The position numbers and the translations under genes are program-made. Source: Mesostigma viride (Eukaryota > Streptophyta > Mesostigmatophyceae > Mesostigmatales > Mesostigmataceae). From it: a DNA stretch of 64,000 nt. Within the stretch, counting starts at the first letter, position 1. Each line of letters starts with the position of its first letter. Below are positions 1-64,000 of the stretch, piece after piece. The DNA lies in contig RPFO01000189.1 of assembly GCA_009746045.1 (NCBI GenBank), positions 150,800 through 214,799 of the forward strand, in the 5' to 3' direction. The notes under the pieces were generated by a model that saw only the letters and a program-made list of their open reading frames with translations, was not told the origin of the DNA and made no database searches.

Positions 1-199
1 CTACCTCTGCACTTGTGCAAAGGCACAATTCGTAAGTAACAAAATGCATGCACATGCAATACTAGAAACCATGGGGTGCATACAACCATGGGGTGCATAC
101 AAGTGCAGGAACGCTGCTTGCAAAACACACACTGGGGCTATCCCCGCACACGGCTCGGTACCTTGGCACTGGACCATCCCCCTTTCACATCATCCTGAC

Positions 200-558
200 T
201 CTCATCCGACCCACCTGGCACTGGTTCAACTTCAAAACTTGCAAAATGCTTCAACCTTCCACCCACCATGTACTGGTACACCTCCCCCCGCACCTTGCAC
301 TGGTTGACGTTCCCATTCATTTTTGCCTTGATTTGTAATTGACCTCCCCACCCCTCATTTTGGACTGGGTGAACTCCCGTGCACCCCGTTAACACACCTC
401 ATGCCAGTTGACCTCCCCGTTTGTTCCTATGGAGCCCTCACTGCTCACCCTGTGCTGGTTGACTAACCCACCGTGTGCTGGTTGACCTCCCCATTCCTTT
501 TGTTCTAGTTCCTATATGACCTCCTTCCCACCCACCTCGTGCTGGTTCGCTAACCCAC
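200..558 (-). repeat. Degenerate splice-donor-derived repeats in intron 10
   Basis: About eight diverged copies of the exon-10 end plus donor lie downstream of the real donor at 558. On the minus strand the real junction is AACCAGTACAAG|GTGGGTTAG. Echoes such as AACCAGCACACG|GTGGGTTAG (about 467-490), AACCAGCACGAG|GTGGGTGGG (about 531-548), AACCAGTGCAAG|GTGCGG (about 288-305) and AACCAGTGCCAG|GTGGGT (about 208-226) follow at irregular spacing. Most still hold a usable-looking GT donor. Confidence 0.7.
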
Positions 559-3500
559 CTTGTACTGGTTCACCTCCAGTCGCGTGTTTTCCGCCACCTT
601 CTCCAACTCCTTTCGTGCGATCTGTGCCGCCTTCTCCATCTCCTCCAGGTGCGCGCGCTTGACGTCCGCCAGCTGCAACAACAACTGGGACAGCTCCTCG
701 GCCTGCGCCCGCTTGGCCACGGCTTCCGCGTCGGCCAGCTCGCGCAGCCCTGCGATCGTCTGCTCGGCGGCGGCGGTGCGCTGGTTGGCTTGCTCCAGCT
801 CCAATGCGGCCTGGTTATGGTGTAGGGTTTAGACACAAATACACACCAGAATGGTTACCCTGCGGCACAGTGAAGGAATCCGAACAGGAACCCATGACGC
901 GGCATCTAAAGGAAGAGCCCATCAGCAGGTGCAGGATATGGCCGCGCGGGATGTGGCCGGGAGATTTGCGAAGCGCATGTGGGCGTATGCAAGGTCTGTG
1001 CGCAAGCTCGTTCCGCAGGAAGCCAGAGGGGCACCAGGGAAGGGAGCGACAGGGAGGATGGGCCAGAACGCGCATGTCTCCAAGCAGGCAGGGATGCAGG
1101 GCCGGGAACGCGCGCGCGGTCCAACAAGGGGAATGGGTAAAGGCGCCGCTGGAAGCGATACTCTGCAGGAGACGGGTTCTGACATGTTTTTTTACCAGGG
1201 CTGATGTGTGGTTGCTCACCTGCTCGCGCATGGCCGTGTGCTGTCCGCCATGTTCACCCGACAGATTTGCCTAATCGACTTTAATCGGCACAGCTTCCCA
1301 CCTGCTAGGATCACATGTTTCAGACCCAGCTGCTCCTGCGTGGCTGTGCATGCTTGCGTCAAAGATCGCCCCACGAGGAAGCAACTGCACGGCCCCCACC
1401 AGCTTCTGTGCTGTGGCCAGCATTAGAATTCAATACCCATCTCTTTCTCTGTATCGCTTCTGTTTCCTTCACATGCATTTATCTAACCAACATCAATACC
1501 TCAATACCCACCTGTTTCTGTGCGGCGGCCATCTCTGCCTCCATCGCGGCGCACCGCTTGTTGGCCGCTCCATTCTCCGTGCGCAGTTTCTCCATCTCGT
1601 AGCCCAGCCGGGTGACGTCCGCCAGCTGCGACTTGAGGACGATCACTTCGCGCTTCTTCTCCTCCAGCGTCTGGTGGGGGGGTTGTTCGGGAAGTATGGT
1701 GCAGGAATATGTAAGAACAAGACGATGCCTGGAAAGATATGGAAGAAGCACCTCACGCCCCTTCTCCTCCCGCGATTGCCGGAAAAAGTTGGGAAGGAGG
1801 GAGAAGATGATGTGCAGGAATATAAATGTGCGGGACAAAGCACCGGGGGCAGAAGCCAGGGCAATGATCTTCTCGATCAGGGCAGGTGCAACACAAATAC
1901 GCCCACCCCCTGCTAGCAAGCAGCTTCCTTGGTCCATCCAGGAACAGCCTGGCGAGCATCCGTGGCAGTAAGACGATGCGAAAACCCTGACAAGGCGCCC
2001 CCAGGCTAGACTAAACTCTCTACCCCACTTGGAAAGGGGGAGATCTCACCGAGCCCAGGTATGGATGACCTCCTCACCCCCAAGTGCCACACAGCGGACA
2101 CCTCTGCAGCCCGCTCACGCTGTTCGCCTCCTTCCACATGCTACTCACGCTGTTGGCCTCCTTCCACTGCTGCTTCCACCGCTGCTTCTTCTTGCGCTTG
2201 TTCTCCAGCAGATTGTACAGCCGCCGCTCCTGCGCCGCCAGCTCCTCGCGCTCCCTGTCCACCAGCGCCTGCTGCTCTTCTTGCGTCCGCACCGCCGCCA
2301 GCATGCGCTCCATGGCACCGTCCGCCTCCAACCTGCTGGTGTCCACCAGCGCCTGAAGCGCGTCGTGTTCTGCTTGCAGCCGGCTCAGCTGCTGCCACAC
2401 GCGGGACAGCTCCTCGCGACACATGGCATCCTGCCGCGCCGCCATCTCCACCTGGGCCGACAGCTGGGCTGCCTGCTGCGTCAGCTCGTTCAGGCGCACC
2501 TTGTCGGCCACCACCTGGGAGCGGTTGGCGGAAAGGTCGCCTGCCAGGGGGGGGGGATGCAGAAGGGCGAAGGAGGGCGAAGGAGGGCGAAGGAGGGCGA
2601 AGGAGGGCGAAGGAGGGCGAAGGAGGGTAAAGGAGGGCAAAGGAGGGTGAAGGAGGCAAGGGAGGGCGAAGGAGGGCGAAAATGGTTGAAAGAGGGGAGA
2701 CGGGAATGAGTGGGCATTGTCAGCATAAAGGCGGCCCACAGCCACAAATGGTGGCAACCACGTGCCGCAAGTGTCCTGCACACAAGATGTGGCATAAAAA
2801 ACATACATCATTGTGGGACAAGCCATACCATGGGGAGGAAGAAGAAAGCCGTCACCCACGCAGGCAAATACCAGGCAGCCATGCCTAGCCATCCTCGAGA
2901 GAACGACTGTGGCAAACAGGGATCCGTGTCTGATACCTACTTACAACCTGCACTTGACTCAACCTGCCTCCAAACCACGCGGAGCACCACCACTAGACCA
3001 TGCCACTACCATGCCATTCTACGCTTGCCGTGTTTGCCCACGTATGTGCTAGACCACGGCCCCCGGTATGCTATTCAATGCACGTTCCGTCTTGGTGGGC
3101 GTTACCTACCTTGTGTGTGCTGCAGCACTGGCAGCTCATCCTCCACTTCCTTGGCCAACCACACTAGGCCACATGCTCGCACCTAAATGCTAGCCCTACA
3201 GCCTGTCCATGCCTCTACCTTGCGGCCTGGCATGTGTGCGCTGCAGTGCTGCCAGCTCGTCCTCTGCTTCCTTGGCTACCCATACGAGTTATACCACCAC
3301 CAATATTGTCGACACTCTACACCACGCCCCCACCCCGTCTCTTGGCATGTGCGTTTACCCACCCTGTCTCTTGGCATGTGCGTTTACCCACCCTGTCTCT
3401 TGGCACGTGCGCTTACCCACCCCGTCTCTTGGCATGTGCATTTACCCACCCCATCTCTTGGCATGTGCATTTACCCACCCCGTCTCTTGGCATGTGCGTT

Positions 3501-6500
3501 TATCCACCCCGTCTCTTGGCATGTGCGTTTACCCACCCCGTCTCTTGGCATGTGCGTTTACCCACCCCGTCTCTTGGCATGTGCGTTTACCCACCCTGTC
3601 CCTTGGCATGTGCGTTTACCCACCTTGCGTCTTGGCGTGTGCGCGCTGCAGCTTTTCCAGCTCGTCCTCTGCCTCCGTGGCGCGCTGCTCCGCCGCGTCG
3701 CGCATGCGGGAGATGTCCGCCACGCGGTCGTTGGCCGCCGACAGGCCCACCTGGGGGGGGGGGGGGGGGGGGGGGGGTAGAGCAGAACATACAGGAGGGG
3801 TGTCAGAGGACAGGGGACAGGGGAGAGGGGAGAGGGGACAGGGCACAGGGGGCAGGGGACAGGGGACAGGGGACAGGGGACAGGGGACAGGGGACAGGGG
3901 ACAGGGGACAGGGGACAGGGGACAGGGGACAGGGGACAGGGGACAGGGGACAGGGGACAGGGGACAGGGGACAGGGGAGTAAGGCCAGAGAAGCTACAGG
4001 GGACAGGGGACAGGGGACAGGGGACAGGGGACAGGGGACAGGGGACAGGGGACAGGGGACAGGGGACAGGGGACAGGGGACAGGGGACAGGGGACAGGGG
4101 ACAGGGGACAGGGGACAGGGGACAGGGGACAGGGGACAGGGGACAGGGGACAGGGGACAGGGGACAGGGGACAGGGACAGGGGACAGGGGACAGGGGACA
4201 GGGGACAGGGGACAGGGGACAGGGGACAGGGGACAGGGGACAGGGACAGGGGACAGGGGACAGGGGACAGGGGACAGGGGACAGGGGACAGGGGACAGGG
4301 GACAGGGGACAGGGGACAGGGGACAGGGGACAGGGGACAGGGGACAGGGGACAGGGGACAGGGGACAGGGGACAGGGGACAGGGACAGGGGACAGGGGAC
4401 AGGGGACAGGGGACAGGGGACAGGGGACAGGGGACAGGGGACAGGGACAGGGGACAGGGGACAGGGGACAGGGGACAGGGGACAGGGGACAGGGGACAGG
4501 GACAGGGGACAGGGGACAGGGGACAGGGGACAGGGGACAGGGGACAGGGGACAGGGGACAGGGGACAGGGGACAGGGGACAGGGGACAGGGGACAGGGGA
4601 CAGGGACAGGGGACAGGGGACAGGGGACAGGGGACAGGGACAGGGGACAGGGGACAGGGACAGGGGACAGGGGACAGGGGACAGGGGACAGGGGACAGGG
4701 GACAGGGGACAGGGGACAGGGGACAGGGGACAGGGGACAGGGGACAGGGGACAGGGGGCAGGGGACAGGGGACAGGGGACAGGGGACAGGGGACAGGGGA
4801 CAGGGGACAGGGGACAGGGGACAGGGGACAGGGGACAGGGGACAGGGGACGGGGACAGGGGACAGGGGACGGGGGACAGGGGACAGGGGACAGGGGACAG
4901 GGGACAGGGGACAGGGGACAGGGGACAGGGGACAGGGGACAGGGGACAGGGGACAGGGGACAGGGGACAGGGGACAGGGGACAGGGGACAGGGGACAGCG
5001 GACAGGGGACAGGGGACAGGGGACAGGGGACAGGGGACAGGGACAGGGACAGGGGACAGGGGACAGGGGACAGGGGACAGGGGACAGGGGACAGGGGACA
5101 GGGGACAGGGGACAGGGGACAGGGGACAGGGGACAGGGGACAGGGGACAGGGGACAGGGGACAGGGGACAGGGGACAGGGGACAGGGGACAGGGGACAGG
5201 GGACAGGGGACGGGGGACAGGGGACAGGGGACAGGGGACAAGAGCAACAAGCAAGATATACGTGTTTAGAGGGTGGGACAAGCATAATGAGCAGGCACAG
5301 AGAGAATATGTTCAGGCAGAACAAAAAACAGGAATTCACTCCATATTCAAGACATGTGTATATTACCCTACCGCCTGGCCCACACCCTCACCCTGCCAGT
5401 TCTCCTTCCCCTGGTCCACCACCCTCCCCCCTCCCCCCTCCCCCCTCCTCCCTTCACCTAATCCGCTTCCTAGCCCCTCACGTGGCCCATATTCAGCCCA
5501 CCCCACCCGCTAGACCTTTCTCCTCACTCTGCACTCTCCCTCCCCCCCTCACGTGGTAGACCTTCTGCCCTACCTCGCCTGGTAGACCTTCTGCGCCCCC
5601 TCACCTGGTAGACCTTCTGCCCCCCCTCACCTGGTAGACCTTCTGCCCCCCCTCACCTGGTAGACCTTTTGCCCCCCGTCACCTGGTAGACCTTCTGCCC
5701 CCCCTCACCTTGTAGACCTTCTGCCCCCCCTCACCTGGTAGACCTTCTGCCCCCCCCTCACCTGGTAGACCTTCTGCCCCCCCTCACCTGGTAGACCTTC
5801 TGCCCCCCCTCACCTAGTAGACCTTCTGCCCCCCCTCACCTGGTAGACCTTCTGCCCCAGCTCACCTGGTAGACCTTCTGTCCCCCCTAACCTGGTAGAC
5901 CTTCTGCCCCAGCTCACCTGGTAGACCTTCTGCCCCCCCTCACGTGGTAGACCTTCTGCCCCAGCTCACCTGGTAGACCTTCTGCCCCCCCTCACCTGGT
6001 AGACCTTCTGCGAGTGCGCCGCGTCGCGCTTCATCCCTGCGCGCTCGGCCGCCGCCTCCTTGAGCTTGGCCTTGAGCGCCTCCACCTCCTCCGCCGCAAC
6101 CGCAAGCGACTCCTCGCACGCATTCTCCACGTCCGAGCAGCGCGCCGCCCAGCGCTCAGCGTCCGCACGCGCGGTGGCCAGCTCCTTCTCGCACTCTTCC
6201 AGTTGGGTGGTCAGCTTGGCCTGCGCCTTCTCCGCCAGCTGGCGCCGGCGAGGGAGGAGATGGGGGGCAGGGTGACAGGGGGGGGGAAGGGGGGGGCAGA
6301 GAAAGTCGGGGGCAGGGGGGGGGCAGAGTGAGTGGGGGAGTGGGGGAGGAAAGAAGAGGAGTGGGGGGGAAGCGGGGCAGAGGGGGGAGGGGGGCACATT
6401 AGCGGAGCAGAGGGAGAGCAGTGGGGGAGGCCGGCAGAGTGGCGGTAGTGCAAGAAACAGGTGGCAAATCAGCAACGCTAATCAATATATTTAAGCCATC

Positions 6501-9500
6501 AGTAGTGATGATAGTGCTCAGTGCCTCACAAACATCGGTGCTGTGGTGGGGAGACCACAAGAAGCTTCATCCCACACCCAGCTGCATCTCCTACAAACCT
6601 TATTCCACCTTCAGTAAGTCCGCAACGATCCGTACCTCCACTTTCACCTCCCTGCTGGCTGGATACCATCTCACCACATTTTGGCCCTCATTTCATCATC
6701 AGCTTCATCCCGCTCTGGGTACGCCACACCTCCTCACTCTTAAACTCACCCTACCTGATGCTCAATGAACTGTGCCTCCTTTCTCCCTGTATGAACTCCT
6801 CTGCTTCTGACCTTCATCTTAAACTGACCTCCATCGCTTATTCCACTTCCTCTATTACTACCGCCCATCCTACACCAACCTTCGTGCATTCTCACCTTCA
6901 TCTTGTACTCGATGAGGCGCGCCTCCTTCTGCGTGGCCTCGGCCTGCTTGGACTGGTCGCGGTGCTCCACCACGCGCTGCAGCGACTCGGCCACCATCTT
7001 GTCTACTGCCGCACGCATCGCCATCACCTCCTCCGACGCCTCGCTGGCGGATGCACACGCATACATGGGTACAACACATGCCCCCGTTGACAAAGAGAGG
7101 TTGGAAGAGGTCACAAAAATGCGTGTGCAGAGGCCCACATGGCAGGAAGGGGGGGGGAGGCAGGGACGAGCGGCCGACCGAGGAGACAGCGGGGCTAGGA
7201 GACACACGAGGTGGGGTAGCCGTTCTAAAGTAGGTTTGCACGCGTTTGGGAGGGTGGTGCGAAAACATGGGTAAGGGCGGGGCAGATGGGGGCATGCACA
7301 CTGTTCAACTGTGACATCAACTGCATGCTCATTTCTCTCAGGAAACGCAGGTGGCAATTGGAAGTCTGCAACCCTATCATGTGCAGAGAAAGAAGCATAC
7401 CATGCCAAGGTGGGTGGAACCACAAATTGGGGCACTGCTCCAAAATGAAACAACTAAATAGGACAGCAGATGTGGCTGACGCCCTTTTTTACTTGCTACC
7501 ACCACCACAAGCATGGGAAAGTGCTGCGAATATCTCGATTACCTGCTGATGGTAAGGATTAACCCATCCAACATGATCCACCAAACCAAACAAGTCCACT
7601 GAGCATACTCTGGACCACAGTGCCATGGCTGGTTGGCCCGTACAACAGCATCCGATAAGCCAAAGGAAGCAATTCCTTGGCCAGCCAAACCAGTCAACAG
7701 AACACTGAAGCCAGAGAACAAGGAAGCCAGAAAGGAACAGAGCATGCCAAGCAGTCATCGCGTAGTGCTGGCACACGCACCGCAGCTCTCGCTCCATGCG
7801 TGTGTTCTCCGCCAGCAGCCGCGCGTTGTCCGAAAACACCTTGTTCTGCGGACAGCACAACCGCATGCACACAGCCCCTTGTTGTTTCATGGGAATGGTA
7901 GCTACAGAAACTAAACCGCCCATTAATGGGCACTACCTGCGCGGTAAAACGCGCATAGTAGCATACTTTTAGCCTGCATTCCATCACATGCAAGTTTAGA
8001 GGCTTGTCGCATTGACAAGCACGTGTCACGATGTCTTGTGAGGGGGAACAAGGGCGTGCGGTGTGTCTTGTGAGGGGGCCGGGCAGGGTCACAGAACAAA
8101 CAGCCATCCTTATGCTGGGGAGGCAGGCATGGGAAATAACCTTTTGGGGTGGACAGCACCCAAATCGGTTCATAGAGGTTACACCACTCATACTGCTGGT
8201 GAGAGTAGGCAGCTACCCAAAACCACGTCACCTTCCAACAGTGTTTCGATTAGTGGCGATACACCGCCAAATGTGGCGGTGTGGCACTTTTTTTGGCAAA
8301 ATGTGGCGTTGCCACCCTATTTGACAAGGCCCCCAAGAAGCCACAAATTGGCCGTGCTGTTCTACTTTCTAGTTTCGTTTCGCCACAGAGTGGCCGTGCC
8401 TGAAGTTCACTCTAGTACAGGTTACGCCACAATTGGCAGTGTCAGCCGAACTTCCGGCCGGCGTTCCGCCACGAATCTCCCTTTAGAAAAGTGCAACAGT
8501 GCATACCGCTTAGTGCATGTTAGTAGCGCCAAGTGGCCCGCTGGCCGCTGGACAGGCTGGGCACTGAGCAGTGACTACCGTAGTGAGCTAGACCGGTGCA
8601 GTGTGCAGTGAGCTAGGTAGAATTGTATTAGAAGAATCAACCAAAGTCTTGTCCAATCAAAATCATCGTCTTCGGAGCAGTGTCTTAGAGACGACAGTAT
8701 CCTCGAATCCATCGTCGAGAATGGGGACCGAATCGTTGCGACAACGATATAAAAAAGTACGAAAAAGTACGCAAAAGTACGAACACAAGCGAGCAAGTGC
8801 GGCAAAATGCGTCGAACTGAGGATTAATCTACACGGGCGGCCGGCAGGCAGAGACCCGCCCTGTATACTCAGCCAGTACGGCGCCGCGCCGCGCTGACCC
8901 CGCCGTTCTACTTCCAATGAATGGTTGGAAAGCCAGCCCGCCACACGTGGCCGTGCCAAGCCCAATTTTAATTTGCTTAAAGCCACACATTGGCCGAGTC
9001 AACGGAAGTTTTTGTAGTTCAAAACGCCACAAGTGGCCTAGCGCCACTAGCAACAAAAACCTTAATCGAATCACTGCCTTCCAACCCACTGTCCTTCAAA
9101 GTTTATACAAATGCGCACTGCAACTGACTGAATTATGGTCTTCCAACAAAGGCAACTCTCTCGCAAGCTGCATCCAGAGGGCATGCTTAACAGCCTCCCA
9201 AGAAAAACGTGGGCAGAAATACACAGGGACCATGAGCTCAATAACCTGCCGCAGGCGCGTAACCGTACCGTCACCGCACCTAGCTCTGCACAGGCTTTTT
9301 GCATGCAGCAGCAGCAGCGGCATGAAGACAGCCTAGCCTCCGGTATGCCTTCATGCCAAGCCCCGTATCCATGCCACAAGCATTACCACGGGCCCCTGTG
9401 GGTCTCGTGCCTCGACATCAGCGCGGTGTTGGCGCACAGTAAGAGCTATTGCCTCGCCAACCCTACCACATGGCCACTTGGTTGCATGGCACGCACCTCC

Positions 9501-12500
9501 TCGAGTGAGAAATCTCGCAGCTTTAGTGTCCTACGCACCGCTACAGTGTCCTTTGTGATGCTGTTGTGACCTACGTACCGCCTCGAGCGAGAACTTGGCC
9601 TTGAGCGCGACATTCCACAGCTTCTGGTAAAGCCTGGTGGGCAAACAGGGCAAGGGTGGATGCGAGGGAAGCGGGGGGCATGCCCATGCGGCACGTATTC
9701 AGTGGCAGGGTCAGTCTATATCCTGAAGCTTGTCCTAGTCAGAGAAAACATACCGAAGAAGGGCTAACAACAGCCGAAATACGTAAGAACTAACGAGGCA
9801 CAGGGTAGAGTGACCAGCTGTGCTCCTCGCACGCCAATAGGAAACAACACTCATAATTAATCATAATTACGTCTGGCTAATGTTCCAACAGGAAACTCAT
9901 AATGCTCTGTCAGCGTAAAGCTAGCCGGCAGCACACAGCACTGCCTCTGAAAACCAAACACCTGGCAATCCTATTGTTCAATCCTTGGATGCCAGCAGAC
10001 AGCCACACTCACCCCCACATGAGCGGCACTCACCCCCACATGAGCGTTTCAGTTGTATATGTTCTATTACGACGACTACGACGACTCTCACCCCCCCACG
10101 ACCGGTCCACTAGGACTGGCTGGACTCGTATTATAGACGGTGGCCACCCACCCACCCACGAGCAGTGCACGAGGAGTTTATGGACGGTTGCCACCCACCC
10201 ACCCACGAGCGGTGCACGAGGAGTTTATGGACGGTTGCCACCCCCCCCCCACGAGCGGTGCACGAGGAGTTTATAGACGGTTGCCACCCACCCACCCACC
10301 CACGAGCAGTGCACGAGGAGTTTATGGACGGTTGCCACCCACCCACCCACGAGCAGTGCAGGAGGAGTTTATGGACGGTTGCCACCCACCCACCCACGAT
10401 TACAGACGGTTGCCACCCACCCACCCACGAGCAGTGCACGAGGAGTTTATGGACAGTTGCCAACCACCTCCCCACGAGCGGTGCACGAGGAGTTTAGAGA
10501 CGGTTGCCACCCACCCACCCACGAGCAGTGCACGAGGAGTTCATGGACGGTTGCCACCCACCCACCCACCCACGAGCAGTGCACGAGGAGTTTATAGACG
10601 GTTGCCACCCACCCACCCACCCACGAGCAGTGCACGAGGAGTTTATGGACGGTTGCCACCCACCCACCCACGAGCAGTGCACGAGGAGTTATGGACGGTT
10701 GCCACCCACCCCCCCACGAGCGGTGCACGAGGAGTTTATGGACGGTTGCTACCCACCCACCCACGAGCGGTGCACGAGGAGTTCATGGACGGTCGCCACC
10801 CACCCCCCCACGAGCAGTGCACAAGGAGTTTATAGACAGTTGCTACCCACCCCCCCACGAGTGGCAGCGACGCCTTGCGGCCCATCAGCACATGCCCTAC
10901 TGCGGTCGCATCGCATCGCCACCCACCCCCACACGAGCGGCAGCAGTGCCTTGCGGTCGCGCGCTGGCTGCAGCACGTCATGGATCATCTCGTGGAAGCC
11001 CAGGCTGGCGCACGCCACCGCGTCATGATGATGGTGGCGCCACCGTGGTCCCCAGGTGGCACAGATCATTTGGCGAATGGCGCCACGTCATTATGATGGG
11101 GGAGCGGTCGCCGTGAAGGGCCGCAACAGGGGAGAAGAATGGCAAGGTTTAAAGTGAGATAACGGGCCTTGGCATGGTGAGATCGCGAGCCTTTGCATGA
11201 TGGACTCCACAGGTGGTGAGATCGCGAGCCTTTTCATGATGGACTCCACAGGCAGACGCATGAGGCAGGGATCGAATCCGACAATCAGCGGGAACATCAG
11301 CAAGCGCAACCCGAGGGTGGCGTGCTGGCTGGTTGCGCCCATGCGGGAGCCAGCAGCAGCGTGGAAGCGACGCAGGCGGGGCCATGGCAGTGCTGCACTG
11401 CTGTGGGCTTTGGCAAAAGCTCGGCCACCGAAGTGATGGCAATGCACAGGATGCGGATGGGGATGGGTGATGGACATGTACACAACCGGTGAGTTGGCAG
11501 GCCCAGCATGCAGCTATTGGACAAGGCCATCCTCGTTCCTATATACCAACCAATGCTACGACTAGCAACAAGAAGGCTTCTGCGCCAAAGGTGGCCTGGC
11601 GTCCTAAGTGCTGCCACCCCACACGTGATGGATGGCATATACCCCAACCGACACACAGGTGAATGGAGTACAACTGCAAGCAAAACAATGAGGATGTGGA
11701 TCTTCCCATCCTGCACTCTGGGTGGCCAAAGTACGAGCATGTTCCATACGCAAATGTCAACGGAAACGGAATGGCGTGCGCACCTGGCGGGATCCACAAG
11801 CAGCATGCGGCATGCATTTACAGCACGCGGCATCCACAAGCAGCACGCGCCGATGCTATGCAATCACTCTCTTCTGCTCGCGCCACCCTGCCACCCTGCG
11901 CAATGCGTGGTACCCACAGAAGCCACGCATGCGACGTCCTGCCACCTACACCGCTAACTGCCACTCGTACTGCTTACTGCCACCTCTCACAGTGGCGAGA
12001 AACCCATCTTCTGCAAGCCGGTTGTCCCACGCGACGCCAGCGACCCCCTGCCAATAATCAAGGATCTAATCAAGCACAAGCTGATGCATAATGATTGACG
12101 ATGACAGGGTACCATCACTCACCTGTACACGCGCAGGCCTCGGTACAGCCGGTAGATGCTGTCCTCCGACAACCCCTGCGCGCGCAGCAGCTCCGGCGCC
12201 AGCTGTCCCTTGAGGTCCACGATGCCCTTCTTCTCGTCGGCGTCCGCTTTGGGGCTGGTCACCCCCTCGCTGAACGACCCGCGCGCGTCACCGGTGGGGC
12301 TGACCATGTTCGTTGCGGCCGCCAGCTCTCGCCACGCGGAGGGGACGTCCATGCTGTCCCCGTCGCCGCCCCACGCCACCTGGGGCTGCTTACCGCCATT
12401 GCCCATGCTCATGGTACCCTGTGGCGAGGGCAGCCACGCCTTCTTCTCCCAGTGCTCGGTCTTGCCGAACGCGGCCGCCACCAGGGGGGGAGGGTCCCTG

Positions 12501-12814
12501 TAGATGCCCAGGCTGGTGTGGCTCCTCGGGGGGAGGTGCGCGTTTCCGCCTGGGGAGGCGGCGCCGCCATTCGGGCTCTGCAGCGGGGCCAGGTCGCGGG
12601 GAGAGAAGTTACCCGTGATGACCGGTCGTATCTTGGAGGACATGCTGTGGTGGCCATGGGATCCTAAGCTAGCCGGTGAAGCTCCTCCGTCTGAGGCCGA
12701 ACTGGAGTTTATTGGCAAAGAATTTTTCCGACTGAGGCCGGCCGGGCTGTCGGGCTCCGCCTTATCTTGGCGACTTGGCAGGGCCGCAGGATTCGTCGAA
12801 ATTGGAGGCAACAT
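559..12814 (-). CDS. Long coiled-coil protein, ten exons, 3' end beyond window
   Basis: Exons in coding order are 12123-12814, 10927-11004, 9579-9633, 7781-7845, 6896-7043, 5996-6238, 3624-3750, 2149-2540, 1512-1670 and 559-810. All have GT donors and AG acceptors. Their lengths sum to 2211 nt, exactly 737 codons with every phase matching, so the model is well supported. The N-terminus is Ser/Pro-rich and disordered. A conserved-looking segment follows around exons 1-3 (SIYRLYRGLRVYSLGFHE, then LYQKLWNVALKAKFSLEA). From exon 4 on it is continuous heptad-type coiled coil rich in Glu, Ala, Lys and Arg. The ATG at 12814 follows an in-frame stop directly; the ATG at 12643 is an alternative start. 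The exon 2 end (10927) is the least certain junction, chosen because it keeps phase with exon 3. The protein continues past the left edge. A centriolar or ciliary structural role would fit its form, but I do not recognise the family. Confidence 0.8.
811..1511 (-). other. Intron 9 of the coiled-coil gene
   Basis: No gene is seen here. One weak echo of the exon-9 donor lies at about 1428-1452, where ATGGGTATTGAATT on the minus strand resembles the donor GTGGGTATTGAGGT at 1498-1511. Several frames are open across 815-1270, but composition and lack of homology argue against coding. Confidence 0.5.
2117..2178 (-). repeat. Two-copy 30-bp duplication of exon-8 end and donor
   Basis: On the minus strand the exon-8 end TGGAAGGAGGCCAACAGC|GTGAGT is followed 30 bases later by TGGAAGGAGGCGAACAGC|GTGAGC. 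Donors sit at 2148 and 2118. Thirty bases is a whole number of codons, so using the second donor would add ten residues in frame. The copies differ at very few positions, which suggests a young duplication. Confidence 0.85.
2565..2690 (+). repeat. Decamer array, AGGAGGGCGA type
   Basis: About a dozen copies of a purine-rich 10-mer (AAGGAGGGCG with minor variants) lie in intron 7, just upstream in transcript order of the exon-8 acceptor at 2541. On the transcribed strand the tract is C/T-rich, so it may serve as an extended polypyrimidine tract. Confidence 0.85.
3104..3290 (-). repeat. Two diverged copies of the exon-7 3' half plus donor
   Basis: Within intron 7, the segments at about 3110-3165 and 3222-3285 resemble the last 50 or so bases of exon 7 on the minus strand. 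Each includes a GAGGA(C/T)GAGCTG core, CTGCAGC and a donor-like AAGGTAGG or AAGGTAGA. They are about 112 bases apart. They could act as cryptic exons, or be relics of duplication around the 5' splice site. Confidence 0.65.
3333..3623 (-). repeat. 30-bp minisatellite derived from exon-7 donor
   Basis: About ten tandem 30-bp units directly adjoin the exon-7 donor at 3623. On the minus strand each unit reads about GGGTAAACGCACATGCCAAG followed by AGACGGGGTG. The real exon end CACACGCCAAGACGCAAG|GTGGGTAAACG is plainly the founder. Each unit recreates a GTGGGT donor. Confidence 0.85.
3790..5238 (+). repeat. ACAGGGG heptamer satellite, about 200 copies
   Basis: A nearly pure array of the 7-mer ACAGGGG fills most of intron 6. 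Occasional 6-mer ACAGGG units occur, plus one interruption at about 3978-3997. A pure G run at 3753-3777 precedes it and forms the C-tract before the exon-7 acceptor. Runs of four G separated by three-base ACA loops fit the canonical G-quadruplex pattern on the plus strand. The transcript is C-rich. Six-frame translations of the array (Gly-Gln-Gly-Thr type or Pro-Cys-Pro-Leu type) are artefacts. Confidence 0.95.
5550..5995 (-). repeat. 26-bp minisatellite derived from exon-6 donor
   Basis: About 17 copies of a 26-bp unit adjoin the exon-6 donor at 5995. On the minus strand each holds GCAGAAGGTCTACCAG|GTGA followed by a short G run. This equals the last codons of exon 6 (Gln-Lys-Val-Tyr-Gln) plus the donor. 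Nearly every copy keeps a consensus CAG|GTGAG. The 26-base period is not a codon multiple, so use of a downstream donor would usually shift frame unless three units were added. Confidence 0.9.
6755..6895 (-). repeat. Diverged echoes of exon-5 donor in intron 5
   Basis: Downstream of the donor at 6895 (minus strand ATGAAG|GTGAGA), similar segments recur. One is TTTAAGATGAAG|GTCAGA near 6820-6835; another is AAGGAGGCACAGTTCATTGA then GCATCAG|GTAGG near 6755-6785. The latter resembles the exon segment AAGGAGGCGCGCCTCATCGA. They look like an older, eroded version of the donor-derived arrays in other introns. Confidence 0.55.
8241..9078. mobile_element. Possible MITE with GCCAC/GTGGC motifs in intron 3
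   Basis: The left edge reads GTGTTTCGATTAGTGGCG. The right edge, reversed, reads GTGATTCGATTAAGG and reaches GTGGCG a little further in. In between, GCCAC or GTGGC recurs many times in both orientations, with a hairpin at about 8255-8285. No open reading frame of interest was found. It is read as a non-autonomous insertion in intron 3; no target duplication was identified. Confidence 0.4.
9490..9545 (-). repeat. Echo of exon-3 donor in intron 3
   Basis: The exon-3 end on the minus strand is TTCTCGCTCGAGGCG|GTACGTAGG (donor at 9578). A copy TTTCTCACTCGAGGAG|GTGCGTG lies at about 9490-9513, and a shorter GTAGCGGTGCGTAGGACAC lies between. Both copies keep a GT donor. Confidence 0.6.
10134..10865 (-). 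repeat. 43-47-bp minisatellite derived from exon-2 donor
   Basis: About 16 tandem units lie in intron 2. On the minus strand each contains GCACTGCTCGTGGGTGGGTG, then GCAACCGTCCATAAACTCCT. The exon-2 end GCACTGCTGCCGCTCGTG followed by TGGGGGTGGGTGGC (10918-10952) has the same core, and an intermediate copy sits at about 10840-10875. The repeat therefore probably grew from the exon-2/intron-2 boundary. Confidence 0.8.
11005..12122 (-). other. Intron 1 of the coiled-coil gene
   Basis: No coding evidence was found. It holds a short direct duplication at about 11178-11252 (GATCGCGAGCCTTT...CATGATGGACTCCACAGG) and CAGCACGCGGCAT-type short repeats at about 11800-11850. No large donor-derived array is visible. 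Confidence 0.5.
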
Positions 12815-13017
12815 TTACATGCTCGTACGGCTCTAGTTAATGACAGGCACGCGCCAGGTAAGACTAGGCCCGGTTCATTGTGTGACCGAAAATCATGGCT
12901 AAGTAACTACAAAGCCAGGTTATTCCCGTACATGCTTCCGCATTCCGTCGGTCTATGCCTAGATGAGCCCATTGCAGTACGAGGAGCTCGTCTGAGCGAA
13001 GTTATTGTCGGTGAGAC
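12815..13017. other. Unique segment between coiled-coil gene and tandem array
   Basis: This is the upstream flank of the coiled-coil gene and should hold its promoter. No TATA box is obvious. It is cut at its right end by the first copy of the 4.57-kb unit. Confidence 0.4.
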
Positions 13018-14299
13018 TTGGTTGATTCCAAAATTGAAGGAATTCCGCAATTTTATACATTCCCCAGAATGCGCGATATGTGCCGAAATGTATCCTCACA
13101 TGGCCCTCGACATCCCGTCCCCCATGGACTTCAAACTCACGCCAACCTAGGTCAACAATACCCCAAAGCAGTGCTGAAACAACCGAGATATGCCTTCATT
13201 TGACCTACTATCTGCGGAGTAATGGAACCAATTATCCGATCTAGTATTCTAAAGCTCCATATCCACCAAACATTCCTACATCTGGCCGAGAACTGTGCGC
13301 AATTATGGGAGTCTTCAATTGCAGTGCTATTTACGTGGGTATATTATTACCTGCGGGCTTCTGATTATAGAAACCGTGGCTACGAGCCTACGACTGCCTC
13401 AGTGCCAAGTGAATTTGCCTCCGGTGCGAACGGCAGCATACGTGAGATCTACAAGCGCATCATCATCAACAATTCCGGTGAAATGGGTGTTAGGACAGTT
13501 AGATATTCGTCGTAATAAGATATCTGTTAGTAGATATTCGTCTGACCGAGGTCTGTGAACATCATTCGTACACAAGTCCTGACGCAGCAATCAGGCAGGA
13601 AAGAGCACGACAGACTGACTAACTGGTTCGACAGCTCCGGGGCAGTGGCATGGGCAGCCGGAGCGTCTCTCTTGGTCACTTATAATTTGAAAAAAATACA
13701 CCCTCCGCATTGGAAGTTTGTTATTATGGGTCAATTTTTGCCGTATTTGCATTACGAATAACCCTGGATTGTTTGTTGGGGAGCCAGTTAGAGTCCCGGG
13801 TTTTTATTATTTAATTAAAACCTTTTGTTTGTTTGTTTGTCCTACAGCCGTTCAAGGCACATGGGTACTTATTTAATTAATAAATTTCTTTTGTTTGTTT
13901 GGTAGATATCGTACACGCCGTCCCCAATTCGGCCGGCAATCCGGCCCGGCGGCCCCCCTTCGGCGGCCATAGGCTAGAGTCAGTGGAGGTCAGTGATACC
14001 CAGAGCCCACATGAGTTAATTAATTAATTTTGTTTGTTTGTTTGTTGAGTCCAGTCCTCAGCCCCCGGAGTTAATTAATTAATTTTCTTTTGTTTTTTTT
14101 ATGGTTTTCAGCCAGAACATTTTCCAGAAGCTAATTATTTAGTTAGAACTTCCAATGCGGGCGGTGTATTCTCCGCCGGAGCGTCTCTCTTGGTCACTAA
14201 TGATCGATGATATTGATTTTGGCCGCCCTGAATTTTGGCTCCTTGGCCGGGGACCGGCCACAAAAAGTACAAGCTCTACATGGTGTCGCGGTATGACTA

Positions 14300-14371
14300 T
14301 GTCGCGGGCGAAGCCCGCAAAACTTGTTAATTAAGACAAGCTTAAGGGGGGGGGATGCTTCGCATCCCCCC
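14300..14371. repeat. Organelle-style GC hairpins in tandem unit
   Basis: Two adjacent perfect hairpins, GCGGGCGAAGCCCGC and a G-run/GATGCTTCGCATC/C-run, flank a TTAATTAA motif. Such short GC palindromes in AT-rich spacers are typical of chlorophyte organelle intergenic DNA. Copies recur at about 18885-18955 and 23446-23517. Confidence 0.5.
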
Positions 14372-15845
14372 AAAAGAAGGCGCAAAGCCGACCGTAACTC
14401 TAGTAGTCGAGTTTCGATCCGTCCGCCGACACATGGCAACTCGATTCAAGTCAACTGAAGCTTATGAAGGGGGCTGAAAAAAGGAAAAGGTCGGGAGACA
14501 AATAACGACACCCTGTGTGGGCCTGTAACACCGCAGTCCGTCCGCCCTTCCCAGTTTCCACCCACCCGGAGGCCATTTGCCGCCTCAGTGAGACGCCCCG
14601 CCCCAGGCGAGGTCGCAACCCCCCCCCCCTCAGCAAGCCGATGGTCTTTACATGTATTGAGGTCGCAATGAGGCCCCCCACCCTCCTGAGCGAGACGACG
14701 CCAGAGTCTGCGGGATCCCCCCACTCACCCACCCGGAGGTTCCCCCCCCCCCCCCCTCAGCCATGATACGCCCCCCCGCCGACCGGCCCAGGATAAGTAC
14801 GAAGATCCGCCACAGGATGCCTCCCCGCTTGAGTGAGACGGCGAGGTCGCAAGGCCCCCCGCCCTCCTCAGCGAAACGCCAGAGTCTGCGGGATCCCCCG
14901 CCCCCCTCGCCCCCCACCCACCCGGAGGTCGGTACCCCCCCCCCCCCCGCTCTCCCCCCTCAGCCGGCCGGCATGATGCGCCCCCCGCCCCCCCCGAAAA
15001 GGCGTGGCGCGAAGGATAGGCGTCGACCACGAGGACCCCTGAAAAAGACCGGAAAAGTATGAAGATCCGCCACAGGATGCCTCCCCGCCTGAGTGAGACG
15101 GCGAGGTCGCAAGGCCCCCGCGCCCCCCACCCGCCACCCGGAGGTTCCCCCGCCTCCCCCCCCGAGGACATTAAGACGGTCCGCCCCGGCCGGGCGAGGT
15201 CGCAGGGCTCCCCGCCCTCCTGAGTGAGCAAGACGCCAGAGTCTGCGGGATCCCCCGCCCCCCCGCTCCCCACCCACCCGGAGTTCCTCCCCCCCCCCCC
15301 CCCCCCCCGCGCCCCCTTCCCCCACCCCCGCCCCCCCGCCCCCCACCCACCCGGAGTTCCTCCCCCCCCCCCCCCCCCCCCCCGCGCCCCCTTCCCCCCC
15401 CCCCCCCCCCCCCACCCACCCGGAGTTCCTCCCCCCCCCCGCCGCCCCCCCCCCCTTCCCCCCCCCCCTGCCCCCCCGCCCCACCCACCCGGAGTTCCTC
15501 CCCCCCCCCCCCACCCACCCGGAGCTCCTCCCCCCCCCCCCCCGCCCCCCCCGCCCCTTCCCCACCCCCGCCCCCCCGCCCCCCACCCACCCGGAGTTCC
15601 TCCCCCCCCGCCCCCCCCCCTCCCCTTCCCCCAACCCCCTGCCCCCCCGCCCCACCCACCCGGAGTTCCTCCCCCCGCCCCCCCGCCCCTCCCGCCCCCC
15701 CGCGGTTTTCGCAAGCTCGCTCGAGGCGCTAACGTCAACAATAATGTCGCGAGACGACTTGAAAGCCATTTAAAGATGCGAGCGAGTGAACGCGGCGCGA
15801 ACTGAGGACAGGGGTCGACGACGAGGAGCGAAAAGTACGGAGATC

Positions 15846-15862
15846 CGCCACCTATATATAGC
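15846..15862 (+). promoter_or_regulatory. TATA-like box in tandem unit
   Basis: CACCTATATATAGCC stands out in a GC-rich setting and is repeated in the other units (about 20411 and 24990). The downstream region holds only short frames, including a conserved 14-codon frame ending DFKAIKDASE at about 16403-16447. Promoter function is inferred. Confidence 0.35.
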
Positions 15863-16712
15863 CTTGCCGAATGCTATTGGAGATACGGCGTCTTCTAGTT
15901 GATAACCAGTACAGTGTAGTTAATCCCTGCTATACAACAGCGTCTCACTGAACAAACGCCTTTCGTCCTCCGCTCAAGATACGCCGTCTTCGATCCAGCC
16001 ACGCACGGAAGCCTGTACGATCTCCAAATTCCGACGACTTGTGCCCAACGGTAAAAGGCGAAAAGGACACCCGTCGATCACGAGTTATCCACTGAAATGT
16101 ACGGAAAGTTACGGCATACGGGCCACAGGGTGCCCGATGGTCTTTAGTACATGCAGGGCTTGACGGCTTTCGTCCGTCCAGCCGACCGTCAGGCTTGACG
16201 GCTTTCGTCCGTCAAGCTGACCGTCACGCTAGTAGGCGACCTATTTTCGGTAAGCCGACAGGTGGCAAGCGAAAAGACGAAAGCCGTCAAGCCGACCGTC
16301 ACTCTAGTAGGCGACCCAGTTTCGGTCAGCCGACAGGTGGCAAGTCTCAAGAGTTCGACCGAGTACCCGCCAGTCAAGCTCGATCGAGTCGCTAACGTCA
16401 AAATGTCGCGAGACGACTTTAAAGCCATTAAAGATGCGAGCGAGTGAACGCCACTGAGAACAAAGTCGCTCCGTCCGCCGCCCGAGATACGGCGTCTTCG
16501 GCCCAACCACATACGGAAGCCTCCACGATCTCCAAAGTCCGTCTACTTGCGCCCAACGGGAAACGGCGCCAAGGACACACGTCGACCACGAGGAGCTCCT
16601 GAAAAGTACGACAATTCTACGGAGATCCGCCACAGGATGCCCGATGGTTTTAAATATAGTTGGATATGCCCGATGGTTTTTAATATAGTTGGATACAGTC
16701 GGTTGCAGCTAA

Positions 16713-17602
16713 ACCCCTCAGCCACCGTCGGTCGCTTAGGCGCCGCTTGATCTGCGGCTGGCGCGTTCTGACCGCCCTGCGATCCTTGGCTCTGATTATC
16801 TGGCACCTCAGCCTGGTCTCCCAGCGCCTGGCCGTCCCCGCGTCCATCGCGTCCACCGCGTCCATCGCGTCCATCTCGTACATCCATTCCAGCGCCGCGC
16901 CGCGCGAGGCCCATAAAGCCCGCTTGTTGGTTGATAGCACCCTCACTCATGATGGCTTCTGTTCAGATCTGCTACAGCCAGCCAAGTGGCCAAGCAGTAA
17001 TTAAAGCAATATAAGCTACTGAACAAGAAAGGAAAGTGCCAAGTGTTACCACTCAGGCAAGACCACCACGGCTGGCCCCAGGCGCGTCCTGGTTCTCCTT
17101 GTCGCTGTCGTCGTCGCTGTCGCTCACCACAATCAGCTCTGGCACCCTGCTACCCGCTGCGCCGTCGTCGACCCGCTGTCGGCCCGCGATGACAGAATCG
17201 TCACCGTTGGTATAGTAGACAGGTGACAACCCGTCGTTGGCACCCCGCGGATTGTATCTTGGCACCTCGTGGTCGCCAAGTGTCTCGTCGCCTAGCCCAG
17301 CGACACCCCTGCTCCCACCTCAAGGTCACTATCGTACCCAAGAGGTGCAAACTCTTCCCAACGCGTCACACGAACGCGAAGGGGCTGGGGCAGTTCCTGA
17401 AAAGGAACTCTTGCTCGCTCCGGAAACCTGCCGACTCTTGCCGCGCGCTGTCCTCCGGTGATGGCTTCCGCTGTCACCCCGACCTCTGCAAGCCGCCTGT
17501 GATGCTCCGCTCCGCGTCGTTCACGCCTAACTGGTCCCGCTGCGACACCCTCGTCGCCGATGACGCCTGCGAAAGTACGTGGTAAACCCGCACCCGCTGC
17601 TT
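16713..17602 (-). mobile_element. Retroelement G fragment in unit 1
   Basis: Minus-strand sequence closely matching G1 at about 58320-59265. It holds the end of ORF1 (Asp/Ser-rich tail) and the start of Gag. It is truncated on both sides, at GCTGAGGGGT in gag and at the tandem junction in ORF1. The ORF1 frame is broken here by a one-base loss in the GACACCCCTG stretch. Confidence 0.85.
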
Positions 17603-17604
17603 AC

Positions 17605-20600
17605 TTGGTTGATTCCAAAATTGAAGGAATTCCGCAATTTTATACATTCCCCAGAATGCGCGATATGTGCCGAAATGTATCCTCACATGGCCCTCGACAT
17701 CCCGTCCCCCATGGACTTCAAACTCACGCCAACCTAGGTCAACAATACCCCAAAGCAGTGCTGAAACAACCGAGATATGCCTTCATTTGACCTACTATCT
17801 GCGGAGTAATGGAACCAATTATCCGATCTAGTATTCTAAAGCTCCATATCCACCAAACATTCCTACATCTGGCCGAGAACTGTGCGCAATTATGGGAGTC
17901 TTCAATTGCAGTGCTATTTACGTGGGTATATTATTACCTGCGGGCTTCTGATTATAGAAACCGTGGCTACGAGCCTACGACTGCCTCAGTGCCAAGTGAA
18001 TTTGCCTCCGGTGCGAACGGCAGCATACGTGAGATCTACAAGCGCATCATCATCAACAATTCCGGTGAAATGGGTGTTAGGACAGTTAGATATTCGTCGT
18101 AATAAGATATCTGTTAGTAGATATTCGTCTGACCGAGGTCTGTGAACATCATTCGTACACAAGTCCTGACGCAGCAATCAGGCAGGAAAGAGCACGACAG
18201 ACTGACTAACTGGTTCGACAGCTCCGGGGCAGTGGCATGGGCAGCCGGAGCGTCTCTCTTGGTCACTTATAATTTGAAAAAAATACACCCTCCGCATTGG
18301 AAGTTTGTTATTATGGGTCAATTTTTGCCGTATTTGCATTACGAATAACCCTGGATTGTTTGTTGGGGAGCCAGTTAGAGTCCCGGGTTTTTATTATTTA
18401 ATTAAAACCTTTTGTTTGTTTGTTTGTCCTACAGCCGTTCAAGGCACATGGGTACTTATTTAATTAATAAATTTCTTTTGTTTGTTTGGTAGATATCGTA
18501 CACGCCGTCCCCAATTCGGCCGGCAATCCGGCCCGGCGGCCCCCCTTCGGCGGCCATAGGCTAGAGTCAGTGGAGGTCAGTGATACCCAGAGCCCACATG
18601 AGTTAATTAATTAATTTTGTTTGTTTGTTTGTTGAGTCCAGTCCTCAGCCCCCGGAGTTAATTAATTAATTTTCTTTTGTTTTTTTTATGGTTTTCAGCC
18701 AGAACATTTTCCAGAAGCTAATTATTTAGTTAGAACTTCCAATGCGGGCGGTGTATTCTCCGCCGGAGCGTCTCTCTTGGTCACTAATGATCGATGATAT
18801 TGATTTTGGCCGCCCTGAATTTTGGCTCCTTGGCCGGGGACCGGCCACAAAAAGTACAAGCTCTACATGGTGTCGCGGTATGATGTCGCGGGCGAAGCCC
18901 GCAAAACTTGTTAATTAAGACAAGCTTAAGGGGGGGGGATGCTTCGCATCCCCCCAAAAGAAGGCGCAAAGCCGACCGTAACTCTAGTAGTCGAGTTTCG
19001 ATCCGTCCGCCGACACATGGCAACTCGATTCAAGTCAACTGAAGCTTATGAAGGGGGCTGAAAAAAGGAAAAGGTCGGGAGACAAATAACGACACCCTGT
19101 GTGGGCCTGTAACACCGCAGTCCGTCCGCCCTTCCCAGTTTCCACCCACCCGGAGGCCATTTGCCGCCTCAGTGAGACGCCCCGCCCCAGGCGAGGTCGC
19201 AACCCCCCCCCCCTCAGCAAGCCGATGGTCTTTACATGTATTGAGGTCGCAATGAGGCCCCCCACCCTCCTGAGCGAGACGACGCCAGAGTCTGCGGGAT
19301 CCCCCCCACTCACCCACCCGGAGGTTCCCCCCCCCCTCCCCCTCAGCCATGATACGCCCCCCCGCCGACCGGCCCAGGATAAGTACGAAGATCCGCCACA
19401 GGATGCCTCCCCGCTTGAGTGAGACGGCGAGGTCGCAAGGCCCCCCGCCCTCCTCAGCGAAACGCCAGAGTCTGCGGGATCCCCCGCCCCCCTCGCCCCC
19501 CACCCACCCGGAGGTCGGTACCCCCCCCCCCCCGCTCTCCCCCTCAGCCGGCCGGCATGATGCGCCCCCCGCCCCCCCCGAAAAGGCGTGGCGCGAAGGA
19601 TAGGCGTCGACCACGAGGACCCCTGAAAAAGACCGGAAAAGTATGAAGATCCGCCACAGGATGCCTCCCCGCCTGAGTGAGACGGCGAGGTCGCAAGGCC
19701 CCCGCGCCCCCCACCCGCCACCCGGAGGTTCCCCCGCCTCCCCCCCCGAGGACATTAAGACGGTCCGCCCCGGCCGGGCGAGGTCGCAGGGCTCCCCGCC
19801 CTCCTGAGTGAGCAAGACGCCAGAGTCTGCGGGATCCCCCGCCCCCCCGCTCCCCACCCACCCGGAGTTCCTCCCCCCCCCCCCCCGCGCCCCCTTCCCC
19901 ACCCCCCGCCCCCCCCCCCACCCACCCGGAGTTCCTCCCCCCCCCCCCCGCCCCCGCGCCCCCTTCCCCCCCCCCCCCCCGCCCCCCCCCACCCGGAGTT
20001 CCTCCCCCCCCGCCCCCCCCCCCCCTTCCCCCCCCCCTGCCCCCCCCACCCCCGGAGTTCCTCCCCCCCGCCCCCCACCCACCCGGAGCTCCTCCCCCCC
20101 CCCCCGCCCCCCGCGCCCCTTCCCCACCCCCCGCCCCCCCCCCCCACCCACCCGGAGTTCCTCCCCCCCCCCGCCGCCCCCCCTCCCCTTCCCCCAACCC
20201 CCTGCCCCCCCGCCCCACCCACCCGGAGTTCCTCCCCCCCGCCCCCGCCCCTCCCGCCCCCCGCGGTTTTCGCAAGCTCGCTCGAGGCGCTAACGTCAAC
20301 AATAATGTCGCGAGACGACTTGAAAGCCATTTAAAGATGCGAGCGAGTGAACGCGGCGCGAACTGAGGACAGGGGTCGACGACGAGGAGCGAAAAGTACG
20401 GAGATCCGCCACCTATATATAGCCTTGCCGAATGCTATTGGAGATACGGCGTCTTCTAGTTGATAACCAGTACAGTGTAGTTAATCCCTGCTATACAACA
20501 GCGTCTCACTGAACAAACGCCTTTCGTCCTCCGCTCAAGATACGCCGTCTTCGATCCAGCCACGCACGGAAGCCTGTACGATCTCCAAATTCCGACGACT

Positions 20601-22165
20601 TGTGCCCAACGGTAAAAGGCGAAAAGGACACCCGTCGATCACGAGTTATCCACTGAAATGTACGGAAAGTTACGGCATACGGGCCACAGGGTGCCCGATG
20701 GTCTTTAGTACATGCAGGGCTTGACGGCTTTCGTCCGTCCAGCCGACCGTCAGGCTTGACGGCTTTCGTCCGTCAAGCTGACCGTCACGCTAGTAGGCGA
20801 CCTATTTTCGGTAAGCCGACAGGTGGCAAGCGAAAAGACGAAAGCCGTCAAGCCGACCGTCACTCTAGTAGGCGACCCAGTTTCGGTCAGCCGACAGGTG
20901 GCAAGTCTCAAGAGTTCGACCGAGTACCCGCCAGTCAAGCTCGATCGAGTCGCTAACGTCAAAATGTCGCGAGACGACTTTAAAGCCATTAAAGATGCGA
21001 GCGAGTGAACGCCACTGAGAACAAAGTCGCTCCGTCCGCCGCCCGAGATACGGCGTCTTCGGCCCAACCACATACGGAAGCCTCCACGATCTCCAAAGTC
21101 CGTCTACTTGCGCCCAACGGGAAACGGCGCCAAGGACACACGTCGACCACGAGGAGCTCCTGAAAAGTACGACAATTCTACGGAGATCCGCCACAGGATG
21201 CCCGATGGTTTTAAATATAGTTGGATATGCCCGATGGTTTTTAATATAGTTGGATACAGTCGGTTGCAGCTAAACCCCTCAGCCACCGTCGGTCGCTTAG
21301 GCGCCGCTTGATCTGCGGCTGGCGCGTTCTGACCGCCCTGCGATCCTTGGCTCTGATTATCTGGCACCTCAGCCTGGTCTCCCAGCGCCTGGCCGTCCCC
21401 GCGTCCATCGCGTCCACCGCGTCCATCGCGTCCATCTCGTACATCCATTCCAGCGCCGCGCCGCGCGAGGCCCATAAAGCCCGCTTGTTGGTTGATAGCA
21501 CCCTCACTCATGATGGCTTCTGTTCAGATCTGCTACAGCCAGCCAAGTGGCCAAGCAGTAATTAAAGCAATATAAGCTACTGAACAAGAAAGGAAAGTGC
21601 CAAGTGTTACCACTCAGGCAAGACCACCACGGCTGGCCCCAGGCGCGTCCTGGTTCTCCTTGTCGCTGTCGTCGTCGCTGTCGCTCACCACAATCAGCTC
21701 TGGCACCCTGCTACCCGCTGCGCCGTCGTCGACCCGCTGTCGGCCCGCGATGACAGAATCGTCACCGTTGGTATAGTAGACAGGTGACAACCCGTCGTTG
21801 GCACCCCGCGGATTGTATCTTGGCACCTCGTGGTCGCCAAGTGTCTCGTCGCCTAGCCCAGCGACACCCCTGCTCCCACCTCAAGGTCACTATCGTACCC
21901 AAGAGGTGCAAACTCTTCCCAACGCGTCACACGAACGCGAAGGGGCTGGGGCAGTTCCTGAAAAGGAACTCTTGCTCGCTCCGGAAACCTGCCGACTCTT
22001 GCCGCGCGCTGTCCTCCGGTGATGGCTTCCGCTGTCACCCCGACCTCTGCAAGCCGCCTGTGATGCTCCGCTCCGCGTCGTTCACGCCTAACTGGTCCCG
22101 CTGCGACACCCTCGTCGCCGATGACGCCTGCGAAAGTACGTGGTAAACCCGCACCCGCTGCTTAC
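17605..22165. repeat. 4.57-kb tandem unit, copy 2
   Basis: Nearly identical to copy 1. Differences are a missing 4-base CTAT-type repeat near 18884 and many changes in C-run length at 19860-20270. Its left junction joins the G fragment (ending CACCCGCTGCT) to the unit start (ACTTGGTTGATTCC). Confidence 0.9.
21274..22163 (-). mobile_element. Retroelement G fragment in unit 2
   Basis: Same fragment as in unit 1, with the same two end points and the same broken ORF1 frame. Confidence 0.85.
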
Positions 22166-25100
22166 TTGGTTGATTCCAAAATTGAAGGAATTCCGCAATT
22201 TTATACATTCCCCAGAATGCGCGATATGTGCCGAAATGTATCCTCACATGGCCCTCGACATCCCGTCCCCCATGGACTTCAAACTCACGCCAACCTAGGT
22301 CAACAATACCCCAAAGCAGTGCTGAAACAACCGAGATATGCCTTCATTTGACCTACTATCTGCGGAGTAATGGAACCAATTATCCGATCTAGTATTCTAA
22401 AGCTCCATATCCACCAAACATTCCTACATCTGGCCGAGAACTGTGCGCAATTATGGGAGTCTTCAATTGCAGTGCTATTTACGTGGGTATATTATTACCT
22501 GCGGGCTTCTGATTATAGAAACCGTGGCTACGAGCCTACGACTGCCTCAGTGCCAAGTGAATTTGCCTCCGGTGCGAACGGCAGCATACGTGAGATCTAC
22601 AAGCGCATCATCATCAACAATTCCGGTGAAATGGGTGTTAGGACAGTTAGATATTCGTCGTAATAAGATATCTGTTAGTAGATATTCGTCTGACCGAGGT
22701 CTGTGAACATCATTCGTACACAAGTCCTGACGCAGCAATCAGGCAGGAAAGAGCACGACAGACTGACTAACTGGTTCGACAGCTCCGGGGCAGTGGCATG
22801 GGCAGCCGGAGCGTCTCTCTTGGTCACTTATAATTTGAAAAAAATACACCCTCCGCATTGGAAGTTTGTTATTATGGGTCAATTTTTGCCGTATTTGCAT
22901 TACGAATAACCCTGGATTGTTTGTTGGGGAGCCAGTTAGAGTCCCGGGTTTTTATTATTTAATTAAAACCTTTTGTTTGTTTGTTTGTCCTACAGCCGTT
23001 CAAGGCACATGGGTACTTATTTAATTAATAAATTTCTTTTGTTTGTTTGGTAGATATCGTACACGCCGTCCCCAATTCGGCCGGCAATCCGGCCCGGCGG
23101 CCCCCCTTCGGCGGCCATAGGCTAGAGTCAGTGGAGGTCAGTGATACCCAGAGCCCACATGAGTTAATTAATTAATTTTGTTTGTTTGTTTGTTGAGTCC
23201 AGTCCTCAGCCCCCGGAGTTAATTAATTAATTTTCTTTTGTTTTTTTTATGGTTTTCAGCCAGAACATTTTCCAGAAGCTAATTATTTAGTTAGAACTTC
23301 CAATGCGGGCGGTGTATTCTCCGCCGGAGCGTCTCTCTTGGTCACTAATGATCGATGATATTGATTTTGGCCGCCCTGAATTTTGGCTCCTTGGCCGGGG
23401 ACCGGCCACAAAAAGTACAAGCTCTACATGGTGTCGCGGTATGATGTCGCGGGCGAAGCCCGCAAAACTTGTTAATTAAGACAAGCTTAAGGGGGGGGGG
23501 ATGCTTCGCATCCCCCCCAAAAGAAGGCGCAAAGCCGACCGTAACTCTAGTAGTCGAGTTTCGATCCGTCCGCCGACACATGGCAACTCGATTCAAGTCA
23601 ACTGAAGCTTATGAAGGGGGCTGAAAAAAGGAAAAGGTCGGGAGACAAATAACGACACCCTGTGTGGGCCTGTAACACCGCAGTCCGTCCGCCCTTCCCA
23701 GTTTCCACCCACCCGGAGGCCATTTGCCGCCTCAGTGAGACGCCCCGCCCCAGGCGAGGTCGCAACCCCCCCCCCCCCTCAGCAAGCCGATGGTCTTTAC
23801 ATGTATTGAGGTCGCAATGAGGCCCCCCACCCTCCTGAGCGAGACGACGCCAGAGTCTGCGGGATCCCCCCCACTCACCCACCCGGAGGTTCCCCCCCCC
23901 TCCCCCCTCAGCCATGATACGCCCCCCCGCCGACCGGCCCAGGATAAGTACGAAGATCCGCCACAGGATGCCTCCCCGCTTGAGTGAGACGGCGAGGTCG
24001 CAAGGCCCCCCGCCCTCCTCAGCGAAACGCCAGAGTCTGCGGGATCCCCCGCCCCCCTCGCCCCCCACCCACCCGGAGGTCGGTACCCCCCCCCCCCCGC
24101 TCTCCCCCTCAGCCGGCCGGCATGATGCGCCCCCCCGCCCCCCCCGAAAAGGCGTGGCGCGAAGGATAGGCGTCGACCACGAGGACCCCTGAAAAAGACC
24201 GGAAAAGTATGAAGATCCGCCACAGGATGCCTCCCCGCCTGAGTGAGACGGCGAGGTCGCAAGGCCCCCGCGCCCCCCACCCGCCACCCGGAGGTTCCCC
24301 CGCCTCCCCCCCCGAGGACATTAAGACGGTCCGCCCCGGCCGGGCGAGGTCGCAGGGCTCCCCGCCCTCCTGAGTGAGCAAGACGCCAGAGTCTGCGGGA
24401 TCCCCCGCCCCCCCGCTCCCCCACCCACCCGGAGTTCCTCCCCCCCCCCCCCCCCCCCCGCCCCTTCCCCACCCCCGCCCCCCCCCCCACCCACCCGGAG
24501 TTCCTCCCCCCCCCCCCCGCCCCCGCGCCCCTTCCCCACCCCCGCCCCCCGCCCCCCACCCACCCGGAGTTCCTCCCCCCCGCCGCCCCCCCCCCCTTCC
24601 CCCCCCCTGCCCCCGCCCCACCCACCCGGAGTTCCTCCCCCCCCCCCCCCACCCACCCGGAGCTCCTCCCCCCCCCCCCCCCCCCCCCCCGCGCCCCTTC
24701 CCCCACCCCCCGCCCCCCCCCACCCACCCGGAGTTCCTCCCCCCCCCCCGCCGCCCCCCCCCCCTTCCCCCCAACCCCCTGCCCCCCCGCCCCACCCACC
24801 CGGAGTTCCTCCCCCCGCCCCCCCGCCCCTCCCGCCCCCCCGCGGTTTTCGCAAGCTCGCTCGAGGCGCTAACGTCAACAATAATGTCGCGAGACGACTT
24901 GAAAGCCATTTAAAGATGCGAGCGAGTGAACGCGGCGCGAACTGAGGACAGGGGTCGACGACGAGGAGCGAAAAGTACGGAGATCCGCCACCTATATATA
25001 GCCTTGCCGAATGCTATTGGAGATACGGCGTCTTCTAGTTGATAACCAGTACAGTGTAGTTAATCCCTGCTATACAACAGCGTCTCACTGAACAAACGCC

Positions 25101-26750
25101 TTTCGTCCTCCGCTCAAGATACGCCGTCTTCGATCCAGCCACGCACGGAAGCCTGTACGATCTCCAAATTCCGACGACTTGTGCCCAACGGTAAAAGGCG
25201 AAAAGGACACCCGTCGATCACGAGTTATCCACTGAAATGTACGGAAAGTTACGGCATACGGGCCACAGGGTGCCCGATGGTCTTTAGTACATGCAGGGCT
25301 TGACGGCTTTCGTCCGTCCAGCCGACCGTCAGGCTTGACGGCTTTCGTCCGTCAAGCTGACCGTCACGCTAGTAGGCGACCTATTTTCGGTAAGCCGACA
25401 GGTGGCAAGCGAAAAGACGAAAGCCGTCAAGCCGACCGTCACTCTAGTAGGCGACCCAGTTTCGGTCAGCCGACAGGTGGCAAGTCTCAAGAGTTCGACC
25501 GAGTACCCGCCAGTCAAGCTCGATCGAGTCGCTAACGTCAAAATGTCGCGAGACGACTTTAAAGCCATTAAAGATGCGAGCGAGTGAACGCCACTGAGAA
25601 CAAAGTCGCTCCGTCCGCCGCCCGAGATACGGCGTCTTCGGCCCAACCACATACGGAAGCCTCCACGATCTCCAAAGTCCGTCTACTTGCGCCCAACGGG
25701 AAACGGCGCCAAGGACACACGTCGACCACGAGGAGCTCCTGAAAAGTACGACAATTCTACGGAGATCCGCCACAGGATGCCCGATGGTTTTAAATATAGT
25801 TGGATATGCCCGATGGTTTTTAATATAGTTGGATACAGTCGGTTGCAGCTAAACCCCTCAGCCACCGTCGGTCGCTTAGGCGCCGCTTGATCTGCGGCTG
25901 GCGCGTTCTGACCGCCCTGCGATCCTTGGCTCTGATTATCTGGCACCTCAGCCTGGTCTCCCAGCGCCTGGCCGTCCCCGCGTCCATCGCGTCCACCGCG
26001 TCCATCGCGTCCATCTCGTACATCCATTCCAGCGCCGCGCCGCGCGAGGCCCATAAAGCCCGCTTGTTGGTTGATAGCACCCTCACTCATGATGGCTTCT
26101 GTTCAGATCTGCTACAGCCAGCCAAGTGGCCAAGCAGTAATTAAAGCAATATAAGCTACTGAACAAGAAAGGAAAGTGCCAAGTGTTACCACTCAGGCAA
26201 GACCACCACGGCTGGCCCCAGGCGCGTCCTGGTTCTCCTTGTCGCTGTCGTCGTCGCTGTCGCTCACCACAATCAGCTCTGGCACCCTGCTACCCGCTGC
26301 GCCGTCGTCGTCTCGTCGACCCGCTGTCGGCCCGCGATGACAAAATCGTCACCGTTGGTATAGTAGACAGGTGACAACCCGTCGTTGGCACCCCGCGGAT
26401 TGTATCTTGGCACCTCGTGGTCGCCAAGTGTCTCGTCGCCTAGCCCAGCGACACCCCCTGCTCCCACCTCAAGGTCACTATCGTACCCAAGAGGTGCAAA
26501 CTCTTCCCAACGCGTCACACGAACGCGAAGGGGCTGGGGCAGTTCCTGAAAAGGAACTCTTGCTCGCTCCGGAAACCTGCCGACTCTTGCCGCGCGCTGT
26601 CCTCCGGTGATGGCTTCCGCTGTCACCCCGACCTCTGCAAGCCGCCTGTGATGCTCCGCTCCGCGTCGTTCACGCCTAACTGGTCCCGCTGCGACACCCT
26701 CGTCGCCGATGACGCCTGCGAAAGTACGTGGTAAACCCGCACCCGCTGCT
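22166..26750. repeat. 4.57-kb tandem unit, copy 3, continuous with G0
   Basis: Third copy. Unlike copies 1 and 2, its G fragment continues without a break past 26750 into the rest of G0, so this copy shows the ancestral junction. It also carries a small insertion in the GTCGTCTCGTCGAC stretch near 26308 and an extra C near 26455. The extra C makes the G ORF1 frame longer here than in copies 1 and 2. Confidence 0.9.
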
Positions 26751-27910
26751 GTCGGTACAAACTCGTGTCGCACTGCGCCAGCTGCCTCCGCAACCTCGCA
26801 ACGCCTTGCCGCCAACTCCGCACGCACTCGCTCAGCTACTGCTGTAATCACCGTCTGGATGCCGACCAAACCGTGAAGCTCCTGCTCGAGGTCGTCGATG
26901 CTCCGGTGCTTCGGAATGACGATGGTTTGTACGTGCCGCAGAATTCGCTCCCAATCTTCGACCTGGTCGTCGACGAATTGCACGAAGCTGCGATTAACAG
27001 GCGGACGATCTGCAAGCAATAAAGATAGATCCCGAACGACACGACGCAATTCAGGCGAAATCGAACCCCCAGCAGACTGCCGAAACCGGAAATCCTGCTG
27101 CCGTTGTTCTTCCTGCACCATTCACCACCGGACGAACTCCTTGTCGTCAACGCTGCACACCGCAACCAGCAACGACCCTCCTGGCCGTTCCGCTGAGACT
27201 GGTTGTAATTTGAGTTAACGTTCCTAGCAAACGCAATGTGAAGGATATGGTTGCAATGCAGCAATGTGTGAATATGGTTGGAAACGGAGCTTTGTTTAAA
27301 TTGGATAATGTTACAGCGCTCACACACTTGAGGCTTGTACACGCGCTTGCCAAGTCAAAGCACAACACGTGAGGCGGGCTCGCAAGAGATCTACCCAAAT
27401 GGCACTGGCCTATTGTTTATATACTTGTGCACTGTGCTTGCTAGTCCTGAGCAACCTAAGAGGTATGCTCAGTAATAACACCCCCGGTACAGTATTCACT
27501 ACCTGTACAGCGCCCAGCTCCTATACAGTAGGTCTGCCATACAGGCACAGTGACCACAGAGCACAGTCCACAGTGACTATTGCATCTGCACCTAGAAGTC
27601 CAGGACTAAGCCTGCGGTACCAACAGACCACAGGTTAAGGTTCCTATTTCCTGCGTACGACGTATTAATCCAATACCGTCGTAGGTACAGCACCTAATTC
27701 CTGTCAGCCCAGGAATTACTGTCGACCCCATATGTCGTCGGCAAATATTCACGTCCGACTTAGAAGAACAGCCGGCTCGCGCTCGCGCGCGACCGGGAAG
27801 TCGGAACGCCATAACTTTCTTGATACTTGTCGGAATGAACTCGTTCCGGTGCCGCTGGAATCGCAGAGATATGCCGAATCAGGATCACGCCAATGCGCTT
27901 GGCGTTAACT
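25853..27910 (-). mobile_element. Retroelement G0, 5' part, truncated in gag
   Basis: Minus-strand copy of the 5' region, ORF1 and the start of Gag of the G family, matching G1 at 57179-59265 in inverted orientation. The 5' edge is set at AGTTAACGCCAAGCGCA, where similarity with the flanks of element B begins. The gag frame is lost at 25853, where the unrelated part of the 4.57-kb unit starts. G0 supplies the unoccupied target site of element B (27894-27896 within GCCAATGCGCTTGG). Confidence 0.8.
26273..27121 (-). CDS. G-element ORF1 protein (G0 copy)
   Basis: A 282-residue frame starting MVQEEQRQQDF. The N-terminal half is charged and helical (RRVVRDLSLLL, FVQFVDDQVEDWERILRHV) and looks like a coiled structural domain. 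A basic Ala/Arg-rich stretch follows, then a Gly- and Asp-rich part (GYDSDLEVGAGGVAGLGDE). The last residues change frame through the extra TCGTC near 26308, replacing the acidic Ser-Asp tail seen in G1. It precedes gag, as in G1. Function unknown; probably an upstream Gag-like or accessory protein of the retroelement. Confidence 0.6.
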   Translation of the reverse strand: MVQEEQRQQDFRFRQSAGGSISPELRRVVRDLSLLLADRPPVNRSFVQFVDDQVEDWERILRHVQTIVIPKHRSIDDLEQELHGLVGIQTVITAVAERVRAELAARRCEVAEAAGAVRHEFVPTAAGAGLPRTFAGVIGDEGVAAGPVRRERRGAEHHRRLAEVGVTAEAITGGQRAARVGRFPERARVPFQELPQPLRVRVTRWEEFAPLGYDSDLEVGAGGVAGLGDETLGDHEVPRYNPRGANDGLSPVYYTNGDDFVIAGRQRVDETTTAQRVAGCQS

Positions 27911-28009
27911 GGTTGTGCCCTGTTGTGCTCCCTCTGCTCGGCATAAGCCGGGTGCAGGTTGTACTGCGGGGTCACCTCAGTTTCTTCTTTTTCTTCCTTC
28001 TCACACTCC
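27911..28009 (-). pseudogene. Gene H, third fragment (downstream of E composite)
   Basis: Minus-strand coding-like sequence rich in Glu and Lys (CEKEEKEETEVTPQYNLHPAY). It continues in frame from the fragment at 34990 onward once the E composite and one copy of CTCC are removed. It then reads into the start of G0, so either H ends here or G0 inserted into H. Product unknown. Confidence 0.45.
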
Positions 28010-29183
28010 TGTCGCGTTTGCGTGCCATTATATCCTGGACTGATCATTACCGCTACTTGAATGTATCCACTATCAGCAGTAATCATGTGTGTGATATGCC
28101 ACCTTTTTTTTTTTTTTTTTTTCTTTTTTTTTTTTTGGAAATCCTGTGTGATGCAGGTCACGGACATACTTGGCCGCCGACCTCATGACAGGCAATTCCG
28201 TAGCCAGCCAGGTGTAGAATAAAACCATGATCATGCTTTATATATTTGGAAAGCAACCAAACCATTCACATTTAATTTCAAAAGACATCGACAAGAATAC
28301 AAGTGTTGTCTAGTCGTATAATGTCGTACTTGTGCGTCACTGTCCAAATAAGGCTAAGCGGTTCTTGATAACCTAGCAGGCCTCGGGTGACGCCACACTG
28401 CTCCGCTTGGCTTACGGCTGGCAGTGTCCTTTAGCGCCCCCTATCCTGTCTACCTATCCCGCTTACCCCAGCTATGGCTCACTGGCCAACGACGACCGGG
28501 TTCCTTCCCGAGTCTCGCCCACAATACACACATCATCTTGACGAAACCAAACAGTTATCACTTCCGTCAACCAATCTCATGACAATTACTCATTGCAACC
28601 ACTCTCGGGGGCTGCTCCGGATTGTTCCACTATTAAACCCCTTGACGACAACACCAAGTTGTGAGGGAGAGTAACGAGCGAACAACGACCACCATGGCCG
28701 CTGCTGTGCTCCTAAATACCTCCAAAAATCCCGGCATCCATGCGCTGTCGCATTTGCCAGCAAGCCGCCTGACGTGCAGTTAGACTGCCAGCAAAATGCA
28801 AAGCAAGTCTATTCGACAGCCACGTGCGAGCCAGCACACCGCACACTACGATCTGGGTATCTAGCTTTGTCCGATGGACTGAACATCATTCCGTCTGGAC
28901 AATACAAAAGATTCATAACTGCCAAATGTCACGCACCGGAATATTGCGCAAGCCACCAAGGCTTTGCGCCCCAAAGTCTTGCGCCCGAACCTAAGTCAGG
29001 TCACCTAAGACTGTCACTCTAGAAATTCAGGCCTTTCCGGCGCGGCGCTCTACACCGGCCCAAGGAACAAAGCCTGCGGCCTATACTGAATCGGAACCAA
29101 CCAAACGTCGGACGTAACGATTCCGATTACGGCAGTCGCGTAACTTCTTGAGTGCACGGACGTAAATGATCACGGACGTGACA
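28010..29183 (+). mobile_element. Element E1, short deletion derivative
   Basis: Starts TGTCGCGTTTGCGTGCC and ends CACGGACGTGACA. It shares about 95 bases at its left end and about 1.04 kb at its right end with E2 (the latter split in E2). The middle of E2 is replaced here by a poly-T run at 28107-28136. No coding potential. Confidence 0.7.
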
Positions 29184-29185
29184 GC

Positions 29186-32163
29186 TGTCGCGTTTGCGTG
29201 CCATTATATCCTGGACTGATCATTACCGCTACTTGAATGTATCCACTATCAGCAGTAATCATGTGTGTGATATGCCACCTCCCCCCCCACTCTTTAGCTC
29301 ACAACAACTTGAGAGCAAAAAGTGAAAGAAAGGCATCTCACACAACCGAAGGAAGCCCAAAGAGGGCGTCATTCCAGGCAGCAGCAAAAAGGAAAAAAAA
29401 AAATCCAGCTGCTCAAAGATGCTTTTCCAGGATCAGCAACAACCTTAACATGCATGCTTTTAACCCTTCAATTGTGTCAACTGGAACCGCCAGAACGGAC
29501 TGAGTATGGGCATCTTAGTAAGTATGAGAGTATCTAGCCAAATAACATTTTCTGGCCCACCCTTGGAACCAAGGATGCTTTTATATCAAATAACTTTGGG
29601 GTCATGTCATTGGTCACATATCTATGCCCCACAGCTGCTATAAATAGCACCCCCCCCAAGGGGGTACGGTGCATATGGGGTTCAAGAGATATATAATGCA
29701 ATATGGACCATTTCTCAAAATCTGCCGACCCTGGCCCTTTGAGGGGAGTTTAAGATAATCACAGGCATGCCATAGATGCATTCACAACATGACATGCCAT
29801 AGAACTGCACAGGCTAGCTAGCATACAGCCCAAAATAGCTCAGACCGTTATAACGGGTGCAGTTATTTTGGGGTGTCTTGCTAGCACTACCGTATAGGCA
29901 TTCAATTCCAACGTGGCACAAAACATCATAGATGGCCACACATGGATTCCCAAACACATTTCCAGCTTTAAAGTCACAACATCATGCTATACAACAAGTA
30001 TAAAGCTTGTGCCAAGGCCCCAAACCAAGCGTATAACGGGTTCACAAGGAGCTACATTATCAATGCATCCAACACACTGTAAAGCAATTCCAATGATTGG
30101 CAATGATAGAAAAAACAAAAGAACCAACCTGGTTATGCTTCCATGCAAGCAGGCCCTGGCCATTCATGTTTCTTGCATGCATTATGGACGCACAAGCAGA
30201 AGGATAACTTGGGCCAGCAAACCAAGAAGCAATGCCTAGAGCTGGCCAGAAAACCACTTGTCTCGCTATGTCTGTGCAGGGAAAAGCATCCCGTTATCAA
30301 GCCCACCATGTTTAGAGACAATACCAAACGCTACTTCACTGGTTTCGTTGAAGCCTCAGCTAATAGCAATCAAATCTGGTCCAAAATCTGCGTGACATAG
30401 TGGTATTCCCCAACCATCACAAGCGAACGCGTACAAGCACTAAAGCAACAAAACGACAAGCAAAAACCATCGATTACATGTCTACAACTAGTTTATAAAC
30501 GATAGGACGACTTGGTACTGTAATGTATAAACGCTAACACGTTAATACGTACCAGGTCGAAACCGCAGATTACCTGCTGTGCGGGAGCCATCACTCCCAC
30601 CTCACGGACATAGCCTCGAACCTTTCCTGGCCGTCATCGCTAATAAAACATGTCAAGAATAACGTAGCAAGTCTATCCACGCGCAAATATATGGACGTTT
30701 GCTGCCGAACAACAGGTAGCATACGCACTGTCACCGCCTGACCGCTGACAGGATCTGCCGCACCGATTAGAACCTAGAGACATACTTGCGCACATCCAGA
30801 CGCTTCACGGCCAGAGATATAACCTTTATAACACTCAAGGATAGTTACTACAAGATTTGAGTTCAAAATTCCAAGCCATGCTCTCGTACCAGTCATTTGC
30901 CTGCACCGCCATAGCCGCGGACGTCAATTATTTTCATTCACGTCGGTCCCGTTTGACCATGGTACCCCCCCAGCTTTGATTGAGTATATCTCCCTGGCCA
31001 GTTGTCCAAAGTACGGTCTGAATAGTGCCAGGCAAAGCTTACATCTAGATCTTTCGATCCCCCCAGGTTTGACCGTTGAATTATTTTTGGCGCGGCGCCT
31101 GGTTCTGCCACAAACTCAGTCCGTTAGAGTGGCGCGAGTTCAACTGGCGCCACGAAAACGGACTCAGTACAAATTAAGGGTTAAAGGCTTAGCAATAACC
31201 CCTTCAATTGCTTTTTACAGGGAAAAGCCTAACCTCTTCAGATGCTTTTGAAGGCTAAGCAATAACCTCTTCCTTGTGCTTCCCTGGGTGAAGCAGGAGG
31301 AACCCCAGGCTGGCCGAACTGAACCCGCCAAGGGTTGTTCGCTCGTTAAAATCCTGTGTGATGCAGGTCACGGACATACTTGGCCGCCGACCTCATGACA
31401 GGCAATTCCGTAGCCAGCCAGGTGTAGAATAAAACCATGATCATGCTTTATATATTTGGAAAGCAACCAAACCATTCACATTTAATTTCAAAAGACATCG
31501 ACAAGAATACAAGTGTTGTCTAGTCGTATAATGTCGTACTTGTGCGTCACTGTCCAAATAAGGCTAAGCGGTTCTTGATAACCTAGCAGGCCTCGGGTGA
31601 CGCCACACTGCTCCGCTTGGCTTACGGCTGGCAGTGTCCTTTAGCGCCCCCTATCCTGTCTACCTATCCCGCTTACCCCAGCTATGGCTCACTGGCCAAC
31701 GACGACCGGGTTCCTTCCCGAGTCTCGCCCACAATACACACATCATCTTGACGAAACCAAACAGTTATCACTTCCGTCAACCAATCTCATGACAATTACT
31801 CATTGCAACCACTCTCGGGGGCTGCTCCGGATTGTTCCACTATTAAACCCCTTGACGACAACACCAAGTTGTGAGGGAGAGTAACGAGCGAACAACGACC
31901 ACCATGGCCGCTGCTGTGCTCCTAAATACCTCCAAAAATCCCGGCATCCATGCGCTGTCGCATTTGCCAGCAAGCCGCCTGACGTGCAGTTAGACTGCCA
32001 GCAAAATGCAAAGCAAGTCTATTCGACAGCCACGTGCGAGCCAGCACACCGCACACTACGATCTGGGTATCTAGCTTTGTCCGATGGACTGAACATCATT
32101 CCGTCTGGACAATACAAAAGATTCATAACTGCCAAATGTCACGCACCGGAATATTGCGCAAGC
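29186..32163 (+). mobile_element. Element E2, left part (right part 34756-34985)
   Basis: Starts TGTCGCGTTTGCG at 29186. The stretch from 29290 to 31348 is private to E2. I see no gene in it, only short frames and a few inverted segments; GAACCCGCCAAGGGTTGTTC near 31320 recurs inverted in E3 near 33225. From 31349 on it matches E1 until the AAGC target site, where E3/E4 are inserted. The missing end resumes at 34756. Confidence 0.65.
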
Positions 32164-33610
32164 TGTCACGTCCGTGATCATTTACGTCCGTGCACTCAAG
32201 AAGTTACGCGGTTGCCGTAATCGGAATCGTTACCGACGTTTGGTTGGTTCCGATTCAGTAGGCCGCAGGCTTTGTTCCTTGGGCCGGTGTGGAGCGCCGC
32301 GCCGGAAAGGCCTGAATTTCTAGAGTGACAGTCTTAGGTGACCTGACTTAGGTTCAGGCGCAAGACTTTGGGGCGCAAAGCCTTGGTGGCTTGCGCAATA
32401 TTCCGGTGCGTGACATTTGGCAGTTATGAATCTTTTGTATTGTCCAGACGGAATGATGTTCAGTCCATCTGACAAAGCTAGATACGCAGATCGTAGTGTG
32501 CGGTGTGTTGGCTCGCACGTGGTTGTCGAACAGACTTGCTCTGCATTTTGCTGGCAGTCTAACTGCACGTCAGGCGGCTTGCTGGCAAATGCGACAGCGC
32601 ATGGATGCCGGGATTTTTGGAGGTATTTAGGAGCAGCGCAGCGGCCATGGTGGTCGTTGTTCGCTCGTTTCTCTCCCTCACAACTAGTTTGTTGTCTTCA
32701 TGGGGTTAAACTTCTCGAACAGCCCGGAGCAGCCCCCGTGAGTGGTTGCATGTCGTTGCCATGACGATGGTTGATAAGATTGACAATGGTTTGATCCGGT
32801 TGGGATGTTGTTGGCATTGTGGACGAGAAACGTTCTGCTGACCCGGGAACAGTCCCGGGAAAGGGCCGGTTCGTCGTTGGCCAGTGTGCCAGTAACTGGG
32901 ACATGAGCGCAGAGTCACACAGTTGATATAGATTATGACGTAAGTAAACACTGTTGCGCCACAGTGGCGTCATGGTCGGTCTGTGGTGATTTCGATGGGT
33001 CTCAAGGATATGTAGTTACTCTTACAGTTGCGGCAGCACAACTCGGCATTCATTGTAATTTGTCAAATGTTATGGAATGAATGGTTTGGGCATTGCTTTC
33101 ATCATAAAGCATTATTGCAATCTTCATAATATAAATATCGGCTGGCTGCGCTGCCTGTCATGACGGTGGTGGTGCCGTCAAGGACCACACCTATCATTTC
33201 CACATTATTTAAACGAGCGAACAACCCTTGGCGGGTTCAGTTCGGACAGCCTGAGCCGGAGATATACCCAAGCTGCTTGCAGAATCAAGCACTTGGAAGA
33301 GGATTAAGCTTATCCTTTAAAAAGCTATGAAGAGGATTAGGCTTATCCTTGAAAAAGCCATGAAGAGGATTATGCTTATCCTTGAAAAAGCACTGAAGAG
33401 GTTATTGCTTAGCCTATTTGAAAAGCATGTGTGGTCCTGTCGTGGGAATTTTTTTTTCCCTATGTGATCCTCTTTTTGACTTTTTGGCTCTTCATTTTTT
33501 CGAGCTAAAAAGTGGGGGGGAATATAGTGGATCACACACAAGAGTACTCTATTGCTATGGATATGCCTTCCAAGTGATAGGCTAGGATATAATGGCACGC
33601 AAACGCGACA
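32164..33610 (-). mobile_element. Element E3, inverted
   Basis: Inverted relative to E1 and E2: starts TGTCACGTCCG and ends CAAACGCGACA. Together with 31349-32163 it forms a large inverted repeat around the AAGC site. It contains a short array at about 33294-33415 (GAAGAGGATTA(A/G)GCTTATCC types). No gene seen. Confidence 0.65.
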
Positions 33611-33612
33611 GC

Positions 33613-34751
33613 TGTCACGTCCGTGATCATTTACGTCCGTGCACTCAAGAAGTTACGCGGTTGCCGTAATCGGAATCGTTACCGACGTTTGGTTGGTTCC
33701 GATTCAGTAGGCCGCAGGCTTTGTTCCTTGGGCCGGTGTGGAGCGCCGCGCCGGAAAGGCCTGAATTTCTAGAGTGACAGTCTTAGGTGACCTGACTTAG
33801 GTTCAGGCGCAAGACTTTGGGGCGCAAAGCCTTGGTGGCTTGCGCAATATTCCGGTGCGTGACATTTGGCAGTTATGAATCTTTTGTATTGTCCAGACGG
33901 AATGATGTTCAGTCCATCTGACAAAGCTAGATACGCAGATCGTAGTGTGCGGTGTGTTGGCTCGCACGTGGTTGTCGAACAGACTTGCTCTGCATTTTGC
34001 TGGCAGTCTAACTGCACGTCAGGCGGCTTGCTGGCAAATGCGACAGCGCATGGATGCCGGGATTTTTGGAGGTATTTAGGAGCAGCGCAGCGGCCATGGT
34101 GGTCGTTGTTCGCTCGTTTCTCTCCCTCACAACTAGTTTGTTGTCTTCATGGGGTTAAACTTCTCGAACAGCCCGGAGCAGCCCCCGTGAGTGGTTGCAT
34201 GTCGTTGCCATGACGATGGTTGATAAGATTGACAATGGTTTGATCCGGTTGGGATGTTGTTGGCATTGTGGACGAGAAACGTTCTGCTGACCCGGGAACA
34301 GTCCCGGGAAAGGGCCGGTTCGTCGTTGGCCAGTGTGCCAGTAACTGGGACATGAGCGCAGAGTCACACAGTTGATATAGATTATGACGTAAGTAAACAC
34401 TGTTGCGCCACAGTGGCGTCATGGTCGGTCTGTGGTGATTTCGATGGGTCTCAAGGATATGTAGTTACTCTTACAGTTGCGGCAGCACAACTCGGCATTC
34501 ATTGTAATTTGTCAAATGTTATGGAATGAATGGTTTGGGCATTGCTTTCATCATAAAGCATTATTGCAATCTTCATAATATAAATATCGGCTGGCTGCGC
34601 TGCCTGTCATGAAGGTGGTGGTGCCGTCAAGGACCACACCTATCATTTCCACATTATTTATAATATAGTGGATCACACACAAGAGTACTCTATTGCTATG
34701 GATATGCCTTCCAAGTGATAGGCTAGGATATAATGGCACGCAAACGCGACA
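33613..34751 (-). mobile_element. Element E4, inverted deletion derivative of E3
   Basis: Direct repeat of E3 at an offset of 1449 bases over about 1.05 kb, nearly identical. It lacks the 33213-33520 part of E3 and joins straight to the terminal ATATAGTGGATCACACAC segment. Ends CGCGACA at 34751 next to the AAGC duplicate. Confidence 0.65.
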
Positions 34752-34989
34752 AAGCCACCAAGGCTTTGCGCCCCAAAGTCTTGCGCCCGAACCTAAGTCA
34801 GGTCACCTAAGACTGTCACTCTAGAAATTCAGGCCTTTCCGGCGCGGCGCTCTACACCGGCCCAAGGAACAAAGCCTGCGGCCTATACTGAATCGGAACC
34901 AACCAAACGTCGGACGTAACGATTCCGATTACGGCAGTCGCGTAACTTCTTGAGTGCACGGACGTAAATGATCACGGACTTGACACTCC

Positions 34990-35673
34990 CCTTCCTCTGA
35001 ACCCTCGCCTTTTTCACTCTCCTCTCCTTCCACCACATTTTCGGTATCTCCGCTCGATTCATCGCTTAAAATGAAATTTCTGTTCCGTGTGGTGCGCGGG
35101 TTAAGCTCGAGTCGGCGGGGATGTCGTCGTCTTCAAGCTCATGCCGAGCCTGCCGGGCAGGCAGCGCCGACGGCGTCTGGCTTCTCGAGCTTGACCCGCT
35201 TCGACTGGCCGGCCGGTTTTTCGTCTTCGCCATCGTTAGATGCTGAAGATAAGTCGATAGTAGTTCGCGATCCGGATCGATCGACGGCAAGCCGGACACT
35301 CTTGGCCCAACGTCGTTCAGTATAATAATCCGTGACAAAGGCCTCCTTTTCGGGATCCACCCGGTGCGCCGGTAGCTGCGTTTCCCTTGGACGGGTCACG
35401 GTAGAAAGTAAGAGGGGGAGCAGGGGCTCCAGCTCAGCCGGTAAGTTCAGTCTGATTGTGTGGCAGAGGTCGTTCAGCTCTTTCAGGCGTTCTTCCTTGA
35501 TCTTTTTTGCACGGTCGTGATTCACCGACACGTTCTTGACATTCTGTTCGTAGGAAGTATCAATGTTGTTGCTGTGAATCTTCCGTGCGGCCAGAAGACT
35601 GTTGCCTGAATATAGCACCGCCTCTGCTTTGGCGGCCTTCTCAAGGCTATCTTTCTTGGCCTTGAGATTGTAG
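34990..35673 (-). pseudogene. Gene H, second fragment (between A and E insertions)
   Basis: A long minus-strand frame starts YYNLKAKKDSLEKAAKAEAV at the element A border and runs to about 35139. It continues helical and charged, with a basic KRVKLE motif resembling a nuclear localisation signal. Two frame changes follow (near 35140 and 35080), leading into an acidic Ser/Glu-rich stretch that continues beyond the E composite. The frame changes could be decay, an unrecognised intron or sequencing error. I do not recognise the family; it may be a host gene or the gene of another mobile element. Confidence 0.5.
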
Positions 35674-35676
35674 TAG

Positions 35677-35705
35677 GGGTGGTTTTACCGGATTAGGATA
35701 CATTT
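35677..35705 (+). repeat. Element A left terminal inverted repeat
   Basis: Identical to the reverse complement of 44781-44809. It is followed at once by an inverted subterminal AAATGTATCC. Confidence 0.9.
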
Positions 35706-36718
35706 GCACGGCTTCAAATGTATCCTAAATGCACCATTGGCAAACATGGTTTCTGGACATGGTCGATATCATTAATATGTTTGGCAAGCATAATATGATC
35801 ATGCTTGCCAAAGATGTTGTCTCTTTTCATATTTCACACATATATTATCGGCCTCGGCGTGCCATGCTTCCACGTTTGTTGTCTCTTTTCATATATTGTG
35901 AATATGATCAATAAAATTCCAAACATGACCATGTTGGAGACTTCAAGTGGAGCATCATGATTACTGTTTTCACTATTACGTAACCCATGGTTCATGTTAA
36001 CATGGCATAATGAGCAATCCTATTGACCCCATGACTAATGGTGAAGTTAATAAAGTTACATCGTGGCACGTCACTATAGCATCAAGTTGCATCATTGTGC
36101 ATAAAGTAGTTTAGCACTGAGTTGGCATGCCAACACCAGGTACACTAAATAAATTAAAACCAGAATTGATAAACAACCCAGTATCCAAATACAGTATCCA
36201 TATATATGCAGGTCGTACTACAGGTACAGCCACGGCTGCCACGCGGCTTCTGCAGCGATCACGCTCTTTCTCCTAGACAATTGCTCTACTGGTCCCTACA
36301 GGTCGGTCGACTTGGACCATGATGCGTCAAGAACAGTTAATTGACCGACTTAAACAAGATGTTTGTCTACATGCAGCTGTCTGCACCTAACTAACGCGAA
36401 ACCGCGTGCTACCAAATATAGGGGCAAATGCATGAGTAACACATGTCAACGCACAACCGGTGGAAATCACGCGATACCAACCGCGGCAACAGTGGTGTGA
36501 ACATAGCGGGCACTGACATGCAAAAAAGCACCAGCAGCGGCATCAGTAGCAAATTGTAGTAGCGGAACAATAGCCACTACATCAATGCAACAACACATCA
36601 GCCCAGCAACACAGCAGCAGCATGACCGTAGCACAGCAGCAGCACAACTGTAGCACATCAACACGGCCGCATAGCAGGAGCACAAGTCAGCGCAGCAGCA
36701 ACTTAGTATGCCGATTCC

Positions 36719-36760
36719 TGAATTTCCTATCAGTGGACTATAGTCCATTGATAGGAAATT
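36719..36760. repeat. 42-bp near-perfect palindrome in element A
   Basis: GAATTTCCTATCA...TGATAGGAAATTC is centred on GGACTATAGTCC with a single mismatched position per arm. It lies in a CAG/CAACA-rich stretch (36500-36960) between the left TIR and the DUF gene's 3' end. No gene is seen in 35706-36978. Confidence 0.7.
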
Positions 36761-36978
36761 CACTAATAGGCAGTACTAGCTCAGCAGCACGGCAGCAATG
36801 CAGCAGTGCATCAACACAGCAGCACGACAGCAATACATCAGCGGCACGGCAGCAATGCAGCAACACATCAGCACAATAGCACAGCAGCAGTACGGCAGCA
36901 ATGCAGCAGCAATAGCATGGCAGCACAGCAGCAGCAGCAGCACATGAGCAGCTCAATGACAACAACGCTGCTTGCGCT

Positions 36979-38509
36979 TCAGCAGTCGTCGTCGTCGTCA
37001 TCGTCATCGGCAAGGATGAGCGCTCGCTTCCGACGCCGGGAGGCGCCTGCGTTGTTGTTCTCCGCCACAACGTCGCTGGGTGGAACCATCTCGCGCAATC
37101 GAGCCTCGGCCAGGGTGATATCCGGCGCTTGCAACGCAGGGACGACCACACCGGGGCACCCGCAGATCTGTGCCTCCAGCTCGTGGAGAGGCACGCAAGA
37201 AACCGCGTCCTCCTCCCAACGGGCACCCCAGTACATGGCTACCATGTCGTTTTGCGTGTCGACAACAGCGACACGACCATGGTACCTGCCGTCCCGGCTT
37301 TCGGTGCGACCGTCCGCGGATGTCACACGCTCCGACGCCCAATGACACACGACTTGCCCTACGAGGTTGCGGCTGCCACTCTTGACCTGCAGCGTTACGC
37401 CTTCCCAGCATGCCTTCGCCATGCCGACGATGCCCTTCGAGCATTCAGCATCTTGCCACTTCACGACCGGGTGTTCCGCGTCATAGGGCACCTCCTTCAG
37501 CGCCTTTAGGCACTCCTTGGTGAGCTTTTCGTTCGCACCCAAGGAGACTCCATGGGGCGGCTGACCTCGCTTGCCCACCACTTGTGTCAAGACGAGGTCT
37601 GAGGCGGTGATGATCACCGTGTGCGCCGCAGTGGTTGGCGGATGGGGCCATTGCGCAATGTCTGTATTCCACGGGTGCCACGTGTCATGCAAATGCTTAG
37701 CGCGGTATACAAAGAGCTCAATAGAAGGTTGGCCGCCATCCTCCTTCGCAACCACCTCCTTGATGATGCCAACGAGGACTGGAGTCCACGTGAGCTTCGA
37801 GTTGCAGAGAATACCAGCTGAAGGGTGCCAGTATAGAACAGCGGAGCCTTTCTCAACGCCTTGCATGCGCTTCAAGTAAGCGACCTTGGCTGCCATGGCC
37901 CTGTCTTCTGCCGCCCATTCCTGCTGTGTGTGGCCATCATGACGAACTCGGTCTACCAGCGGGGTGACGCGCACCGCCTCTGCGTCGACCAACGCCATGA
38001 AGTGCTCTTCTTGCGTCGGTGGTGGTTCAGGCGCTGCATCGTGCTCACGCAGGGCGGAGATGTCCGCGCGAGATGGCCACGGCAAAGGGCGCCACTCCTC
38101 AGGCACCTCCTCAGGGGCATGTGGGACTTGACTTGCGAAAAAAGGCCTTGTTTGGCTTGATGGTGTCGGGCGGAAAGTACCACTGCCAGATGCCATGGGG
38201 CAACTTCTCGACCCTTGTTTTGATCGACTCCAGCTCCTTCCCCAGAAACTCCATGTTCAATGGTGCGAAGGCTGGGGTGTCCTGCAACATCGGAATGCGG
38301 TCTGGATCCACAAGTCGGACGCCAAACAGCGGCCGCCCCTCCGCATCAAACCTGTATGGCTGTGTCATCGCCTTCCCGCACCGTGGCGCGCCTTCCTGTC
38401 GAGTCCCCGCGGGCTGCCACGGCGTCTTTTGGGACTCCGTGGTCCGGTAGGACAACCAGGTCTCTGTGTTGCCCTGTACCTGGAAGAAGACGGCGTGGTG
38501 CACCTTCAT
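36979..38509 (-). CDS. Unknown-domain protein of element A (frameshifted)
   Basis: Two overlapping minus-strand frames make one protein. The first runs from ATG 38509 (MKVHHAVFFQVQ) to about 38140. The second, to 36979, is read from about 38138. They join if the T6 run (plus-strand A6 at 38138-38143) is read as T5, so there is one frameshift or a homopolymer error. The second frame holds a conserved region from about residue 118 to 365, shared with the protein at 52872-56393: VLYWHP, VYRA, WHPWN, HTV.I.AS, LVGQ.VC, (Y)HG.VA.VDT, VAMYWGA.WEE, ICGCPGV.VP. The pattern of short beta-like blocks with many aromatics recalls Tudor- or BAH-type readers, but this is only a guess. It ends with RRRKR and a run of eight Asp. 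It is divergent from the PHD-like gene of the same element. Confidence 0.65.
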
Positions 38510-38519
38510 TGAGCGACCG

Positions 38520-39530
38520 CGTTTTTCAGGCACCGGCTGTGCCGCTCCGCCGCTCCGCCGCTCCGCCGCCCGCCGGCTGCGCCGCCGGCCCGCCGCGCGC
38601 CGGCTGCCCCGCCCCGTAGCCCGTCGACAGGCTGCCCCGCCCCGCCGCATGCCAGCTGCGCCGGCCCGCCGCCCACGCGCGCCGGCAGCGCCGTTGGCCC
38701 CCCGCGCGCCGACGGCCCTGCCCCGCCGCCCGTTGACAGCCCCGCCCCGCCGCATGCCAGCTGCGCCGGCCCGCCGCCCATGCGCGCCGGCAGCGCCGCT
38801 GGCCCCCGCGCGCCGACGGCCCTGCCCCGCCGCCCGTCGACTGCCCCGCCCCGCCGCCCGTCGACAGCCCTGCCCCGCCGCATGCAGGCTGCGCCGCCGC
38901 TGCCACCTCGCTGCGCGCTGGCTGCGCCACCTCGCCGCCCGCCGACGGCGCCGCCCCGCCGCGCACCGGCTGCCCCGCCCCGCCGCCTGTCGACTGCCCC
39001 GCCCCGCCGCATGCCAGCTGCGCCGGCCCGCCGCCCACGCGCGCCGGCAGCGCCGCTGGCCCCCCGCGCGCTGACGGCCCTGCCCCGCCGCCCGTCGACT
39101 GCCCCGCCCCGCCGCCCGTCGACAGCCCCGACCCACCGCATGCCAGGTGCGCCGGCCCGCCGCCCGCGCGCGCCGGCAGCGCCGCTGGCCCCCCGCGCGC
39201 CGACGGCCCTGCCCCGCCGCCCGTCAACAGCCCTGCCCCGACGCCCGTCGACAGCCCCGCCCCGCCGCATGCCAGCTGCGCCGGCCCGCTGCCCACGCGC
39301 GCCGGCAGCGCCGCTGGCCCTGCCCCGCCGCCCGTCGACTGCCCCGCCCCGCCGCCCGTCGACAGCCCTGCCCCGCCGCATGCCAGGTGCGCCGGCCCGC
39401 CGCCCGCGCGCACCGGCAGCGCCGCTGGCCCCCCGCGCCGACGGCCCTGCCCCGCCGCCCGTCGACAGCCCCGCCCCGCCGCATGCCAGCTGCGCCGGCC
39501 GGCCGCCCATGCGCGCCATGCGCTTCGCAG
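38520..39530. repeat. GC-rich minisatellite upstream of element A unknown gene
   Basis: Repeats of about 120-130 bp are built from CCCCGCCGCCCGTCGAC and CGCATGCCAGCTGCGCCGGC-type blocks. Nearly all six frames are open because of composition, so the Arg/Ala/Gly-rich translations are not taken as protein. The array may still be an in-frame N-terminal extension of the gene at 38509, whose frame stays open through it. Confidence 0.8.
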
Positions 39531-39696
39531 GTCCATTGGGATCATGAGGCCTGCGCAGAATCTCACCTCGGAGGCCCGTGCTACTTCTAGTAAGATGCTT
39601 GCATTTTCAATGCGTCACCTATATGCAGGCATAGAGGGTGGTACATGGCGCTAGACTCATCAAGGGATAGGAGCCATGCCCTCAGCAATTACTCAC

Positions 39697-40472
39697 CTCC
39701 TGGCCCTTGCTGTTGCGGTCTCGGATGAAGATGATGGTCTACACGCCGCCGCATGCAAACAAGGAATGAGAGACAAAGCCGTGCGAGGCCAATATGGGCA
39801 CAGTGAGAGAAACAAGTCGACGCGAACCTACATCACGAGTGTCAGCGAAGGGGACCCATGGGAGAAGTCTCCCTCCCATGGTATCATTCACGGACACACG
39901 CAGCGGCCATGGGAACAGCCAAAACAGCAGGTTCACACACGCAAGGGCAACGACCTGCAGTGCCTGACCAGCATGTCGGTCAGTTGTGATTGGCAAGGCA
40001 GAGCCACACACACCAGGTACACGCTGCATGGGCAGGGAAGACGCTCTTACATGAGAAAAAGCGAGGAAACGTGCGCGAGAAGGATATTAAGAGCGATCCG
40101 CGCTAGAAGGATGCTACAATAGCATCATATATTCAAGAATTAGCAAAGAAAGATGTAGAAAAGAGACAAAAGAAAGAAATACGAGAGAAAGCAAAGACAG
40201 GGAGCTGCCAAACAGGGCAGACAAAAGGTTACGAGCGGCAAGAGTTGTGAACGCTGCACTTGATTGCTTTCTCTGACTTGTCAACTGCGAAGAGTGACTG
40301 ACTTACCTCTCTGGAAATGGTATGCTCAGCATCCCATGGTAATGAAATGGTGAGCTATGCTGTCAGACATGCCTATATAACATAGCTACCCTAGGGTCCT
40401 AATACAAAACTAGAAATCAAACCATACCGTGAGTTTCCCGGCTCGCACGGCCTCCTCCCTTTGTGCCGACGC
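39697..40472 (-). pseudogene. Captured CFAP299-like gene fragment, two exons and intron
   Basis: Exon 40428-40472 (acceptor TTTGCAG, donor GTATGG) encodes a 15-residue piece ending REEAVRAGKLT. Exon 39697-39738 (acceptor GTGTAG, donor GTGAGT) encodes TIIFIRDRNSKGQE. Both are phase 0 and join to GKLTTIIFIRDRNSKGQE. From memory this matches the conserved core of CFAP299 (C4orf22), a cilia- and flagella-associated protein. The expected next segment is absent and no upstream exons were found. The fragment lies inside element A, so it is most likely host sequence captured with its intron. Confidence 0.6.
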
Positions 40473-40984
40473 CTGCAAACACAACGGGCCGTGGAGGAGG
40501 GTGGAAAGGTGGGCAAGTGTGGAGGAGTTTGGGGGGGACCGGGTTGAGCAGCGGTGGGGGAAAGATGTGCCGGTCATGATGTTGTCAACTACAGCTGTTG
40601 TATCGTGATTCACCTTCAATAAGTCTACTGTTCTACATCCGGTGGTGGATGGACACAAGCAATAAAGGCCCCGCCCACAACTCAGATTTCTTTAGAAAAT
40701 CTACTGATCTACATTCGATGGCGCCTTCACAGAAGCAGGAAACTCCGCCCACCGGTCAAATGTGACGCCCAACAAAGCCCCAACTTATTTCTTCAAGAAG
40801 TATACTGTTTTACATCCGGTAGTGCTTGGACAGAAGCAATATGTAAAGCCCGCCCACAAATCGGATTTCTTTACGAAAAACCTGTTTTACATTCGATGGG
40901 GTCTTGACAGATTCAAGCAGCAATACTCGTTTCTACCTGCGTGCGACTGCAGCGGCCGAGTGCTGCAACTTGCCTTCACGTCCC

Positions 40985-42215
40985 AGTCTTCACGTGTCAG
41001 TCCTGGTCTTCACGTCTTCACGTCTTCACGTCTTCACGTCTTCACGTCTTCACGTCTTCACGTCTTCACGACTTCACCTGAACTTGCGGCGTATCGTATC
41101 TTTGATACCTTGCATGCACGTCTTCACGTCTTCACGTCTTCACCGCGTCTTCACCTGTCTTCACCACGTCTTCACGTCTTCGCGTCTTCACGTCTTCACG
41201 GCTTCACCTGAACACCTGAACTTCACCTGAACTTGCCGTATCGTGTCTTCACGTCTTCACGTCTTCACGTCTTCACGTCTTCACCGCGTCTTCACCTGTC
41301 TTCACCACGTCTTCACGGCTTCACGGCTTCACGTCTTCACGGCTTCACCTGAACACCTGAACTTCACCTGAACTTGCCGTATCGTGTCTTCACGTCTTCA
41401 CGTCTTCACGTCTTCACGTCTTCACGTCTTCACCGCGTCTTCACCTGTCTTCACCACGTCTTCACGTCTTCGCGTCTTCACGTCTTCACGGCTTCACCTG
41501 AACACCTGAACTTCACCTGAACTTGCCGTATCGTGTCTTCACGTCTTCACGTCTTCACGTCTTCACGTCTTCACCGCGTCTTCACCTGTCTTCACCACGT
41601 CTTCACGGCTTCACGGCTTCACGTCTTCACGGCTTCACCTGAACACCTGAACTTCACCTGAACTTGCCGTATCGTGTCTTCACGTCTTCACGTCTTCACG
41701 TCTTCACGTCTTCACGTCTTCACCGCGTCTTCACCTGTCTTCACCACGTCTTCACGGCTTCACGGCTTCACGTCTTCACGGCTTCACCTGAACACCTGAA
41801 CTTCACCTGAACTTGCCGTATCGTGTCTTCACGTCTTCACGTCTTCACGTCTTCACGTCTTCACGTCTTCACCGCGTCTTCACCTGTCTTCACCACGTCT
41901 TCACGGCCTCACGGCTTCACGTCTTCACGGCTTCACCTGAACACCTGAACTTCACCTGAACTTGCCGTATCGTGTCTTCACGTCTTCACGTCTTCACGTC
42001 TTCACGTCTTCACGTCTTCACCGCGTCTTCACCTGTCTTCACCACGTCTTCACGGCTTCACGGCTTCACGTCTTCACGGCTTCACCTGAACACCTGAACT
42101 TCACCTGAACTTGCCGTATCGTGTCTTCACGTCTTCACGTCTTCACGTCTTCACGTCTTCACGTCTTCACCGCGTCTTCACCTGTCTTCACCACGTCTTC
42201 ACGGCTTCACCTGAA
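40985..42215 (+). repeat. CGTCTTCAC nonamer array in 141-150-bp higher-order repeats
   Basis: The 9-mer CGTCTTCAC and variants (CGGCTTCAC, CTGTCTTCAC) form seven or eight longer units, each marked by CTTGCCGTATCGTG (about 41230, 41371, 41521, 41662, 41810, 41958, 42108) and CACCTGAACACCTGAAC. It lies between the divergent genes of element A. Short similar repeats around 40680-40910 (TTTACATCCGG/TTTACATTCGATGG) precede it. Confidence 0.9.
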
Positions 42216-42739
42216 CACCTGAACTTTGCGTATCGTATCTTTCATACATTGCATCATTTGCATGCCTTGGAGCTGCACGTCTTCAAGCAGTGTCACCCAG
42301 TTCCCGCTTGATTCAAATGCACTTCGCGCTTGAATTCGTGACTTCGCCCCGCTCAAGGTGGAAAGAATGATGGGCACTAGCCACGGGAACTATGCCCGAT
42401 GCTGATAGCCGAAGCGATGACATGGACGAATTGATTGATTTGTGTTATGCCGGGGACGATTGTAGAAAATGGGTGCTAGGAAAGAAATCTGGTGCCATGA
42501 AAGTAGATTTTTTGGCCGGTGCAAACCACCAATGCGCCGGCCGATGTGGCAAGGTCCTGCACGGCAGCCAGAGCGCACCCAGCCAGAGCGTACCCAGCCG
42601 CTGCCGCCGCCGACCCCCGTACTGGTGGGCGTGGAACAGACGATGAGAGAGATGCAACGAGCTATGGAGAACCAAAGCAAGAAGGTTGAAGAGCTTGGTT
42701 TGCAGCTGCGTCAAGAGGTGCAGAAACAAGTGGTCCAGC

Positions 42740-42741
<2 letters not shown>

Positions 42742-42778
<37 letters not shown>

Positions 42779-42815
42779 TGCAGCAGCAACTGCAGCAGCA
42801 ACTGCAGCAACAACT

Positions 42816-42887
<72 letters not shown>

Positions 42888-42888
42888 C
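42742..42888 (+). repeat. CAG trinucleotide array
   Basis: About 45 CAG units with scattered CAA and CTG, encoding Gln in the frame of the preceding helix. The coding frame after the array differs from that before it, so copy-number change here probably caused a frame shift. Confidence 0.85.
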
Positions 42889-43095
42889 TTCAGTTCCCGC
42901 AGGCAGCGTCGGCAATGTCGCAGTTTCCACAGGCATTGTCGGCACTGCAGCAGTTTTCGCAGGGACCGTCGGCAGCAGAGCAGTTCCCGCAGGGATCATC
43001 GGTGGTGCAGCAGTTCTTTGTGAGTCATTCGTGTAGTGTTGAGTGGGTGGGGTGGGGTGTGTGTGGGGGGGGGGTGTAGGGGGGTTTGACTGTGT

Positions 43096-44000
43096 GACTG
43101 CGTGGCTGCTTGGCTGGAAAGGAGGGTGCGTGGCTGTGTGGCTGCGTGGCTGCGCTGCTGCGTGGCTGCGTGGCTGCGTGGCTGCGTGGCTGCGTGGCTG
43201 CGCTGCTGCGTGGCTGCGTGGCTGCGTGGCTGTGTGGCTGCGTGGCTGCGTGGCTGCGTGGCTGCGCTGCTGCGTGGCTGCGTGGCTGGAAAGGAGGGTG
43301 CGTGGCTGTGTGGCTGCGTGGCTGCGCTGCTGCGTGGCTGCGTGGCTGCTTGGCTGGAAAGGAGGGTGCGTGGCTGTGTGGCTGCGTGGCTGCGCTGCTG
43401 CGTGGCTGCGTGGCTGCGTGGCTGCGTGGCTGCGTGGCTGCGTGGCTGCGTGGCTGCGTGGCTGCGTGGCTGCGTGGCTGGAAAGGAGGGTGCGTGGCTG
43501 TGTGGCTGCGTGGCTGCGCTGCTGCGTGGCTGCGTGGCTGCGTGGCTGCGCTGCTGCGTGGCTGCGTGGCTGCGTGGCTGTGTGGCTGCGTGGCTGCGCT
43601 GCTGCGTGGCTGCGTGGCTGCGTGGCTGCGTGGCTGCTTGGCTGGAAAGGAGGGTGCGTGGCTGTGTGGCTGCGTGGCTGCGCTGCTGCGTGGCTGCGTG
43701 GCTGCGTGGCTGGAAAGGAGGGTGCGTGGCTGTGTGGCTGCGTGGCTGCGCTGCTGCGTGGCTGCGTGGCTGCGTGGCTGCGTGGCTGCTTGGCTGGAAA
43801 GGAGGGTGCGTGGCTGTGTGGCTGCGTGTAGCTGCGCTGCTGCGTGGCTGCGTGGCTGCGTGGCTGCGTGGCTGCGTGGCTGCGTGGCTGCGTGGCTGGA
43901 AAGGAGGGTGCGTGGCTGTGTGGCTGCGTGGCTGCGCTGCTGCGTGGCTGCGTGGCTGCGTGGCTGCGTGGCTGGCTGGGGGGGGGGGGGTGCCGGGTGC
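43096..44000 (+). repeat. GTGGCTGC octamer array with higher-order units
   Basis: Octamers GTGGCTGC with GCTGCTGC variants are grouped by recurring GGCTGGAAAGGAGGGTGCGT blocks (about nine). It fills the predicted intron of the element A PHD-like gene. Three frames stay open through it, giving Trp/Leu/Arg/Gly/Cys repeats that are treated as artefacts. Confidence 0.9.
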
Positions 44001-44780
44001 GTGGATGCGTGGATGTGTGGCTGGGTGGGTGCGTCACTGCGTGGCTGGCTGGCTCTGTGGCTGCGTGGGCGGCTGGATGGCCGGGTCAGCGTGGCTTCGT
44101 GTTCAATGGGATGCTAATATGTTGTTGCCTTTGGATGCCACAGTTCATGGATTCTTTTGTTCACATGCAGGTGCTGCCGTCTTCCCCATCGACGTCGTCA
44201 AGACCGATGTCGCCAAGAAGGATGATGCAATCACTCTCGGCCATGTTTAACTCATGTGGGCCTTCATGGCCATACGGGAAATATTATTGAATCAGTTCTT
44301 TGACACTGAGTTGGCACTACGCAACACCTTTGATGCACATGAGTGCAGGGCGCATGTGTTGAAACCATGCAACCATGGCGATCCCTCAAAAAGTTTGGTT
44401 ATGTAATAAGTGACACAATTATTCCGGACGTATGATGGCCCAACGTCCTGTAAGGTTGAGTTGTCTTGGAGGAGGAGCGTGATGACCGCGGAAGCCGCGT
44501 GGGTGTCTGTAGTGCTATATCTTGAAGATGTACGGTCTTGGAAGAGTTATGGTCTTGGAATCATATAATAATGAACTTGGAATAAAGTTGCGGGCAGCCT
44601 TCAATTGGCATATGTTGTCTCATTGATGTTGTCTCATTGCGTTAATGGGTCAATTGTCTTAGTTTATATAATGTATATCTTGGGAAACTCATTGCTTCAA
44701 TAAAATGCATGCTAGGCGCAATCAACCCCCACAAACACATCTGAAAACTGCACAGTGCATCAAATGTATCCTAGACAAAA

Positions 44781-44809
44781 AAATGTATCCTAATCCGGTA
44801 AAACCACCC
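44781..44809 (-). repeat. Element A right terminal inverted repeat
   Basis: Partner of the left TIR. A second AAATGTATCC lies just inside at about 44763-44773. Confidence 0.9.
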
Positions 44810-44812
44810 TAG

Positions 44813-45053
44813 GAGATGTCTTTGGAATACCGATCGAGATTCACCAGTTTGGAACGGATGACTGGGTGGTTGGCGAGTTCCTCCATTGTTCGCTGGGGAG
44901 GTAGTTGGCTGAGTTGGCGGTTCAGAGCCCACCGGTACCGCCACGTTTTAATAATCTTCGTAGATTTTCGAGTGCAGCGCCGGACCACGCGTTCTTCCAT
45001 TGGTTCATAATCCTCCACGCTTGCTTGCAAAGTAAAGACGGGTTCAGACTCTT
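44813..45053 (-). pseudogene. Gene H, first fragment (upstream of element A)
   Basis: Minus-strand frame ending ...VIRSKLVNLDRYSKDIS at the border of element A. Removing A and one copy of the CTA duplicate gives GAC ATC TCC TAC TAC AAT, which is in frame with the fragment at 35673. The frame is open only back to about 45051. A second frame at 44922-45122 is also open, so the 5' part may be frameshifted or begin at an exon edge near 45050. Confidence 0.5.
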
Positions 45054-47387
45054 ATCCCATTGGTCCGCGGACGCTGTCCTGTTGTATATGCGCTGGCATA
45101 TGCGCTGGCATGTGCTTTCCAAATTTTATTCTTCCTTCCAATCGTGCGTGTCCATTTGGAATCAAATGCCTCTGATGCGGATCTGAATATCGGATATTCT
45201 TCTTCCCTCCACAGATTCTGTCGTTTCATTTTTTCGTGGGACGCTGTCCAGTAGTATATGCGCTGTCATGTCCTTTCCAGAATGTCCTTTCCGAATGTTT
45301 TGTTCCGTTTTTGTATCCAATCGTGCGTCTCCATTTCGATTCCATGACTTGGCGTTAATTTTTTCCTCCAATCATGCGTTTCGAATCTGATTGCCTTTCA
45401 TGCGAATCTTTTTCCCTCTACGGGTTCTGTCCATGACTTGCCGTTTCATTTTTTCGTTCAATCCTGAGTGTTCATTCCTGCGTGTTTATAGCCTTTCCCT
45501 ATGATTTGGCGTTTCATCTCTGATGTCGTACACTGTGTACGACCCATATCAGTATATCCGTCCTGCCACAGACGAGTTTCCGTGTTGTACACTTGTCTTC
45601 TCCCGGTTAGGGCTAAGTTTTGCAAAAAAACTAAGTCCTAAGTCGAAACAATTTTTTCCTGCTGTTACACAGCCATTTTAAGTCACCCAGGTAAAGCTTT
45701 TGTGCTGAAGCCGTATGTCTCATCAAAACACCCTGTATCTAGACATGCACCTCTGTTTTCACATGCCGACCTCATCAAATCCCATGGCACGCATTTCTGC
45801 ATTCACATGCGCTGGGTTTTCTGCTCCAGTTCAGACTCAAGAAACTCGCTATTGCTGTCCACCCGAATAGGGCGTTGCTGCTGCTCATTGTTATTGCGGT
45901 CGTGTACCACTTTCTCAATGAGGGAGTCATCATCCAAGTTATTGTCGCGCGGAGGGCGTCGCACCCCATCGAGGATGGCGTCCATCATGACTACAACAGC
46001 GCTCGCTCTATGACACGTGCAATCACATGCAGTGAGTGGTCACCCCGCAACTATGGCGCTATACCATGATCTCAAAAGCAGATTGCGCACGGGGATAGTC
46101 CAGACCCCTTCCATAGTACACTCTCCTGCTAACCATGCAGGATTCTGGTTTCCTCCTGCCAACCATACAGACAAGTGGCCAGTCTTCATCATATGTGATA
46201 CATATGTAGCGTCCTGATAAGGTTTGGCTCGCGACTAATCCTTGCATTATCGTTGAACCAGCACACGGCTGCACTTCTGGTAAGTTGTACGCATTGAGAC
46301 ACGATATGTTAGATTCATGCAACACACTCGATCTATCTCCTACTTTTTCCTTTATCTTCTTCGTCAACAATACAATGTTCATACAGAATGTCGAACCCAG
46401 CTTAATTTTCCAATTTCAGGGGTACCCAAACAATCCAGAAAACTTGGTCTTGTGCGGCGCTTTGTACCCTCCGTAGTTTTAATTCTCGGTGTCTTGCTAA
46501 ATGCCGACTACATGTAGAATGGTACAAAGTCTCCCCGACGGCATCGACCGCCTCGTCTTCATCTTGCATGAGCCTCGTCCACGTCCACCTCGCCTTGCAT
46601 GGCCTTCTGCCTGAACACAAGATGCATATGTAGGCGACGCTGAAACAAGGAAATCAAGCTAGACCATAAACGATCAAACTTCTAATTAGACGGTCGGCTG
46701 AAAAAGATTTCTGGATGAAAATGACGGACAGTAAAACCGTGGCAGATCAGTAAAACATGGCAGCTAGATTATACTGTAAACCAATGTCGCGTTTGAGATT
46801 ATAAACCAATGTCGTGACCACCATCGGCGTTCCTTGCATAGGCTTCCCTGCATAGTCCACCGCTATCCTTATGAATTTAACGGTTGACACTGCCCTCAGC
46901 TTTCTTTCATGTCATCGCGCTCTTTTTTATCACGTCGGACAGATTCACCCGCTCGACAGACTTTGTGCTTATTGTCATTATATTTGATCAGGCACTCCGC
47001 AAAGGTGAAAACCATTTGCGTTCAGTACCGGGCCGCGGAAAACGCGGAAAAACGCGATCTGCAAATGAATCCGACCGGAATCGAACTGGGGACCTCTCGC
47101 ACCAATTTTGCTGACTATAGGACGGACGTCTCCGGTTACCATGGCATCGCCAACTTACACCTACAGTCATCCGCAAAAGTTCTCCTGTCCGGGGAGTGAT
47201 GCAAGCCTTTCGGATTTGGTACTAGATAAATCACTCGAGATCTGTGTGTAGGAGTACTACACACGTGTCTGCACGCGAGACTTGTTCAGTCTCGCACCGT
47301 GAGACGGGCTGAACACATTGTCATTATATATTCAACCAGAACTGTGGGAAACTTTGCAAACTGAAGACGTGTTAGTTAACGCCAAGC
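45054..47387. other. Spacer between elements A and B, possible gene remnants
   Basis: No complete gene is seen. Similar segments near 45080-45120 and 45240-45270 (TATATGCGCTG, CTTTCC) suggest an old duplication. Minus-strand frames at 45803-45988 (Asn/Asp-rich, DAILDGVRRPPRDNNLDDDS) and 46402-46620 (Glu/Asp-rich then basic) have a coding look and could be upstream parts of gene H. Splice sites could not be fixed. Confidence 0.3.
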
Positions 47388-47390
47388 GCA

Positions 47391-47419
47391 GGGTGGTTTG
47401 TTTGGGTTAGGACAGATTT
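47391..47419 (+). repeat. Element B left terminal inverted repeat
   Basis: Identical to the reverse complement of 57150-57178. A subterminal TTTAGGACAG copy follows at about 47427. Confidence 0.9.
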
Positions 47420-47881
47420 GTCCATTTAGGACAGTCCTGCAGCCAAAGCGTGAAAACATTAGCTTATTGGTGCCTTACGCATGCTTGCTTCTGCATGATA
47501 ATTTTTTGAATGGGATTCAACTGTTTTTATGTGTATATAACTGCCGTCTTGTTTCACGTGTATGTATGTGAATACACAAATGTTCTCAGCATTGAGTTAT
47601 GCACAATGCACATCAATTAATTTATTAAAAGTAATTAGTAATCATGTAGACTGCGTCACGTGAGCATAGATTAAGTGAGACAACTATTCCTTGACGCAAG
47701 GCGGTCCAACGTCGTGTAAGTACAAGCCGTTACTAGTTGTATGAGAAATAAATCGTTGTCCTGATTAGCCAAGATGTTGCACTACCACAATACCCATGAT
47801 GTTGCTCTTAATAATAATGCCATGTCCTATAATGCATGAATGGGCGGTGATCTAAGCATGTCATAAAACATCCTATTCCAG

Positions 47882-48313
47882 CGAGCAGCGGGCAGCGGGC
47901 AGCGCGCAGCGGGCAGCGGGCAGCGGGCAGCGCGCAGCGGGCAGCGGGCAGCGGGCAGCGGGCAGCGGGCAGCGGGCAGCGGGCAGCGGGCAGCGCGCAG
48001 CGGGCAGCGCGCAGCGGGCAGCGGGCAGCGGGCAGCGGGCAGCGGGCAGCGGGCAGCGGGCAGCGGGCAGCGGGCAGCGGGCAGCGGGCAGCGGGCTGCG
48101 GGCAGCGGGCAGCGGGCAGCGGGCAGCGGGCAGCGGGCAGCGGGCAGCGGGCTGCGGGCAGCGGGCAGCGGGCAGCGGGCTGCGCGCAGCGGGCAGCGGG
48201 CAGCGGGCAGCGGGCAGCGGGCAGCGGGCAGCGGGCAGCGGGCAGCGGGCAGCGGGCAGCGGGCTGCGGGCAGCGGGCAGCGGGCAGCGGGCAGCGGGCA
48301 GCGGGCAGCGGGG
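47882..48313 (+). repeat. GGGCAGC heptamer array
   Basis: About 60 copies of GGGCAGC with rare GCGCAGC and GGGCTGC variants. It lies between the left TIR of B and the 3' end of the PHD-like gene. Open frames across it (Leu-Pro-Ala-Ala-Arg-Cys-Pro) are artefacts. 47420-47881 holds no recognisable feature. Confidence 0.95.
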
Positions 48314-48406
48314 CAAAGTACTGCCAAAAAAAGGGACCCTGCTTTGGGCTGGGCGGAGCCAGCGGGTTACTCTAGTAATAATTAGTCACAAGGTCCTGTT
48401 GGGACG

Positions 48407-49740
48407 CTAACGCGGTGGCGCAAATTCGTATGGCACATACATGCGTGGCGCCTCGCGTGGCGCAGATTCACATGGCACATACATGCGCGGCGCCTCGCGT
48501 GGCGCAGATTCACATGGCACATACATGCGCGGCGCCTCGCGTGGCGCAGATTCACATGGCACATACATGCGCGGCGCCTCGCGTGGCGCAGATTCGCATG
48601 GCACATACATGCGCGGCGCCTCGCGTGGCGCAGATTCGCATGGCACATACATGCGCGGCGCCTCGCGTGGCGCAGATTCGTACGGCACATACATGCGCGG
48701 TGCCTCGCGTGGCGCAGATTCGCATGGCACATACATGTGCGGCGCCTCGCGTGGCGCAGATTCACATGGCACATACATGCGCGGCGCCTCGCGTGGCGCA
48801 GATTCGCATGGCACATACATGCGCGGTGCCTCGCGTGGCGCAGATTCGCATGGCACATACATGCGCGGCGCCTCGCGTGGCGCAGATTCGCATGGCACAT
48901 ACATGCGCGGCGCAGATTCGCATGGCACATACATGCGCGGCGCCTCGCGTGGCGCAGATTCACATGGCACATACATGCGCGGCGCCTCGCGTGGCGCAGA
49001 TTCGCGTGGCACATACATGCGCGGCGCCTCGCGTGGCGCAGATTCGTATGGCACATACATGCGCGGCGCCTCGCGTGGCGCAGATTCGCATGGCACATAC
49101 ATGTGCGGCGCCTCGCGTGGCGCAGATTCACATGGCACATACATGCGCGGCGCCTCGCGTGGCGCAGATTCGCATGGCACATACATGCGCGGTGCCTCGC
49201 GTGGCGCAGATTCGCATGGCACATACATGCGCGGCGCCTCGCGTGGCGCAGATTCGCATGGCACATACATGCGCGGCGCAGATTCGCATGGCACATACAT
49301 GCGCGGCGCCTCGCGTGGCGCAGATTCGCATGGCACATACATGCGCGGTGCCTCGCGTGGCGCAGATTCGCATGGCACATACATGCGCGGCGCCTCGCGT
49401 GGCGCAGATTCGCATGGCACATACATGCGCGGCGCAGATTCGCATGGCACATACATGCGCGGCGCCTCGCGTGGCGCAGATTCACATGGCACATACATGC
49501 GCGGCGCCTCGCGTGGCGCAGATTCGTATGGCACATACATGCGCGGCGCCTCGCGTGGCGCATAGTCTGGTGCCGGCACCGCTGCCGCTGTTGCCGCAGG
49601 GGGCGCACTGGCTGCCGGCACCGCTGCCGCCGCTGCCGTGGTGGGCACACCGGCTGCCGCCACCGCTGCTTTGGTGGGTGCGGCGGCTGCCGCCCCCGCT
49701 GCCACTGCCGCCGCCGCCTCTTTATGCTTCTGCAGCAGTC

Positions 49741-49771
<31 letters not shown>

Positions 49772-51563
49772 CTGCTGCAGCTTTGTCATCATGGCATTAA
49801 ATTGCTGCTGTTGCTGTTGCTGTTGCTGCTTCATCATGCTGTCGAATTGCTGCAGCAGCGCTGCCATCCCCTTCGAATTTTCAGCCGGGGCGTCAGGCTG
49901 CTTGGCAGGCGCTGAGCCGTTTTCTGAGCGGCGCTGGCGCTTGACTGGTTTCGTCGCCGCAGCTTCTTTGGCAGGCTGCTTGCTCACGATGCGCTTGCCG
50001 CGCCCATGCACGTTGGTGACCTCCTGCAACGCGGGCAGCCCTGCAATTTGTGGGTCGGGCATGTCAGAGTCTTGTGTTATGCAAGCTGGCAGACGTGGCA
50101 GCGTAGCCGGGTATTTCGCCAAGAGGGCCGATCCTGGAAACTGCTCAGCGGACAAGATGAATGGCGGTGGGCCAGCACTCAATATCTGGGGCAGCAGGTC
50201 CGCCTTGTTCTTGATGGCCCAACTCATCACCGCCTGCATGTCCTCATTCCAAGCGGATGATGGGAGAACGCCCTTGTGCTCCAACCCCAGGGTAGTGGGA
50301 AACGTGGTGGCATTCTTGTCGTTGACAACGATGACCACTGCGTCGAAAAATCCGATCGCGGACGGTCGCCTGGTTGGGCTGCCTTTGAGTCGGTCGAGCA
50401 AGTTTTTAAATTTCTTGTAGCGGCTCTGCCTCACAAAATGCGCGCAGATTGACGAGCTCGCGATTGCCCCCACTACCACCCCCACATGAGGCCATTCGGG
50501 GATTGCAAGGGCCACGATATCATCCTCGCTGTCGCTGGTGGAAGCACCGCCTGGTGTTTTGTGCATCCCCGGCCCTGCCGGTGGAGGAGAAAAAGCTAGT
50601 TCTTTTCTTGTGTCGCCGACATCGAAATGACGCGACGCCGAAGCCCGAAAGGTACCAGCTGCAGGGCCCGGGGTGTTCTCCTTCTTGGAGGCGTCGCGCT
50701 CAACCACGGGAATGTGCGCGCCGCCAACAGCATGCTTGCCAACCGTGGGGCCCATCGCAGCACGCAAAGCTGCATCACCTTGGCCGCTCTTGTCCTGATT
50801 GCCATCACCCATCGCACCCTTGCCTGCGCCGTTCTTTTCCTCCTCGCCATCACCCATCGCACCATAGCCAGCGCCGTTCTTTTCCTCCTCGCCATCACCC
50901 ATCGCACCATTGCCGCCTGCGCCGTTCTTTTCCTCCTCGCCATCACCCATCGCACCATTGCCGCCTGCGCCGTTCTTTTCCTCCTCGCCATCACCCATCG
51001 CACCATTGCCGCCTGCGCCGCTCTCCTCCTCGACGCCACCACCAAGCGCAACACCGCCTGGGCCGTTCTTCTCCTCGACGCCACCACCCGTTGCATCATC
51101 ATCGACATGACCCTCGTCATGCAATATTATCACCAGAACCCAGCTCACCATCGTCGACCCTTCCATCCACGACTCTGGCTAGCTTAACGAGTTTCCGTGA
51201 TGGAACCTTAACGACCTTGCCCTTGCCGCCCAGCGAATAAAGAGCACCAAGGCCGGCCAGTTGGGCGTCGACCACCTTTTCCTTAAAATCGACAGGCGAG
51301 GCCTCCTTACTGATGGCGGTAGGCGGCCAAGGGCCGCCACACTCCTGGCAGGTCCACTCTGTGCCATCCTCACCCGCCGATGCATCCCTAAACATCCCGG
51401 TGCACAGCCCATGCAAGTGCTTGCCACACTGGCCTGAGCATGGATGGTTGGCTCCGCCCAGCAGCTCATTTTTGTCGACACTATCAAATCCGGTTGCATG
51501 ATCAGCGCCGGGCAATTTCTTGCATCTATCGCCTGCGTAGCAGGGGCCGCTTGACCCCTGCAT
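48407..51563 (-). CDS. PHD-like zinc-finger, Gln-rich repeat protein of element B
   Basis: The first frame (51563-51117) starts MQGSSGPCYAGDRC and holds a PHD-like finger: C-x5-C, then C-x3-C-x4-H...H-x2-C (HPCSGQCGKHLHGLC), then WTCQEC. The second frame (51166-48407) continues after a one-base frame change at 51117-51166; a 36-base GT-AG intron there does not restore frame. It has Gly/Glu/Asn repeats (GGNGAMGDGEEEKN), an acidic stretch, a globular segment at about 50600-50050 (LGLEHKGVLPSSAWNEDMQ), a basic KRQRR motif, polyglutamine, an Ala/Pro region and about 28 copies of a 14-residue repeat (PREAPRMYVPCESA). PHD fingers usually read histone tails, so chromatin binding is plausible but unproven. 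Its partner is the divergent gene at 52872. Confidence 0.65.
48420..49562 (-). repeat. 42-bp coding minisatellite, 14-residue repeat
   Basis: About 28 in-frame units of 42 bp, each encoding PREAPRMYVPCESA or a close variant; three are shortened to 30 bp (CESAPRMYVP). The period is always a codon multiple, which suggests the frame has been kept under selection or amplified recently. Confidence 0.9.
49735..49860 (-). repeat. CAG/CAA tracts encoding polyglutamine
   Basis: Two Gln runs separated by FNAMMTKL, preceded by LLQQFDSMMK. This resembles the helix-plus-polyGln block of the element A gene at 42660-42890. Confidence 0.85.
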
Positions 51564-51774
51564 TCTTCGCTTGCTACAGATTTAACCACCGGAAAATAGA
51601 CAAAGATTGCACGCAACCTTCCAATAATGCCGGCTGCGATTTAACCTTCGTTTGCTGGGCGCTGCACGCTGCAATGTATCGAGTCAATTTGCGCGGGATC
51701 TGGAACTTTGAATAGGTATATGTTTAGGCAAGAGGCTGCGGCGTCATTTGGCTGCAGCTGGGTAACTACTTGCG

Positions 51775-52460
51775 TCTTGCGGCCAAGATACGCAGCCTGC
51801 CTCGAGAGGGCTGCGTATCTTTGCCGCAGCCTGCCTCACCAGCTAAAAACCTTGCGGCCAAGATACGCAGCCTGCCTCCTCGAGGATATCCTCGAGGAGG
51901 CAGGCTGCGTATCTTGGCCGCAAGGTTTTTAGCTGGTCATTTGGCTGCCAGGGTAACTACTTGCGTCTTGCGGCCAAGATACGCAGCCTGCCTCGAGAGT
52001 CGAGGCAGGCTGCGTATCTTGGCCGCAAGACGCAAGTAGTTACTTCCCCAGCTGCCGAGGCAGGCTGCGTATCTTTGCCGCAGCCTGCCTCACCAGCTAA
52101 AAACCTTGCGGCCAAGATACGCAGCCTGCCTCCTCGAGGATATCCTCGAGGAGGCAGGCTGCGTATCTTGGCCGCAAGACGCAAGTAGTTACTTCCCCAG
52201 CTGCCGAGGCAGGCTGCGTATCTTTGCCGCAGCCTGCCTCACCAGCTAAAAACCTTGCGGCCAAGATACGCAGCCTGCCTCCTCGAGGATATCCTCGAGG
52301 AGGCAGGCTGCGTATCTTGGCCGCAAGGTTTTTAGCTGGTGAGGCAGGCTGCGGCAAAGATACGCAGCCCTCTCGAGGCAGGCTGCGTATCTTGGCCGCA
52401 AGACGCAAGTAATTACTTCCCCAGCTGCCGAGGCAGGCTGCGTACATTTTGGCGGCAAGT
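51775..52460. repeat. Palindrome cluster between the divergent genes of element B
   Basis: A module GGCAGGCTGCGTATCTTGGC-CGCAAG recurs about a dozen times in both orientations. At least three copies meet head to head around CCTCGAGGATATCCTCGAGG, giving perfect palindromes with arms of about 37 bp (about 51852-51925, 52107-52180, 52255-52328). It lies in the shared promoter region. It could be a regulatory or transposase-binding array, or a cruciform-prone hotspot. Confidence 0.85.
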
Positions 52461-52871
52461 TCCCCAGCTGTTCGCTGCTTAGGCAAGTTGTTGCAACGAC
52501 TTCGCCACGTGACTGCCAACAGGGGCGCCTGCGTTCAAGTCTTCAGTGCGTGCCCTGGCGGCACATCATTATTACGTAAATAGCCGTGAAGCTTTCGGTA
52601 CCTTAGCAGTTTATAGTTGGATTTATGGCAGACAAGGCTGACTGCAGGATATTATTTTGTGGTTTAACAAGTGACGCCGAAATGAATAGGCACGGAGCCG
52701 AAAAATAGCCGACGTAGTTGATTTGGAGACGAGTTGTTAGCATTGATGACAAAAATGGGATTAGGTTTACACAGGACAGTAATAGGCGCTGAGCTGCTTA
52801 CTCTTATGAGGTCCGGCATCCATTCAGCGCCGGGGGAGTCCTGCTTTTGGTTTAGGTTGAAACTTTTATAA

Positions 52872-55800
52872 ATGTTAGAGATAAAGGCTAGGATAGCAAA
52901 ATGGCCGAACATGTCGAGTGGGACGGAGGTATTGTCTCCGACTCGGACGACGATGACGATTTTGCGTACCATGACGGAGGGCTCGGTCGTGCTATACTGG
53001 CATCCCACGTGCCAAATGCTCTGCAACACCGACGTCCCCTGGCCCCCCATGTTGGTGGGGGTGGTGAAGAAGGTAGAGCAGCCTGCCGATGAGGGGGGCA
53101 GCGAGCCTCACCTGGTCCTCTCTGTATACCGTGCCAGGAGCATGACCGATGCTTGGCATCAGTGGGACCCGAACAGCGCCACATGGCCTCTGCCGAGCAA
53201 GTCGTCCGCAAACTCCCACACAGTCACCATCGCAGCATCCGAGGTCATCCTCACCTATTGGATCCCGGCGAAGAAGCCCACCTCGCGCCACTTGGTGTCT
53301 TTGGATGCCAAGAAAAAGCTGTCTGCTGCGTGCCTGACCGCGCTCAAGCAGGTGCCAAGGGACGCAGGTCACCCGACGGTTGACTGGCAACTAGCTTCAA
53401 CTCCCAAGGGTGTGGTGCACATGGCTGAACGTTGCTGGCAAACGATCTTGGAGCAGGTGATGGGTGGCAAGCTCTGCCTGGTAGGACAACTTGTGTGCAG
53501 CTATGAGATTGTGCACGAGTCCGTCGGCGGCCGCACAGTGAACCGTCCTAGAAGATTCCATGGTCAAGTGGCAGCTGTGGACACGGAACATGGCAAGGTG
53601 GCTATGTTTTGGGGTGCTCAATGGGAAGAGCTGGCGGTGACGTGTGTGGACCTCCCAGAATTGGGGAAGAAAATCTGTGGATGCCCCGGTGTGTCGGTCC
53701 CTCCTCTGCAAGCGTCTGAGATCGCCGTTGCCGAGTCCCGCTTACGTGCGGAGGTGCACGCTGCGCTGACCAGCGCAACTGCGCGCAGCTCGCCTGAGGC
53801 AGCGCGCGGCACGGCCGACACAACTAAGCGCAAGCCGCCTGCGCCTGCAGCAACCAGCACAGCCACGCGCAACCCACGTGCGGTGGCGACCAACTTGCGC
53901 GCAGCAGTGCGCGCCCTGAATGATAAGGCTGCAAGTGACTTGCGTGCGCCCGCGCGTGCGGCCACCGGCGCGGCTGCACCTGCCAACTCGCCTGCGCCTG
54001 CACTCACGACCACCGGCGCGGCTGCACCTAGCAAGTCGCCTACGCCCGCGCGCGCGGCAGCCGGCGTGGCTGCACCTGCCAACTCGCCTGCGCCTGCACT
54101 CACGACCACCGGCGCGGCTGCACCTAGCAAGTCGCCTACGCCCGCGCCTGCGGCCCCCGGCGCGGCTGCACCTGCCAACTCGCCTGCGCCCGCGCCTGCG
54201 GCCACCGGCGTGGCTGCACCTGCCAACTCGCCTACGCCCGCGCCTGCGGCCACCGGCGCGGCTGCACCTGCCAACTCGCCTGCGCCTGCGCGCGCGGCAG
54301 CACCTGCCAACTCGCCTGCGCCTGCGCGCGCGGCCACCGGTGTGGCTGCACCTGCCAACTCGCTTGCGCCTGCGCGCGCGGCAGCACCTGCCAACTCGCC
54401 TGCGCCTGCGCGCGCGGCCACCTGCGCGGCTGCACCTGCCAACTCGCTTGCGCCTGCGCGCGCGGCAGCACCTGCCAACTCGCCTGCGCCTGCGCGCGCG
54501 GCCACCTGCGCGGCTGCACCTGCCAACTCGCCTACGCCCGCGCCTGCGGCCACCGGCGCGGCTGCACCTGCCAACTCGCTTGCGCCTGCGCGCGCGGCAG
54601 CACCTGCCAACTGGCCTGCGCCTGCGCGCGCGGCAGCACCTGCCAACTCGCTTGCGCCTGCGCGCGCGGCAGCACCTGCCGACTCGCCTGCGCCTGCGCG
54701 CGCGGCCACCGGCGTGGCTGCACCTGCCAACTCGCCTACGCCCGCGCCTGCGGCCACCGGCGTGGCTGCACCTGCCAACTCGCCTACGCCCGCGCCTGTG
54801 GCCACCGGCGCGGCTGCACCTGCCAACTCGCTTGCGCCTGCGCGCGCGGCAGCACCTGCCAACTCGCCTGCGCCTGCGCGCGCGGCCACTGGCGTGGCTG
54901 CACCTGCCAACTTGCCTACGCCCGCGCCTGCGGCCACCGGCGCGGCTGCACCTGCCAACTCGCTTGCGCCTGCGCGCGCGGCATCACCTGCCAACTCGCC
55001 TGCGCCTGCGCGCGCGGCCACCGGCGTGGCTGCACCTGCCAACTCGCCTACGCCCGCGCCTGCGGCCACCGGCGCGGCTGCACCTGCCAACTCGCTTGCG
55101 CCTGCGCGCGCGGCAGCACCTGCCAACTCGCCTGCGCCTGCGCGCGCGGCAGCACCTGCCAACTCGCTTGCGCCTGCGCGCGCGGCAGCACCTGCCGACT
55201 CGCCTGCGCCTGCGCGCGCGGCCACCGGCGTGGCTGCACCTGCCAACTCGCCTACGCCCGCGCCTGCGGCCACCGGCGTGGCTGCACCTGCCAACTCGCC
55301 TACGCCCGCGCCTGTGGCCACCGGCGCGGCTGCACCTGCCAACTCGCTTGCGCCTGCGCGCGCGGCAGCACCTGCCAACTCGCCTGCGCCTGCGCGCGCG
55401 GCCACTGGCGTGGCTGCACCTGCCAACTTGCCTACGCCCGCGCCTGCGGCCACCGGCGCGGCTGCACCTGCCAACTCGCTTGCGCCTGCGCGCGCGGCAT
55501 CACCTGCCAACTCGCCTGCGCCTGCGCGCGCGGCCACCGGCGTGGCTGCACCTGCCAACTCGCCTACGCCCGCGCCTGCGGCCACCGGCGCGGCTGCACC
55601 TGCCAACTCGCTTGCGCCTGCGCGCGCGGCAGCACCTGCCAACTCGCCTGCGCCTGCGCGCGCGGCCACCTGCGCGGCTGCACCTGCCAACTCGCTTGCG
55701 CCTGCGCGCGCGGCAGCACCTGCCAACTCGCCTGCGCCTGCGCGCGCGGCCACCGGCGTGGCTGCACCTGCCAACTCGCCTACGCCCGCGCCTGCGGCCA

Positions 55801-56393
55801 CCGGCGCGGCTGCACCTGCCAACTTGCTTGCGCCTGCGCGCGCGGCAGCACCTGCCAACTCGCCTGCGCCTGCGCGCGCGGCCACCGGCGTGGCTGCACC
55901 TGCCAACTCGCCTACGCCCGCGCCTGCGGCCACCGGCGCGGCTGCACCTGCCAACTCGCTTGCGCCTGCGCGCGCGGCAGCACCTGCCAACTCGCCTGCG
56001 CCTGCGCGCGCGGCCACCTGCGCGGCTGCACCTGCCAACTCGCTTGCGCCTGCGCGCGCGGCAGCACCTGCCAACTCGCCTGCGCCTGCGCGCGCGGCCA
56101 CCGGCGTGGCTGCACCTGCCAACTCGCCTACGCCCGCGCCTGCGGCCACCGGCGCGGCTGCACCTGCCAACTTGCTTGCGCCTGCGCGCGCGGCAGCACC
56201 TGCCAACTCGCCTGCGCCTGCGCGCGCGGCCACCTGCGCGGCTGCACCTCCCGACTCGCCTGCGCCTGCGCGCGCGGCAGCCGGCGCGGCTGAAGAAGAT
56301 ATGTTGTCTGATTCCCGTCGTCGCCGGGCACACCGTTACATAGTGTGTCCGGACAGTGATAGCGATGGAGCCCCGGAGGCTATGGAAACATGA
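52872..56393 (+). CDS. Unknown-domain, Ala/Pro-repeat protein of element B
   Basis: A 1173-codon frame. Residues about 36-300 (from EGSVVLYWHP) align closely with the element A protein at 36979-38196: VYRAR, WHQWD, HTVTIAAS, LVGQLVC, HGQVAAVDT, VAMFWGAQWEE, KICGCPGVSVPPLQA. The rest is a long low-complexity region of Ala/Pro/Ser/Thr repeats (53960-56290) with larger duplications. It ends in Arg-rich then acidic residues (SRRRRAHR, DSDSDG), like the RRRKR-Asp8 tail of its relative. The true start may be the ATG at 52901 (MAEHVEWDGGIVSDSDDDDD) with a frame change near 52965, since that acidic segment is out of frame with the domain. The N-terminal MKVHHAV part of the element A protein is not found here. 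Function unknown. Confidence 0.7.
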   Translation: MLEIKARIAKWPNMSSGTEVLSPTRTTMTILRTMTEGSVVLYWHPTCQMLCNTDVPWPPMLVGVVKKVEQPADEGGSEPHLVLSVYRARSMTDAWHQWDPNSATWPLPSKSSANSHTVTIAASEVILTYWIPAKKPTSRHLVSLDAKKKLSAACLTALKQVPRDAGHPTVDWQLASTPKGVVHMAERCWQTILEQVMGGKLCLVGQLVCSYEIVHESVGGRTVNRPRRFHGQVAAVDTEHGKVAMFWGAQWEELAVTCVDLPELGKKICGCPGVSVPPLQASEIAVAESRLRAEVHAALTSATARSSPEAARGTADTTKRKPPAPAATSTATRNPRAVATNLRAAVRALNDKAASDLRAPARAATGAAAPANSPAPALTTTGAAAPSKSPTPARAAAGVAAPANSPAPALTTTGAAAPSKSPTPAPAAPGAAAPANSPAPAPAATGVAAPANSPTPAPAATGAAAPANSPAPARAAAPANSPAPARAATGVAAPANSLAPARAAAPANSPAPARAATCAAAPANSLAPARAAAPANSPAPARAATCAAAPANSPTPAPAATGAAAPANSLAPARAAAPANWPAPARAAAPANSLAPARAAAPADSPAPARAATGVAAPANSPTPAPAATGVAAPANSPTPAPVATGAAAPANSLAPARAAAPANSPAPARAATGVAAPANLPTPAPAATGAAAPANSLAPARAASPANSPAPARAATGVAAPANSPTPAPAATGAAAPANSLAPARAAAPANSPAPARAAAPANSLAPARAAAPADSPAPARAATGVAAPANSPTPAPAATGVAAPANSPTPAPVATGAAAPANSLAPARAAAPANSPAPARAATGVAAPANLPTPAPAATGAAAPANSLAPARAASPANSPAPARAATGVAAPANSPTPAPAATGAAAPANSLAPARAAAPANSPAPARAATCAAAPANSLAPARAAAPANSPAPARAATGVAAPANSPTPAPAATGAAAPANLLAPARAAAPANSPAPARAATGVAAPANSPTPAPAATGAAAPANSLAPARAAAPANSPAPARAATCAAAPANSLAPARAAAPANSPAPARAATGVAAPANSPTPAPAATGAAAPANLLAPARAAAPANSPAPARAATCAAAPPDSPAPARAAAGAAEEDMLSDSRRRRAHRYIVCPDSDSDGAPEAMET
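53960..56290 (+). repeat. Ala/Pro-coding minisatellite with 516-bp and 348-bp duplications
   Basis: Units of about 36-54 bp built on GCACCTGCCAACTCGCCTGC and GCGCGCGCGGCAGC. Blocks at 54532-54723 and 55048-55239 are identical at an offset of 516 bases; blocks at 55564 and 55912 repeat at an offset of 348. Open frames on the other strand and in other frames are shadows. Confidence 0.9.
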
Positions 56394-57149
56394 AGTCGCG
56401 GTTGCTACCATTGTTGCTACCAATGATTGCTATGTGTGCACCATGGCTGCCAACATTGCTGCTTCCTTTGCTGCTTCTCCGCTGATATGCCGTGCTTTTG
56501 ATTCACTCTCTGCCATGCATGCCAGTATAGTGCTGCCACCATTGTCATGATGTAACTTGTCAACACCAATGCATGTTCTGATTCTGATGTGATTGATTAT
56601 ATTCCTGGCCTGCATGAGTCTGTTGAGGTTGTTTGTCGCTGCTGCGGCTGCTATGACCATTACTAGTGTGCTCATGTGAGTTTTTTGCCATGTCCATTTG
56701 CGCAGTCATGGAGCATTTCAAGGTTTGCCCGAGATTTACGAGACCCAAGTGTCAGTCATTTTCCGCGAAGCCGCGATATAATCCCTGACAGAAACTGGCA
56801 AAAACCACATGGAACATATGCAGAATCCTCCTTGATAATGTCTCATGTAGTAGATACATTCCAGCCTTTGCAATTACAATCACGTCACTAAATTTTTAAG
56901 TATGCAAAATTACAAGCTGTGAGTGCAATTGTCTCTACTCATCATAAGATACCAGCTTGACAATCATGAATGCCCATTTGGTTACAGCATATAAGGCAAC
57001 TTGTCATTATATAACACAATTATTGACTTGAAACTCCTCGACCAATGCAAAAATTTGCCCAAACCTTCTATCAAACTATTTTGGGAAGTCCACAGCATCC
57101 AAAAAACACATTTTTCAAATTTTCATTTAGGACAGACCTGCAGCCTCCC
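56394..57149. other. 3' flank of unknown-domain gene to right TIR of element B
   Basis: AT-richer and without repeats or coding signal. It presumably holds the 3' UTR and polyadenylation site of the gene ending at 56393. Confidence 0.4.
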
Positions 57150-57178
57150 AAATCTGTCCTAACCCAAACAAACCACCC
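57150..57178 (-). repeat. Element B right terminal inverted repeat
   Basis: Partner of the left TIR. A subterminal TTTAGGACAG lies just inside at about 57125. Confidence 0.9.
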
Positions 57179-57651
57179 GCATTGGCGTGATCCTGATTCG
57201 GCATATCTCTGCGATTCCAGCGGCACCGGAACGAGTTCATTCCGACAAGTATCAAGAAAGTTATGGCGTTCCGACTTCCCGGTCGCGCGCGAGCGCGAGC
57301 CGGCTGTTCTTCTAAGTCGGACGTGAATATTTGCCGACGACATATGGGGTCGACAGTAATTCCTGGGCTGACAGGAATTAGGTGCTGAACCTACGACGGT
57401 ATTGGGTTAATACGTCGTACGCAGGAAATAGGAACCTTAACCTGTGGTCTGGTGGTACCGCAGGCCTAGTCCTGGACTTCTAGGTGCAGATGCAATAATC
57501 ACTGTGGTGACTGTACTCTGTGGTCACTGTGCCTGTATGGCAGACCTACTGTATAGGAACTGGGCGCTGTACAGGTAGTGAATACTGTACCGGGGGTGTT
57601 ATTACTGAGCAGGCCTCTTAGGCTGCTCAGGACTAGCAAGCACAGTGCACA

Positions 57652-57661
57652 AGTATATAAA
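57652..57661 (+). promoter_or_regulatory. TATA-like box of G1
   Basis: AGTATATAAAC lies about 300 bases upstream of ORF1. The same box occurs inverted in G0 at about 27412-27422 (GTTTATATACT). Preceding repeats of short GTACAG/CAGGAC/CTGTAC motifs may be regulatory. Confidence 0.45.
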
Positions 57662-57955
57662 CAATAGGCCAGTGCCAATTGGGCATCTCTTGCGAGCCCG
57701 CCTCACGTGTTTTGCCTTGACTTGGCAAGCGCGTGTACAAGCCTCAAGTGTGTGAGCGCTGTAACATTATCCAATTTAAACAAAGCTCCGTTTCCAACCA
57801 TATTCACACATTGCTGCATTGCAACCATATCCTTCACATTGCGTTTGCTAAGAACGTTAACTCAAATTACAACCAGTCTCAGCGGAGCGGCCAGGAGGGT
57901 CGTTGCTGGTTGCGGTGTGCAGCGGTGACGACGCTAGGAGCTCGTCCGGTGGTGA

Positions 57956-58803
57956 ATGGTGCAGGAAGAACAACGGCAGCAGGATTTCCGGTTTCGGCAG
58001 TCTGCTGGGGGTTCGATTTCGCCTGAATTGCGTCGTGTCGTTCGAGATCTATCTTTATTGCTTGCAGATCGTCCGCCTGTTAATCGCAGCTTCGTGCAAT
58101 TCGTCGACGACCAGGTCAAAGATTGGGAGCGAATTCTGCGGCACGTCCAAACCATCGTCATTCCGGAGCACCGGAGCATCGACGACCTCGAGCAGGAGCT
58201 TCACGGTTTGGTCGGCATCCAGACGGTGATTACAGCAGTAGCTGAGCGGGTGCGGTCGGAGTTGGCGGCGAGGCGAGGAGAGGCTGCGGAGGCAGCTGGC
58301 GCAGTGCGACACGAGTTCGTGCCGGCAGCAGCGGTTGCGGGTGTACCACGTACTGTCGCAGGCGTAATCGGCGACGAGGGTGTTGCAGCGGGACCAGTTA
58401 GGCGTGAACGACGCGGAGCGGAGCATCACAGGCGGCTTGCAGAGGTCGGGGCGACAGCGGAAGCCATCACCGGGGACAGCGCGCGGCAAGAGTCGGCAGG
58501 TTTCCGGAGCGAGCAAGGGTTCCTTTTCAGGAACTGCCCCAACCCCTTCGCGTTCGTGTGACGCGTTGGGAAGAGTTTGCCCCTCTTGGTTACGATAGTG
58601 ACCTTGAGGTGGTAGCAGGGGGCGTCGCTGGGCTAGGCGACGAGGCACTTGGCGACCACGAGGTGCCAAGATACAATCCGCGGGGTGCCAACGACGGGTT
58701 GTCACCTGTCTACTATACCAACGGTGACGATTCTGTCATCGCGGGCCGACAGCGGGTCGACGACGGCGCAGCGGGGAGCAGGGTGCCAGAGCTGATTGTG
58801 GTG

Positions 58804-58882
<79 letters not shown>

Positions 58883-58929
58883 AGGAGAACCAGGACGCGC
58901 CTGGGGCCAACCGTGGTGGTCTTGCCTGA
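57956..58929 (+). pseudogene. G-element ORF1 protein (G1 copy), one frameshift
   Basis: Starts MVQEEQRQQDF as in G0. The N-terminal frame runs to 58561 but leaves the G0 reading at about 58478 (after TAEAITG); the original frame resumes by about 58530 and continues through RVTRWEEFAPLGYDSD to 58929. The C-terminus is an acidic Ser-Asp tract (58803-58880) ending KENQDAPG. Helical and charged in the first 120 residues, then Ala/Arg-rich. No enzyme motif was seen; probably structural. Confidence 0.6.
58803..58882 (+). repeat. GACAGC hexamer expansion, Ser-Asp tract
   Basis: About 13 copies of GACAGC code for alternating Asp-Ser. G0 and the unit fragments have only two or three, so the tract expanded after these copies separated. 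Confidence 0.85.
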
Positions 58930-59031
58930 GTGGTAACACTTGGCACTTTCCTTTCTTGTTCAGTAGCTTATATTGCTTTAATTGCTGCTTGGCCACTTGG
59001 CTGGCTGTAGCAGATCTGAACAGAGGCCATC

Positions 59032-60219
59032 ATGGATGAGGGAGCTATTGACCAACAAGCACGCTTTATGGGCTTTGCGCGGCGCGGCGCTGGGATGGAT
59101 GGACGAGATGGACGCGATGGACGCGGTGGACGCGATGGACGCGGGGACGGCCAGGCGCTGGGAGACCAGGCTGCGGTGCCAGATGATCAGAGCCAAGGAT
59201 CGCAGGGCGGTCAGAACGCGCCAGCCGCAGATCAAGCGGCGCCTAAGCGACCGACGGTGGCTGAGGGGTACGCGGTGCTAGGCCAGTTTCAGTCCATCAA
59301 GGACAATTGGCAGCCCCGGGACGCTGAGAGGATGTTAGAGGACATGAACTTGTACACGGAGATATACACCGGTGACAAGCTTCGCATCCTGGCGTCTAGT
59401 GCCTACATAAGGCAGTCGGCGAGGCGGCTGTTCAAGTTTGTTCGGGAGCGACACGCGGCGGGGGACACCTGGGCGGCGTTTATGACGCGACTCAGGGTGT
59501 TCCTGAGTGACAAGAGGACCATAGATGGGTCCCACCTGAAGCAAGAATACCTGGACTACAAGCCCATCAAGGGGCAGCTAGTGGTCCACGCCTTTGAAGA
59601 CTTCGTCAAGCTGAGGGAGGACGCCATGGCCAAGGGATTCTTCGTTGCAGATCGGATGGCCATGGGCGACTTTCTCAAGTCGCTGCAGCTGGATCCGGTC
59701 ACCATGGATAATGTGACCATCCACATGCGACAGGTCCATGGCTGGGCAGCCATGACGGACCAGTTGTATGAGTGTTTCAGCGGCAAGTACGTGGGTGGTA
59801 AGCGCCCTCGTCAGGGTGACGAGGAGGCCGCTGAACCTACGGTTAAGTCCATGAGGGGATCGGGCCACGGGGGCCCAGCGCCCTCGAGAGGGCCTGAGAC
59901 CTCTTCAAGGGGTCGAGGAAGGTCCAGGAGGGGGCGTGACAGAAGGGCTGGACGGGGGACCCCGCCGAAGTCGGGACATCCACAGTCCCAGTTTGACTTC
60001 AAGAGGGTGGGTGGTCCTCCCAAGGCTGGGCCCAGCAGTGGGACCTCACGGGACATCAGTCAGGTGGAATGTTATTTCTGCCAGGGGAAGGGTCACTTCA
60101 GGAATGAGTGTCCCTCGTACCTGAGGCAGGAAGGTCAGAGCAAGCCAGCTCAGGGTGGCAGCAAGGACAAGGCTGGTCCATCCCAGGATAAGGGCAAGGG
60201 CAAGGCTGCTGATCATTGA
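59032..60219 (+). CDS. Gag-like protein with CCHC zinc knuckle (G1)
   Basis: 395 codons from MDEGAIDQQARF. It has a Gly/Arg/Asp-rich N-terminus (DGRDGRGGRDGRGD), then an all-helical capsid-like domain at about residues 80-265 (YAVLGQFQSIKDNW, MLEDMNLYTEIY, RRLFKFVRERH, EDFVKLREDAMAKG), then an Arg/Gly-rich basic region. A classic C-x2-C-x4-H-x4-C knuckle (CYFCQGKGHFRNEC) lies near residue 346. The tail is Lys/Gly-rich. This is the usual layout of capsid plus nucleocapsid in LTR retroelements. It is the most intact gene of G1 and is followed 34 bases later by the integrase frame. Confidence 0.85.
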   Translation: MDEGAIDQQARFMGFARRGAGMDGRDGRDGRGGRDGRGDGQALGDQAAVPDDQSQGSQGGQNAPAADQAAPKRPTVAEGYAVLGQFQSIKDNWQPRDAERMLEDMNLYTEIYTGDKLRILASSAYIRQSARRLFKFVRERHAAGDTWAAFMTRLRVFLSDKRTIDGSHLKQEYLDYKPIKGQLVVHAFEDFVKLREDAMAKGFFVADRMAMGDFLKSLQLDPVTMDNVTIHMRQVHGWAAMTDQLYECFSGKYVGGKRPRQGDEEAAEPTVKSMRGSGHGGPAPSRGPETSSRGRGRSRRGRDRRAGRGTPPKSGHPQSQFDFKRVGGPPKAGPSSGTSRDISQVECYFCQGKGHFRNECPSYLRQEGQSKPAQGGSKDKAGPSQDKGKGKAADH

Positions 60220-60252
60220 CTTGAGCCTGCACACATCCCTGAACCCTGGAGG

Positions 60253-61413
60253 GTGCCCCCAGGGGTGTGTAACGTAGCTGCTAGTGACGGCAGTGAGGGG
60301 CAGCCCCATGCTCTAGGGACAGAGCCTATTGGATACGATGGGGCAAGCTTGGTTACCACGGAGAGTATGCCAGCTGTAGCTGCAGTGGTTACTCGCCAAC
60401 GTGCCCGCCATGGCGGTGCTGAGCCTGAGGTAGGACCTGGTGATGTGGACCCAGGTGGATCTCAGAAGCATTCTGACCGTGCAGGACTGGCACAGGATGG
60501 TCAGGATGAGGATAGGGCTGGAGACAGTCTGACAGGCACGACCCTGGTGCCTCCTGTACATAAGGGATCTGTACATACCTTGAGTGCTAATAATGACAAT
60601 AAAAGGTTTTCTCTCTTGTATGACATTGCCTCAAGGTTGCATACCATGTTTGGCCATGCAGCTCAGTCTTTGCAAGTTGCTAGACGGCTGGGAGGAAGTG
60701 AGTTGTACTCCATCTGCCAACAGGTTGCTCAAGCTTGCAAGTGCAGGCTAGTTGCTAGAAAGCCCAAGCAGTCTCATGCCAGGACTCCTATTTTGCAGCC
60801 AGGCCATGTGCAGGTAGATATTCAGAGAATCAGGGGTTTGAAGCTGCTGGTGGCAGTGGACAGATATACCAAGTACAAGACCCTAGAGATCCTGCCTGAC
60901 ATGAAGAAGCCTACATTGATTGCTGCTCTGAAGTTGACAAGGAGCAGGTACCCTGGGTTGGAGTTGTTGCAGTGTGACATTCAGTTTGAGTGCTGTGAGA
61001 ACCTGCCAGAGTTTCCAGAGTTGCTGATTACACCCAGGGAGAGCCACGGCCAGCAAGGGGTGGTGGAGAGAGCCATCCAAGAGATCAAGACTGTGCTGCT
61101 GGTGGAGAGGATTCCAAGGACGTCATCTGCCATTGTGACATCTGCATGGCTACGTTCTGTGGAGGATAGGCTGAACCTCAGGACTCCCATGTTCTTTGGT
61201 GACATTGCCATCAATCCTCTTATGCTGCATACCAGGATGCTGCCAGCTGATGCTGAGCAGGCATGGAAGGAGAAGCTAGAGGCCAAGTTCCTCAAGCTGA
61301 GGCAGAAAGACAAGGGCTGGAGTGTCCTAGAACCTAACGTTGGACAACAGGTTGTTGTGTGGAAGGAACCAAGCTTTCCAGGAAACGTGGCAGCTGGCAT
61401 GATGGGGTGGTGA
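60253..61413 (+). CDS. Integrase-like protein (G1), 3' end frameshifted
   Basis: 386 codons. After a disordered N-terminal third comes a degenerate zinc-binding motif (H130, H135, C155, C162/C164), then a DDE core: D189 in HVQVDIQ, D242 in LLQCDIQFE and E272 in HGQQGVVERAIQEIK. The D-D spacing of 52 is near normal; the D-E spacing of 29 is shorter than the usual 35. VAVDRYTKY and NPLMLHTRMLP fit retroviral-type integrases. The frame stops at 61413, but the downstream reading WHDGVVTRVEA (about 61396-61430) and then VAIDGSQAVHRLSWSKIRPR (61442 on) looks like the integrase C-terminal domain, so two frameshifts have probably split an IN-PR polyprotein. Confidence 0.7.
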   Translation: MPPGVCNVAASDGSEGQPHALGTEPIGYDGASLVTTESMPAVAAVVTRQRARHGGAEPEVGPGDVDPGGSQKHSDRAGLAQDGQDEDRAGDSLTGTTLVPPVHKGSVHTLSANNDNKRFSLLYDIASRLHTMFGHAAQSLQVARRLGGSELYSICQQVAQACKCRLVARKPKQSHARTPILQPGHVQVDIQRIRGLKLLVAVDRYTKYKTLEILPDMKKPTLIAALKLTRSRYPGLELLQCDIQFECCENLPEFPELLITPRESHGQQGVVERAIQEIKTVLLVERIPRTSSAIVTSAWLRSVEDRLNLRTPMFFGDIAINPLMLHTRMLPADAEQAWKEKLEAKFLKLRQKDKGWSVLEPNVGQQVVVWKEPSFPGNVAAGMMGW

Positions 61414-61438
61414 CCCGAGTAGAAGCCGCTGGCCATAA

Positions 61439-62086
61439 GTGCTGGTGGCCATTGATGGCTCCCAAGCAGTGCACCGTCTGTCCTGGTCAAAGATCCGTCC
61501 CCGGGGAGGTAATCAAGGAGACCTCTTCCAGGTGCCCGCTGGTGTACAAGGCGGGGGTGACGTGGAGCTTCCTGATCAGGGTGCTACAGCTGTATCGAGC
61601 CCTCAGGGTGACCCTGGCCCGGCCCCTGGGGTACCTTCACATACGGTGGTTGGGCAAGCAGGTGGACAGGCTGCACCTCCGGAACGGCCCGACACCAGGC
61701 CTAGGGGTGTGCGTCTATCAGATATTGTACAGGCTTTACAAAGAGCCAAGAAGGAGCCTAAGGTGTCCAAGCTTGTCCAGTTGGATGAACCTGAGGTAGC
61801 TGCCATGGAGATAGATACCAATGCACAGGTTTCTGTCATGGGACCTCAGCATACAGGAGAACTGCTGGTCGGAGAACCAAGTTGCCCCTGGGTGTCTGAT
61901 TTCAGTGGTAGGACGCATCTAAGGGTGTTGGGAGAGGTTACTACCCCTGTCATGGGTGTGGATGTGACCTTCCTTGTCCTAGAGGACTATGATGGCCCTG
62001 TGATTTTGGGTCAGAATTTTCTGGGCAATCCTGGGATTTCTATCAGAGCTACAGCTCTGAAAAGAGATGGCTGGGAGTTAACTTAA
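61439..62086 (+). CDS. Retropepsin-like aspartic protease domain (G1)
   Basis: 216 codons. The first 25 residues belong to the integrase C-terminal domain; a Pro/Gly-rich linker follows. A retropepsin-like fold starts near residue 120: MEIDTNAQVSVM corresponds to the Asp-Thr/Ser-Gly-Ala active-site loop, here D126-T127-N128. VILGQNFLGN (about residue 190) matches the conserved Ile-Leu-Gly helix region. The Gly-to-Asn change in the catalytic triad would be expected to weaken or abolish activity. The frame ends with a stop and no reverse transcriptase follows. Confidence 0.65.
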   Translation: MLVAIDGSQAVHRLSWSKIRPRGGNQGDLFQVPAGVQGGGDVELPDQGATAVSSPQGDPGPAPGVPSHTVVGQAGGQAAPPERPDTRPRGVRLSDIVQALQRAKKEPKVSKLVQLDEPEVAAMEIDTNAQVSVMGPQHTGELLVGEPSCPWVSDFSGRTHLRVLGEVTTPVMGVDVTFLVLEDYDGPVILGQNFLGNPGISIRATALKRDGWELT

Positions 62087-62716
62087 AGGATTTACGTTAG
62101 ATGGATAGAGATTGTTACGCTCTTTCCAACGGCACCTTGAACGCCTCATTTGGTTAAGGAACGTAAAAGTTATGACGTTTCCTAGGCTGTGCCGACAGTA
62201 CCCGGCGCGCCACTGTGGGCGCGTACGGACACCAGGATGTACAAGTGTCACTTTGATAGTCCGCAGGACGTTGACAGGACTTGTACAGGACTTGATGGTC
62301 AATTGATAGGTAGGCGCACTGTAGCGCGCCAGGACCTATGAGACAATTGATGCTGAGTAGTGTACGGATAGGTCCACAGGACTAGCCGTATGGACAATTG
62401 ATAGATCTGCGCGCCAAAGGCGTGCCAGAGTCTGTGTAATCAATTGATTGACAGTTCGGCTGTGACAGTGCAGCTGATTACTTGGACGCGTCCCTAACAA
62501 CCTATATGTGTGACTTGGTCGCACCGGGACGCTAGTTCTTGCGTGCACGTTCTCTGGGCACTGCGACCCTGTCGTCTGTGCTGCGTGCAGTCTTGGAAGT
62601 GACGTGACTTACGTCCGTGTTTCCTGTTATTAATAAAGGCAACTTCCTGCAAGAACCATGGCGGAATTCGTGGCATTCTCACGCTTACAACTCGTATTAC
62701 ACGCCTCGTTAAAAAG

Positions 62717-63531
62717 ATGCCAAATTCTGAAGAATTCCGGATTCCCGCCGATGAGGAAATAGCCGCTCCGCCGGCTGGTCCTCCGTCAAGACCGACTGCG
62801 CCGTCGTGGCAGCAATTGCTCGACGAAGTCACGATCTCGCTCGACGAACTTCATCGTCGGCAGCGCGCAGTTCTTCGTTGCTCGGGGATAACCCCGAGGA
62901 CCCCGATTTGCCAGCACTGGTGCCGGCTATACGCGCATTGTTGGACCAGATTCGCAACATTTTATCGCAGTTTACGGTCCAGGTGCGGGGAGGTTTGCGG
63001 TCGGTGAACGAGGTCACCACTGCCATCGAGGAGCTGGATAACGCCATCTCTTCGCTCACCGGTTACCAGAGAACTTGCAAAACTGGGCATCGCTACGCAC
63101 GGGGGGCGCGCCGGCGGTGTCGACAAATTTATTTCAGGATCTCGCGTTGCTGTCGCTGCTCACACGCGGCGTACGCAGTCGCGAACGCCAGGTTCTTATT
63201 AACCTGGTAGCTTTTCTCTGCGTCTCTGCGAGAGTGGATTCCCGCAGGGTGGGAATTGTTATCCATTTTTACTCATCCTCTGCGCCTCGTCGCGCGTCGG
63301 GCGCGCGCAACTTTCGCGACGGGAAGCACACCGGTTTTAATACATACCGGTGCAGGTCCGGCACACACGCCGGATATGGAGGATCCTGAGTTCACTACGA
63401 GTACTGTGATTTCCGGGGCCTCGACTACTGAGTCAGCCAAATTTTTATCCAGTGCTCGTCGACATTTTTGTCGAATTTTCGGCGGCAATTCGCGGGGGCG
63501 GCGGCGACACCGGCGCAGGCGGCAGTTGTGA
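62717..63531 (+). pseudogene. G2 ORF1-like protein, frameshifted
   Basis: Starts MPNSEEFRIPADEEIAAPPA. The helical reading LLDEVTISLDELHRRQRAVL moves to another frame near 62880, continuing LPALVPAIRALLDQIRNILS and NEVTTAIEELDNAISSL. It shifts again near 63070 to NLFQDLALLSLLTRGVRSRE. Later frames reach 63531. The order (charged helical N-terminus, then basic region) parallels ORF1 of G1, but no residue-level family match is claimed. At least two frame breaks are present. Confidence 0.45.
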
Positions 63532-63596
63532 CAAAATTTTGTACATACTTTTTCTGCTGCTTTGCTGAGGTGTTCTTGAATAGCTTGTAGTGCAGA

Positions 63597-64000
63597 ATGG
63601 CAGACGGGCGCCGTAGCAAAGGGCCCCAGCCAGTGGGAACAATGGTGGTGCTGGTAGTGGGACCGCTCACGTAGATGACGTGGGGGTTACCGGAGAGATT
63701 ACCAACATTCATCACAATAATAATAATGCACAAGCTGTTCATGGCTTTGATCTCACCACACAGGGTCTTTTAATTGTTAATCAGCTGCAGCCTGTAACCT
63801 CAGACTCCAAGCCTAAGCAGGCTGAAGAGTTTGTGGAAGGATTGGAAGGTTCCTAGCTTGTACGGTGGTACAAAATTACTATCCAAATTGATAGGAAGTA
63901 GCACTTTTGGCAAGTGTACTGACCAGATTAAGGACCTGACCAGGGAGTGCAAGAAGGCCAATAAGCCTGGGCATGTATGTAAGCTGAGCTGAAGGAGCTG
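63597..64000 (+). other. Possible start of G2 Gag
   Basis: ATG at 63597 (MADGRRSKGPQPVG) has a similar position and context to the G1 Gag start at 59032. The frame closes at 63674, and the sequence after it switches frames, so only remnants are readable before the window ends. Confidence 0.3.

Follow-up and report, generated by a model that had tools for sequence, protein, structure and literature searches.

Internally deleted transposons of Mesostigma viride and their longer relatives encoding a predicted DUF7869 transposase

Introduction

The window analysed here, a 64,000-nucleotide stretch of Mesostigma viride DNA, contains two large elements, A and B, that share terminal inverted repeats (TIRs) and coding sequence, and six-frame Pfam scans found no transposase in either. 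What kind of transposon are they, and which enzyme moves them? Sequence comparisons make it very probable that both elements are TIR DNA transposons with internal deletions, and that their longer kin encode a predicted DDD-type transposase of the DUF7869 family, which would likely move A and B in trans. The two elements are most likely non-autonomous passengers of a transposon group that has carried no label.

Results

Elements A and B

A sequence-only reading of the window had described 29-bp TIRs, target site duplications (TSDs) of TAG for A and GCA for B, and 22/29 agreement between the two TIRs, all of which was borne out; within each element the TIRs are perfect.

Features of element A:
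35677..44809, 9,133 bp: element A, an A-type transposon with an internal deletion, identified by TIRs and TSD; the same TIR bounds core-carrying copies
35677..35705 (+): left TIR, GGGTGGTTTTACCGGATTAGGATACATTT; TSD TAG at 35674-35676
44781..44809 (-): right TIR; TSD TAG at 44810-44812
36979..38196 (-): predicted-transposase remnant, an ORF with the C-terminal domain; DUF7869 core absent
38190..38520 (-): further coding remnant of this gene, upstream and in a different frame; limits approximate
39518..40613 (no strand): filler stretch, unmatched in the long copy C557, which has the DUF7869 core there
42392..42643 (+): truncated remnant of the PHD gene (84 aa), the finger's first half followed by a frameshift, as compared with the C557 PHD gene
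42740..42886 (+): PHD-gene sequence encoding poly-Gln, not in frame with what is left of the finger

Features of element B:
47391..57178, 9,788 bp: element B, a B-type transposon with TIRs and TSD and an internal deletion relative to the long locus L029
47391..47419 (+): left TIR, GGGTGGTTTGTTTGGGTTAGGACAGATTT; TSD GCA at 47388-47390
57150..57178 (-): right TIR; TSD GCA at 57179-57181
52968..52986 (+): deletion junction, 2,423 bp absent relative to L029; shared GGAG at the break; frame altered
52901..52978 (+): predicted transposase, N-terminal remnant 5' of the junction; start identical in L029
52971..56393 (+): predicted transposase, C-terminal remnant ORF with Ala/Pro-rich repeats; in L029 a 1,367-aa frame runs without interruption through the DUF7869 core and this domain
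51120..51581 (-): exon or frame encoding a PHD-like finger, arranged head-to-head with the transposase remnant; its PHD match is weak (E=0.005, under cut-off); Mesostigma proteins P0003-P0006
48407..51166 (-): remainder of the PHD gene, with central domain, poly-Gln and repeats
51762..52416 (no strand): near-perfect inverted-repeat array separating the divergent gene pair
27744..27910 (-): empty B site, located where the flanking repeat occurs a second time; identity over the junction is 167/167, with a single GCA

The gene pair that had been proposed as common to both elements is confirmed, with two amendments. In the domain of about 250 aa, A and B share 50% identity across 261 residues, and in the Cys-rich finger 47% in a 45-column alignment, but the finger of A has been halved by internal deletion and frameshift. 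The finger of B is complete, yet the open frame around it measures 154 aa; splicing might bridge the end of this frame. The deletion junction of B was identical in all five B copies read, including L017-L020.

TIRs, TSDs and copy number

In a genome search for further copies, as the sequence-only reading had advised, the shared A/B TIR pattern, with up to two mismatches, had 628 matches in the 440-Mb genome (308 forward, 320 reverse), and its reversed control had none in either orientation. A variant of the pattern with wrong spacing was discarded (402 and 411 matches versus 190 and 203 in its control). The TSD was exactly 3 bp in 25 of the 26 TIR-bounded A/B copies read, L002 being the exception, and none of the 26 had a 4-bp TSD. 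Among the 25 there were 17 distinct TSD sequences; on the + strand, the TSD begins with T in 14 copies. These copies are not a random sample: L001-L020 were drawn from listed TIR pairs under 10 kb, C643 and C557 were picked by size, and L029 and L030 by their core. Large size was rejected as a sign of extra genes, two of the large copies, C1:559359 and C113:154616, being enlarged by nested insertions that looked retroelement-like by eye.

Longer copies and the DUF7869 core

Two long A-type copies, C557 (11,288 bp) and C643 (12,434 bp), have A TIRs, TSDs and a full 401-aa core matching DUF7869 (PF25273; E-values 1.7e-15 and 5.7e-17, respectively). A long B copy (C1646:2230446-2240892, 10,447 bp) has TIRs, one with a single mismatch, and the TSD ATG/ATG, and its 1,367-aa frame holds both the core and the C-terminal domain, as does the 1,268-aa frame of subfamily C (L030). 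The cores of all five Mesostigma families exceed the curated PF25273 cut-off of 26 bits (62.4 for C643, 57.5 for C557, 55.6 for L029, 56.2 for L030, 53.9 for L031 and 49.5 for L033). Genome-wide there were 104 core matches, of which 71 were full length, 99-100% identical and free of stops, with seven more at 58% and seven at 55% identity. Six-frame Pfam scans found no DUF7869 match inside A or B, and the two show no known transposase because the core was lost by deletion. The sequence-only claim that no known transposase is present is thus right for A and B by themselves, but longer copies encode a predicted one. This supports the possibility, raised in the same reading, that A and B are coding yet non-autonomous members of a larger family.

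A more distant family, E, whose core is 28% identical to that of A, has different TIRs, no shorter than 27 bp. Pairing by eye gave 12 TIR pairs (8.9-10.8 kb), of which 11 contain a listed DUF7869 match, and the TSD was 3 bp in all six copies read. Its termini are CCC..GGG, those of A and B GGG..CCC. No PHD finger was found in the family E ORFs scanned. Family D has a 753-aa frame in many copies; its element ends were not found, edge tandem repeats masking them. The TIRs and fixed-length TSDs typical of DDE/D cut-and-paste elements were present in 25 of 26 A/B copies, in the long B copy C1646 and in the six family E copies read.

In the alignment of the five family cores, D158, D253, D292 and D294 are invariant, placing aspartates at three positions with the spacing D-x94-D-x38/40-D, which appears DDD-like. 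The three invariant acidic residues of DDE/D transposons thus have candidates in the core, in the part missing from A and B. A PDB search with the core profile found no transposase and one chance-like match (E 0.48); the RNase H fold suggested for the core rests on conserved residues.

Could DUF7869 instead be cargo or a nuclease helper, with the real transposase encoded elsewhere in the long copies by a gene that escapes every profile? Pfam assigns DUF7869 no function, which together with the lack of a PDB relative and the presence of a central domain without assignment in the PHD protein leaves some room for this idea. We nevertheless consider it improbable, given that the six-frame Pfam scan of C557 returned only DUF7869 and a weak PHD match besides weak, chance-like ones, that the long forms of all five families (A to E) share no recognised gene other than DUF7869, with TIRs and TSDs defined for A, B and E, and that the invariant aspartates have DDD-like spacing.

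Beyond this genome, a comparison of the core with 5.8 billion proteins, covering those that shared exact short words with it and so not implying absence elsewhere, gave none at E <= 1e-5 among 5,280 candidates. The core was absent from the viral contigs searched, PF25273 had no match in 14 control genomes, and none of the papers available to a literature search named DUF7869.

The C-terminal domain

The domain shared by A and B had been proposed as a possible divergent transposase. This is half right: one open frame joins core and domain in B-type copies and subfamily C, so the domain makes up the C-terminal portion of the predicted transposase, but the candidate catalytic residues lie outside it. 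Against the C-terminal portions of the long-form B and the C open frames, the remnant ORF of A shows 48-49% identity. Protein P0002 links the A stretch 38190..38520 to the domain, and in C643 a single frame covers the matching region and the domain. In long A-type copies, core and domain lie in different frames with a minisatellite between them, across which splicing is assumed to join them. The domain had no Pfam match above chance and none in the PDB. The structural comparison with Tudor and BAH folds that had been suggested gave AlphaFold2 models with a pLDDT of 36 alone and 40 with a four-row alignment, too poor for a fold search.

Alternatively, A and B may be self-sufficient, the C-terminal domain protein being an unusual transposase and the core of the longer copies an extra. 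In the genome the domain has at least 147 A-type copies that are 99-100% identical without stops, and no MITE-sized A/B element appeared among neighbouring end pairs made by eye from about 100 TIR matches listed; both observations would fit self-sufficiency. Copies of the A domain differ at too few sites for synonymous counts to indicate selection. However, the domain, whole or in part, trails the core in a single frame in B, C and D, the B junction disrupts the frame of the original start, and the missing segment is the one that holds the candidate catalytic residues. Moreover, family E TIRs and TSDs enclose a DUF7869 gene whose C-terminal part is weakly similar to the domain (E 0.021). Self-sufficiency is accordingly very improbable, and the deletion reading is preferred.

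The PHD-like partner gene

A head-to-head PHD-like gene lies within 6.5 kb at 90 or more of the 103 core loci among PHD matches listed (at least 78/89 in A, 6/7 in B and 6/7 in C), with 13/103 loci lacking a partner among those matches; all PHD matches score under the Pfam cut-off. Since it is present at so many core loci in three subfamilies, the PHD gene can scarcely be simple cargo of A and B. Of the six long B loci that match PHD, four have an open frame of 846-922 aa around the finger, versus 154 aa in B. According to the sequence-only reading, the pair would be incidental if same-TIR copies had a standard transposase and lacked the pair; the long A-type and C copies read have both core and pair, but one long B copy, C1646, gave no PHD match in the part read, all but 300 bp of its length. 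For that reason, the PHD gene may be dispensable in cis.

Discussion

We propose that the aspartates would make up an active site of the RNase H type, which would cleave DNA at the ends of the TIRs and link these ends to staggered sites in the target. Both the PHD protein and the C-terminal domain may aid targeting or regulation, perhaps through chromatin reading, and A and B would have spread because the ends, rather than the enzyme, are required in cis. This offers a testable function for a Pfam family without a known role and defines the ends, TSD and gene layout of its elements; wherever another genome has DUF7869 genes, TIRs and 3-bp TSDs can now be sought around them. The elements are numerous, and because many copies are near-identical their spread appears recent, so that an active system may exist in this likely early-branching streptophyte alga.

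The five Mesostigma cores belong by score to the DUF7869 family (PF25273), here inside TIR-bounded elements with TSDs. Could these be a described superfamily under another name, such as Academ, PIF/Harbinger or CACTA? CACTA/EnSpm and PIF/Harbinger elements are large and often have two genes, and many of them have 3-bp TSDs; PIF/Harbinger has a DDE_Tnp_4 core, a Myb/SANT partner and a TWA target. However, the termini here are GGG..CCC or CCC..GGG rather than CAC..GTG, and A, B and C557 have no Pfam match of the Transposase_21, DDE_Tnp_4 or Myb/SANT type; the 17 different TSDs in 25 copies are not limited to TWA.

TSDs of 3-4 bp are described for AcademX and of 3 bp for Zator (PMC10045372), and of 3 bp for EnSpm (PMC12730594). 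The TSD length seen here falls within the AcademX range (of Academ, with its lineages AcademX and AcademH) and would fit Zator. Pfam found no other transposase, XPG nuclease or helicase in the six frames of C557 at E <= 0.5. Judged by Pfam profiles, termini and TSDs, a described superfamily is unlikely, though less so than the other alternatives, and we provisionally keep to a DUF7869 group of its own. Kyakuja-Dileera-Zisupton (KDZ) elements are likewise large and eukaryotic, with DNA-modification-related TET/JBP cargo and TSDs of 7-8 bp (PMC12730594). The elements here differ in their 3-bp TSD and in the absence of a KDZ Pfam match in A, B or C557.

Transposons of the RAG1/RAG2 type (ProtoRAG) combine a transposase gene with a second gene, vertebrate RAG2 having a PHD finger, and produce 5-bp TSDs. 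The elements described here have no RAG1/Transib Pfam match, a 3-bp TSD and head-to-head genes; the likeness lies in a transposase gene, here a predicted one, paired with a PHD-type gene. We see an even chance that DUF7869 marks an unrecognised superfamily of eukaryotic DNA transposons, with a DDD transposase bearing a chromatin-binding-like C-terminal domain, a separate PHD-finger protein in a RAG1/RAG2-like layout of independent origin, and deletion derivatives that keep the C-terminal domain. The predicted transposase and its PHD-like partner may offer a second case, besides RAG, of how chromatin readers steer DNA transposition.

Ends and target sites

Both elements are bounded as the sequence-only reading had proposed, by terminal inverted repeats (TIRs) with 3-bp target-site duplications (TSDs):

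35677-44809, element A, perfect 29-bp TIRs, TSD TAG
47391-57178, element B, perfect 29-bp TIRs, TSD GCA

Across the 440-Mb assembly (2,243 contigs), the TIR pattern shared by A and B yielded 308 + 320 matches with at most two mismatches, versus 0 + 0 with a reversed control. End pairs were drawn from about 100 places listed among these matches, and we read 26 copies: A and B of the window, four larger A-type copies and 20 extra copies of 8.2-9.9 kb from listed pairs under 10 kb (L001-L016, A-type; L017-L020, B-type). An exact 3-bp duplication was present at 25/26 and a 4-bp duplication at 0/26; the single exception, L002, had no TSD. Seventeen different triplets are represented among the 25 TSDs and, since 14 of the TSDs begin with T (plus-strand reading), a mild preference for targets starting with T is possible. 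An empty B site occurs inside the window at 27744-27910, where the joined flanks, carrying one GCA only, were matched at 167/167 bases (17 of them left of the junction). A minus-strand open frame split by A (35142-35684 and 44812-45051) continues in frame once the flanks are joined with one TSD.

B is located in or beside a retroelement-like repeat with two copies in the window (26276-27121, minus strand; 57956-61410, plus strand). The second copy runs on into a zinc-knuckle ORF, and an integrase core is weakly matched there (E 0.075). Elsewhere in the window, another set of ORFs occurs twice, 1,449 bp apart (32323-33015 and 33772-34464), resembling a direct duplication.

Long copies and the DUF7869 gene

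The earlier statement that A and B encode no known transposase was borne out by Pfam, which returned none in the six frames of either element at E ≤ 1; the few matches (at best HV_Gp350_C-term, E 0.0019, inside a repeat) are chance-like. The A gene product has two EukProt matches, one at 99% identity over 60% of the gene and the other at 90% over 40%, and that of the B PHD-finger-like gene has four; all six are Mesostigma viride models (Mesvir1), which points to this alga as the most likely host. Larger relatives with the same ends contain a further coding region, DUF7869 (PF25273):

C557:300486-311773, long A-type copy, A TIRs and TSD, DUF7869 exon (PF25273, E 1.7e-15)
C643:4461-16894, long A-type copy, A TIRs and TSD, DUF7869 exon (PF25273, E 5.7e-17)
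C1646:2230446-2240892, long B copy (L029 and L045), 10,447 bp with 300 bp unread, B TIRs (a single mismatch in one of the two), TSD ATG/ATG

In C557 and C643 the exon sits on the side of the gene described in the sequence-only reading, and a six-frame Pfam scan of C557 gave DUF7869, a weak PHD match and otherwise weak, chance-like matches. Among the 21 A-type copies read, the 401-aa DUF7869 core is complete in two (C557 and C643, both picked by size), a fragment in one (L015) and absent from 18. In window A, about 1.1 kb of filler without counterpart in the long copy (39518-40613) stands in place of the core. Two other A-type copies (L021-L022 and L023-L024) carry, by eye, nested retroelement-like insertions of about 5.9 and 4.4 kb.

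The conserved domain of about 250 residues that had been described as unknown is the C-terminal portion of a DUF7869-containing protein, since in B, C and D one frame joins the core to all or part of it. A single 1,367-aa frame contains both in the long B copy, and in a third subfamily, C (L030, the read stretch stopping short of the element ends), core and domain are arranged likewise in a frame of 1,268 aa. In family D, the 753-aa frame of L031 combines DUF7869 with a part 29% identical to A-gene residues 1-204 (E 8e-18); ends were not found in L031 or L032. Family D has many near-identical copies of this frame; L031 also contains a PHD-like gene, and one edge is occupied by tandem repeats of about 173 bp.

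Compared with the long B copy, window B is missing 2,423 bp, with a shared GGAG at the break and the frame altered. The junction is identical in 5/5 B copies read (window B and L017-L020), so a single deletion event that later spread is most likely. Between the divergent B genes lies an inverted-repeat array (51762-52416; arms of 50-176 nt, 99-100% complementary), to which sequence in the long B copy is related.

Genome-wide, the core gave 104 matches: 71 full-length at 99-100% identity without stops, seven at 58% (B long form), seven at 55% (subfamily C) and the remainder partial or divergent. At least 150 matches exceed the PF25273 cut-off, families D and E among them. Copies of the A C-terminal domain number at least 147, all 99-100% identical and free of stops; this is a lower bound, since scoring covered 147 of 593 candidates.

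The PHD partner gene

A head-to-head PHD match lies within 6.5 kb of at least 78/89 A-type, 6/7 B and 6/7 C cores, as counted between the 150 PHD matches listed and 103 of the 104 core matches (one 84-bp piece left out). Among the matches listed, the 11 A-type cores lacking a partner are ten partial or broken ones and one near the start of contig C911, and C1690:685941 has no PHD within 6.5 kb; the full B copy on C1646 (300 bp unread) has no PHD match. The finger is named from its cysteine and histidine pattern, profile support being weak and every match falling below the Pfam cut-off (E 0.005 in B, 5.4e-5 in C, 0.22 in C557 and 0.1 in D).

The C557 PHD gene is open across finger, central domain and poly-Gln, and window A retains half a finger. 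Among the matches listed, the B-type locus has a 154-aa open frame in 22 copies, window B included. The PHD gene may thus be damaged too in deletion derivatives. The six long B loci that gave a PHD match have frames of 846-922 aa (four), 343 aa (one) and 84 aa plus a stop (one).

A distant DUF7869 lineage

In family E (L033, L034), the DUF7869 core shares 28% identity with the A core, and the ends are different, CCCTACCAGCCATTTAGAATGTACTCC. With one leading flank base and at most one mismatch, this end pattern matched 38 + 44 times, versus 0 + 0 in the control. Many matches are a variant, ACCCTACCAGCCATTAAGAATGTACTCC (ATTAAG), for which no close opposite pair was seen; these may mark the termini of a different or older family. 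Pairing gave 12 elements of about 8.9-10.8 kb, at least 11 of them with an internal DUF7869 match among the matches listed, plus one of 4.2 kb (C1391:1591386-1595597), under half the usual size and perhaps a deletion derivative. Both ends were read in six pairs, whose TSDs are exactly 3 bp each (TAT, TGA, CAG, CTT, CAC, GGA). No PHD finger was found in the family E ORFs scanned. Since two deeply split lineages differ in TIRs and have the same TSD length, the DUF7869 gene is the natural candidate for the transposase.

Proposed mechanism and comparison with known transposons

In the core alignment of families A to E, D158, D253, D292 and D294 are invariant, within the motifs D-[KA]-[LI], Q-x-D-G-G and G-H-T-H-x-D-x-D-Q. 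The spacing D-x94-D-x38/40-D appears compatible with a DDD/E enzyme. The ends, TSDs, deletion, common junction and gene layout form the established part of the mechanism. Beyond these, the predicted transposase likely binds the TIRs, would cut through its three aspartates and would probably join the ends to the target with a 3-bp stagger, while the C-terminal domain and PHD partner likely serve targeting or regulation. Since A and B retain their ends, long copies probably move them in trans.

According to the Mesostigma genome paper, no class of repeats is larger than the LTR elements, and its main text does not use the words "DNA transposon" (PMC6947507). A literature search for DUF7869/PF25273 found no paper, and searches on new superfamilies, Academ and PHD-bearing transposons gave no fitting system by title and abstract. 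Among described groups, TSDs are given as 3-4 bp for AcademX and 3 bp for Zator (PMC10045372), as 7-8 bp for Kyakuja, Dileera and Zisupton, and as 3 bp, with CAC termini, for EnSpm (PMC12730594). The DUF7869 elements may be identical to Academ or another Repbase group (superfamilies catalogued in PMC4455052). Given this comparison and the literature searches, they are TIR DNA transposons, a known kind, with a real chance of representing a new superfamily.
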